Shown here: piece by piece, positions 1 to 64,000 of the stretch
How the letters are laid out: every line of letters begins with the position of its first letter
Numbering within the stretch: the stretch's first letter is position 1
Assembly (NCBI RefSeq): GCF_037975245.1
Contig: NC_092576.1
Location: 28,321,611 to 28,385,610, forward strand
Direction: 5' to 3'
Source of the DNA: Apostichopus japonicus
Lineage: Eukaryota > Echinodermata > Holothuroidea > Aspidochirotida > Stichopodidae
DNA: 64,000 nt
Translations under genes and position numbers: made by a program
The notes under the pieces: model-generated
What the model was told of the DNA's origin: nothing
The model's input: only the letters and a program-made list of their open reading frames with translations
Database searches by the model: none

Positions 1-91
1 CCTTTTGAAGTACTTCTATCTAAATTTAGGAGTATAAATATACTTCCCTCTTGTGAATGAACATTATATGATTTGAATTAAAAAGATACTG

Positions 92-97
92 TTTATT
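92..97 (-). promoter_or_regulatory. candidate poly(A) signal downstream of the IFIT-like gene
   Basis: The plus-strand hexamer tttatt reads AATAAA on the minus strand, about 290 bases past the last stop of the IFIT-like reading frame. It is the closest canonical hexamer I saw on that side. The rest of 1-388 shows no other gene. Confidence 0.35.
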
Positions 98-388
98 ATG
101 TGATTACAATCAGTTAGGAGTTTGTGTTGTTACGACAACCATATCCAATATCTATCTATATCTTTTGTATGTGCAGTCACATCTCGTCTATCTTGAAATG
201 ACGAAAACAGCTCTTTTAGCAGTTTTTAAGGATATTGTTTCATAGTTAATGTAGCTGGCTTTTGACAAATTGACTTGTAAAGGCTTAATATTTAGAGTTT
301 AAACTTCATTACCTTGATATGCTAATTTTGATATTGGTCGAAGATAGAACAGATTTGTTTCAACACATATAATCCTCTCCGAGTAGTT

Positions 389-2429
389 TCATTTAGAAAA
401 AAAGGCATGACATTTTACCCGATATAAATGAATAGCATGGTCTAGTATTACCCTTGCTTGTAGAAGTACTGCGGTTGCCTTTTTCCCGCAGGTACCATTC
501 CATGATTTTCCATCGATGTGGGACTTGATGAGTTTCAACTCGAAATCTAAGCGTTCCCTGCGAAGTCTCTGTAGTGAGTCGTAAACCTTCAGTAGGAAAC
601 CTTTGTTTTTCGTTTGCCTTTTATCTGCCAAACCAGTATCATAAGTGAAAAATTGTTCCACCAGCTTTCTTATTAAATCCTGTTTCACGTCTATATGAAT
701 CATTTTGGCGAATTCGTCGTCACCATTTACTTCAAAATCAGCATGCAATATGTCGACTTTTTCGTCTAGGATTAACTTTATCCGTGCAAGTGTACAAGGG
801 ATACCTAACTTTATGTGAAAAAAAAATCGAAAGTAGTTTTTCAGCTGCCGTTGCAAATAGATAGCTACCCTCGAGACTTCCTTGCTCGATCGTTGAGGAA
901 ACCATTGAGTATATTTGCTGTGGGTTTTCCTCATTGTCTGCAAATCCGTCGTTGAGTCTTTTCTCCACCTGTGCAAGAGACAATCCGGTTCTGATCTCCC
1001 TTACTTTAACCATCTCTCCGTCACCATTCTTGACTTTGAGTAAATGCTCGTAAAGTGATATCGATTCGGAGTAGGAACCGAAACGTCTTTTCAGTTCCGC
1101 CATTTTAAATACTGCATACAGTTGAAATTGTACAGAGCTTACGTTTTCGCTTATTTTTCTTATCTTTTTAATGAATTCTTTTCTTCTTTTAGGATTGGTG
1201 CAAAGGGTAACTAATCTGTAGTAGATATTGACGATTTCGTCCATGTCGAAGACTTTCTCAAGTAACCTTTGGCCTAATTTTGCAGCAACCGTGTAAACAT
1301 ATAGACTATCTCCAGCAGATAGCATACCGTTCATTTCTTGTTCAAATATATCTGTGAATAAATTTTTAGCTTCTTCATAATCTTCAACTTTTGCTGTCAT
1401 CTCAGCATTTTCTATCAAGCAAGGGTTATGGGCAGGATCTATTTCATGTCCTTTTGTGAAATGAACTAAGGTTTGACTAAGATATTCCTCACTGTTAGTT
1501 GTGTCTTTAGTGTTAAAGCGAGCTTTGTTAAGTTTTCCCAGCTGAAAATGCGCCTCAGCTGTTTCCTTCCTTGTAAGTTGGTCCTTAAAAATATCTTCCG
1601 CAACATCAATTTTGCCAAGTTTTCTATAAACTGAACCTGCCTTTTCAGCAACTTTGGCATCATTTTGGCTACATTCTAAAGCTTCTGCGATATATAACTC
1701 TGCATCCTTTGACTCACCTAAGGGTGATAACACTTCACCGATATAAACTTTGACAAGACTATTATCAGGCTCTTTTTGTAATATGGTTTGCAATATATCC
1801 TTTCCCGATTTCAGGTTTTCTTGCTTTTTCTTAATGGCATCTTTAGTCCAACCATATTGACCAATTGATAGTCGTGATCTTCTTCCGAACATCAAGGCCT
1901 TTTCGAACAGCCACTGGCAGTTATCGGGGTATCCTTTCAATGCCTTATCAAAAAACACTTGTGATTCTTCGATCCATTTTGGCCCCAAACGGGAAAGACA
2001 CTATGCACGTTTAGCAAATATATAATGTTCGTGTTTTGGGAAATTCTCCTTCTCTTCGTTCAGAGTTCTCAATGTTTCTTCATATTTAACTCGGTATGGA
2101 TCTTTCCACATGCGAAAACAATTAATCACGATTCCGTAGCCAATCCTAGCTTCGTTGTTTTCGCTTAAAGTATTTGTTATGTATTCGTCCGCCCGCTCGA
2201 GAAATTTCAGGGCTTTAGTAAGACTAGGTTTCTTATTGTTGCAGAATTTCCCACACGGATACTCGAGAAAGGCTTGATATATCTTGTGTTCCACTACCAT
2301 CGAGTCTTCTGCATTATTTTGAGCTTTGCGCTTCAGTTGTAGGAGGTCAAGATTCGTTATCTCGTCCAGACGCCATGATGGATGAAAATGACAAGGTAAG
2401 TTTTGCCACCAGTTTTCTGTCATCGCCAT
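389..2429 (-). pseudogene. IFIT-like tetratricopeptide-repeat gene, interrupted
   Basis: IFIT proteins are cytosolic helical TPR proteins that in vertebrates bind foreign RNA; a role here is inference. The ATG at 2429-2427 opens MAMTENWWQNL and lies just after a good acceptor (ttgtttattatag), so a 5'UTR intron is likely. The frame runs 142 codons to a TAG (plus 2001-2003) and continues in the same frame with CLSRLGPKWIEESQVFF, so this is one gene and not two. TPR-type helices are visible, for example YEEAKNLFTDIFEQ and ESISLYEHLLKVK. At plus 818-826 a run of nine A marks a frameshift; the helical protein continues in the next frame (HIKLGIPCTLARIKLIL) to a stop at 389. Total about 680 residues. 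Two breaks suggest a pseudogene, but one nonsense base plus a homopolymer slip could also be assembly error. Confidence 0.65.
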
Positions 2430-2434
2430 GTCTA

Positions 2435-4202
2435 TAATAAACAAAATGATATCAGAGCGTATGTATAACTCAACTGAAATACATTGAAACTTCGTTATTT
2501 TGTTTACAGATTACCCATAATAGAAAATGCATATTACAATAACTGTCTTCATCTGGTTGCGGTATGGTAAACGTCATCAACTTAGAAACAATAATTACCG
2601 GAAGACAACCCATATATTTCAGATCGCATTCGAATTGCATCTGAGCCAAACAGATGTAGCCTCATATAAGTTAATGGGTACAAAAGATCTTGGCAGTACA
2701 ATTCTGCTACACCAAATAACGAACATGCAAGAATATTACAAATAAACAATATCAGCTAATTCATACGATTATTTTGTGTTTTCAACCTGTTATAACCTGT
2801 ATATAAATTTTAAGCTTAAATTACCTGTTACTCCACTGACTGTAGTGCTGCAGATACACGTAATACACGTATATGAATACAGTAAAAAAATACAACAAAC
2901 ATATAAATACGAAGCTAATGGAATTACCCGTTCATCAGTATTGTTTAATAATCTTTTAAGGAGGTCAAAGTTTGATATTCCAGATGCAAACAACGATTAC
3001 GTCAAAATGCTTGTGTATGCATTGTACATAATAGAATAACGTGCAACGTATGCATGGTATTCTGCTACGCATTGTAAATGATAACTATGTATGTATGTAT
3101 TTTATATCCTTCTCAAGGCTCTCCAGCTGACCGAAGTCAGTCTCTTACATTCATATTTAACGTCCATGATTATGGGTTATCAATTGTCAAAACTCTGTAA
3201 CTGGACGACATACATAAATCTTGGAGTGACTCGAACTCAGGACCTCATGATTGAAAGGCTCCGGCGTTCACCACCGAGCTAACACTCCACAAATCTAGAG
3301 TTGTATAAGCAGTTTGCAAATATCGCCAAAGCAAAAGAGAAAAATCTTGAGCATATTTTAAGAGCATTTTGCAGTATGCTATATACAGTACGAGACAGCA
3401 TCAGGGCATACCATAGTGATGAAATCTTTTACCATGTAAATTATAACGTAGTCGGTTAATTTGACTGTCCGCTGTCGTCAGTTATGAAGGTGTAAATGAT
3501 GTGCTAACCACACATATATCCTACAGACTGTACAGAACTCTAAATTGTAATAAAAAGTAAACAAACCAACTTTTTCAACGATGTATTTGAACATTACGTC
3601 TTTATGTGCTTGAAATATTTCCGTCATGCAGACATGGTTGTATTCCCATCCAGCCCTAACCCGCATATTCTTTATATCGAACTACAATACAATCCAAAAC
3701 ACTGTATGTTCTGGCAATTTGAATATTCGGTCTGAAGCCGGCTATGGTACTTGCTTAATGATTGATAACCAGTATACCCCTACCTTTAAACCAACGTATC
3801 CTTCCTCTACGAAGAGATATTAGTCTGCATACGAAAGATGCTTTCAACATATTACGCTTGTATTACTAGGTCAAACTTTGAACCACACTATAACCAATTG
3901 CACCTCTTTGGATTGACATGCATGTGTGCAAAGAAAGACTGGAATTGTCTCGAAATCTATTTAAGGCAATGGAAACCGATCAGTGCATTTTGAACTTGAA
4001 TTTTACAAACTCCAATAGTTTTGAACAGTGAGATGGTAACAAAGACTTTCATCTCAGTGACCATTGTGTCAAACGTTTACTAACCCTACAAATAAGTACT
4101 TATTTCAGACAGATATATATATATAAAAAAACAGTTTCCACTGAAAAAACTGAAAGTGTTTAACACACAATATATTAGTTTATTCATAAATGTTCTATGC
4201 AG
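2435..4202. other. intergenic, no gene recognised
   Basis: Apart from the tRNA-like SINE head at 3222-3290 I see only short open frames without recognisable domains. It separates the divergently placed IFIT-like and fibrinogen-domain genes. Unseen 5' exons of either gene could lie here. Confidence 0.4.
3222..3290 (-). repeat. tRNA-derived SINE head, degraded
   Basis: Read on the minus strand it has a pol III A-box-like stretch (TTAGCTCGGTGGTGAACGC) and a B box (GAGTTCGAGTC) at tRNA-like spacing. The rest does not fold into a clean tRNA, so I call a SINE head or tRNA pseudogene and not a functional tRNA. Confidence 0.5.
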
Positions 4203-6126
4203 GGCTTTCACGTCATTAATATAGTCGTAACGACTTTCTCATATCGCTTACTTGACTATCCTTGGATACGTATGCTTGACGTCTTGCATTATACACAAGA
4301 CGGTGTTTACAGCATCCAGCAATCCGGATGGCCGGGTACTGCGTTCAATGTAACATGTAAGATGGACCATGGTGAAGGATGGACTGTAAGTATTTGGTTT
4401 TAGGACTAGGAATTGTTTTTAGGACTCACATATACAAAGAAATGTTGACAATTTTTAAATACCGATCAACAAATATGCGTACAGCTTAAATCAACATTTA
4501 ACTATAACGTTGGCTATATATTTAACTATAGAGAAAATATGAATGTTATTCTTGCAAATACTACTCAAAGAGGGTGTCACTTCAATGATAGGGTATTTAC
4601 GTTGTTATAAAGCATTTTTTTTGTGGAGAGAAATTTATAAGCATTTCTAGAAATATTAAAACAACTTGTAAGTCTAGTTTTTCTACTACAATTTTTCTGA
4701 GAAAAGAGTCTGTGTCTCTATTTTGATTGATAATAACCTTTCTTTTTTTCTTTTTTACACACTTATCCGATACTGTGTAATCTTTAGTTCAGATTTCTTC
4801 AATTTTTTGTGCACCCTTAGGTGTTTCAACGTCGTAATGATGGATCGATTTCCTTCGTCCAAACATGAACTACGTATAAACAAGGATTTGGCGATCTACA
4901 AAGTAATTTCTGGCTTGGAAATGACAAACTTCATTACTGGACAAATCAGAGAGACTACACCCTTCGCTTCAACATTTCTCTTGCTGATGGGTCGCATAAG
5001 TATGCTCAATTTACAGAGTTTGAAATAGAGTCTAAGACCAACAACTACATGATAACTAAAATTGGCACCCGTAGTGGAAATACAGGTTTGTTTCTTACTT
5101 CATTGTGTATTTTTCTCCCACAGTAAGCGTATGCCCATTAATTTTGTTATGATCATATTTTAATGGAGAATTCTCCTTAGGCAGAGAGAGCGATGTTCGC
5201 ACTCTGATGAATGACGGAACAGTGGCGACTTTTCTAACCATTTTCGTACCAAAATTTTGGAATATTTTCTCCTTTGTATCTTTAAAAGTGAACTTCTCTT
5301 CATCATTATAACTGTGACAGTTTAGGATGAAGTTATCTAAACTATATTTATTTGTGCCTATTTTATCGAATTCTTGGCGATATACACAGTTGACTTTTGT
5401 ATCTCCAATCTCGTCTAATCACAAGTGTATTACAATTTCCTCGAAATAAGATATTTGTAACTTTTCTCAATTCTGACCAGTTAATGAAATGAAAACAAAA
5501 ATACCATAATATTGGCACATGCAACGTATTCTATGCTAGTTACACTACTTCTAAATACGACTAACAGTTATTGTGTAATTTGGAATGTGAGGTTGTCAAT
5601 AACATCTCGGTTTCAACAAATATACGGTATCAAATAGATAACCTTCCAGCAGCTATGAAAACTTGAAAGCTACCGCAGCAATGAAAGGGTATGCCCAGTC
5701 AGGGAGGTGGAAGCGCATTGGTCCAGTCAGTTGTATAAACAAGGAATAGAACGACGCAAGATCGTGCTTCCATTGTCGATAAAAGCTAGTGTCAATTGTT
5801 TTTTATGTTACTTGCCTCATTCCATAAATACATACTAACCTGGAATTACCTAGGTAATGAACTGAACTGACACAAGATGAGCAGAACTAGAAATGTAAGA
5901 GTTTGCAAAATCTAGAACAGTAAAAGAAGTACAAAATGCACTCATGCTCAAAGTGCGGTTTTAAAACAATGATGCCCTTCATGTGAGTCTGAAGTTAAAG
6001 AGGTTTATATTTTTGGACATCCTTCGTCAGGATTTAAGCCAGATGCGAAAATTCATATCTTATTAGACTTTAATGACACACTACCAAAATAAGCATTTTC
6101 ATAGCCAAAACAATTTCTTAACTATG

Positions 6127-7002
6127 TGTGAGGTAGTGCCCAGTGAGCTACCGACTATTTACGTAATGGGCATGTATAACAGCGCAATTTCATGTTTCGT
6201 TAGCTTAGGAAACAGCTGACTTCGACTACTTAGAAATCTGCCACGGCAATAGTTTGCCCGAGTACTTCTAGTTGGTAGTGCGGATACACATGTATATTTT
6301 TATTGTAAAAGTTTTCTTTCATATTAACCCATTTTATCTTATTTCATTTTATCTTATCTTATTTTATCTTATTTCAGGTATCTTGTATCTTGTATTTCAG
6401 GTATCTTGTATTGGCCGTTTGAGGACAAACTTCCTTTAGCAGGGGAGAGTGTGAGGTAGTGCCCAGTGAGCTACCGACTATTTACGTAATGGGCATGTAC
6501 TCTCCAGCATACTTTTGTTCGACTTGGCGTCCCCTGTTCAGCGCTTTCGGTTTCGCTAAGTAGGCCCTGTTCGTTCTCTCTTTATTCTATTCACTCCGAA
6601 ATCTCCTTGCGTTACGTTCAGCGGCAGCCATATTGTGTACATTCCTATTTGTTTTCATTACCATTATTTATTGAGAGACGTAGCTCATCAGCCACCATGT
6701 TAGAGTAATTAACTCATCTCCGGGAAAAGATAATATCCACCGCCCTCTTACAATGCTACAAACTTAACCGCCCAATAAAGTTGCCACCACGTACGGAGAA
6801 GTACGGAAGCTATGTGATTTGTTGTGTTTGTTTTCCCTACTCTCTGTCATAACATATGGTTAAGAATGGTTAAGTGTATATATGAGCCAGGAGTTATGAC
6901 GAAATTCCTATATTAAAGTTCTTTGCACTAATTTGGTTAAACTTATATTATTCAATTCCGCCATAAGAACTTTGGGGGTGTTTGTTTGCAATAACTATAA
7001 CA
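6127..7002 (+). mobile_element. LTR retrotransposon relic (truncated 5' LTR plus 3' LTR)
   Basis: A 50-base stretch starting TGTGAGGTAGTGCCCAG occurs identically at 6127 and 6450. The second copy is preceded by a purine-rich tract (AGCAGGGGAGAG), the usual position of a polypurine tract beside a 3' LTR. From 6450 to 7002 the sequence begins TG, ends CA and contains AATAAAG and a TATA-like stretch, as expected for an LTR of about 553 bases. The left LTR keeps only its first 50 bases and no internal coding domain remains. Candidate target duplication CTATG/TTATG, imperfect. Lies within the last intron of the fibrinogen gene. Confidence 0.5.
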
Positions 7003-7009
7003 TTATGAC

Positions 7010-8180
7010 CAGGGACGTAGCTAAGGCCTGATGATGGGGGGGGGGGAGTGGCTAAAATTCCAACTGGATGTGTTTTGAAGCCAGAAAATTCCGACTGCTG
7101 CCTTGTACTCCCCCCCCCCCCGCCCCGTACTACTCGTCAACATTAACAGTTGAAAGCGCGCGTAGCCAGCGGAATTTTTTTCGATACTTTTACCATTGGC
7201 CCTCACTTCACAAACTTATTAATCACTCTGGTTAAGCAAGTAAGCAACTGAGTATAGTTATCTGCTTGAAGGCTACATAGACTACTGACTACAAAAGCTA
7301 TCTATGTTAATGTAACAAAGGTTAGAACTTTTTTTTCAACAAATTATATTCGACGACATAGTGAATTACCAAAGAATACAGTGCTTGTTACTAGCACCCT
7401 TAATATTATTTTCTTTGGTGGGGGGGGGGGGTGGGGCTATTAATCACTCACATGAAAAAATTCAATTGTTCACCATATTCCAACTGAGCATTTGGAATGA
7501 AGTGAACAATTAAACAATTTGCAGAAAAATGTTAAGTTGACGAGATACAAAAAGTTGTCAATTAAACATTTTGCAGAAAATTTTTCAATTTCTCAGTTGG
7601 AATGAAGTGAACAATTCAAAATTTTTCAAAAAATGTCCAATTGACGAGATATGATAAGTTGTCAATTAAACATTTTCAGAAAATTGTTCAATTGCTCAGT
7701 TAAAGCAACTGAGCAATCCAGCTTTTTTTCTGATTTTTGGATAAGATTTTATCTTGTTATCTCAACAATTTACTGGAAAATGTCAACTTATGGGGCAAAG
7801 TTTTTCTTATGTTGATGGCACTTTTAAGCTTCCGTAGATTAGCAACTAACGAACAGGGTCAACCCACCCAATAGCAAAGTTAATACATAAATTAACCGAA
7901 TTGAAGCGTTCTGTTAGGCATTTTTTTAGAGTATTCAAAATCATACGAAGTTTTGTATGGTGGAGTATAAGGATCGCGAGATACAATTTCTCAATGTGAG
8001 AAGGAAAACGTTGTAAATATGGCTGATTAAAGGTCAACTTTGACCGAAAATTTTAGGTCACTCACAAATTACAAGAATATGTGAAAATTAGAATGCGACA
8101 GTCGGAAAAATTAGAGTGTGACAGTCGGAAAGGCGGTGAGAACCCCCCCCCCCCACACCCTCCCTCTAGCGACGTCCCTG
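7010..8180. mobile_element. non-autonomous hAT element with 8-bp target duplication
   Basis: The termini are inverted repeats: CAGGGACGTAGCTA at the left and TAGCGACGTCCCTG at the right. They are flanked by a perfect 8-bp direct repeat ATTATGAC (7002-7009 and 8181-8188). An 8-bp duplication with CAGGG ends is the hAT signature. The interior has no transposase, only poly-G/C runs near both ends and a diverged tandem repeat (about 7.44-7.70 kb) based on caattgttcac and gttgtcaattaaac. It abuts the LTR relic. Confidence 0.85.
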
Positions 8181-8629
8181 ATTATGACGCATATGCTATT
8201 CAACTCAAACATGTATCTCTAATTCTAAGCACTGGATTCATTATGTAAACATAAGAGTCGGAAACCATATGTTCTTATTGTTGCATATACAAGCATACAA
8301 TTCCTTTCTTCTTCTTTTTTTAACACAGAAAATACTTTCCCGGGGTATAGAGGCAAACACTTTAGCACGCATGACCGTGACAATGACGCTAGCGGTAATT
8401 TCAACTGTGCTGAGAGACACTGTAGCGGTTGGTGGCACTCTACTTGCTATAATACTCAACGATACTGCAATCGATTTCGATATAACAGCAGCTGTAACAC
8501 CATCTGCACTGACGATAACTTAATGGTAACTACAATGGAGCAGGTGCAGAGAGCATCTTCAGCTATTTTTATCCTAGTACGTGGTGTAATATTACATTCG
8601 TTGAGATGAAGATTCGTCCATCATCTTGA

Positions 8630-10350
8630 CCAAGACATGTCAACGAGAAACAACAAGGACAACAGTCATAAAATCAAAGAAACAGCATTAAGCGTAGATA
8701 GAAATAAGATGAAAAATATCAGAAAACAAATCATTTTATTTGTTAAATGCTATATATAAAACTATAAATCAGATCATTGGGAACATTACACATGACTGTT
8801 AATCAACTATGTTAAAGGAATAACTTAACAATGTTGTTTTTATCTAATGTTCTGAAAGTATCGGTGTATGGAGTTGACAAGCTATGAATGTATGACTACT
8901 TACGTGCTTTTTGCTCTTAGGAATGATCGATACATCATATATCACTGTGACACTAAACGAAAAAAAAATAGAAACTCAGTTATGCATTATTTACTAGAAA
9001 GATTCTCCAACCTGAATAATTGTGGACAGAGACTGCTCAAAAGAGACCACGAAGATAAATGATATCGTAGATTCATTTCAAAACTCGCGTCATTTCTTTA
9101 CTCGTATTTTCGTTGTGTTTATAAACACATATGCTGTCAGAAAGAAGTTCCACTAGGATATTAAACACGGAGTGGATTTTAAGACCAAATAACTTTCACT
9201 TCTCGTTTCTTTAATATTCCCAGCAGAAATAGTAATAGAATCAACGAAAACTTAAACTTAAAGAAAGGAACTTACACCAATGTTACTCTGGTCAAGATTA
9301 TTACTGGCGAGCATACGTGCAATCCTAAAAATAGTTTGATGAAGCAACGCTTTCTCACCATGGGTCGCGAAACGAAACAAGTGCGGGTCGAGAGCGCGGT
9401 AGTGGAAGACAAAGGTCAAATCACACACAAAAGCATTGTGGCCATTGCACGTACACCAAAATAACAATATGAACCAATAATTCATACACAAGTAGGTAAT
9501 AACACATTACTTGTCTATCAATTAACGTAAAACTATAAAGATCGTAGGAGATCAAAGGTCAATCATGGTTAAATATATACGGAAAGGTTGTTTGCTAGTT
9601 ACTCCTAGACTATACGGCTGATAGACTTTAAACTTAGTGGGTACGTGCTAAGGCATTTGTTGTTTGGCCTGTATGACTATTGACGCCATAAGGACAACGG
9701 TCACAGGTCTACTAACCCATATAGTACTGTGGCCATTACACGTATACTAAAATAAGCGTTTTGAAAACAACTCATGGACCATAAGACCGATGGACTTCAA
9801 ACTTGTTGAGTTTGTGCTTTGAGATGGGTTGTAGTACATGTGTGACTAATGGAGTCGTCATGTAGTTAGAGGTAAGAGGTCAATAACAAACAACATATCT
9901 TCAATTACAGTTAAATGCCAAATATCACCTGATCAAAGGAGGTAAAGGTTACCATTGGCCAAATTTTGCACGTAGCAAAATCACATAGACTGCGTGGTTA
10001 ACTTATTTCAAGTTTCAAGTGTATGATATTTCTTCGGTGGCTTTGTTCATTGCTTAACAAACTTGCTACAAATTCATAGTCAGTAATAACAAACTTGTTC
10101 TTTGGTTAAATGTAAATTCCAAACCTTAAAAGTGTTCAAAATGTTTTACCAACGAGGTACTTTATTATGAATAAATTGTTTGAATGGACGTTTATACCCA
10201 AATATAAGGGTGAGATTTGCAACTCCATGAATTGCTTTCTTGTGTTGTCTTTACGATGGCGCTCTTGAAGATTTTAAACAACACCACTCTAGAAAGCGAA
10301 CGAAGAAATCATTAGGTCTTTGCGGTTCCAAAATCAACCTCTCATTCATT
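8630..10350. repeat. intergenic; diverged tandem repeat at about 9.56-9.90 kb
   Basis: No gene recognised. Between 9560 and 9900 a unit of roughly 190 bases seems to recur in diverged form: phrases such as gatagactttaaacttagtgggt and gatggacttcaaacttgttgag, or tgtggccattacacgta and tgtggccattgcacgta (9435), line up at intervals. Old tandem or transposon-derived repeat. Confidence 0.3.
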
Positions 10351-10470
10351 GTAGGGGAAATGTTTCAGCTTCCCTGACCGAGATAATGACGCATTTGGTA
10401 ATTTCATCATAAACATATGACTGCCGGATTGGTGGCACTTCGATTTTCAAGTCGTGGTAATAAGCCTCGT
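10351..10470 (+). pseudogene. decayed fibrinogen-domain exon
   Basis: The frame reads FSFPDRDNDAFGNF, an in-frame TGA, then LPDWWHFDF. This matches exon C of the fibrinogen gene 2 kb upstream (DRDNDASGNFNC and CSGWWHSTC), including the acidic calcium-site motif and the WW pair. Cysteines are lost and no splice sites are convincing. It is a relic of a neighbouring fibrinogen-related gene copy, supporting a former cluster. Confidence 0.65.
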
Positions 10471-11971
10471 ATCCTAGACTGAAAGTTATTTTTTATTACT
10501 TATATTCAGTTTTCAAATAATTATGAGTTGCTTTGGGTATATAGAAAACTGTTCCAAATTTGATGAAATTGCACGGAACCGATGGAACAGACTGGCGTAA
10601 CGTTTTCAGTCCTTAATGAGGTGAACCATCAACAGTGGGCAACGTAAAACGTTGTGTCTCTCATTATCATATGAATTACAGGTTGAGAGGAAATGGTATT
10701 TTAAAAATAGCTCAATGTTAGGAACACAGTTGTTTTTGTAAGTGCTAGGCAGACATGGTTGTTTCGACGTAGCGTGACGTACAGGTTGGTGCCACTGGGA
10801 GAAGAGACCGAGCCACTCCTTGCAAACTAATTTATATGACATTCGGTAAGGTTACTCGACCGTAACTTGGAACTGCAGTAATTGTGCTCTACGTTTAGAA
10901 ATTAGCATAATAATACACTACCATTTAAAACGTGCATTACAGCAATTAGCGTAGCAAATCTTTAAAGTAACATGCTGCATCATAACACTCTCCAGAAGGA
11001 TCCATAATGCCTATGAGAATGACTGTACACTTTTGAGTGAATGCGGTTGCTTTGTGGTAGATGGGAGCTTGGTCAAGAGTCATTGCAAAAACAATTTATA
11101 TCTTGCAGGATTTGGAGTTAATTCTGATAAATTTCTTGACGTTACTTGATACTTTAAACTCATTAAAGTGCAGCATATTAGCCCAAAGAGATGATCCCTC
11201 TTATGTGTAGCTTAAAGAACTTAAACATATAGTTGATAGAAGTTTTGAAATATTCCTTATACATGTGGTTACAATGTATCTGTAGTGTCTGAACGACGGC
11301 ATTTTGAGAATGCTACTCGATCATCAGCATTCACTTGGAGGAAAGTTTAGGATCATAGCTACGATTAAGTTTATCAATTAAATCTCATCTTGAATCATGC
11401 CAGGTATCTTTCGAAAAGTTTACACAGACTGATATTTGTTTTCTTCTGATAAACTATTAATATCTAGGTCATACTTAGACAACAGCTCTGTGATTACATC
11501 GGGACATCATTGATTAAATGGTATCATTGGAAATACGATCGGAATAATAGTAAAAAAGTGTTTTCATTATAACCTTGGTGATATTATTTCTACGGTAGTA
11601 TATTATTCTCCCACTTCCATGAAATTAACTATGAGACTCTTACCCATTAACTGTTATTTGAACAAACATCAGTATCGGGAACATCTCGAGGTTAAATTCC
11701 ACTACCGATCTTTTTGTTTTGAAAACTTGGGAATACCTTCACTCTGTTGTGTTGTTTAAAACATGAATAAAGAACTTGTGATATCAACTAAAAACTAGTA
11801 AAATAAATGAGGTTTCTCTATTTCTAAACCAATGTTTAACGTAACATATTCAATATGACGGTCCTTAGTTTGATATTCTGCAAAATAAATAACCAATGGG
11901 ATCAGGCAGCGTGTCATCTAACTAACGATCATGATGCCAGTGTCCAATATCAGTCGATTCTCACAGAGATT

Positions 11972-12244
11972 ACAGTAACTACTGTAAATCTTAAAGTTTT
12001 GTACCACAGTAAATTCTGGATCGTGCTGACAAATATGATAAATCGGTAGCATGTGCTATTAAGTTTACAGTAAGAACTGAGGTTATTTGTAATTCCAACA
12101 AAATACAAATACCAAACAACTGGTTTGTTGGAATTACACATATCCTCAGTTCTTACTGTAATCCTAATAGCACATTCTACCGATTTATAGCACGATCCAG
12201 ATTTTACTGTGGTACAAAACTGTAAAATTTACAGTAGTTACTGT
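11972..12244. mobile_element. long palindromic element (foldback MITE-like)
   Basis: About 273 bases in which the two halves are near-perfect reverse complements. The left arm begins ACAGTAACTACTGTAAATC; the right arm ends TTTACAGTAGTTACTGT. Further matching blocks include the tttgtaccacagta and gaactgaggtta segments. The short centre is around 12105-12118. No coding capacity, and I could not fix a target duplication. Confidence 0.7.
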
Positions 12245-12936
12245 GTTTTCTATGTGTATCAGGTGCCAATACAATCCTTATTACAATCCTTATTAAAATA
12301 AATCGAGTCAGGCGAGTAGCAAGCCTCCGAGCCTCGGTGTGCAGGGCAAACAATACTACTTTGTCCCTATTTCAGGAAATTGAAGTTGACTTAACATATC
12401 GTTTGAAACATAAAGCAAAAATATTAATAATACAAAACAAATATACCAAGAAAAATTATGCATACATAGGCTGTAAGATGTATATCAAATTTACTTCTCC
12501 ATTGTGTTCAGACAATAATGAAACGACGTTGATTAAATACGTGTTTGCTCTGAACGAAGCGCCATTTGATACAAACAAAAATGAAAGGTTCCATTTTGAA
12601 TAATGTAAGCTCATATATTTATTTATTTATTTATTAAAGAATATAATAGTGCGGTGACTTTTCTCAGATCTGTTGACAATTTGTAAGACAGACGCTTCGC
12701 CTGGTACCGTCAATTGCACAAAATTGAGATAAAGTAAAAATATCGATTTTTGAAACGTAGGTTCAATTTCAGATTTGTCGTATCATAAAAGTCTTCAATG
12801 ATGCAAAAATGTTTTTTGCCTTCAGTTGGACAGATACATCATAAAACACTTGCGTAATACTCTCTCATTGGCAGTTATACAAATCATTCAATCACGCCTT
12901 CATAGCCAGTAGTATCCCTGTGGTCGAGTGGTATGG
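12245..12936. other. spacer before array unit 1
   Basis: No gene recognised. Contains a short (TTTA)n run near 12615-12640. The 88-codon open frame at 12337-12603 shows no domain. Confidence 0.3.
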
Positions 12937-12995
<59 letters not shown>

Positions 12996-13002
12996 TTACA
13001 TT

Positions 13003-13039
<37 letters not shown>

Positions 13040-13062
13040 GTATTAATACATATATATATATA
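12937..13062. repeat. (TA)n / (TACA)n microsatellite at the left edge of unit 1
   Basis: Alternating TA followed by tatacatatacat-type repeats, running directly into the first base shared by the duplicated units (atgtatgaaatgaagtattcc). Confidence 0.9.
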
Positions 13063-14580
13063 TGTATGAAATGAAGTATTCCAACGAATATACTCTTCAT
13101 AAGTAAGTTTTTCTGACCAGTATCCATCCCAGAAAGTCGCATCAAATTAATCATTCTTGAATATCGCTTGAATATCATCTTAACAGTGATTCAATGATTC
13201 AATTATGCTGTTTGTCATCATCCATTGAAGGGCTCGCAAATGTGAATCTGATCCAATAACAGTAAACAGCTCTATTTATAATGCAAGTTTTCCGAAACTT
13301 TTCTCGGTTACACAGCTTGCAGTCGGACGCAAAAGCGATGTCGGTCGCCGAATTGATCGACAATGCTCATAGAAAATGGTAAATTTCATGAAACACAATT
13401 AAAGTATCATAAATGAAGTTTTGTTTCTCCGATAAAGCGTTGGACAGACATTAGGGCGAGATAGCGGTGAGGGGAGGGCGTGTTTTCTTTGCATTAAACG
13501 TTCTTTAATATTTGCACTTCATACAGATGCCCTTTTGTACCTGTTCTGCCCCTCATACAAAACAAAAACCTATTTGCTTCTCCTCCCCACTTGCCTCTTC
13601 CCATACTTTGCTAATTCTGGTGCAGCTACTGATAAGAAAACATGCTAAAAGAGACACTGAAGCATCCTTGATTGATTATGCATTACTTCTACTGTAGTAG
13701 GGAAACAGGGAGTGAGAAAAGAAGAAACCTGTTAGCAAGCTGCTTGTATAATGCAAAAAAAAAATACCTTTATAGGTAAATATGAACATTTTAGGGGACT
13801 TGACGTTTCCATGCTACCAGGATATTCTTTAGAGGCCAAATGAAGCGAAAACAAACTAACAAAACATTCCAATACAAAGATGACTCGATTTGTTCAAGTT
13901 AACGATCTGTCCATCTGTCTCTTAATATGTCCTTAGTTTGTTTCAGTTCATAATTTCTAGCAATGTCCGCGACACAAAACAGACAATTTTAAAAGTAGAA
14001 AATGGCTGAAAGGTTTGACTCTCTTCAACGTTATGGCCATAATTTTACAATAACTACACTAAAGATCTTGCTAATATGTTCTTACATCTCTGCCATAGCT
14101 CTACATTTAATGAGTTTGAAGGAGGGTGTGGTTGAAACATTGGTATGTGACAGGTACAATTTCATTTGGTTCTGTGACAGTATCTAGTGATACAACATTC
14201 GAATTTTGAATGAAATTACATGACTTGAAATGATAACAAGGACAGGTAATTGTTAGAAAATTCAGAAGTTTCCTATTGAAATAGCCTTATTGTTTTTACT
14301 GACCTAAACGTTAATAACTCGCTTCTATAATTCGTGCAAGCAGATTGTTGTTATCATAGATATCGCCAATGAAGCATCAGTATATCACTATTTGTGTATG
14401 TCACAAGACTTGGTAAAAGTTGCAACTAAACGTAAAGTAACGTTTTAAGACTAATGTTAAACATTAGCAAGATGAAAGCAAATTTAAGCTACCGAACTGA
14501 AAGCCAAAAGGAAAGAAAAGCTAAAAGAAAGAAAACTAATTGATTCTTTGGGATCCGCCTTATAGTATCCGCATCATGAC

Positions 14581-14586
14581 TTTATT
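14581..14586 (-). promoter_or_regulatory. poly(A) hexamer overlapping the stop codon of copy 1
   Basis: The last codons read CAG CAA TAA A on the minus strand, so AATAAA overlaps the stop. A pyrimidine-rich run follows some 40-70 bases on (gttttctttcttttagctttt). This would give a 3'UTR of only about 20-25 bases. The same arrangement is present in copies 2 and 4; copy 3 has ATTAAA overlapping its stop. Confidence 0.45.
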
Positions 14587-17500
14587 GCTGTCTCAAGCAC
14601 TTCTTGTAGTCTCTCCCTCCGAGCCAGACGCAAATCCCTTTCTTGTTCTTGCCGCATCTTGCAAAATCAATTTCACAATTCCCACCATCGCCGTAGCTGC
14701 CGAAATTGTAGCTGGCCGATTCCAGTGTACATATTCCTTCAGTTGAATCACAATAGTCGTATTGCCCGCATATCTGATTTGAAGAGAAAATCAGTAACTG
14801 TGATGTACGTGTGATTTTATTTCATGATTGCCTGAATAAAACATCGACGTCACACTGTTTACGGACCAGACACGTTGCAACACAAACCCGAAAAGTCGAT
14901 TTGTCATGTGGCTGAGAAATAAGTTACTGTGGTGTATTTGTGATTTCATTCCATGATTGCTCGTATATAATGTTGACGTTACAATGTTTTCTTCGTTCAT
15001 GGTGAATTTTAGCCGAGTCGTGTTTTATAACACTTCGCAGTATTTAATAATCAATAATCGTTGACGTAACCCTACGACAAGGCCTAATGCTTTTGATTTC
15101 AAACTTACGGAACATTTGTTGCAGTTCTTCTTATACTGACGTTTCAGCCCTTGAGACTGTCGCTTGGTGATCCGATCAACATTCCTGTAAGATCCGCATG
15201 GTTCGAGTTTCAATTGGTCATCCACTACATTGCCTACAAAGATGAGTCAAAAACAGGATTACGTATAAGAGTACATCTGACGATAAAATGTACGCACTGA
15301 TGATAAGGTTAGTAGAGTAGAAAGGAGAGGTACAGCAATATAAAAGGACCTTAAATGGAGCGTTCAATTTCACCCATATCCAACAATTGTTTGATTTGGG
15401 TGAGATTTCTTTTGAACATTTTTCACCTCTACATGCCCGGATATGACACTATCAGGCTTTCCCTTAATCATCCTGTTGAGGATTTCTTTGGAATGTTCAT
15501 TATGGTTAGTGTATCTGGAAAGAATCTGTATCGTTTTATTTTTCAATTCTTGTCATCCTGCTGGGAGAATTTTTACCGCATAACCTTTTTATAAACGATT
15601 TACTGTACACAATAATTTTAAGTAATATTCTGTCTGCCAAAAATACGCTTATGAACTATTTCCGATTGTAGTCACTGTTATTGGCTGGGTTTACATCCCT
15701 CTTAACCCCCCCCCCCCCAAGCTACACCATGGATTGGCGTCTGCTGGCGATTATTAAGCACATAAAGAAGAATATTGGTACTCTTATTGTTCTTTGCGGA
15801 ATACATCTCCGAGCCCAAGAGTTCAGGGGAACCTTCCTGCCAACACGCTGCAATGTTTCCAGAGCTAATTGTTGTCTCTTAGCGAGCTCACATTTTAGAG
15901 AGGAATATATTTGAAAGCCCCTATAGCTTTAAGGGGCCTGAAGTTTTGTTAACCTTGCGTTTTAGCAACAGGTGACGAAATACATGTTAACCACGTAATC
16001 TCAATTGGGAAGAAATTACAGCGTGTGATCTCACAATTTCCAAACGCACATTTTCCTTTTTTTCTCAAAAAGGTGCGGTATTTCAATACACTATTTAGTG
16101 CCACTGCCAGGCGAATATTTTTGGGTTTGTTTTGTATCAGGTACAAATATGTACATTACTGCTTTTTTCACGTTCCCGGTTTAATCTAACATTATAATTA
16201 AATCTAATAACAATTATTGTAACTACGCCTAAAGTCTAACATCAGGACGAACGGAACCGTGTTTTTCACTCTTACCCATTATAACATAATTCTGATTGAT
16301 AGAAAGATGGACGGTGCAATCAAGCTTTGTATGGTGAGTGACTATGATCTCGACCGTTGCTCCTTTGGCAGTCAAACCGTTTCTTTTATAGACCTTCTCA
16401 ATATCCACGGTGTAGACAATCTTCTTCGTTGCGTCAAAACCCACAGCTGAATGTAAACGAAACAAGGTAATAAAAAAAATATTTACTGTAACATAAAGCT
16501 GACCTACCTTGCGAAGTTCACGCAAATACAGGTCAATGATTGCCTGGGAATAAAGGGGCAGTTGGTTGGGGATCAAGGTGGTGGACGTATCGCAAAATTG
16601 AACAGTGACATAGATATGTGTTATGCAATTCTTCTTATTTTCAATACCGCTGGTTTGATTTTTTTCTTCTTCTTCATTACGTTATAAACAACCACTAACA
16701 GCCGATATACTTATAACATGAATCTTGTCATCCTTGCTGATCAGTCTGATCTCTAATCTTTTCATGGCAAATTCAGGAAAAGAAGTGAACGTAGATATTT
16801 TGGTTTTCTTAAAGGCAGATAACATATATTTTTGTACTTTTGATAATCTATCACGTGACCATCTATCAAAATTTAATACCCGAGGAAATTTCTATTTTTT
16901 TTTTTAATTTAAGCAAGTTTATACTGCGGATAGTTTTGAAGTAGAAGATTCACGCTAACTCAATCTTTACTTTTACTGGCGTAGACAAAAATGAATATGC
17001 TATTTTGTATCACCAACCCCCCTTTACCATTGTGGTTACGGTTTAATATTAAGTTTATAGTTTGGTAAGTTGTAACATTATTACTCCCAGCCCAAGCTAT
17101 TATTCTGTTAATTTTAGTACATTGTTTACGTTTAGTACACTCTTGAAAAGAAGTCATTATGATTTTGCAATCCATGTTCAAGCCCTCGCAGAAATGAATC
17201 TTCAAATCTTCATACAAATAATATATATGTCAATTGTTGTCGCTGAATAATGAGAGTGTTTGAGTGGTGTCACTAATAACAATGATGATGAGAGCATCAA
17301 ATTAATTACCATTTTGAAACAATTGCTTTCTATGTAACTCGCGAAACTGACATTTTAGAACAGACAACTCGGGTTGTGAATCAAACAAGATAGTATACAA
17401 ATTTTATCAACAGAATTGTGTCAACCGCGAATTGTCTTCCTCTGTGACCACTCGATGACCTTTCTGTAACATATTGACGTTTGTAGACCTGTTCTCTAAT

Positions 17501-19429
17501 AAAATAAAGAAATTGATAGACCACTCACAACGATTGTAAGATTGTATGATGTCATGAATATTTCGCCAAGTCTCAACTCTACGCAAACGATTTGTCTTTG
17601 ATACTCACAAGATGAAAAATCCGAAAAATAGTCAACAATGATCGATGGTAGGGATTGACTTAGCTGGTAGTGGTAATGTCGTTCATAGTCTATGAAAGTT
17701 TCATCCTTTGCTGTCACTCGGCCTTGTATGACTGTGAAAATTTAAAACGTGAATACTGAGTATTATTTCATGTTTCGACTGAAGTTAAACAAACGGAAAA
17801 TTACATGCAAACTGCCTCCACGCCCAATAAAACGTTACTATAGGTATCAATTGGCTTGTATCTACTTCGCTAAAGCCTTTTCATCGAGCAAATGTTGAAA
17901 ATAAAAATGCTTGACAAATAATAACCTTAGATAACTTTAGAATTTGGATATCAGTTGAACATATTTTCCACCTTTCAACCAGCTGGTTGCGTTGCAGGCT
18001 TTAATTCAAGCACCCTCAAATACGTTTCTACGGAAACGGTTTGGCAATAATGTTGCAGCAGATTTACATTGCCAAATTTGAGTTCCAAACAGATATAAAC
18101 ACTAAGATGAGACCATGACGTTTTTCCTTTTAAATATAGTAAACACACACTCGGTCTTCTTTACTTATCGCTGAAAATTTGTTTATTGCAAATTAAGTGA
18201 TGGAGTAAAGGCATTCTCCATGAAGCTTGTGTGCACACGGATAAGTCTTTATCTTATATCTTTCTTCAGTTTCTTCTAGTAAGGTTGTTCTAGTATAGTG
18301 AACTCAATGGTGAATAGTATAAATAAACAATAGTCAATGCAGCGAGTTCACCAATTTACTCAACTTAAATGAAAACCGAGTTATACAAGATACAAAACAG
18401 ACTATTTCATCTGTTTAAAAACTTTTTTATTTCACACATATTGGCATCACAAAACAGCAAACAACGTTTCTTGAGCATAACAAAATGACAAATGAGTGCT
18501 TGTAAAAGTTCATTAGTTAAGTCATCTAAATATCCAAACCATCTCTCAGATTTTGCAAGGCATTTAGGAAATACTCAGGAATATATCAAGTTTATAATAA
18601 TTTTAAACACACACCAACTAGTTTTTAAATGAAAGTGTATCTCAAATTATGGGCATCAAACTTTATAGACGTTCAGATGCATGATTTTTTATATTTTTTA
18701 TTGATACACCCCTTTAAAAGAAGACATCAATATCTTAAAGCAGCTTTTTGAGTTTGTTGGCAATTTTACAAACCTGTTGAATATTACTTAAGATAACATT
18801 GCGATTGATCACTAAGAAAATCACCTCGAATTTTCCACCAAATGAAAATTCAAAGGATAGTAATTATATAACTTGTTTTCAACTTTTATCATTAAACCGT
18901 CCAGAAAGCTTTCATAGTAAAAATGAAAACCCATTTAAAGACTGAATGGGAAACTCAGTTTTTTCGGAATTTTGCTTCACATTTTCTTAAATGAGAAGTA
19001 GCTATTACGTTGATGACGTATACTTATATAAGAGTTACAATAAAATGGAATCCACAATATTTCAATACTTTCAGTGGAGTGTTTTAAGAACTCACGACAT
19101 GAACGGTTAGTTTAGCTATTTATTTAAGCTACTTTTTCTCTCAATTACTTCAGACAGTCAATCAACGAATTTCAGATTTTTAAACCTGTGATACAGGCAC
19201 AATGCATCTAGCAAAAAGCACAACAAATATCTCCAAAGAAATATAATTAGAATGTCTGTAAAATGTAGTATGGAGGATAAATTGATTTAATAAATAACTC
19301 ACCATAATCAGATGTACAGTATTCCTCTTGAGGATGCACATCTGCACATATGCAGCACTGTATGTTACGAATGCTGGACATTACAAGTACAACACTCAGT
19401 ACACGGGAGAACCACATCGCCTTTGACAT
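14582..19429 (-). CDS. TIMP-family (tensilin-like) secreted protein, copy 1
   Basis: Tissue-inhibitor-of-metalloproteinase family: secreted netrin-like fold. Five exons on the minus strand: 19303-19429, 17609-17731, 16276-16446, 15109-15233, 14582-14773; all GT-AG, phases 1,1,1,0; 245 residues. Exon 1 gives a signal peptide and then CICADVHPQEEYC, matching TIMP Cys1, Cys3, His7-Pro-Gln and Cys13. Exon 2 gives VIQGRVTAKDETF, strand A, and a long aromatic/acidic A-B loop. Exon 3 gives KKIVYTVDIEKVYKRNG (strand B) and KLDC (Cys70 position). Exon 4 gives LEPC, then QGLKRQYKKNCNKC (Cys99, 124, 127 positions). Exon 5 is the Cys-rich C-terminal domain ending FARCGKNKKGICVWLGG. Fourteen cysteines follow Cys1 inclusive (family usually 12). 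Position 2 is Ile, not the usual Thr/Ser. Holothurian tensilin, a TIMP homologue that stiffens dermis, is the likeliest relative. Confidence 0.85.
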
Positions 19430-19620
19430 CTTCTATAACGTCTCAGAGAATTAAATCTAACTTTTTTTGGAATTGTAGTCTTGAGTCGTCAGCAACCACG
19501 GAATGGTTGCCTCAATCGTGTTCAAGGTTATTATGTGGCAAGGTATTTGATCAACAACCGATTCAATTTCTCTCTTTACCAGTAAGTGCCTATTCTTTTA
19601 CATAGAAGAAGGAAAACGCA
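19430..19620 (-). promoter_or_regulatory. conserved upstream segment of copy 1 (candidate promoter)
   Basis: The roughly 190 bases upstream of the ATG are closely conserved in copies 2 (37091-37260) and 3 (49117-49305), although nothing codes there. No convincing TATA box. Likely promoter and 5'UTR, but conservation may just reflect the duplication. Confidence 0.35.
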
Positions 19621-20639
19621 TTCTAGGCTAGCGAGAAATGACAGACCTGGGAATACACACCCTTTCCTCCCTGTGGTGTCATTACATTTTTACGACGGTT
19701 GTGTGAGTATAATAATAATTCTTCCTCATACGCTAGCGAGAGAGCGGGTAGCCTAACCATTGTCTAAGATGATTGGTTCTTCTACAGAAAATTTGTGGTA
19801 ATCGAATCATCTTGGTGCATAGCTGAATGTTAAATGGGTAAAACATTCACGTTATCGACAGCAAAACATAGATTATCGATCGATATACCCATTTAATTGA
19901 GAAATCTGGATTTTCAAACGAAACTAATTAGTTTGATAATCCTGGAATCTTGAACGATTACCCAATTATGTTATTAACGTAGATGTTTACACCAATAACC
20001 CAGTCAATATGATACAGCTGGATGTTCTATCGATATACCAATTATTTTGATAAACCTAAATTATAGACTAATATTCCCGGTCCTAGTTGTTTTAATAAGC
20101 CTTGAGTTTGAACGATATATCCAGTTACTAACAAATTTTGGGTTACTAGAGTTAGCCGTCATAAACAGCCGTTGTTTTAGCAGTACGCGTAGATAGATAG
20201 ACCGACAGACCAACAAACAAATAGATAGACAGATATTCAGATAGATAGTAACATAACCAAAAAAAACTTAGCTGTAATGCTCAGTTTCAGCTGTTCAATA
20301 GCTCACACCCCCAATTTGTACACCATTGTCATTGCCATTCGTGCCCTTGTTTGCGTCTAACTTTGCAGAGTATAAATACTCTGAACTCTCGCGAATACAC
20401 GGTCAGCTCATGGCGATCTTGTTGCAACACATTTCCTGTATAACCATGGCGACAGTAGACTTGCGGGTATCTCAACAACGTTCGAGGCAATAAAATCAAC
20501 CACAAATGATACTGCTCAGCTCCGTTACATTCTAATATACATTTATTAAGATGTAACAAAATCGCCGCCCCGTCTAGGCTTTAAAAGGTAATGGAAAATC
20601 TAATTGACTATGGATATCAACTGTAAGCAGAAATTAGTT

Positions 20640-21764
20640 TGATTATTCAAGTTGCGATAATTACTGATGAAAAGTAAACATGTTGGAGAACAACACCCCA
20701 GAGACTATAACTAAGGCCGTTTTGAATGATCCTTGATTCTGCCCGTTACTGTTAAGGAGTGAAAGAAATGACACGCAGTAAAAATACAAATACCATTACA
20801 TGTGCGCGAATTGTTTGGTAACTTGTTTTTTGCTGCACTATTCTGCGATCTCTCGAGGCAGAAATTATAACAATGAAGGTATGACAACATTATTTGGAAA
20901 TATACAATTTTCCAATCCTGATAACATTTGTACCCCGGCTCAAGTTTTATGTAGAGTCCCTTAAACCATTCCAATGTAAACTGCCATTAGTCAATACTAC
21001 CTGAATTATTCTTGTCGAAAAATGGCAACATGGCATTCTTTTATAAATTTGTGTACAACCATATGATAGCCTATCGTTCAAAAATCACGCTCTTTACACG
21101 GTAAAACAACGTTACCAGTACAATTATGCACAACGAGTAAGGAGCATACAACTACGAAGTGCAGCCATCTACAGCCAATCAAGTCATCGGAATTTTGGTT
21201 ATAGTGAAGTAAGAAAAATTTCACAACTTGTTGTTGAAACCTGAGCAGATGGATGGATTGTATTTAATAATACTTTCAATTTTTGATCATGTTAGCGCAA
21301 GAACGATGGCCATTGTGTTTCATTCTTTTCTTCAGAGGCTTGTTTACAAACGTTATTACATGTATACGCCTGTACACGCCCTGGCTAAAACTACTCAACA
21401 ACTGAAACATGTTGTATTGCTGACTTGCATAACATGCAGACAAAAAATACCATAAGCGATACATTTTGATATGTGGGACAAGCATCAGTTACCTAAATAA
21501 ATTGCTAAAGAGACAAGAAAGAATGTTTAGTTATTCCTCTTCCTTACTTTTTGGCTTTAAGTTCACTTTCAAGGAATATCTGAATGCGGTGGCGACAGCC
21601 ATGGTGCATGGAGAGGGGGACGTATTTTCCAACATTTTCCATCTTCTTCCCATGCGTATGCCCAGACGATTCTTTAAACAACAGTTTCTACGCCAGCTCC
21701 TCTACATATGAGAGTAAAAAAAACAAATTCATCTTTGTACATTCCATTAAAGGTTCAGGCATTT
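20640..21764. other. unit 1 flank, not shared with other units
   Basis: No gene recognised; the open frames here show no domain or splice context. Confidence 0.3.
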
Positions 21765-22370
21765 TATTAAGTCAGTCGGGAACTGAACGTCCGTCAAGTA
21801 CCAGCGGCATAGGTTATATCGGCCCGTCTGAGAGCTCCTGGTGGGGTCTAGGCAGTGGTGCTCCATTTACCTTCCCATGAGTGAAGACCTTGAAAGTTCT
21901 GCAAAAAATGCCAGTGGTATCAAGGGGACTAGGTAAGAGCTTTTGTGTTATGTACCAGTTTCTATCCTTGCATTGTTACGTATAATGGCAATGGTGGCGC
22001 TAAGGCATAGTGGAGACAACTCTGTAATAGGGGAACAGCATACGTAAAGAAGGTAGATATCGTAGGTCTACATCTCCAGGAAGCGTCGTTGATCACATAC
22101 ACAGGAAGAAAAATAACGAGAATGTCAGGAATGTTAATTTCATCATATACAATTTTAAAACATAAACAGAAAAGTGACGACATGAAAATAATGTCTGAAC
22201 ATAATAAATTAGGTAAATTGAGAGGATAAAACCTAAAATAAATGTCAGCTTTATCATAGTGACTCATTATATGTTGACTTAGATGTAATCACAGGGTCTA
22301 AGATGGAGCAAAGGGGCTACCTGAATTGGCCAGCGGACATCAAAAATGGGATTGTTACTTATGACTGAGC
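21765..22370. repeat. duplicated flank segment B, copy 1
   Basis: Matches 50595-51225 in the same orientation, for example cgtccgtcaagtaccagcgg, gtaagagcttttgtgttatg and acatctccaggaagcgtc. It lies to the right of units 1 and 3 only, so the duplication that links those units extended further. Confidence 0.8.
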
Positions 22371-22374
22371 AAAA

Positions 22375-25300
22375 GTACACGTAATTTATTCGTAATTGAT
22401 AACCTTTACGAGTTCCTACTAAATTTGCTACATAAATGTGACCGCCATGTTTTCAAATATATTTAGATACAATTTACACACTACGAAAAAATGCCTAGGT
22501 CGAAACCCGCTATATACCTACTACATTTGAAAAAAAAAAGACTAATATAATGTCATGGCCAATACCAAAAAAAAGCTGATACTGAGCATATATATGTGAG
22601 ACTAATTGTTTGGTAATTTGCTGCCGACCTTCGGTTGAATTTTGCAAAGTTGCCCCGACACTGTGACGAAGTGACTTTGACAATGGGGTGTACTTACTAC
22701 ACTTTACAGACGTTGGGCAATCTTTGACCTGACACTTGGGATATGTGTCCGACCAAAATCGGTAACTGTTTGCCATTGTGGTTGAATATATGCCAACATG
22801 CCGAGCTGACTATGTGTCACAAGTGACACATAGTGACCCTTTCTAGAAAGTAACGCTCAATTGATAATCAAGAAACCACGCAAACACTCTGCTTTTAATT
22901 CTCATGCATTTATTGGCACGAGATATTTCAATGATTATTTGGTAAAAGAAAATATAAAAGAAATGCATATATGAAGATAACTACACCCCCTTGGATACTT
23001 ATCCAGTGAATCCTACCCCCTTTATGCTAACTGACACTGCTATAGTACGCTTTATGACAGACTTCAGAAGATCACCGCCCACAAGGTAGTCGCTATAGGC
23101 GGAGTCAAACCATTCAGCTTTTGGCACGTGTCAAAGGTAGGATACCTGTATCCGGCGTCTTAAAAGTGTGGACCAAACCACATCTATTGGCACGGAAGAA
23201 TACCCCCGTGACCCCAGGCACTTAGTTTTGGAGTCACCAAAAATAAAACCCTGTAGACAAACAGAGGAACAAAACCATTCCTAGTATTTGTTTTAAACAT
23301 ACGGTCAATTTCCGGAAGCAAAACTACGATTGATTTATCGTCACTTATAAGGGACATTTTAACTCTCACTCCTTACGAGACACATTAACGTAATCATGAT
23401 ACAGCATTTCCTTCGCTTTCTAAAGATAATCTTACAAATTTTTCAGAATAAATTCTTTACGCGAAAAATTAAAGATCTGCTCTTGTTCCTCAAACAATTA
23501 AGGCTCGAATATACTTAGTTTACTCTTTCCTTTTCTTTACAGGGAGTCCTCTATACTTTGTTAAGCCATGTGAAGGTTTCTTAAAGGATTTCCTATCACA
23601 TTGTATATATTCACGTGATGCAACAAATAAATCAATCAATCAAATATAAATTCCATCCAATCTCAATAATAAACCAATTATGCGACAAAATGAAACTAAC
23701 TCTCGTTACATGTATTAGTCTCAGCATTTCTGCTAGTTATTCGACCACTTTTAAGAATTTCGTTTCAATTCAAGCACTTTGGATCATACAGTTTACTTAC
23801 AAATAAATTTACGAAATGATGACACTCTCATTTAATGTGGTCCTAGAATATACCAATTTTACATTAATACTTAGAATTCTCACAGATTATTGGGGGTCGC
23901 CTGCCCGTAATCTTACTATACTGCAAACTCCGCTTGTCACACTAAACGAATAAAGCACGTGCGTCGAGAATATACGGTATTGTAGCGGCTTGTTCTCAAT
24001 AACAAGTGTACGCAAAATTGTCCTCATTGACAATATTATACTAACTCAATTTAAGACCTCATTGCCTTTTTATGAATATGCTAACTCCCGTTCTCAATAA
24101 CGGAGAAACTACCTCTCTGCCCGACGTGATATCGTTACCAGATGGAATGCAACTGACTACCTTTCCCCTGTATTCCACCCTAACATCAACTTTAAAAAAA
24201 CACGAATCTAATATGACGTAACGGCTCTTACAATTTGTAAGCCCAGGTATTCCGATATATCTCGGTGAAACATACCAACAATAAGGAGCCGAGAAACCCG
24301 GAATTTAGTTACTCGTTATATGCGATACAGGTTCTCCAATGCACACAGTGAAGCATATCAACACCAGGAATTTTGCATCCACTTACGTGACACTATGTAA
24401 TTTCTGCACTAGTAATTGGGCTATTTTTCATTAATATCTAACCAACAGTTCATCAGCAATATATATGTATATGTATCAGGGGTAGGTCAATCATTGTTTA
24501 TTTAGAACAATATTGTTAGGTAACATGTTGAAGTAATGTTCTCTAAGAATAACTGTCATATTAATCTTAACGATACCATCCAACATGAGTCTTCTGGATC
24601 TTCGGTAAAAACAATATGTAGAACTTTGTTAAACCGATCTAAATGGTCTACACAGTTGCGGATTTTTAGACGGTTCCATCAAATGACTTCCAATGATGGC
24701 ACCTAACAACACGTGCTGCGTAGTTTCCAGTGGTACCTTCTCACCTGCACTAGCCAATGTTTAAGAAGGTATGGATTTTTCTAAAGGAAACCTGTAAAAT
24801 TAAAGTGGAAAATATGAATTTTGCGAATTGGCTTGGCACTCGTTGTTGGTATTGGGTAGTTGAAGTGAATTAACAATGAGTGCCGATCTTGTCACCTACA
24901 TGTTCACATGTTAGGTATTATTCAATAAAGACGTTTTGCTTCGCAATCAAACAAGGAATGATGACGTCGTTGCTAGTTGTATTTATTGCTAAATAAAACA
25001 TCTCGACTCTAAAGTTTTAACCATAAACTAGAAAACGGATATGGTTAATAAATTTTAATAAAAGTGGTAAGAATAATTTGAGAAACAAACATTGGTGTAG
25101 AACTTTTTGTTGGAAGTAAGAAATATCAAACAAAGTATTAAAGAAAGGGCACGTAATTTACAGCTGGTTTTGCCCATCATGGGTCCATAAAAATTCGTCA
25201 GAGGATCATTTGCAGTTGTAATACAATATGTTAGTGTAGTACAACACATACAAGATATGCTTTTTCTGTTTAACCTGGTATTATCAAGAACAATCCAAGA

Positions 25301-27360
25301 AAGACCAACCTCTACAAATTACTCAAAATAATTAGTGCTGCAACCTACTATGCATTTGCTGTGCAACAATATAGATCGCGCAATCATCAGTATATTAGTC
25401 AACTTTTGAGTGGGATGAATCACATTTCTCAGAATCATGTACGGAATCATCATTGCTGTCAGGAACATCGGGTAGAGGTCCCCAGAAGAAAGTATACGAA
25501 AATTGATGTTAAGATGTTATCTGCCTATCTAGACTTGATATAACCGTGATTGACTTACCTAGATAGTCTCGATCTACCTAGGAATTGACAGTGTAAGGAA
25601 TAATGTCAACAACCAAAATTTGCACTGCATACGGTAATCGTGCACCCGTCCAGCTTATCATAACATAGTGTCGACACTGGGGTAATCAAATCAGAAAACT
25701 GCTATAAACTGTGCTCTATTCTAGCATTCTTTCAGAGCGAATACATTGGATCATGGTAGTTGCTATAAATTGAAATATGACAACTTCCTGTGATCTGATG
25801 GCCCGCTTTACAAAATCTGTATTACAGAACAAAACATTGTGATAAAGGCTAAATACAGAATTCAGACATGAGACATACGAGCACAGTGGTTCTAAACCCA
25901 AGGTACATGTGGTAACTTGCGATCAAACTGTGACTAACGTGTCTGTAGGCAAACGCTGCGGATACATTGATCATATTTCACATGCTGCTTGCCTACATTC
26001 ATTTATGTTTTTCCAACCTTTTTTTGTTTCAAATTTGTCTGTTAGGCTTACAAAGATGATATGAACAATGAACCTTACAATCCTTTCATTAAGGTATTTC
26101 TCGACACCCTATCTATAAGGATCAATTACTGTAACTGTAAGCCTTGACATCATTTGTTGACAAATAAATGTTTATTACCCTGTTCTGCTCAATGATAAGA
26201 TCAAAACATCAAACATTTAAAAGCGATGGGTGTTTTGTTTGAAATGAGTAAAAACAATTTCATTTGCTTTGGCATGTGGTTGAGCTATTCATTGATTTTC
26301 ACGTTTTAATAAAAAGCGAACTTTTCTTCTCAAGAAAACAAAAAAAGAAGGAAAAACAAAAAACAAGAAACACTTTGTAATGCCGTCCGAAATGTTTCAT
26401 CGTTCTGCTTCTTTTTTAATGCATTTGAAGCACGATTCATTTGGTAGGGCAATATTTGAGTCACTCAAACTTAAGCATAAATGCGTTACCATCAATCTGA
26501 TCCCTGTCATATTGTTGTGTTTAATATTAAGTCATTAGATATTGATTCATTCTTTCTATATAAGTGTGCGGTAAATAGCCTAGTTAATGCAACAGTCAAA
26601 CTGTGTTTGAAACGAGAAAAATAAAAATAACAAATGTCGCCAACTTATTTTCAACCGTGCAAAGTACGATAGTTGCAGATTATAAAACTAATCGTTTTTT
26701 TTTATAAACAGCTCCTGCTTTAAACCTTTGGATTTTTCAGAAAGGCTGAACACCCTCAAATTTCCCTTTGGTGAAAGCAGTGATACTGGAGTTATAATTA
26801 GGAAGTGTTGCGGTGTAGATAAGAGATAAAAATGAGGGCGCCTGACAGTTGTTGGAAGCAAAAGCATGGCGACACGCACGCCGAAAGCATAGTTAGTAAC
26901 CTATATTAATCAGTTCTAAGTTTAATTTCATGTTTTGCAGTTTATAAGTGTGATGTCGTACGTGTAACACAAAGAGATTCAAAACCTATGGCTTGTTCTT
27001 CTCCATGATATTGTGGTTATAAGGAGTATGAAAGCCAGTTAAATAAATGAATTCTTTAAACTAGAACTCATGACTATAAACTGAAGGTTGTTAGAACTAA
27101 TGCATTCGATATGAAAGATGTAATTAAACTGAAGTGACAGTGTCCACTGTTATCTTGAATGCACAAAATGGACAAGCATGTATAGCTGATTTGGCTCTGA
27201 ATAATCTGTCACTAATGAAACTGCACTTCGGCTAATAGTTCGGTGTTCTAAGTTGTTGGTACTGTTAAGATAAGATAAGTTAAGATTAATCGATAACAGC
27301 AAGAAATGTTTACAAAAAAGGATCTGTTCTTTTTTCTCAAATAAAACGACGTGCAATTAC
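22375..27360. other. intergenic, no gene recognised
   Basis: About 5 kb of AT-rich DNA with small palindromes at 22809-22833 and 24835-24884. One short minus-strand frame at 22776 downwards (MANSYRFWSDTYPKCQVKDC, followed by a possible donor gtaagt) could be an exon, but no acceptor or partner exon was found. Confidence 0.35.
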
Positions 27361-27364
27361 GTTT

Positions 27365-27975
27365 CGAATGTACACGTTAACAATCGCCGCACCGCTGCAT
27401 ATGTGGACACCGTAACCACTAGGCCATGGACGCTGATTGTATGTCCAGAAGTTCGAAACCGGTAAGGAAGGTCGCAATTCCACTGCATGCATTTGTCACC
27501 TGTATCGAACAATACTAGTTATGTTTTAGTGCCATATTTGCCTTACTCTAGAGATCAAACATGATTCTAACCAACTCGAAATAATTCGTCATTCCTAAGG
27601 TCGGACCTCTAATAATAATAATATTAGGCCTTTAGCTACGCTTATCATTGTAAACCATATCACAGCGCTTACAAGTTATATTACCCATGCTCAACGATAA
27701 CCTGTCCCAGAGACAATCCCTCCAGGTGGCAGCAGTTATTTACTGCGCCCAATGACAAGTTACCTCACAGGTACCAATTTAACCCCCAAGGAGACAACGT
27801 AATGAACAAGGCAGGAATCGAACAAACAATCCTTGGATCACGAGTCCGACGCCTTAGCCAATTGGCCACTACACTCTAACGAGATACTTTGAACAAACTT
27901 TTGTTAATGAAATGAAATCGTAATTTGTTGGAAAATCTGGAAGAACTTCCAGCCTCCACCGGGATATATATTTAT
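27365..27975 (-). repeat. tRNA-derived SINE (family 1), degraded, with nested insertion
   Basis: 27380-27610 matches 38110-38340 closely, for example ggaaggtcgcaattccactg and acctgtatc-aacaatacta. The tRNA-like part keeps accactaggccatggacgctg. The match is interrupted at about 27608 and resumes at 27881 (gagatactttgaac). A second truncated copy of the family follows (cttccagcctccaccgggat, 27944-27964) before a (GA)n run. Confidence 0.75.
27609..27880 (-). repeat. second tRNA-derived SINE nested in the first
   Basis: On the minus strand it opens with an A-box-like ATTGGCTAAGGCGTCGGAC, has a B-box-like TTGTTCGATTCC, and ends in an (ATT)n tail (the plus-strand aataataataata run). It splits the family-1 SINE, as comparison with 38320-38340 shows. 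Confidence 0.65.
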
Positions 27976-28044
27976 AGAGAGAGAGAGAGATGTAGATAGA
28001 GAGGGTGGAAGGGGGAGAGCTGGAGAAAAATATACCCATATATC

Positions 28045-29525
28045 TATACTGACCCGGCCGGTTGGGGTCCTAAACGTCACGGCCGAACGGCACTACCCAA
28101 CCATCCCTTTCTAACAAACAAAACTCAAGTCAAGAGAGCCAAAAAATAAATACGCACAATACGACAACCCCCAACCACCCATCCAACATTCAAAAAACAC
28201 AAAAGGACAACCAGCACGCAGCAAAACTAACACCCCTACCCAGCACACTAGCTTCCGAAAAGGGCCGCCCCAGAAAAATGGCAAAAGTTGCCTTAAACCT
28301 GAAGGTAAATGTCACACTTGGCCCGCCTCCAGGACTGCCAGCCAACTGGCAAATTTCCCCTAAAACAATATCGCAAATATTCCTCCAACTAAGTTTTTAT
28401 CAACATAGCACAAGCACAAATAATACGATGCAACACAGTAACAGAACAAACTGGAGGATCTGCCCCTTATAAAACAAAACAAAACAAAACCCTGTCCCAC
28501 CGAACATGAACGGTCTCCCGTTACACGGTCGGTCCAGGTTCAGAACCACTCCCAAAACTTTAAAACAGAGCAACCATTAAAAAAAAAACATGAGCGGGAC
28601 TCTCTAAGCTGTCACAGCCGGTCCTCGGGCACAGTCCATCACCCAATCGCCAATGATACCTCTTCAGATTGGTCACTATGGCACCGTGTGTAATTCCCCA
28701 GGCAAGATCGCGGAGCCTGTACCATTCAGCCTTGAATGCACCGAACGCCATACTGCGGCAGAATGACGTCCCTGTACAAATATTGCATTCAAGGCCCTAT
28801 CCCGCAAGGAGCTGTGAATGAGGGCTGGCCGTGACAGGTCAACAAGGGGCAACTCAATTAGAGAGGAGCAAATGACACGTACCTTCCTGCTTGGAGTACT
28901 CCTATGCGGTTCTCTGTTGCTAACCAGTGCCGAGATTCATCTACTCAAGTGCTACCCTCCCCAAAAACGTTCAAAATATAAACAAGGCAACCCTGGGTCA
29001 GTTAAGGCTACAAACAATTGCTTAAATAACAAAAAGCTCAATTTACTTCCTAGATGAACCATACCAACCCCCCCCCCCCCTTGTTCGGATTCAACTTCGC
29101 CCCGGTAGCTCTCTCAAAGATAGATAAATCCTGCGAATATCCATAAAGTAATGGAGACAGAGGGCCCCCCTGGCGCATCCCCTACTCTACGTTAGAAATC
29201 TTTGAACAAAACTCATTTACGATCACCGAACTGAAATTCTGCTGATACAAAACAGAAATCATTTACGAAAATTTGGGTGTAACTGAAACTTCTGGAATAC
29301 ATTCATTATAAAAACCGCGATCCCCCATGTCAAAGGCCTACTGCTGGTTAAGGGACCAATGAACATGGCAGACCATGCCCAATAACAAAGTCGGTGAAGT
29401 AGCGCATCAACCACAAATTCAGCTGGATGCAATTACCCTTCACTGCACAAGTCTGGAGACTACCCACAAGATAACGGCATAGCCAGTGCAAGGCGGTTGC
29501 AGAAACCTTAGCCAGCAACTCAAAA
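28045..29525 (-). mobile_element. LINE fragment (L1/Tx1-like ORF2 3' part and 3'UTR)
   Basis: Non-LTR retrotransposon remnant on the minus strand. 29080-29500 matches the reverse-transcriptase region of the LINE at 51.6-52.2 kb (shared aagtaatggagacagagggc). 28560-28751 encodes the C-terminal part (HWRLGDGLCPRTGCDSLESP, a CxxxxC-type tail preceding a lost His/Cys). 28045-28265 is the 3'UTR, matched at 40.9-41.15 kb. Internal deletion around 28.98-29.07 kb and multiple frameshifts; dead. Confidence 0.75.
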
Positions 29526-29640
29526 GCAATAAATATATATATATATATAACTATGTATTAATATATATTAATATATATATATATATGTATTAATACATAT
29601 TCACATTTATAAATATATATTTATATATACATATATGTAT
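29526..29640. repeat. (TA)n microsatellite at the left edge of unit 2
   Basis: TA-rich run interrupted by gtattaatacatat, joining the unit sequence atgaaatgaagtattcc at about 29640. Confidence 0.9.
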
Positions 29641-31132
29641 GAAATGAAGTATTCCAACGAATATACTCTTCATAAGTAATTTTTTCTGACCCGTATCCAT
29701 CTCAGAAAGTCGCATCAAATTAATCCTAGTTGAATATCGCTTGAATATCATCTTAACAGTTCCATCGTTTCAATGATTCAATTATGCTGTTTGTCATCAT
29801 CCATTCATGGGCTCGCAAATGTGAATCTGATCCAATAACAGTAAACAGCTATATTCATAAAGCAAGTCTTTTCGAAATTTTACTCGGTTACACAGCTTGC
29901 AGTCGGACGCAAAAGCAATGTCGGTCGCCGAATTGATCGACAATGCTCATAGAAAATGGTAAATTTCATGAAACACAAGTAAAGTACCATAAATGAAGTT
30001 TTGTTTCTCCGATTAAGGGTTGGATGGACATAAGGGCGAGATAGCGGTGGGGGGGGGGGGGCTTGTTTCTTTGCATTAAACGTTCGTTAATATTTACACT
30101 TCATACATATGCCCTTTTGTACCTGCTCTGCCCCTCATACAAAATAAAAACCTCTTTGCTTCTCCACCCCACTTGCCTCTGCCTACACTTTGGTAATTCT
30201 GGTGCAGCTTCTGAAACGAAAACATGCTAAAAGAAGACACTGAATCATTCCTGATTGATTATGATTTACTTCTACTGTTGTAGTGAAACAAGGGGTGGGA
30301 AAAGAAGAAAACTGTTAGCAAACTGCTTGTATAATGCCAAAAAATACAATTTTAGGTAAATATGAACATTTTAGGGGACTTGACGTTTCCATGCTACCAG
30401 GATATTCTTTAGATGCCAAATGAAGCGGAAACAAACTTACAAAACATTCCAATACAAAGATGACTCGATTTGTTCAAGTTAACGATCCGACCATCTATGT
30501 CTCTTATGTGTCCTTAGTTTTTTTCAGTTTATAAATTCTAGCAATGTCCGCCACACAAAACAGACAATTTTAAAAGTAGAAAATGGCTGAAAGGTTTGAC
30601 TCTCTTCAACGTTATGGCCATAATTTTACAATAACTACACTAAAGATCTTGCTAATATGTTCTTACATCTCTGCCATAGCTCTAACATTAATGAGTTTGA
30701 AGAAGAGTGCGGTTGACATATTGGTATGTGACAGGTACATTTTCAATTGTTTCGAATTTTGACAGAAAAAACATGACTTGAAATGATAACAAGAACAGGT
30801 TATTGTAATAAAATTCAGAAGTTTGCTTATTTTTCTGTATTGAACTAAACGTTAATAACTCGCTCCTATAATTCGTGCAACCAAATTGTTCTTAGCATAG
30901 ACATCGCCGCTAACGCATCGGTATATCACTAGTTGTGCATGTCACAAGACTTGGTAAACGTTGCAACTAAAGGACAAGTACCGTTTTAAGGAAAACGTTC
31001 AACATTAACAAGATGAAAGCAAATTTAAGCTACCCAACTGAAAACCAAAAGGAAAGAAAAGCTAAAGAAAAGAAAACTACAGTTTCTAATTTATACTTTT
31101 GGTGGCCGCCTTATAGTATCCGCATCATGACT

Positions 31133-34100
31133 TTATTGCTGTCTCAAGCACTTCTTGTAGTCTCTCCCTCCGAGCCAGACGCAAATCCCTTTCTTGTTCT
31201 TGCCGCATCTTGCAAAATCAATTTCACAATTCCCACCATCGCCGTAGCTGCCGTAATTGTAGCTGGCCGATTCCAGTGTACATATTCCTTCAGTTGAATC
31301 ACAATAGTCGTATTGCCCGCATATCTGATTTGAAGAGAAAATCAGTAACTGTGATGTACGTGTGATTTTATTTCATGATTGCCTGAATAAAACATCGACG
31401 TCACACTGTTTACGGACCAGACACGTTGCAACACAAACCCGAAAAGTCGATTTGTCATGTGGCTGAGAAATAAGTTACTGTGGTGTATTTGTGATTTCAT
31501 TCCATGATTGCCCGTATATAATGTTGACGTTGCAATGTTCACTTCGTTCATGGTATGTTGTAGCCAAGTCGTGATTTGTAACACTCCGCATTATTTAATA
31601 TTCAATAATCGTCGACGTAACCCTGCGACAAGGCCTAATGCTTTTGATTACAAACTTACGGAACATTTATTGCAGTTCTTCCTATACTGACGTTTCAGCC
31701 CTTGAAACTGTCGCTGGGTGATCTGATTAACGGTCCTGTAATATCCGCATACTCCGAGTGTCAACTGGCCATCAACTACATCGCCTATAAAGATGAGCCA
31801 AAAACATGATTACGTATAAGAGCACATCTGACGATAAAATGTACATACTGATGTTAGGTATTAAGGAAAAAATAAATCCTAGGTCACAAAGTATTATTAT
31901 GATTATATACACCAACCTTCAAAACCTTTCTTAGCCACCCTATACACTCCTGGGTTATGTTTAGTTATATTTGAATTATAGGTCACATATTCCTTCATCA
32001 TGAAATTACAATATTTAAAACCGTGCGTAGAGAAAAGGGTTCAGATGTGGGAGTCGCACGTTGCTTTTTAAGAACCGTTTAACTGTTAAATGTATTACCG
32101 GTTACAGTTTGTGTAATGTAGTATGTAGTTATATCCACATCATATTACTTTAAACATTTGCTTCCATGCCTCTTTGTCTTAAGAGTAACTACTTACTTCC
32201 TGTTCATGGAGTTTCTCTTTGTTTGTTGTTCATTATTTAATAACGGAGCCCAAAGTAAATGAGCCGGAGCACACCCCAACGTAACATTTGTTTAACTAAA
32301 AGAAAGAACCCTCTGACGCTCACAATTGGACTATTTTGTAAGAAGAGTAGAAAGAAGCGGTGCAGCAATATAAAACGACCCTAAAAGGAGTGTCCAAATT
32401 CACACACACAACAATTGTTACATTTGGGTGAGATTTCTTGTGTACATTTTGCACCTCTACATGCCCGGATATGACACTATCAGGCTTTCCCTTCATCATT
32501 TTGAGGACAGGTTTTCCCTGTTTCCTTTTTGATGATTATTTTGGAATGTCCATTTTGGTCAGTATATATGGAAAGAATCTTAATGTTTTTTATTTATTTT
32601 TCAATTCTTGTCATCCTGCTGGGAGCAGTTTTACCGCATAAGCATGTTATCAATAATTCACTGTACACAATGATGTTAAGTAATATTCTGTCTGCCAATA
32701 ATAATTTAATTCAACCAACATCAGTCATGACAATTTGTTCAATTATTACAGATGTTTACTCAAACGCTTATGTACTATTTCCGATTGTGTTCACTGTAAT
32801 TGGCTGGGTTTACAGCCCCCTCCTATACCCCCTCCCCAAACTACACCATGGATTGGCGTCTGCTAGCGAATATTCAGCACAGAAAGAAGAATATTTATAC
32901 TCTTATTGTTCTTTGCGGAATACATCTCCGAGCCCAATGGTTAAGGGGGAACCCTCCTTCCAACACGCTGCAACGTTTCCAGAACTGCTTGTTGTCTCGT
33001 AGCGAGCTCAAATTTCAGAGAGGAATATATTTGAAAGCCCCTATAGCTGTAAGGTGCCTATACTTTTGTTAACCTTACGTTTTAGCACCAGGTGACGAAA
33101 CACAGGTCAATCACGTAATCTCAAAGTATGTCAATTGAAACGAAACCACAGCATGTGATGTCACAATTTTCAAACGCACATTTTCCTTTTATCCCAACAA
33201 GGTGCGGTATTTCATTACACTATTTAGTGTCACTGCAGGGCGAAATACTATTGGGTTTGTTTTGTATTACGTACATTAGGTACATTATGTACATTAATGT
33301 TGATTTAATGTCACTGTTTAATCTAACAATATAATTCAATCTAATAACAATTATTGTAACTACGCCTGAAATAAAACTTTCAAGACGTTCTACCACCAGG
33401 CAACGAAAGACAGGCCAACCACGTAATCTCAAAGTATTCTCGTTAGCACAAAACCACAGCATGTGGTGTCACAACTTCAACACGGTCGTTTTCCTTTTAT
33501 ACCAAATGTATGCGTAGTTCATTACACTATTTAGGGTCACAACCGGGCAAATATTATTGGGTTTGTTTTGTAGCTCGTACAAATATGGGTATTAATGTTG
33601 TTTTAGTGTCACTGTTTATTCTTAAAATATTCAATATTGATACGAATATTGCAGCCACTCCTATTGAGGAGAAAGGAACCGTGTTTTTCACTCTTACCCA
33701 TTATCACATAATTCTGATTGACACTAAGTCTGACGTTGCAATAAAGAAATGCTCCTTGGAGACTGACTATGATCTCGACCGTCGTTCCCGTGGCAGTTAA
33801 ACCGTTCCTTTTATAACTCTTTTCAATATCCACGGTGTACACAGTCTTACGTATGGCGTCAAAACCGACAGCTGATTGTAAAAGAAAGAAGGTAGTAAAA
33901 TTAATATACTGTAACAGAAAGCTGACAGTCCTTGTCAATTTTACGCAATTACAAGTCAATAATTGCATGGGAAAAGGACGTAAGAGGGGCAGTTGGTTGG
34001 GGATCATGTGTGGTGGACTTATCGCAAGATTGAACAGTGGCCTAGATAAGTGTTATGCAATTCTTCTTATTTTCAATTTCCGCAGGTTTATTTATTCTTT

Positions 34101-37090
34101 TTCTTCTTCTCGTTATAAACAACCGCTAACAGCCGATGTACTTATAACATGAATCTTGTCAACCATGCTGATCAGTCTGATCTATAATCTTTTCATAGCA
34201 AATTCAGGAAAAGAAGTGAAGGTAGATGATTTGGTTTTCTTAAAGGGAGATAACATTTACTTTGGCTCTTTTGGTAACCAATCAGGTGACCAACTTTCAC
34301 AATTGAGTACCAGAGGATTTTTGTCTTTTTGAATATAAAGCAAGTTGATAACTTCGCATATTTTTGAAGTAGAACATCGACGTTAACTCAGTCTTCACTT
34401 TTTCTTGCGTAGAAAACATAATAAGCTAGTTTTGTATCATCAATTTCCCTTTACTTTTGTGGTTAACGATTTAATATTAAGTTTGAAGGTTTACGCTTGG
34501 TACGATGTAACATTATTACTACTTGCCCAAGCTTTTAATATGTTGATTTTAGTACACTTTTTACGTTTAGTACACTCTTGGAAAGGAGGCATTATGATTT
34601 TGCTATTATTAATAATCTCGCAAAAGCGTTGAATTGTGTTTGACAATCCATGTACGACCGAGACCGTTCAAGCCTTCAAACTTTAACACTTGATACAAAT
34701 AAATAGACATGTAAAGAATAGTCGCTGAATACTGAGAGTGTTTGAATGGTTGTAATGATAACAACGATGATGAGAGCATCAAATTTGTTACCATTCACAA
34801 ACGATTGCTTTCTTTAAACCTGGCCAAACTTACAGTTAGCAGAACAGATGAGTCTGGTTGTGAATCAAAAACTGAAAGAATGCACTGAACTCTTGGGAAC
34901 GTCGTGCTAACTAACATAACCACTAATGTTAATTTCGTTTAGCATTATATTTTATCACACATAAAATTTACATCCTCTCTGAAGTTATCTAAAATGAACG
35001 AAATAGTATACAAATATTTATCAACAGAAATGTGCCAACCGCGAATTACATTCCTTTGTGACAACTCGATAACCTTTCAGATGCGTAGCGAAGGGGTTTT
35101 TGTTGGGGGGTGTGGAGAATTTGATTTGCCGACGGATCTGGAAGTGGTGACTGAAATGGGGGAGGGGTCTAAAAGGAGGGGGTGTCTCCCTCCCCTTTGG
35201 AAAATTTTTAGTTTTGAAACGTCCTTAGATGCAATCTGGTGCATACTTTAAGCCAAATTTGATTTGCCGTCGGATCTGGCAGTGGTGACTGAAATGGGGG
35301 AGGGGTTTAAGGGGAGGGGGTGTCCCCCTCCCCTTTGGAAAATTTTTAGTTTTGAAACGTCCTTAGATGCAATCTGGTGCATATTTTAAGTCAAATTTGA
35401 TTTGCCGTCGGATCTGGAAGTGGTGACTGAAATGGGGGAGGGGTATAAGGGTAGGGGGTCTAACCCTCCCCCTTTGGAAAATTTTTAGTTTTGAAACGTC
35501 CTTAGATGCAATCTGGTGAATATTTTAAGTCAAATTTGGCACGGAAGAAGCTCCCGTTCTCCTTTTCTCTATTCAGCTTTCCTTCTTTCTTCCCATTCCG
35601 CTCTCTTCACCTTTTCTCCTTTTGCCGACAGACCCAAAATTTGCCGACAGCGACCAAATTATTGGGGGGCGGGTGTGACACCCCCCACACCCCCCGCTCG
35701 CTACGCCCCTGTAACCTTTCTGTAACACATTGACGTTTGTAGGCGTGTTCTCTTATTACTATTTCTTTCAAAGACCAAATACTAACAATGATCGTAAGAT
35801 TTCATAAAAATGTCATGAATATTTCGACATATCTCAACTCGGCGCAAACGATTGGTCTTTGATACTCACAAGATGGAAAATAGTCATCAAAGAAGGATGG
35901 TAGGTTACTCTCCTGATACTGGTAATCTCCTTCGTTTTCTATGAAAGTTACGTCTTCTGCTGTCACTCGGCCTTGTATGACTGTGAAAATTGAAACGTAA
36001 AGACTGAGTATTATTTTATCTTTCGACTGAAGTTAAACAAACGCAAAATGGCAGGCAGAATTCTCCCACGCTCAATACAACTTTATGATAGGTACCACTT
36101 GACAAAGGGCTTTTTATCGAGCTAACATAAAAAAACGCTTGACAAATTACAATCTAAGGTAACGTTAGAATAACGTTTTGCACTAACGTTACTTTGCCAA
36201 ATTTGAGTTCAATATAAACAATATAAACACTTATACATATAGTTGACACACAATTGGTCTTCTTTACTTATCGCTGAAGGTTAATGTAATATGGAAAATT
36301 ACAAATTAAGTGCTGGAGGTAAAGAAATTTTCCATGAAGCTCGCGTGCACACGGAATAGTCTATACAATACATCTTTTTTACTCGGTTTCTTTTAGTAAG
36401 TGGTTTTAGTATGGTGAACTCAATGGCGAATAGTTGGAATATTCCACCAAATGAAGGTTAAAAGGATTGTAATTATAGAACTTGTATTCAACTTTTTTTC
36501 ATTAAACCGTCCAGAAAGCTTTCATAGTATAAATGTAAACATATTTAAAGACTAAATAGGACACTAAAATGTTTTCATAATTTTGACATTTTCTTAAATA
36601 AATGGTAGCTTGTTTATTTGATGACGTCTACTGATATGAGACTTTAGAATAAAATAGTATCCAAAATTAGCAATGTCAACTCAAAATCTGCTTTTAAAGG
36701 TCCCATGAAATACCCCTTACTTTAAGTGTTTTAAGACCTTACAATATTAACGGTTATTTTAGCTATTTACAAACCTATTGTTTCTTGCAATTAATTTAAC
36801 TATTTATTTATTCAGACGGTGAATCATCGAATTTAGAATTTCCGGAACAGTTATACACACAACATGCATCCAACATAAAGCATAACACATATCACTCAAA
36901 GAAATATTATTGGCATTTCTGACACGTAGTATGAACGATAAAGTGATGAAATGCATTGCTCACCATAATCAGCTGCACAATATTCCTCTTGAGGATGCAG
37001 TTGTTCACATGAGCAGCACTGTATGTTACGAATGCTGGACATTACAAGTACAACACTCAGTACATGGGAGAACCACATCGCCGTTGGCAT
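31133..37090 (-). CDS. TIMP-family (tensilin-like) secreted protein, copy 2
   Basis: Five exons on the minus strand: 36964-37090, 35870-35980, 33698-33871, 31660-31784, 31133-31324; all GT-AG with the phases of copy 1; 242 residues, no defect. After the signal peptide the TIMP N-terminus reads CSCEQLHPQEEYC, so position 2 is Ser as in vertebrate TIMP-2 and TIMP-4. Exon 2 is four residues shorter than in copy 1 and differs in the A-B loop (FIENEGDYQYQESNLPSFF). Exon 3 keeps VYTVDIEKSYKRNG and has LYC at the Cys70 position with one extra residue. Exon 5 is almost the same as in copy 1. Intron 2 carries the hAT insertion, well away from splice sites. Seven exon-5 cysteines are all kept. Confidence 0.85.
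33080..33610. repeat. tandem duplication of about 300 bases in intron 3 of copy 2
   Basis: Segments 33080-33375 and 33385-33610 repeat the same phrases (ccacgtaatctcaaagtat, accacagcatgtg, attgggtttgttttgta). Copies 1, 3 and 4 have a single version (near 15960, 45600 and 60795). Confidence 0.8.
35078..35711. mobile_element. short hAT-type element with 8-bp target duplication, in intron 2 of copy 2
   Basis: Ends CAGATGCGTAGCGA and TCGCTACGCCCCTG; flanked by TAACCTTT at 35070-35077 and 35712-35719. Units 1, 3 and 4 keep the uninterrupted site (for example gacctttctgtaac near 17457). The interior is three tandem units of about 139 bases starting at tttgatttgccg (near 35120, 35258, 35397). No transposase. 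Confidence 0.9.
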
Positions 37091-37260
37091 TTTCTATAAC
37101 GTCTCAGAGAATTAAATCTACTGTTTTGGGAACTCTAGTCTTGATTCGTCAGCAAACACGAAATGGTTGCCTCAATCGTGTACAAGGTTATTATGTGCCA
37201 AAGTACCTGTTCAACTACCGATTAAATTTCTCTCTTTACCAGTAAGTGCCTATTCTGTTA
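37091..37260 (-). promoter_or_regulatory. conserved upstream segment of copy 2 (candidate promoter)
   Basis: Counterpart of 19430-19620, with shared cgtgtacaaggttattatg-type and ctctttaccagtaagtg phrases. No TATA box seen. Confidence 0.3.
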
Positions 37261-37561
37261 CATAGAATAAGAAAAGCATTATACGGTTAGCGAGAAATGA
37301 CAGACCTGGTAACACACCCTTTCTTCATGTCGTCAATTTAGTCAATTGTTAAAACGGTTGTGTGAGTATAATAGCTCAGTACAGCTGAAGCATCAAGGCT
37401 TATAAAAATAAACAAATGTTACAGATGAACAACAACTCAAAGTGAATGCGCTAGTTGTAAGGGCACATTCTACATCCAAAAATAAAAAGAAACCAATTCT
37501 TCCTCATAGGCTAGTGCAATAGCGGGTAGCCTAATCACATGTTCTAGAATGTTATATAGTT

Positions 37562-37804
37562 AGATATATATATATATATATATATATATCTATATATATA
37601 TATATAGATATACATCTATATATATATATATCTATATATGTATATATATATACAACTATATATATCTCTATATATATCTATATATATTTATATCTATATA
37701 TATATATATATATATATAGATAAAATATAGATATATATATATATATATATCGTAATGAGTTGGAAAATCAAGAACAATGAACACACCCTTTCTTCATGTG
37801 GTCA

Positions 37805-37874
<70 letters not shown>

Positions 37875-37949
37875 CTATATATCTAGATATCTCTCTCTAT
37901 TTATATATATCTATATATATATATATATATCTATATCTATCTCTCTCTC

Positions 37950-37983
<34 letters not shown>

Positions 37984-38034
37984 TATATATATGTATATAT
38001 ATATAGCTATATATATATATATATATATATATAT
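37562..38034. repeat. very long (TA)n tracts
   Basis: Two long TA-dinucleotide tracts (37562-37750 and 37807-38034) with ctatctct interruptions, separated by a copy of the SINE 3' end (cgtaatgagttggaaaatc) and of the phrase acaccctttcttcatgt, also at 37312. Tyr-Ile repeat open frames here are not genes. Confidence 0.95.
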
Positions 38035-38345
38035 CGTAATGAGTTGGAAAATCAAGAACAATGAAAAAACTTCCAGCCTCCACCGGGATTCGAACCCGGG
38101 CCTCCCGCTCTGTACGCGGACACCCTAACCACTAGGCTATGGACGCTGATTGTATGTTCAGAGGTTCGAAACCGGTAAGGAAGGTCGCAATTCCACTGTA
38201 GGCGTTTGTCACCTGTATCAAACAATACTAGTTCTGTTTTTGGTGACATTTTTTGCCTTACTCTAGACATCAAATATGATGCTAACCAACTCGAAGTCAT
38301 TTGTGATTCCTAAAGCCGGATCTCGAAAGAGATACTATGAACAGA
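38035..38345 (-). repeat. tRNA-derived SINE, family 1, best copy, with (TA)n tail
   Basis: The minus strand holds a tRNA-like head at 38147-38076: A-box-like TAGCCTAGTGGTTAGGGTGTC and B box GGGTTCGAATCC. The 3' end (gattttccaactcattacg) leads straight into (TA)n. A further 3'-end copy lies at 38388-38405. An anticodon stem can be drawn, but the D arm and acceptor stem do not pair convincingly. Confidence 0.8.
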
Positions 38346-38409
38346 CGTAATGACAAAAGCAAATCAATATATATATATATAATTAAAAATCGTAATGAGT
38401 TGGAAGTGA

Positions 38410-40270
38410 AGGGTGCTCCAAATCAAAACAATAGATATTATTTGCAAAAGCAGATTTCGGTCGTTTTACACTTTGTAGTCACGTACAGCTATATACTTGA
38501 AAGATGACATCATAATTATGTACTCCAAGTCAGACCGATATTACAAGACACGATCGAATAGTTGGTACCCAAGTTTAGTTGCAGTCAAACATGATTGTTT
38601 TACTTAGCATAGCTCCATATTATGCAATGATAGAGACAAGCTTCTGAACACATCGATCTCTGTTCACACTACGTACGATAAACGACACAAAACTATGTAC
38701 TTATATCATCCCGTTCTCAATACGTACGATACCATACCATACGATAAAACTGAGCGAAATTCGACAGTTGTTATTATTGCCCAATCAGAACCATGATATT
38801 GAATACTAACATAATACCCGTATGTCTTTATCGAGCTCTAGTACGCGCTGTCTGCAATATTACTTTCTTTACTTCAATATAGTGAGCCAGCCCACAGCGA
38901 TTTCCCCTTTGTAGAGCTAAGCTTCAAACACTCAATTTTATCGAAGTTCTTTTACACATCGTACAGTTGCCGACATAATGCATCTTTCAAAGACTTTGTT
39001 ATGGTGTCGTAACATATCGTTTAGTATCATACAAAGAACACACGGCGCTTTAGTGTAGAATTAATGAATAGTATCTTGCACTTTTAAATGATGAGAAAGA
39101 TCAGACAATTGATTGAATAATAATAATAATAAAACGAATCAACAAAAGTCAAGAAACAGAAATAAAGTAACCTCAAGTTTCGTTCTAAGAATATGACTGC
39201 CTGATTCAGTTATAAAAAGATAACGCTTGATTCGTTTCGTTTTCACTTTCCTCGGTGAAAAGCATCCAAAAAAACTGATTAAAATCCCGATGTAAAAGAT
39301 TGTGGGTATAGCTTAAAATTTGATAATGCCAAGAAAATGCTCAATTGATTTGAATGGTTTTGGGATTAGTTTACAGATAACAAAGTTCGGAAAATCTCAA
39401 GTGCAGTTCTCGTACCAAAAACAAATGCAATTATGATGGCTCAATTTGACCATAAAGAAATTTCGAAATTAACGTTTCATCCTCAGCTCTAATTATATAA
39501 AAGAAACACAGCAGGAACCAGTATATTTTTAAGTTCTCAGACTCGTTATCCTTAATGCTTCACTTAAATGGGATCATAATCTTTGATAAAGAGCTGTGTA
39601 TTGTTCAATGTATCAGAAGGAAACTTGCAAACGACAGTTTGTGAAAACCTTGTGATGTACTTTACACGATGGACACGTATTTTAATCCACGAATAAAGAT
39701 ATTTACCTTCACAAAGTGTCCAGTACGTATAAATATCCCTATCGCCATGCTATTTACGTAGACATATGTGATTACGTCTAGGATGCTACGTTTTCAGGCA
39801 TTGTTGTTTTTTAACAATACAGATCTACACATATAGCCAAAATATATATACATCGTGTTACATCAGTTTTCTGTACCTCTAATGCTGCCTGTACCGTCGG
39901 CGATTATGATTATTGTGATTTTAAACTTGTAACAACATTTCTTCACTGGCAGCCATGTCGTCTTTCTCCCGTCGGTCGATCACCGTCAGCTTGCTATCTA
40001 GATTCTCGGGAAGAGCAGCGTCTTTTATAAACTGATACATAGTTCGAAAGCGATATTTGTGTTACACCCGAGCTTAGTGATCAAGTGGGTACATTTAAAA
40101 GGAATAATTAATACAAGTGGCTGCTCGATCCTATATGTTTATTGCCCGTGTACATGCAATTTGTAATAGCATGATACGGTTTCAGCAAGTCAGAGGGAGG
40201 TACATATGACATTAGAATAAACATACTTTGCCCTTGAGCATTGACAAAGAAAACACCATAGGATTATGAA
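38410..40270. other. intergenic, no gene recognised
   Basis: AT-rich, with a short (AAT)n run at 39118-39130. No long open frame and no similarity to the array units. Confidence 0.35.
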
Positions 40271-40276
40271 CACAAA

Positions 40277-40860
40277 ACTTTGTCTAAAAATGGCATTGAG
40301 ACAAGCAAGACAATTTTCACATGACTTTTTAGTTTCCATTGTTTCCATAAAAGCGTTTAAAGGTGAAACTGAATACTTCTCATGTAAAGCAAACTGAGCT
40401 GTATTCTTCAGTGCTATTTGAATGTCCAGGCGACGAAATATTTAAGCAAACACAGAGATGGGAGCACGATGATAAAGTTCTGAATACAGGAAGAGCAAAT
40501 ACTGGAAAACCTCCTGGCAAAGTCATGAGTTTAATCACGAACTATTCTAAAGTTTAACTAACGTTTCTTATTCACACGAAAGAATATTCCAGTGTTTCCG
40601 AAACTCTGAACGGTGGACTTAATTGCTGATGGTCACAGGTATGTTTGTCATCAGTATCTCGTTATTTAATGGAGACGATCTAATAACAAAAACTAATTTA
40701 GGAAGTTGTACAGCATTCTAATTTTATATGGTTTGCTTGATTTCATAAATATAAAAATAGCACAGTATCAAACTTGCAACATATACCTATTCTTTCTTAA
40801 AGTTATGTTTTTCTTACCTTGGGAACTGTTGTTCAATATTTAGTTGGTCTAAATTTTTAC
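40277..40860 (+). repeat. duplicated segment C, left copy, with a possible Ig-like exon relic
   Basis: Matches 41540-42035 (shared atggcattgagacaagcaag, tttaaaggtgaaact, gggaactgtt-ttcaatattta). An open frame at 40363-40557 includes SSVLFECPGDEIF and QRWEHDDKVLNTG, which recalls the Cys and Trp of an immunoglobulin V-type strand. The match is weak, and the right copy has a stop. Function unknown. Confidence 0.6.
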
Positions 40861-40889
40861 TAGTCGAGTGTGATGGTATCATCAAAACA

Positions 40890-41150
40890 CTATATTTTCG
40901 CCGTTTATCTGGGGCTGCCTTTTTTGGACGGTGGTGTGCTGGGGAGGGGTTTTTCGTTTCGCTGCGTGCTGGTCGTCTTTTTGTGGTTTTTTGAATGTTT
41001 GGGGGGGTTGGGCGTTTTGTGTCTGCAGGTCGACGGGCGCATGTTTTATTGGCTCGCTTCACCTGAGTTTCGTTTGTCAGAATGGAATGGTTCGGTAGTG
41101 CCGTTTGGCCGTGCCGTTTTGTATCGCACATGGCGGGTCACGTAAAAACC
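40890..41150 (+). mobile_element. LINE 3'UTR fragment
   Basis: The plus strand matches the minus strand of 28060-28265, for example gctgcgtgctggt, ttttttgaatgtt and ggtagtgccgtt. It is a 5'-truncated insertion of the LINE family seen at 28 and 51 kb. It separates the two copies of segment C. Confidence 0.75.
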
Positions 41151-41539
41151 ACACTCTAACAAGTATAATATGATCATGTTCGCATTTAAGATGCAACGTA
41201 CAGCCTCAACTGTTCCAACCAGCTGTTAAACTCCTCACTGTACTCTAGTAACTTTGCTTTTTCCAAAAAAGCGTGTCGTCTACTTTATTTATTGCTTAAA
41301 TAATTTAAACAACTAATACGAAGATATGAAGTGCAGTTTGAATGTGCTCAGGGAGGTTTCATCCTAAAATATTTTACTATGGTTTATGTTTGAACCGAAC
41401 CAACCACGGAGTTTTCCATTTAGTCATATATTGTATCATACCTCATTCACTTTTCTTGCACACAATAAACTTCAAGAAGGCAATACACGTTTGCTGCATT
41501 TAGTTAACAGTATATCGAGTAACTGTTAAACTATCAAGT

Positions 41540-42035
41540 TTGTCTAAAGATGGCATTGAGACAGGCAAGACAATTTTCACATGACTCTTTAGTTAACATT
41601 GTTTCGACAAAAGCATTTAAAGGTGAAACTAAATACTTCTCATGTGTAGCAAAGTGAGCTGTATTCTTCAGTGCTAATTGAATGTCCAGGCGATGATATA
41701 TTTAAGAAAACACAGAGATGGAAGCACGATGATAAAGTTCGGAATACAAAAAGAGCAAATACTGGAAACTCCCTGGCAAAATCATAAGTTTATCCACGAA
41801 TTATTCTATAGGTATAGCTTACGTTTCTTATCTCATCAGTATCTCGTTATTTGAATGGAGACGATCTAATAACAAAAACTAATTTAGGAAGTTGTTGATC
41901 TTACTAATTTAATATGGTTTGCTATATCTTATTAATATAAAAATAGCACAGTATCAAAATTGCAACATATGCCATTTGTTTCTTAAATTATTTGATTGTT
42001 CCCTTGGGAACTGTTCTTCAATATTTAGTTTTTGG
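41540..42035 (+). repeat. duplicated segment C, right copy
   Basis: Second copy of 40277-40860 with several small deletions. The open frame of the left copy is broken here after ANTGNSLAKS. Confidence 0.7.
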
Positions 42036-42977
42036 GAACGCGCTTTTACACTATCACAATGTTTAATATAATAAGTACACGTACTCACACGTAAATGGGC
42101 ATGCCATGCAATGAAAGCCGGTTTAGACCTCGTGAACGTGGTTGTAAAGTATTCACAATTCACAGAGGTTGATATTGTTTAATTTACATCAGAATTTCAG
42201 TTTTGCACGTTTTAATTTTACATAAGTAAATAACTGAGTGCTGCAGTCGCTTTATAGTGAACGTTCACTATATTTTGTAAAACAGCAGCCGAAGTTAATG
42301 AAAAACAAAGAGGTTACTACTATGTTATTTTACACTGCCCTTAAAAATAGTTTATGTATAACACTGGTCAATTTCATGAAACATGTTTCATGAATTAAAT
42401 TTGTATTTACCAATGAAGCTTTGGGTAGATCAGGGCCAAAGACGGACGTGTTTCTCTGCCTTAAATGTTCCCCGTGATTTACACTACATACATGAGTGTT
42501 TTTGCAATTCTGGTGCATCTACTGATACCAAAACATGCTAAGAGAAGACATTGACTCATCCTAGATTGTGTATGCTTTACTTCTGTAGTTTATATTATTT
42601 CTTAGTAACCGTTACTTTAATTACAAAGTCTTTTCCTATGTACCAGTGAGAAAAGAAGAAAAAATGTTAGCAAGCTGCTTATGTAATGCCAAAAAAAACA
42701 TGACAATGTTATAAGATTTAACTTTGCGATGCTAGCAGGATCATCTTTAGAGGCTACTGAAACGAAAATAAACAAATAAAACATTAATATACACAGATGA
42801 TCTGACCGTTTGACCAAGTTAACGGTCTGCCTATCTATGTTTCTTGATGTGTTCTTAGCTTGATTCATTTTAGGTCGCCTCTGAAGGAGATCCTAATAGG
42901 ACCGATACATCCGTCTCTCTAACTTCAACATAATTTCTAGCTATGTCCGCGACACAAAATAGACAGCTATAAATGTA

Positions 42978-43282
42978 GAAAAATGGTTGAAAAGTTGACA
43001 CTATGGAAAATAATGGCTAAACTTTCATTATAACTACACTAAGGATCTAGAAAATAGCTGAAAGGTTAACAATACGGAACGTTATAGCCATACTTTTATT
43101 ATAACTACACTAAAGATCGAGAAAATGGTTGAAAGGTTAACACTCTGGAAGGTTATGGCCATTGTGTTAGTATAACTTCACAATAGATCTAGCAATTAGC
43201 TGAAAAGTTGACACTTTGGAACGTTATGGTCATAGTTTTACCATAACTACCATAGTTTTACCATAACTACACTAAAGATCTT
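42978..43282. repeat. four tandem copies of a 72-base unit downstream of copy 3
   Basis: The unit gaaaatggttgaaaggttaa...actaaagatct occurs four times, the last with an internal 20-base repeat (catagttttaccataactac). Units 1, 2 and 4 have a single version (near 13998, 30579, 58990). Confidence 0.8.
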
Positions 43283-43771
43283 GCTTTAGTGATCTTCTTA
43301 CTACCATAGCTCTTACATGAATGAGCCCGAGGGAATGTGCTCCTTAAACTTCGGTATGTGACAGATACATTTTCAATCGGTTTTTTTGGACAGTATCTAG
43401 TGATAAAAGATTCTAATTTTAAAAGAATAATAGAGTCTATAACAAAACCATATACTAGTAATAAAATTCAGAAGGTTGCAATGTAACTGGCCGTGTTTTT
43501 CTATATTAACCTAAACGGTAATAACTCGCTACTATAATTCGTGCAACCAAATTATTGTTATTATAGATATGACGCATCGGAATATCACTAGTTGTGCGGG
43601 TGATATGACTTGGTAAAAGTTGCAACTAAACGTTAAGTACGGTTTTAAGGAAATGTTGAACAATAACAAGATCAGGCAAATTTAAGCTACCCAACTAAAG
43701 CTAAAAGAAAAGAAAACTACAATGTGTAATTGATACTTTTGGGAGCCGCCTATAGTATCCGCATCATGACT

Positions 43772-46700
43772 TTAATGCTTTCTCAAGCACCTTCTGTAGT
43801 CTTTTCCTCCGAGCCAGTCGCAAATGCCTCCCTTGTTCTTGCCGCATCTTGCAAAATCAATTTCACAGTACCGACTATAGAAGTGGTCAAAATCCAGTGT
43901 ACAAATTCCTTTAGTTTTATCACAGTAGTCGTATCGCCCGCATATCTGATTTGAAGAAAAAGCAAATACAAAAATATGTAAATATAAATTGTTGGTTTTG
44001 CGACTAAGTAAACAGGTACTGTGATTAACTTGTAAATTTATTCCATGTCTGCCTGAATATAATATTGACGTCACACTGTTTACGAACCAGACACATTTTG
44101 TAACAGAAACCCCCATATTCGATTTGTTATACGACTGAGAAATAAGTTACTGCGATGTACAAGTGATTTCATTCCATGTTTACCCGTATAATATTGTTGA
44201 GGTCGCACTTTCTACATCGTTCATGGTAAGTTTCAGCCGAGTCTTGATTTTAAACACGCAGTATTTAATAATCAACATCGTCGACGTAACCCTATGACAA
44301 GGTCTCATGCTTTTGATAACAAACTTACTGAACATTCATTGCAGTTCTTCCTATACTGACGTTTCAGCCCTTTAAACTGTCGCTTGGTGATCTGATTAAC
44401 GGTCCTGTAATATCCGCATACTCCGAGTGTCAACTGGTCATTAATCACATCGCCTATAAAGATGAGCCAAAAACATGGTTACGTATAAGAGCACATCTCA
44501 CGATATAATGTACATACTGATGTAAGGTATTAAAGAAAAAATAAATGCTAGGTCACAAAGAATTATTACTATAAGTATATACACCAAAGCTTCATAACCT
44601 TTCTTAGTCACCCTATACACTCCTGGGTTATGTTTAGTTATATTTTAATTATACGTCACATATTCCTTCATCATGAAATTATCATATTTAAAACCGTGCG
44701 TAGAGAAATGGTTTCAGATGGGGGAGTCGTACTTTGCTTTTTAACAATCGTTAAACTGTTAAATTTATGACCGCTTACAATTTGTTTGAATGAACCATCT
44801 TACGCTCACAATTATACTATTTTGTTAGAAGAGTAGAAAGGAGCGGTGCAGCAATGTAAAAGGACCCTCGGGGTGTCCAAATTCAAACACACACAACAAT
44901 TGTTGGATTTGGGTGACATTTCATTTGTACATTTTGCACCTCAACATGCCCGGATATGACACTATCAAGCTTTCCGTTAATCATTTTTAGGACAGGCTTT
45001 CCCTGTGTCCTATAGAGGATTTCTTTTAAATGTCCATTTATGGCCAGTATAACTGGAAAAATGTTAAGTGTGTTTATTTATTTTTCGATTTTTGTCACCC
45101 TGCTGGAAGCGGTTGTACCGCATAAGCATGTTATAAATGAATGTACCGTACCCAACGATTCTAATTAATACCCAATGTGGGCCAAAAATAATTAAATTTA
45201 ACCAACATCAGTGACAATTTGTCCTATAATAACAGATGTATACTCAAGCGCTTTTGAAATATTTTTTTTATGTTTAATTTTATTGGCTGTGTTTAAGGCC
45301 CCCGCTCCCCTACCCTTGCTCCCTCCCCGAGTACATCATTTCGTGGTGTCTGCTAACGATTATTATGCAGAGAAAGAATATATTTGTTTTCTTTTTGTTC
45401 TTTTCGGAATACATCTTAGAGCCCTAATGGTGTCCAGGAGCATCCCTCCTTCCCAGTAGCTGCAAGGTATCCAGATCTGTTTGTTGTCTCGTAGCGAGTT
45501 CAAAGCAGAAAACCACATCTCAGAGATAATTTAAATTTCAATGGAGTGTATTTAAAAGTCCCTGTATTCTCCAGGGACTGATATATCGTAAACCTAACGT
45601 TCTAACCACCAGGCAACGAAAGACAGTTTAACCACGTAATCTCAAAGTATTCTCGTTAGCACGAAACCACATCATGTGATGTCGCAACTTCCACACGGTC
45701 ATTTTCCTTTTGTACCAAATGTGTGCGGTATTTCATTTCACTACCGGGCATATGTTATTGGGTTTTTTTTGTATAACGTACAAATATGGGCATTACTGTT
45801 TTTTTAGTGTCACTGTTTGTTCTAACAATATTCAATATATATACAAATATTGTAGCCACTCCTATTGAGGGGAAAAGGAACAGTGTTTTTCACTCTTACC
45901 CATTATCACATAACTGTAATTTATAGCAAGTCCGACGAAGCAATCAAGCGTTTCACTGTGTGTGACTATCTCGACCGTAGTTCCCTTGGCAGTCAAACCG
46001 TTTCTTTTATAACTCTTTTCGATATCCACGGTGTAGACAATCTTCTTTGCGTCAGGTGCTGATAGTTAGAAAAACAAGGCAGTAAAAAGACTATGCTGTA
46101 AAATAATTTTAATCTACCTTGCCAAGTTTACGCAAATACAGGTCAATGATTGCTTGGGAAAAGGACGAGGAAGGAGCAGTTGGTTGGGGATCATTCCTGT
46201 TAGACGTATCGAAGATTGAACAGTGGCATAGATCAATATTGTGCAATTCTTCTTTTTTTCAATACCACTGGTCTGATTGATTTTCTTCTTTTTGCTATAA
46301 AGAAACCACTAACAACCGGTGTATTTATCACTTTCATCTTGTCAACCTTGCTGATGGTTTTGATCTCTAATCTTTTCATGGCAAATTCAGGAAAATAAGT
46401 AAACGTAGAGAATTCTGTTTTCTTAAAGGGAGATACAAACATTTTTTTGGTACTTTTGATAACCAATCACATGACCAATTATCACGATTGAGTACCCGAG
46501 AATTGTTTACTTTTTATTTAAACAAGTTGATACTACGTATATTTATGTAGTAGAATATTCACGTTAACCCAATATTTTCTTCATCTGGCGTATTCAAAAA
46601 CAATGAATACGCTAGTTTTGTGTTACCAATCCCTCCTTACTATTGCGGTTGACTGTTTTACAGTAAGAGTATAGGTTGACAGTCGGTAAGTTGTAAGATT

Positions 46701-49116
46701 ATTATTCCAAGCCCAAGCTATTTATTTCTGAATTTGTGTACACTGATCACGTTAAGTACACTCTTGAAAAGGATTCATTATGATTTTGCTATTGTTGTAT
46801 TTGAGAATCAATGTATTACCCATACCGATCAAGACCTCGCAGAAAAAAAAAATGAAAAACTTGAGATGAATAAATAGACATGTAAAGTATTGTCGCTGAA
46901 TACTATGAGTGTTTGAGTGGTTTCAGTAATAAAAATGATGACGAGAGCATCAAATGTGTTACCATTTTCAGACGATTGCTTTCTGTCTGACTGGCCAAAC
47001 TTACATTTATCAGAACTTGACAGACGAGGTTGGTTGTAAATCAAACACTGAAAGGATGCACTGAACTCTTGGGCACCTCGTGCTAACGTGTAACACAACC
47101 ACACATGCTACTTTCGTTTAGCATGATGTTTTACCACCCATGAACTTTACACCCGCCCTGATGAAATTCTCTAAATTTAACCAAAGAGTATACTAATATT
47201 TATTAACAGAAATGTCAACCTCGCAACGACTTGATAACCTTTCTGTAACACGTCGACGTTTCTAGGCGTGTTCTCTTCTACATTAAGTTTTAGATAGACC
47301 AAATATTAACAATAATAGTTGTAAGATTTCATCGTCAAATCTTTAGAAATGTCATGAATATTTCGTTTTATCTCAACACAATACATAATAAGCTGTCTTT
47401 GATACTCACGACCTGTAAGATTCATGGCCGGTGGCAGGGGAGTTGTACTTTGCTGATACTGGTAATCTCTTTCGTAGTTTATAAAAGGTACATCTTGTGC
47501 TGTCACTCGGCCTCGTATGACTGTAAAATCAAGTATTATTTTATCTTTGGAGTGAAATTACACAAACGTTAAAATGACATGCAAAATGCTTCTAATGTCC
47601 AACGCAACTTTAATATAGGTATCAATTGACTTTAATCTAATTCGCTAAGGGGTTTTCATTTCACAACTGTCCGGAAAAACAAGCGTTTGACAACTTTGGA
47701 GAAATTCGGATATTGGATATCAGTTGAACATGATTTATTTGTTCAACCTTTTAACCAGCTGGTTTCGTTGTAGGTTTCAATAACTCTCAAATACGTTCCT
47801 ACAGTAACTATGTTTGTACTAACGTTGCCGCAGGTTTACTTTGCAAAATTTGAGATTCCATACAAACAGATATCAACACTTGAATGAGTTAAGAAGTCTT
47901 TCCTTTTGCACATAGTCAACACACAAACTCGCCCTACTTTACACCTGCAAGTCTAGCCGATATTCGTATCGCCATGTCATATTAATATAAATAACAAATT
48001 AAGTGTTGGAGGTAAAGACATTTTATATGAAAATTGCGTGTTTTCATGAGATAGTCTACATTCCTTTTCACTTTCATCTAATAACGTGGTTATAGTCTTG
48101 GCATTGCAGCAAGTTAACCTAGTCTACTCAACTTAATATGGCAAAAAAAATATGACTAATTGGATGCTTGTGATAGTACACTAGTTCAATGCATCAAAAT
48201 ATCTACACAATATTTTTGATTATGTAAGGTAAATTCCCTAAGAAATACTATAGAGTAAATACTAATTTTAAACACACACCGACTAGTTTTTAAATTACGC
48301 TGTATCTCGAATTATGGGCATCAAACTATATAGACATTCAGATGCATGATTTTTACAGTTCACCGATGCGCTCTTTGAAAGAAGCAATCAATTTCTTAAA
48401 GCAGCTTGTTGAGTCTGTTGGCAATTTTCCAAGCCTGTTGAATATAACTGAAGATCACGTTGCGATTGATCACTCAGTAAATCACCTCGATTTTTCCACC
48501 AAATGAATATTCATTTGATAGTAACTATAGAACTTTTATTTAATGTTATCATTATGCCGTCTAGAAAGCTTTCATAGTATCAAAGTAAACACATTTCAAG
48601 ACTACATGGGAAACTGAAAGTTGTTTTTTGGAATTTTGCTTCACGTTTTCTTAAATGAAAGGTAGCAATTAGTTAAGTTGATGACGTCTATTTGATACGA
48701 GAGTTTTAGCATGAAATAGTATCAAATATTGAAATACCGACTCAAAAGCTGCTTTTAAGGTCACATGAAATTACCTCTTACTTTAAGTTTTTTAAGACCT
48801 CACCATAACAACATTTAATTTAGCTATTTATTTATTCAGACGGCCAACCAACGTATTTTGGATCATCGGACCGGTTAAACACACAACATGCATCCAATAT
48901 AAAGCATAACGCATATCACCTAGAGTAATATCATTAGAGTATCTGTCACACATAGTACGAAGGATAAACTGATTAAATACATTACTCACCATAGTCAGCT
49001 GCACAATATACCTCTTGAGGATGCAGTAGTACACATGTGCAGCACTGTATGTTACGAATGCTGTACATTACAAGTACAACACTCAGTACGCGGGAGAACC
49101 ACATCGCCTTTGGCAT
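43772..49116 (-). CDS. TIMP-family (tensilin-like) secreted protein, copy 3
   Basis: Five exons on the minus strand: 48990-49116, 47410-47520, 45900-46058, 44329-44453, 43772-43945; all GT-AG, same phases; 231 residues, no defect. The mature start is CTCVLLHPQEVYC, with Thr at position 2 as in vertebrate TIMP-1 and TIMP-3. The exon 2 A-B loop is distinct and proline-rich (STTPLPPAMNLTG) and lacks the Asp-Tyr-Phe end of the other copies. Exon 3 is shorter at its 5' end (starts PDAKKIVYTVDIEKSYKRNG). Exon 5 replaces the Gly/Ser/Tyr loop of the others with DFDHFYSRYC, but all seven cysteines remain. The most diverged member, possibly the most specialised or the oldest. Confidence 0.85.
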
Positions 49117-49305
49117 CTTCTATAACGTCTCAGAGAGATAAATCTACTTATTAATATTTTCGGGCAACTCTAGTCTTGAGTCGTCAGCAAAAACGCATTG
49201 GTTTGCCGCAATCATGCACAAGGTTATTATGTGCCAAAGTACTTGTTCAACAACCGATTAAATTTCTCCCTTACCAGTTAGTGCATATTCTGTTACATAG
49301 AAGAA
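49117..49305 (-). promoter_or_regulatory. conserved upstream segment of copy 3 (candidate promoter)
   Basis: Counterpart of 19430-19620 with a few small indels (shared tgcacaaggttattatgtgc and cagttagtgcatattctg). Confidence 0.3.
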
Positions 49306-50194
49306 AAAGAAAACACATCGTATGGCTAGCGAGAAATGAACACAACCTGGGGCTTCATTTGAATTGTTACGACGGTACAGGAAAAAGAAACAAATGTGAT
49401 AAATGTGAAATTCGAAATGAATGCACTAGTAGTTGTGAGGATTCATCCTACATAAGAAAGATCAAAACAAAATATTCGTCCTTATATGTTAGCGTAATAG
49501 CAGGTAGCCTTATTACATGTTGTAGTATCATTGGATCCCCCTCGGTGCATAGCTAAATGTTATATGAGTATATCTCAAGAAAAATTCAAGTAAACGACCG
49601 CAAAAAATACATCTGGATTTTCAGACGAAATACAACAATTATTTTGAAAACTTTGAATCTTAAACGATATACCCAATTATGTTATTAACGTAGATGTTTC
49701 CACTAATTACTAAGTCTATATAATAAAGCTGGATTTTCTATCGATATACCAATTATTTTGATAAACCACACAGCCGCATATATATATACAAATAGATGCA
49801 TACGCAAAAGCCTAAAACTTAGCTATAATGCTCAGTTTCAGTTGGTCAACAGCTCACACACCCATTCTTTTATAAACTCGTACCCCATTGTCATTTGTGC
49901 TCTTGTTTGCGTCTAACTTCACAGGCAAATATTCTGAACTCTCGCGAATGCACGGTTTGGCTCATTGCGCTCTTGTTTCAACACATTTCCTGTATAACCC
50001 TGGCGACAAAAGATTTGCGGGTATATCGAAAACGTTCGAGGCAATAACATCACACCACATATGATAAAGCTCAGCTCCGTTACATTCTAATATACATTTA
50101 TTAAGATGAACACAATCGCCGTCGCGTCTAGGTTTTAAATGGCGATGAAAAATCTAATCGACTATGGACATCAACTGTCATTTTTGTCCTTGCT

Positions 50195-50237
50195 GAGTTT
50201 AATCCATCCCCCGAAGTGACGGGGGTGGATTAAACTC
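50195..50237. repeat. inverted repeat hairpin
   Basis: gagtttaatccatcccccg and cgggggtggattaaactc pair almost perfectly around a six-base loop (aagtga), with one bulged T. It sits just where homology between units 1 and 3 stops. Confidence 0.8.
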
Positions 50238-50594
50238 ATCCCCTTGTAGACTTCAAGTTACTCGCCAGCTGGGATGGGTCCTGAGGGAGAACCCCCGGAA
50301 GCTCCGAGAAAATAAGCTCATGTTTAAAGCATATGACTTTCATTAGCATGTCACACCTTTTGATCTAGGATGGGATCTGGGGAGAGCGAGTGGGAACAAC
50401 ACTTCTTGGGGGGGGGGGAATATTTATATTTTTTGCAAAATCATATTGCCAGGTTTTGCAATGTTTTAGGGACCATATGTTACATCCCACCTTGGTGACG
50501 TCAAATGCATTAAAGCTGCAAACCAAACTCAGGCCCAGCTCGTGGCCGGGAACATGGGAGGAGGCCCAAGTCGGAGTCCAGAATGCTATGCGAC

Positions 50595-51225
50595 AATGAA
50601 TGTCCGTCAAGTACCAGCGGTATAGGTTAAATGAACTCGAGCGAGTTGCTCCCGGTGGGGTCTAGGTAGTGGTGCTCAGATGACCTTCAATGAGTTAAGA
50701 CCCTGAACGTTTAAAATTTCCAGTGGCATCAAGGGGCCTAGGTAAGAGCTTTTGTGTTATGTAACAGTGTCCTTGCATTGTTACGTATAATGGCAATGGT
50801 AGCTCTTAGGCATAATGGAGACAAACACTGTATCATACGTAAGGTAGGTATATATTGTAGGTCTACATCTCCAGGAAGCGTCATTGATCACATGCATACA
50901 CATACACAAGAAGAGAATGTCAGGAAAGTTTATTTCATCATATAACATTTTCAAACATAAACAGAAAAGTTACAGCATGAACATAATGTCTGGACATAAT
51001 GAAGAAAGGTAAATTGAGAAGGTATAACCTGACATTAAAGTTAGCTATACCATGGTGACTCATTATATGTTGATTTAGATGTGATCACATGGTCTAAGAT
51101 GGGGCGAAGCGGCTGTCTGAATTGGTCAGCAGACAGCTTGCACAAGGGAGAAAAAGGATTGTTACTTATGATTGAGCAAAAGCACACGTTATATATTCGT
51201 ACTTGACAATCATCTACGAGCTTCT
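50595..51225. repeat. duplicated flank segment B, copy 2
   Basis: Same orientation and content as 21765-22370; adjoins the LINE that starts at about 51236. Confidence 0.8.
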
Positions 51226-51235
51226 ACTAACACAA

Positions 51236-53760
51236 AGCTCACTTTACTTCCCACATGAACCACCCCTAACTCCCTCCCTCTTTCTCCAGTTTTTGGTACA
51301 TTACCGCCCTTTTGACAAGCTCTGTACCACCTAACCAAATGAATGAAAATATCGCTCTCTCCCACCGCACCAGTACGCGACGCGGAATTGGGTACACCGC
51401 GCCCGGGTACCACAAGATGGGCGAAACAAAAAGATTAATAACGGTGACTTTCCCCAAGATCGAAAGCCAGCAGGTGTCAAAGTTTTTGAGCCTGCTCTCA
51501 AATACCCTAGCCTTCTCGTTGCAGGTGACATCACAATGTGTATCCGTAGCCGAACCATATACCATTAATTTTGATATTCTGATCCTACCAAGACGCACCG
51601 AATGGTAAGTCTTTGTATCTCCAGCTACCAAGGCGAAAGCCCTTTGTTTTGTTCGGATTCAACTTTGCCCGGTAGCTCTCTCAAAGTTAGATAAATTCTG
51701 CGAGAGGGCACGAAAGGAGCCCAGACTCGAAACAACACACGTGACGTCATCTGCATTTTGAACGCATTTCACTTTGGCACCCCTTAGCACAACGAATGGA
51801 ACAAGTCTTTAGTCCCTTTCCAAGCACCGGAAGAGGACTCTCTTAACAAAACACAAAGTAATGGAGACAGAGGGCACCCCTGGTGCACCTCTATCTACAT
51901 TAAAACGCTCTGAACAAATTCCATTTATGATCACAGAACTGAAACTTTCCTGATAAGAAACACATATCCATTTACAAAAATATGGGTGCAACTGAAACGT
52001 CTCCAATACATTCATTAAAAAACCGCGATCCACCATGTTAAAGTCCTTCTGCCGGTCAAGAAAGACCAATGAAGATGACAGATCACGGTCAATAACAAAG
52101 TCGGTCTATAGCGCTTCAAACACAAGTTCTGCTGGATGCAATGACCCTTCACTGCACAAGTCTGGAGATGACCCACAAGATGCGGCATAGCCAGTGCAAG
52201 GCAGTTGCACAAAGCCTTAGCCAGCAAACATTTAACAAGGTAATCGGACGCTCGTTATGATGATCCAAGGGGTCCTCAGACTTGGGAAGCAAAGTAATTA
52301 TGCCAAACGTTGACTTTGGTTTAACAGTCCGTTCAGGAAGGCGTCTTCGAAGACGGCTCTGATGTCGGGTCCTATTATTGCCCAAAAGGTTCGGTAGAAC
52401 TCCCTCGGAAGCCCGTCCGAACCCAGGGACTTGCTATTCTTTATCTTTGAAAGCGCCTTCCAAAGCTCAACAGTGGTTATTCCGCCCACTAACATATCAT
52501 TGACCTCATGGGGAATAGTTTGTGAGATTCCCCTCAATATATCGGCCCGTTCCGACCAGTCGACATTGCCGCGCATAAACAAATTCGAATAATAATCTTT
52601 ATACACGCGGACAATGCCGTGAGGGTCACTAACCACGGTCCTATCAGTAGTGCGCACAGATGGGACGCATCTGTCACCCGCCGATGAGCTAACAAACTGG
52701 TAAAACCTCAGTTAAGGGGGCTCCTTAGCTTTCAATGCTTAGACACGGGCCCTGACGCACCGTGGTAATTTTCATCGAGATAAGTCTGCAAAGCGATGAC
52801 AGCCAAAGAGTCGTCAAACTTCACCTCCGCGCACAGCTTCGATAATTCTTCTCTCCGCCACCGTGCGCTGGTCACACAATATAGAACCGCGTAGCGTTTA
52901 ATGTGGAAGTTGACACCATCCAAACATTAGGATGTAGAGGCAAAGGCCGGCTTGAAAGTTTGCTATCCATTGTACCTGGTTTCGAAACCTTGGCGGAAAT
53001 TTTCCTCGCCTAGTATCTGACATTTAAGTTTCCATAGGCCCCGCCCGATCGGGAAAATAGAAGCCAGATCAAACCGTGCAACCACAGTGTCATGGTCAGC
53101 GAGCGGACAGCTCAGTGTCACGCAACTCGAACATGTAAGACTAACGGGCGCATATGCTCGATTTATTTTCGACACATCTTCCCCATTTGGCCTCACCCAT
53201 GTTATACCCCGTACTACACGGGTGCATATGCCTCAAGACATCAGCTAAAAGGTGTGTGGAAGTGAATCTGTCCAGTTATGTGATCCCAGCGTCGGGACTA
53301 GCAGACACAGAAGCCCCGGATTCTGCCAAGAACCGAGTCTGAGACACAGTTTAAGTCTCCGACCATGACACATGGTGCACTACCAGGAATGAAGGAAGGC
53401 AGCGTGTCAAAAAAGTCTCGTCTATGAGAAGACCGATTGGGAGCATACACAGTACAAAGGGAGATATTACCCTGTGGATACTTGAAAAGAATGCAAAACA
53501 ATCGGCACTCATGGTCCGTCTCCACCCTAGTGGCACAACCCGCCTGACGAGGTGACAGAAGGATGACAGTGCCTCAGGATGAAGACAAAGCAATCGAAGC
53601 ATGCAGCTCACCACCCCACTCATAAGCCCATAGAGGGACATCTTCCAAAATGTGTGTTTCTTGCAGGCAAACGCAGTCGACCTCCATTGACTTGAAAACA
53701 CACTTTCTGCATTCTCACTCCATAAGGTGGATCTGTTATCCTGCATTATTACTTTGCAAC
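51236..53760 (-). mobile_element. LINE ORF2 remnant (L1/Tx1-like): endonuclease and reverse transcriptase
   Basis: Read right to left on the minus strand: an APE-type endonuclease (CVCLQETH near 53.67 kb, VYAPN and VGDLNCV near 53.4 kb), then GRGLWKLKCQIL near 53.03 kb, the reverse-transcriptase start SKSLGSDGLPREFY near 52.42 kb, QTCAVKGHCIQQNL near 52.13 kb, FLDRQKDFNMVDRGF near 52.05 kb, a degraded catalytic box (QNADDVT near 51.75 kb), and the linker VINLFVSPILWY near 51.46 kb. Numerous frameshifts; not functional. The C-terminal part and 3'UTR seen at 28 kb are missing here. Confidence 0.85.
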
Positions 53761-54259
53761 ATTACTTTACACAGACTAATATGGAAGTATTAAACTAAAT
53801 AAGGGGCGTGGCTATTTCTCAGCATTTCCAGAGACAGCAATGACACCATATAAGTGGAGCGCAAAAATAAAACAAGCAAGAGAAAAATCTGTCATGAGCC
53901 TTTCAGATCCCGGAAATGAAATTTTCCAGAAATTTCAAGTTGCATAAATCACTCCACTTTGTTCCAGTCATTAGAGGCGAAAAACAAAATCAAAGTTGAT
54001 TCTTAAGTCAGGAGTACAGTACTTTCCACTCTGGTAGCCATTATATGTTTCTGTGTGAAAATAACACTTACTCTTTCAAAAAAACGAAATTCCAATTTAA
54101 AGTCAATTTAAAATATAACATGAATGTATGAAGACTTACAAATGATCTGCCTTTTTGCCGTACAACAAACAGCGCCCCCACATTTTTCAAGGCTTCACTG
54201 TTTAAACACACGGCGAAACACTGCGTCAGCATTTTCCCAGGTCAATTAAATTACATATA

Positions 54260-57200
54260 TATATATATTATGGGGAAGTTCAACAATTCTCTTCTCGCTG
54301 GCTCCGATGATACCAATTTAATTACCAAGGATATTTTAGATCTCGCTGACAATTTTAAAAACAAAGACCCTCCTTTTTCGTCTGGACTTTATTAACTATT
54401 CTTGTCGCAAAACCACCATTGTGTAGATAGATAGATAGATAGATGATTTATTCAGCCACATGCATAAAAATACAATGGAAATTGTTCAAACACAAGAGCT
54501 CTAAAACAGACATGAAATTGAAAACGCATAACGATGAAACACATATAAAAAGTGATATTGCATGAGTGATAAATACCGGTAAAAACAAGGCTAAAGAAAG
54601 TACAGTAAAAACAAGGCAAAAGAAAGGAGGCATATGTAGAAGCAGTTGTTAAAGAAAATTTCCTGCCTTGAACAAGCCCATTGGGCCTCCAACTCCTCTG
54701 ATAATTTCATAAAACATTCTTTAACCAGGAATAAACTACACATTTATGATTATAAACTTAGGGGTATTATCATTGGCTCTAGATTAGAGCTATGTGGGTG
54801 GAGAAGGGGGGAAAAAATACCGAGTACTGTTTTGATCTTCAAGAGCGTATTAAATCCTTTAATGTAATTCATAAGCTGAAAACTTATGATTGTTCTTTCA
54901 TCTTTCATGGTCCAGACATTCTCTCCAATTTGCGTCCGTATTATGAATCCCTGTAGTATAGTGAAATGTGTAACCCATCTCTGCTCCTTGACAATCTGCC
55001 TAATGTCAATGTTCTGTCGAATGAAAGTGCTGCCAGTAGTGATGCTAAATTAAGTTCTGACGAGTGTTACTCAGCCTTAAATTCACTTAGTAAAGGTAAG
55101 AGCCCGGCAGCAATGGTTTATCAGTAGACTTTTACATACAAAACAAAAATGGTCAATCATAGCTGATATTGTAACCAATGCCTTGAACTTTGCGTATGAT
55201 ACCTTATTTCTTTCTGAAGCTCGCAGTGTTATTATTAAAAATAGGTTTATTGGAGAGAACATCCGTTGTATGTGAGATTTAGATTAACGTCACTGCCTTT
55301 TGTGTGTATTATTATTATTATTAGATTTTGAAAAGGTCTTTTACCGTCTTGAATGGAACTTTATTTTTGATTGCGTATATTTTTAATTTTTAACAACAGT
55401 TTCATTATATGGAGTCGAAAGTTTTATTCTAACTCCCCAGCCTGTGTTATTAATCATGGCTTTTCTTCGCCATCCTTCAAAATGCCTAGGGGAGTTTGTG
55501 AAGGCTGCCCTCTTAATCTATATATTTTATCATTTGTGTAGTGGCACTTGCTATTAAAATTAGTTCTTCTCGTATATTAAAGGTATTTCTATTTTAGGTA
55601 CTAAGTGTAGACTAATTCAATATGGTGATGACACCTGTATTGTAGTAGAAGATCGTACTTACAACAGCTTATTTATATATAATTATGGGAAATTCAACAT
55701 TTCTCTTCTCGCTGACTCTGATTTTACCAATTCGATTACCAAGCATATTTTAGATCTCGTTGAAAATTTTATAGACAAGACCCTCTTTTTCGTTTGGACT
55801 ATATTGAATATTCTTGTCGCAAAACCACCATTGTGAACAGTGAAAACAAGGCAAAGAAAGGAGGCATATGTGGAAGCAGTAGACTTATTCAATGTGCTGA
55901 TTACATCTATATTGTATTAGATGGTACTGACAACAGCTTAAAGGCCACAGTTGATATTTTGAACATTTAGGGGCTTTCTTCTGGTTTGAGAGTAAATTAT
56001 GACCAGTCTAATATTTTCCCGTTATTTTCCCTTGCTTCTCAGAAACCCCGTGTTTCTTTTTGTGTTGACATTATGTCGTGGTCTTGAGCATCACATTTGA
56101 TAACTGTCATGATAATCTTTTTCGCCTTAATTATTCCCTAAAGTTATCACGTCTAAAATATATTTTAAACCTGTGGTCCGCTCGTGGCCTTACCTCTGTA
56201 GGCAAAATTTAAATCTTCAAATCAGTTTGTCTTCTCGTGCCAGATCCTTACTGATCACCCCGCTCCCTTTATCAACAAGTTAGAAAACTTTTTTTGGCTT
56301 CGCTTGGGGTGGTTAACCTGATCAAGTTAAGCGTAAAACGGTCATTGCTACTAGTCACCCTACTAGTAGTCACCCTACAAACGGTCACCCTACTAGTCTG
56401 GGTGACCTAAGGGCAATCCATATTCATTCTTTTATCCGTAGCTTGAAATGTGTGTGGGTAAGACGATATACTGAACAGGTACATGCAGATGGAAACGTTT
56501 TTCTTGACCTTTTTTTGAACAAATATGGCAAGCATCTTCTTTTTAAATGTAATTATTCTTGTAATGATATTGTTATTCCTAATTCATTTATTAATGATGT
56601 CTGCTCTGTTTGGGCTTATAATAATATTAGACCTGTAGAAAATAATTCACATTCCAAAATTATTTCGAATAACTCCAGTATCAAGGTAAATAATAAGACA
56701 GTGTGTTACAGCTTTATGTATAACAAGGGTGTTATAACCATCAATGATCTGATAGATGACGACTATATACCTTTAAGCTTTGTTAACTTTAAACGTATTT
56801 ATTCTAGAGAAGATTTCCCTTTCACCTTATTTTATGGCCTCATTTCTGCTATCCCCAGGCACTGGAAGAATAACAGGACCCCCACTGTTTCCCATGTTTT
56901 GCATACCACCCCTTTTGACAAGATTCACTGTACTCCTTTCCTCTCCAGGTGTTTTTACAAGAAGTTAGTTAAATCTTTCATTTCTTCTCCCTACTTGTGA
57001 GAATAAATGGACCCGCTCCGGGTTTTTTTATTTAAGTGATGAACAGTGGCAAAATATTTTTTCTTATTCCCTTCCTCTCCTTAAAAGAATCAAAAGTTCA
57101 GTATTTCCAGTTCGTTTTATCTATCGCATCATTCTCACTAATTACCTTCTTCTCCCGTATGCAAATTAAGGATAATGCTCTATGCACATTTTGTAAGAGA

Positions 57201-57335
57201 TGTGTAGAGACTATTGATCATCTCTTCTGGGTTTGTAAGATAACCTCCAGCTTTATTCTGCATATGGAGCAATGCATTTTATGGGAACAGTTTGTCTTTT
57301 TCAAAGTACGATCTCTTTTTTGGTTATAATTTCCC
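54260..57335 (+). mobile_element. second LINE remnant (non-LTR reverse transcriptase), rearranged
   Basis: Plus strand: SSDECYSALNSLSKGKSP near 55.07 kb, a degraded reverse-transcriptase fingers region, the catalytic box QYGDDTCIVVED near 55.62 kb, a 185-codon open piece at 56443-57000 from the C-terminal half, and the tail ALCTFCKRCVETIDHLFWVC near 57.21 kb, a motif common at the end of L1-type ORF2. Pieces are duplicated: 54265-54420 resembles 55684-55840, and 55615 resembles 55890. A (GATA)n run lies at 54425-54445. Many stops. Confidence 0.75.
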
Positions 57336-57819
57336 ATATAATTTATGAATCTTACATCTGAAGTATTATATCTTCAGTAAAATGTTGACCTCGGAGCCTT
57401 TTAGTTTACATCAGTTTCTGGACAAGTTTTAGTTTCTCCTGCAAGTAAAAAAGAACATCGCTAGCGGTGGTAGCACTTAGCAATTTTCTTTCAATGACTA
57501 TGAGAAAGCTTTTTAGAACGGTCCCTTTCTGTTAAATTAATTTGCTCCTTCTCCAATTCCATTGAATTATGTCTATTACATTAAGATCCAGATTATATGT
57601 ATTGTGTTGAAGTAAGAAACAAGACTACTATGTTTGTCACATATGTTTGTGTTATTATGTGACATTGAAAGAAGCAAAAACAGAAAAGAAAAAAGAACTA
57701 TGATTGTTACGCTAAGAGAAATATTATGTTCATTATGTCAAATTAAGAGATATGTGAATATTGATGCATGAAATAAACAAACGAATGATAAACGAGTTGA
57801 GAACTCAAAAAAAAAATGT

Positions 57820-57824
<5 letters not shown>

Positions 57825-57885
<61 letters not shown>

Positions 57886-57990
57886 TATATACATATATAT
57901 ATATGTATGTGTATGTGTGTGTATGTATATGTATATATATATATGTATGAAATTTGTTTTTGTAAATTATATATATATGTATATATGTAA

Positions 57991-58040
<50 letters not shown>

Positions 58041-58041
58041 G

Positions 58042-58088
<47 letters not shown>
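57825..58088. repeat. (TA)n microsatellite at the left edge of unit 4
   Basis: Long TA tract with gtatgtgtatgtgtg and a twice-repeated phrase tatgaaatttgtttttgtaa (57947 and 58085), then the unit sequence attccaac-aatatactcttc. Confidence 0.95.
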
Positions 58089-58089
<1 letters not shown>

Positions 58090-61000
58090 AAATTTGTTTT
58101 TGTAAATTATCCGTTAGTATTCCAACTAATATACTCTTCATAAGTAAGTTTTCATGACCAGTATCCATCCCAGAAAGTCGCATCATGTTAATCATTGTTA
58201 ATATCGCTTGAATATCATCTTAACAATTCTATCGTTTCAATGATTCAATGAAGTTGTGTGTCATCATCATTCAAGGGCATGTAAATGTGAATCTGATCCA
58301 AAAACAGTGAACCGCTGTATTTATTAAGCAAGTTTTCTGAAACTTACTCGGCTACTCAGCTTGCAGTCGGACGCAAAAGAATCGATCGATATTGCTCTTG
58401 GAAAATGGTAAATTTCATGAAAGGAAAATAAAGTATCATGAATTTAATTGTGTTTCACCAATGAAGCGTTAGATAGAGATTAGGCCGAGATAGCGGTGGA
58501 GGAGGGGGGCTGTTTCTTTGCCTGAAACGTTCCCGGTTATTTACATAACATTTACAAAACAAAAACCTCTTTGCTTCTCCACCCCACTTGCCTCTTCCCA
58601 TACTTTGGTAATTCTGGTGCAGCTTCTGAAAAGAAAACATGCTCAAAGAAGACACTGAATCATTATTGATTGATTATGCTTTACTTCTACTGTAGTAGTG
58701 AAACATGGAGTGAGAAAAGAAGAAAACTGTTAGCAAACTGCTTATATAATGCAAGAAAAGACCTTTGTAGGTAAATATGAACATTTTTGGGGACTTGACG
58801 TTTCCATGCTACCAGGATATTCTTTAGAGGCCAAATGAAGCGAAAACAAACTAACAAAACATTCCAATACAAAGATGACACGATTTGTTCAAGTTCATCT
58901 GTCCATCTGTCTCTTAATATGTCCTTAGTTTGTTTTAGTTCATTATTTCCAGCAATATCCGCGACACAAAACAGAGAGTTTAAACTGTATAAAAATGGCT
59001 TAACGGTTTGACTCTCTTGAGGGTTATGGCCATACTTTTACCATTACTACACTACAGATCTTGCTAATATGTTCTTACATCTCTCCCATAGTTCTAACAT
59101 TAATGAGTCTGAGGGAGGGTGCGGTTGAAACATTGGTATACAGGTACATTTTCAATTGGTTTTGTGACAGTATCTTATGATACAATATTCGAATTTTGAC
59201 AGAAATTACATGACTTGAAATGATAACAACATAGATATCGCCAATAAAGCATCAGTATATCACTATGTGTGTATGTCACAAGACTTGCAACTAAACGTAA
59301 AGTAACGTTTTAAGACTAATGTTAAACATTAGCAAGATGAAAGCAAATTTAAGCTACCCAACTGAAAGCCAAAAGGAAAGAAAAGCTAAAAGAAAAGAAA
59401 ACTAATTGATACTTTGGGAGCCTCCTTATAGTATCCGCATCATGACTTTATTGCTGTCTCAAGCACCTCTTGTAGTCTCTCCCTCCGAGCCAGACGCAAA
59501 TCCCTTTCTTGTTCTTGCCGCATCTTGCAAAATCAATTTCACAATTCCCACCATCGCCGTAGCTGCCGAAATTGGCCGATTCCAGTGTACATATTCCTTC
59601 AGTTGAATCACAATAGTCGTATTGCCCGCATATCTGATTACAAGAGAACATCAGTAACTGATTCACGTGTGATTTTATCTCATGACTGCCTGATTATAAC
59701 ATTGAAGTCACACTGTTTACGGACCAGACACATTGCAACAGAAACCCCAAAAGTCAGTCGGCTGAGAAATAAGTTACTGTGGTGTATTTGTGATTTCATT
59801 CCATGATTGCCCGTATATAATGTTTTCTTCGTTCGTGGTGAATTTTAGCCGAGTCGTGTTATATAACACTTCGCAGTATTTAATAATCAATAATCGTTGA
59901 CGTAACCCTACGACAAGGCCTAATGCTTTTGATTACAAACTTACGGAACATTTGTTGCAGTTCTTCTTATACTGACGTTTCAGCCCTTGAGACTGTCGCT
60001 TGGTGATCCGATCAACATTCCTGTAAGATCCGCATGGTTCGAGTGTCAATTGGTCATCCACTACATTGCCTACAAAGATGAGTCAAAAACAGGATTACGT
60101 ATAAGAGTACATCTGACGATAAAATGTACGCACTGATGATAAGGTTAGTAGAGTAGAAAGGAGAGGTACAGCAATATAAAAGGACCTTAAATGGAGCGTC
60201 CAAATTCACGCATATCCAACAATTGTTTGATTTGGGTGAGATTTCTTTTGAACATTTTTCACCTCTACATGCCCGGATATGACACTATCAGGCTTTCCCT
60301 TTATCATCCTGTTGAGGATTTCTTTGGAATGTTCATTATGGTTAGTGTATCTGGAAAGAATCTATATCGTTTTATTTTTCAATTCTTGTCATCCTGCTGG
60401 GAGAATTTTTACCGCATAACCTTTTTATAAACGATTTACTGTACACAATAATTTTAAGTAATATTCTGTCTGCCAAAAATACGCTTATGAACTATTTCCG
60501 ATTGTGTTCACTGTTATTGGCCGGGTTTACATCCCTCTTAACCCCCCCCCCCCCCAAGCTACACCATGGGTTGGCGTCTGCTGGCGATTATTAAGCACAT
60601 AAAGAAGAATATTGGTACTCTGATTGTTCTTTGCGGAATACATCTTCGAGCCCAAGAGTTCAGGGGAACCTTCCTGCCAACACGCTGCAATGTTTCCAGA
60701 GCTAATTGTTGTCTCGTAGCGAGCTCACATTTTAGAGAGGAATATATTTGAAAGCCCCTATAGCTTTAAGGGGCTTGAACTTTTGTTAACCTTGCGTTTT
60801 AGCAACAGGTGACGAAATACATGTTAACCACGTAATCTCAATTGGAAAGAGACTACAGCGTGTGATCTCACAATTTCCAAACGCACATTTTCCTTTTTTT
60901 CTCAAAAAGGTGCGGTATTTCAATACACTATTTAGTGCCACTGCCGGGCGAATATTTTTGGGTTTGTTTTGTATCAGGTACAAATATGGACATTACTGCG

Positions 61001-64000
61001 TTTTTCACGTTCCCGGTTAAATCTAACAATATAATTAAATCTAATAACAATTATTGTAACTACGCCTAAAGTCTAACATCAGGACGAACGGAACCGTGTT
61101 TTTCACTCTTACCCATTATAACATAATTCTGATTGATAGAAAGATAGACGTTACAATCAAGCTTTGCATGGTGAGTGACTATGATCTCGACCGTCGTTCC
61201 TTTGGCAGTCAAACCGTTTCTTTTAAAAACCTTCTCAATATCCACGGTGTAGACAATCTTCTTCATTGCGTCAAAACCCACAGCTGAATGTAAACGAAAC
61301 AAGGTAATAAAAAAAAATATTTACTGTAACATAAAGCTGACCTACCTTGCGAAGTTCACACAAATACAGGTCAATGATTGCCTGGGAATAAAGGGGCAGT
61401 TGGTTGGGGATCAAGGTGGTGGACGTATCGCAAGATTGAACAGTGACATAGATATGTGTTATGCAATTCTTCTTATTTTCAATACCGCTGGTTTGATTTT
61501 TTTCTTCTTCTTCATTACGTTATAAACAACCACTAACAGCCGATATACTTATAACATGAATCTTGTCATCCTTGCTGATCAGTCTGATCTCTAATCTTTT
61601 CATGGCAAATTCAGGAAAAGAAGTGAACGTAGATATTTTGGTTTTCTTAAAGGCAGATAACATACATTTTTGTACTTTTGATAACCTATCACGTGACCAA
61701 CTATCAAAATTTAATACCCGAGGAATTTTTGTTGTTGAAATTTAAGCAAGTTTATACTGCGGATAGTTTTGAAGTAGAAGATTCACGTTAACTCAATCTT
61801 TTCTTTTACTGGCGTAGACCACAATGAATATGCTAGTTTGTATCACCAATCCCTTTTTACCATTGTGGTTAACGGTTTAATATTAAGTTTATAGTTTACG
61901 CTTGGTAAGTTATTACATTATTACTCCAAGCCCAATCTATTATTCTGTTAATTTTAGTACACTGTTTACGTTTAGTACACTCTTGAAAAGAAGCCATTAT
62001 GACTTTGCTATTATTATTAATCTTGCAATCCATGTTCAAGCCCTCGCAGAAATGAAACTTTAAAACTTCATACAAATAATATACATGTCAATTGTTGTCG
62101 CTGAATAATGAGAGTGTTTGAGTGGTGTCACTAATAACAATGATGACGAGAGCATCAAATTTATTACCATTTTGAAACAATTGCTTTCTATGTAACTCGC
62201 GAAACTTACATTTTAGAACAGACAACTCTGGAATCAAACAAGATAGTATACAAATTTTATCAACAGAATTGTGTCAACCGCGAATTGTCTTCCTATGTGA
62301 CCACTCGATGACCTTCTTTGTAACATATTGAAGTTTGTAGACGTGTTCTCTAATAAAACTGATTTTTTTGATAGACCACTTACAACGATTGTAAGATTGT
62401 ATGATGTCATGAATATTTCGCCATATCTCAACTCTACGCAAACGATTTGTCTTTGATACTCACAAGATGAAAAATATGAAAAGTAATCAGCAATGATCCA
62501 TGGTAGGGATTGACTTGGTGGTGGGGATTGACTGAGCTGGTAGTGGTAATGTCGTTCATAGTCTATGAAAGTTTCATCCTTTGCTGTCACTCGGCCTTGT
62601 ATGACTGTGAAAATTTAAAACGTGAAGACTGAGTATTATTTCATGTCTCGACTGAAGTTAAACAAACGGAAAATTACAAGCAAACTGCCTCCACGCCCAA
62701 TAAAACGTTAATATAGGTATCAATTGGCTTGTATCTACTTCGCTAAAGCCTTTTCATCGAGCAAATGTTGAAAATAAAAATGCTTGACAAATAATTACCT
62801 TAGATAACTTTAGAATTTGGATATCAGTTGAACATATTTTCCACCTTTCAACCAGCTGGTTGCGTTGTAGGCTTTAATTAAAGCACCCTCAAATACGTTC
62901 CTACGGAAACGTTTTGGCAATAATGTTGCAGCAGATTTACATTGCCAAATTTGAGTTTCCATACAAACAGATATAAACACTAAGATGAGACCATGACGTG
63001 TTTCCTTTTAAATATAGTAAACACACACTCGGTCTTCTTTACTTATTGCTGAAACATTTTATATTAATGGCAAATTACAAATTAAGTGTGGAAGGTAAAG
63101 ACATTCTCCATGAAGCTTGCGTGCACACGGAATAGTCTATATCATACATCTTTTTTCAGTTTCTTCTAGTAAGGTGGTTCTAGTATGGTGAACTCAATGG
63201 TAAATAATTGAAATAAACAACAGTCAATGCAGCAAGTTCACCCATTTACTCAACTTAAATGAACTACGAGTTATACAAGATGCAAAACAGACTATTTCAT
63301 CTGTTTAAAAACTTTTTTATCTCAAACATATTGACATCACAAAACAGCAAACATCGTTTCTTGAGGTAACAAAATGACAAATGAATGCTTGTAAAATTTC
63401 ATTAGTTAAGTCATCTAAATATCTAAACCATCTCTTAGATTTTGCAAGGTATCTAAGAAATACTCAGGAATATATAAAGTATATATTAATTTTAAACACA
63501 CACCAACTAGTTTTTAAATGATGCTGTATCTCAAATTATGGGCATCAAACTTGATAGACATTCAGATGCATGATTTTTTCATTTTTTATTGATACACCTC
63601 TGTAAAAGAAGACATCAATATCTTAAAGCAGCTTTTTGAGTTTGTTGGCAATTTTCCAAGCCTGTTGAGTATTACTTAAGATAACATTGCGGTTGATCAC
63701 TAAGAAAATCACCTCGATTTTTCCACCAAATGAAAATTCATAGGATAGTTACTATAGAACTTGTATTCAACTTTTATCATTAAACCGTCTAGAAAGCTTT
63801 CATAGTATAAATGAAAACCAATTTAAAGACTAAATGGGAAACTCAAAGTTGTTTTCGTAATTTTGCTTCACATTTTCTTATATGAGAAGTAGCTGTTACG
63901 TTGATGACGTATACTGATATGAGAGTTACAATCAAATGGAATCCAAAATATTGCAATACTTTCAGTGGAGTGTTTTAAGAACTCACAATATGAACTGTTA
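58088..64000 (-). repeat. segmental duplication unit 4 (cut by the window edge)
   Basis: Closest to unit 1 throughout, including a shared lack of the intron-3 stretch present in units 2 and 3. The right end of the window corresponds to about 19110 in unit 1. Confidence 0.9.
59448..64000 (-). CDS. TIMP-family (tensilin-like) secreted protein, copy 4, partial
   Basis: Exons 2-5 on the minus strand: 62464-62604, 61113-61283, 59945-60069, 59448-59633; GT-AG, same phases as the other copies. By comparison with copy 1, exon 1 (signal peptide and Cys1-Cys13) should begin about 175 bases beyond the right edge. Exon 2 carries six extra residues in the A-B loop (SQSPPPSQSLP), from a short repeat of ggggattgact. 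Exon 4 differs from copy 1 by one base in 125 (Lys to Thr). Exon 3 differs at nine bases of 171, six of them changing residues. Exon 5 lacks two residues (SASYNF becomes SANF). All cysteines are kept; about 206 residues are encoded in view. Confidence 0.85.

Follow-up and report, generated by a model that had tools for sequence, protein, structure and literature searches.

The 64-kb window, that is the whole stretch of 64,000 bases that was analysed, contains four direct repeat units, which were located by repeat finding and self-BLAST at approximately 12.94–19.72, 29.53–37.37, 42.5–49.36 and 57.98–64.0 kb. Each unit carries a gene whose product belongs to the TIMP family (U1 to U4, Table 1). 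All four genes lie on the minus strand, a point on which the preliminary description of this locus was silent. Its statement that the four direct units each carry a five-exon gene was borne out by the repeat finding, the self-BLAST and the exon models, with U4 showing exons 2–5 only, as its exon 1 falls past base 64000 and outside the window. The products of the five-exon genes U1, U2 and U3 have 228, 229 and 218 amino acids and the N-termini C-I-C, C-S-C and C-T-C respectively. Their cumulative intron phases are 1, 1, 1 and 0 and agree between copies. Every intron has a GT donor and an AG acceptor, the donors of exon 2 in U1 and U4 (GTCAAT) being weak. Since U1–U3 are also free of internal stops, the earlier claim of three complete open copies stands. 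Indeed, no internal stop was found in the coding frame of any of the four copies, and in U1, U2 and U3 an in-frame stop lies just upstream of the ATG. The lengths of corresponding exons differ between copies by multiples of three only. When gaps were counted pairwise at the DNA level, 17 of 19 coding gaps were multiples of three, against 117 of 529 in noncoding DNA. The two exceptions among the coding gaps, of 11 and 8 (U1 vs U3), probably reflect placement by the aligner, because exon lengths differ only in threes.

Table 1. Positions of the repeat units, TIMP genes, ridge segments and shared tracts in the 64-kb window.
Feature	Position	Strand	Remarks
Repeat unit 1	12943..19720	-	self-BLAST; 3' breakpoint same as units 2 and 4
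Repeat unit 2	29529..37375	-	self-BLAST
Repeat unit 3	42490..49360	-	self-BLAST and unit alignment; most divergent unit
Repeat unit 4	57981..64000	-	self-BLAST; runs past window end; nearest to unit 1
TIMP gene U1	14582..19429	-	exons 19429-19303, 17731-17660, 16446-16276, 15233-15109, 14773-14582
TIMP gene U2	31133..37090	-	exons 37090-36964, 35980-35909, 33871-33698, 31784-31660, 31324-31133
TIMP gene U3	43772..49116	-	exons 49116-48990, 47520-47449, 46058-45900, 44453-44329, 43945-43772
TIMP gene U4 (exons 2-5 only)	59448..62604	-	exons 62604-62533, 61283-61113, 60069-59945, 59633-59448
N-terminal reactive ridge, U1 codons 26-30 (TIMP residues 1-5)	19340..19354	-	C-I-C-A-D
C-connector ridge, U1 codons 105-110 (TIMP-2 residues 67-72)	16316..16333	-	H-T-K-L-D-C
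Likely gene-conversion tract, U1	14555..14959	-	all of exon 5; reached by 0 of 5000 permutations
Partner tract, U2	31106..31510	-	pairs with U1 14555-14959

U1, U2 and U4 have one 3' breakpoint in common (at about 12,945, 29,530 and 57,985), while the 3' end of unit 3 is approximate and falls short of that in the other units. The flank beyond U1 (positions 1–12,942) had no match listed to the flank beyond U4 when self-BLAST matches longer than 150 bases were considered. We considered whether the array could be an allelic or haplotig artefact, and this was judged unlikely because of the common breakpoint and the unmatched flanks of U1 and U4. Between U1 and U4, self-BLAST identity is 93% across 4.8 kb of the gene and 83% across the last 1.3 kb of the unit, and the K2P distances of their introns are 0.02–0.07. 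By these sequence distances, U1 and U4 are recent sisters. A permissive tblastn search of the window (E up to 50) gave no convincing extra exon outside the gene models (best E 0.71). Of ten other ORFs of the window that were also scanned, only one matched a Pfam family at a score exceeding the cut-off (TPR repeats).

Protein searches with the spliced products bear out the assignment to TIMP. All four match the Pfam TIMP profile PF00965, with E-values of 3e-22 (U1), 1.6e-22 (U2), 1.1e-21 (U3) and 5e-13 (U4) and scores of 49.7–80.6 bits, above the curated cut-off of 23.1. The match covers profile positions 2–183 of 183 in all three complete copies and positions 37–183 in U4. Residue 26 of U1–U3 is aligned with the mature Cys1 of human TIMP-1, -2 and -3 of solved structure (PDB). 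The motif C-x-C-x(3)-HPQ is present in U1, U2 and U3, whose first exon falls inside the window, as the preliminary description had claimed, and the TIMP cysteine layout which it proposed was likewise confirmed: in the alignment of U2 with TIMP-2, read by eye, 10 of the 12 TIMP-2 cysteines stand in one column with a cysteine of U2, and for 128 and 138 there is one within two residues. As in vertebrate TIMP-1, -2 and -3, a signal-like segment precedes this motif in the array proteins, the 12 cysteines follow the same order, and there is an N- and a C-domain. They differ from vertebrate TIMPs in two additional C-domain cysteines, which bring the number of mature cysteines to 14 in each complete copy, in an AB loop that is longer in the alignment with TIMP-2, and in VIQGR or VIRGR where VIRAK stands in the vertebrate proteins. 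The cysteines line up across all copies. One of the two extra cysteines may match alignment column 572 of Clouse et al. (PMC4807446), where Cys is described as present at 70% in protostomes, asteroids, crinoids and holothuroids and not in chordates. Residue 2 is Ile in U1, Ser in U2 and Thr in U3, compared with the Thr or Ser reported for vertebrate TIMPs (PMC8467561); with Ile at this position, U1 could be a weak inhibitor. The signal peptide is presumably cleaved before Cys26, although an extra cysteine at position -1 (Cys25, in the context QCC-x-C) makes the cleavage site uncertain. Membership of the TIMP family and tandem duplication are both well supported by the sequence.

The preliminary description had gone further and tentatively read these TIMP-like genes as tensilins. 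Of that reading, the TIMP family and the tandem duplication stood and the tensilin assignment was not supported. Tensilins are TIMP-derived proteins which bind glycosaminoglycans of collagen fibrils and cross-link the fibrils through their C-terminus, thereby stiffening mutable connective tissue. This identity was the first that we considered, and it was set aside on two features published for tensilins, namely the spacing of the N-terminal cysteines and a charged C-terminal tail. Tensilins are described as having two residues between their first two cysteines (Dolmatov et al. 2021, PMC8467561). In contrast, all three array proteins with exon 1 in view have a single residue (C-I/S/T-C) between the first two mature cysteines, those aligned to TIMP Cys1 and Cys3, if the mature chain begins at Cys26; cleavage before Cys25 would give the tensilin-like spacing Cys25-x-x-Cys28. 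As for the tail, a review (PMC10053443) describes the tensilin C-terminus as a basic run followed by an acidic run, and reports that the protein no longer aggregated fibrils once 15 or 40 residues had been removed from this end. An acidic run after basic residues is absent from the last 40 residues of all four array proteins, which end 15 residues past the last canonical TIMP cysteine (U1 numbering). A TIMP-like N-domain is common to the array proteins and to the holothurian tensilins of C. frondosa and H. forskali, while the two-residue spacing and charged tail described for the latter are absent from the former. In favour of tensilin are the TIMP-type N-domain and cysteine layout, and the reported duplication of tensilin in some holothurians, with four in E. 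fraudatrix (PMC8467561, PMC8391186). Moreover, one named tensilin, Ef-tensilin3, is said to have the typical structure of a TIMP (PMC8391186), so that where the line is drawn depends in part on phylogeny. Against it, besides cysteine spacing and tail, is the pattern of changes among the copies, which points at protease contacts (see below). Taken together, it seems very improbable that the genes are tensilins, and the array is a warning not to label all TIMP-like genes of TIMP-rich animals, such as echinoderms and some bivalves, as tensilins.

Comparison of the units revealed a conversion-like tract. U1 and U2 agree at 75 consecutive polymorphic sites (sites ungapped in all four units) over 405 nt, with a single mismatch at 14703, in a column that is gapped elsewhere. 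Introns 1–3 of the same two copies differ by 13–20%. U2 and U4 agree at 27 polymorphic sites within exon 5 (0 of 5000 permutations), and a shorter run of 10 sites is shared by U2 and U3 in exon 4 (p 0.002). It looks as if exon 5 was homogenised between U1 and U2 by gene conversion, and the uniformity of exon 5 in U1, U2 and U4 would go back to one or two events. Long shared runs occur in noncoding DNA too: one of 33 sites between U1 and U2 (14103–13980, 0 of 5000 permutations) and one of 61 sites between U1 and U4 (16826–16608, p 0.003), together with weaker runs at p 0.01–0.05. Therefore, exchange has likely taken place along the unit, and conversion does not appear to be peculiar to exon 5.

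In the MMP-10/TIMP-2 structure, the active-site cleft is described as occupied by residues 1–5 and 67–72 of TIMP-2, while the AB loop makes a contact at the side (PMC3779175). U1 residues 105–110 align without a gap to TIMP-2 residues 67–72. It can be seen from the copies that both segments differ strongly. The N-terminal segment of U1 (Table 1) corresponds to C-S-C-E-Q in U2 and C-T-C-V-L in U3, and its C-connector to G-A-F-L-Y-C in U2, S-E-T-L-D-C in U3 and H-A-K-L-D-C in U4. When the coding sequences of three copies were scanned in 5-codon windows with no target set in advance, residues 103–107 came first (score 8), followed by 104–108, 105–109 and 27–31, tied at score 7; permutation gave p 0.02 for the highest window over the whole coding sequence and 0.016 for the highest within exon 1. 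A ridge set of eight positions, made up of residues 2, 4 and 5 together with the five residues that precede the fourth mature Cys, was then fixed on the basis of the published structure, once the scan had drawn attention to these segments. Six of these eight positions differ in all three copies, whereas among the 171 remaining non-Cys positions of the mature chain only 6 do so (Fisher 6e-7, to be read with the shared ancestry of the copies in mind). Positions variable at all make up 7 of 8 on the ridge and 64 of 171 elsewhere in the mature non-Cys chain (Fisher 0.007, with the same shared ancestry). Within the N-domain only, three-way differences occupy 6 of 8 ridge positions and 6 of 118 others (p 5e-6). 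The sample is small, with eight positions and exon 1 seen in three copies, and the tests on such related copies are not independent. The remaining three-way positions, mapped by eye, are 51, 57, 66 and 73 in the AB loop or at its edge, and 111 and 113 beside the C-connector; hence, by our own mapping, all 12 three-way positions among the 179 lie in or beside protease-contact segments. Residue 73 is aligned to TIMP-2 Ile40, though the loop alignment is gapped, and Ile40 is described as buried in MMP-10 (PMC3779175).

Pairwise comparison of the ridge gives 20 codon differences, every one of which replaces the amino acid. The pairwise nucleotide difference of the ridge is 0.42–0.54, while the 4431 noncoding columns free of gaps average 0.19, and the signal peptide is far more conserved than the ridge (0.044). 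Matched noncoding blocks rarely reached the joint divergence of the ridge (p 0.003; 0.0009 away from gaps). The C-connector value was reached by 1.3% of noncoding blocks (0.3% away from gaps), while the N-terminal segment alone was only marginally above noncoding DNA, 5.6% of 12-nt blocks reaching its value (4.4% away from gaps). Between the sisters U1 and U4, compared without exon 1 of U4, which is outside the window, there are 8 substitutions, of which 1 is on the ridge (106) and 3 are near it (73, 111, 113). Gene-wide positive selection was not seen: dN/dS was 0.45–0.68 over six pairs by NG86 and about 0.7–1.3 by YN00. The argument for diversification is therefore drawn from the ridge only.

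The changes are thus clustered on the ridge, and we consider it probable that the locus comprises four or more tandem genes for secreted metalloproteinase inhibitors (TIMPs) with diversifying specificity; that the proteins inhibit, that positive selection drove the ridge apart and that their targets differ is what we infer from the sequence. After removal of the signal peptide, Cys1 would head the C-x-C ridge, and this ridge, tied by disulphide to the C-connector loop, would plug the active-site cleft of a metalloproteinase. On the TIMP-2 model (PMC3779175), the amine and carbonyl of Cys1 would sit on the zinc, residue 2 would enter the S1' pocket and the C-connector would lie on the non-primed side. 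The cysteines would keep the TIMP fold while the residues touching the protease change faster than the surrounding noncoding DNA; the C-terminal domain encoded by exon 5 would be homogenised by conversion and the ridge exons 1 and 3 would stay distinct. Because residue 2 is Ile, Ser or Thr and the connector reads HTKLD, GAFLY or SETLD in U1, U2 and U3 respectively, each copy most likely has metalloproteinase targets of its own, or acts on shared targets with a different strength.

The same genes might be canonical TIMPs that merely drift, with constraint relaxed after duplication and with the contact loops being, by chance, among those that vary. The lack of a gene-wide excess of replacements is consistent with this, surface loops are often variable, and the sample is small. 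However, the divergence of the ridge exceeds that of noncoding DNA, which drift alone does not produce, and it is hard to reconcile relaxed constraint with four copies free of internal stops, exon lengths that differ in threes and mature cysteines that stay aligned. We therefore regard simple drift as unlikely. It is improbable, too, that these TIMP-like copies moonlight in some role other than inhibition, such as a growth-factor-like, immune or structural one. For some echinoderm TIMPs an action independent of metalloproteinases has been suggested (PMC8467561, PMC10053443), and the Ile at residue 2 of U1 would fit such a role; yet C-x-C and HPQ are intact in all three copies with exon 1 in view, and the variation is concentrated on the inhibitory ridge. 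Returning to inhibitors of diversifying specificity, a stronger form of that proposal is an arms-race array, in which a shared secretion signal and disulphide scaffold and a C-domain made uniform by conversion would carry active-site-plugging loops that have been driven apart, giving a repertoire against varied metalloproteinases. We put this forward tentatively, as possible and still rather doubtful.

Several elements of this picture are already in print, namely the expansion of TIMPs, tandem duplication in bivalves and variation of residue 2 among echinoderm TIMPs. Echinoderm expansions are reported with many copies per species (Clouse 2015, PMC4807446; Dolmatov 2021, PMC8467561), with HPQ in at least 70% of copies and an inter-cysteine residue that varies within species (PMC4807446, PMC8467561); many copies, HPQ and a varying residue 2 are thus common to those expansions and to the array. 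The portions of those studies that bear on this are transcriptome or gene-set trees and describe no tandem-unit anatomy, conversion tract or test of ridge versus rest. Tandem TIMP arrays are reported in the bivalves Pteria penguin and Magallana gigas (PMC10755359), and they resemble the present array in having expanded by tandem duplication, whereas divergence of the contact surface is not claimed for them in the relevant parts of that report. The same survey of metazoan TIMPs gives five exons as the commonest number (60 of 165 genes) and four exons in 25 of 41 echinoderm genes, so that the five-exon count points to no phylum. Other inhibitor families, for example the tandem SERPINA genes (PMC12646145), likewise have duplicated copies that diverge, combining tandem inhibitor genes with functional variation on a serpin fold and not a TIMP fold. 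Neither conversion nor ridge-focused selection in TIMP arrays appeared among the literature titles and abstract openings listed, and a term search of the text of the 2026 Holothuria glaberrima genome preprint (PMC13228809) gave no mention of TIMP. None of the literature matches listed brings together a resolved array, a converted C-domain exon and ridge-focused divergence, and to that extent the combination may be new.

Many TIMPs are present in echinoderms and in some bivalves. The usual explanation for echinoderms, as given in Dolmatov et al. (PMC8467561), is connective-tissue remodelling and mutability. If the copies differ chiefly at protease contacts, the expansion would concern the range of targets, and in an arms-race array these targets would perhaps include foreign metalloproteinases (of a pathogen, parasite or venom) beyond the enzymes of the host matrix. 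Given such a difference at the contacts, the array would also be a natural panel for testing which ridge residues set specificity.

At the 3′ end of the tandem TIMP genes (copies U1 to U4), a polyadenylation-like AATAAA overlaps the stop codon in U1, U2 and U4, with ATTAAA instead in U3 (4/4 copies). This overlap suggests that the 3′ UTR is very short, unless the match arose by chance.

Positions of the features in the window
Feature	Position	Strand
TPR-repeat ORFs, IFIT protein-like	389-2510	minus
In-frame stop in this region	2003-2001	minus
Stop codon, U1	14582	minus
Stop codon, U2	31133	minus
Stop codon, U3	43772	minus
Stop codon, U4	59448	minus
Tandem duplication, intron 2 of U2	35118-35538	
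Low-complexity tracts	37553-38065; 57806-58102	
tRNA-Cys-like gene	38074-38147	minus
Second copy of repeat at its edge	27392-27612	
LINE-like ORFs (by eye)	51266-53761	minus

The TPR-repeat ORFs gave a TPR_19 match in the Pfam scan (E 1.4e-6), with IFIT1 and IFIT5 among their PDB matches. The region is interrupted by the in-frame stop and contains another ORF in a different frame (~1000); the locus is either a gene with introns or a pseudogene. Elsewhere, ORFs look like a decayed LINE-type element, and none of the three that were scanned scored above the Pfam cut-off.

The tRNA-Cys-like gene, possibly a tRNA-derived SINE, overlaps the edge of a repeat for which self-BLAST shows another copy at 27392-27612. 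Self-BLAST also detected the duplication in U2 (~283 nt, 94% identical) and the two tracts, which are alike in their low-complexity, self-complementary repeats. Both tracts adjoin repeat-unit ends, and they possibly played a role in duplication of the units.
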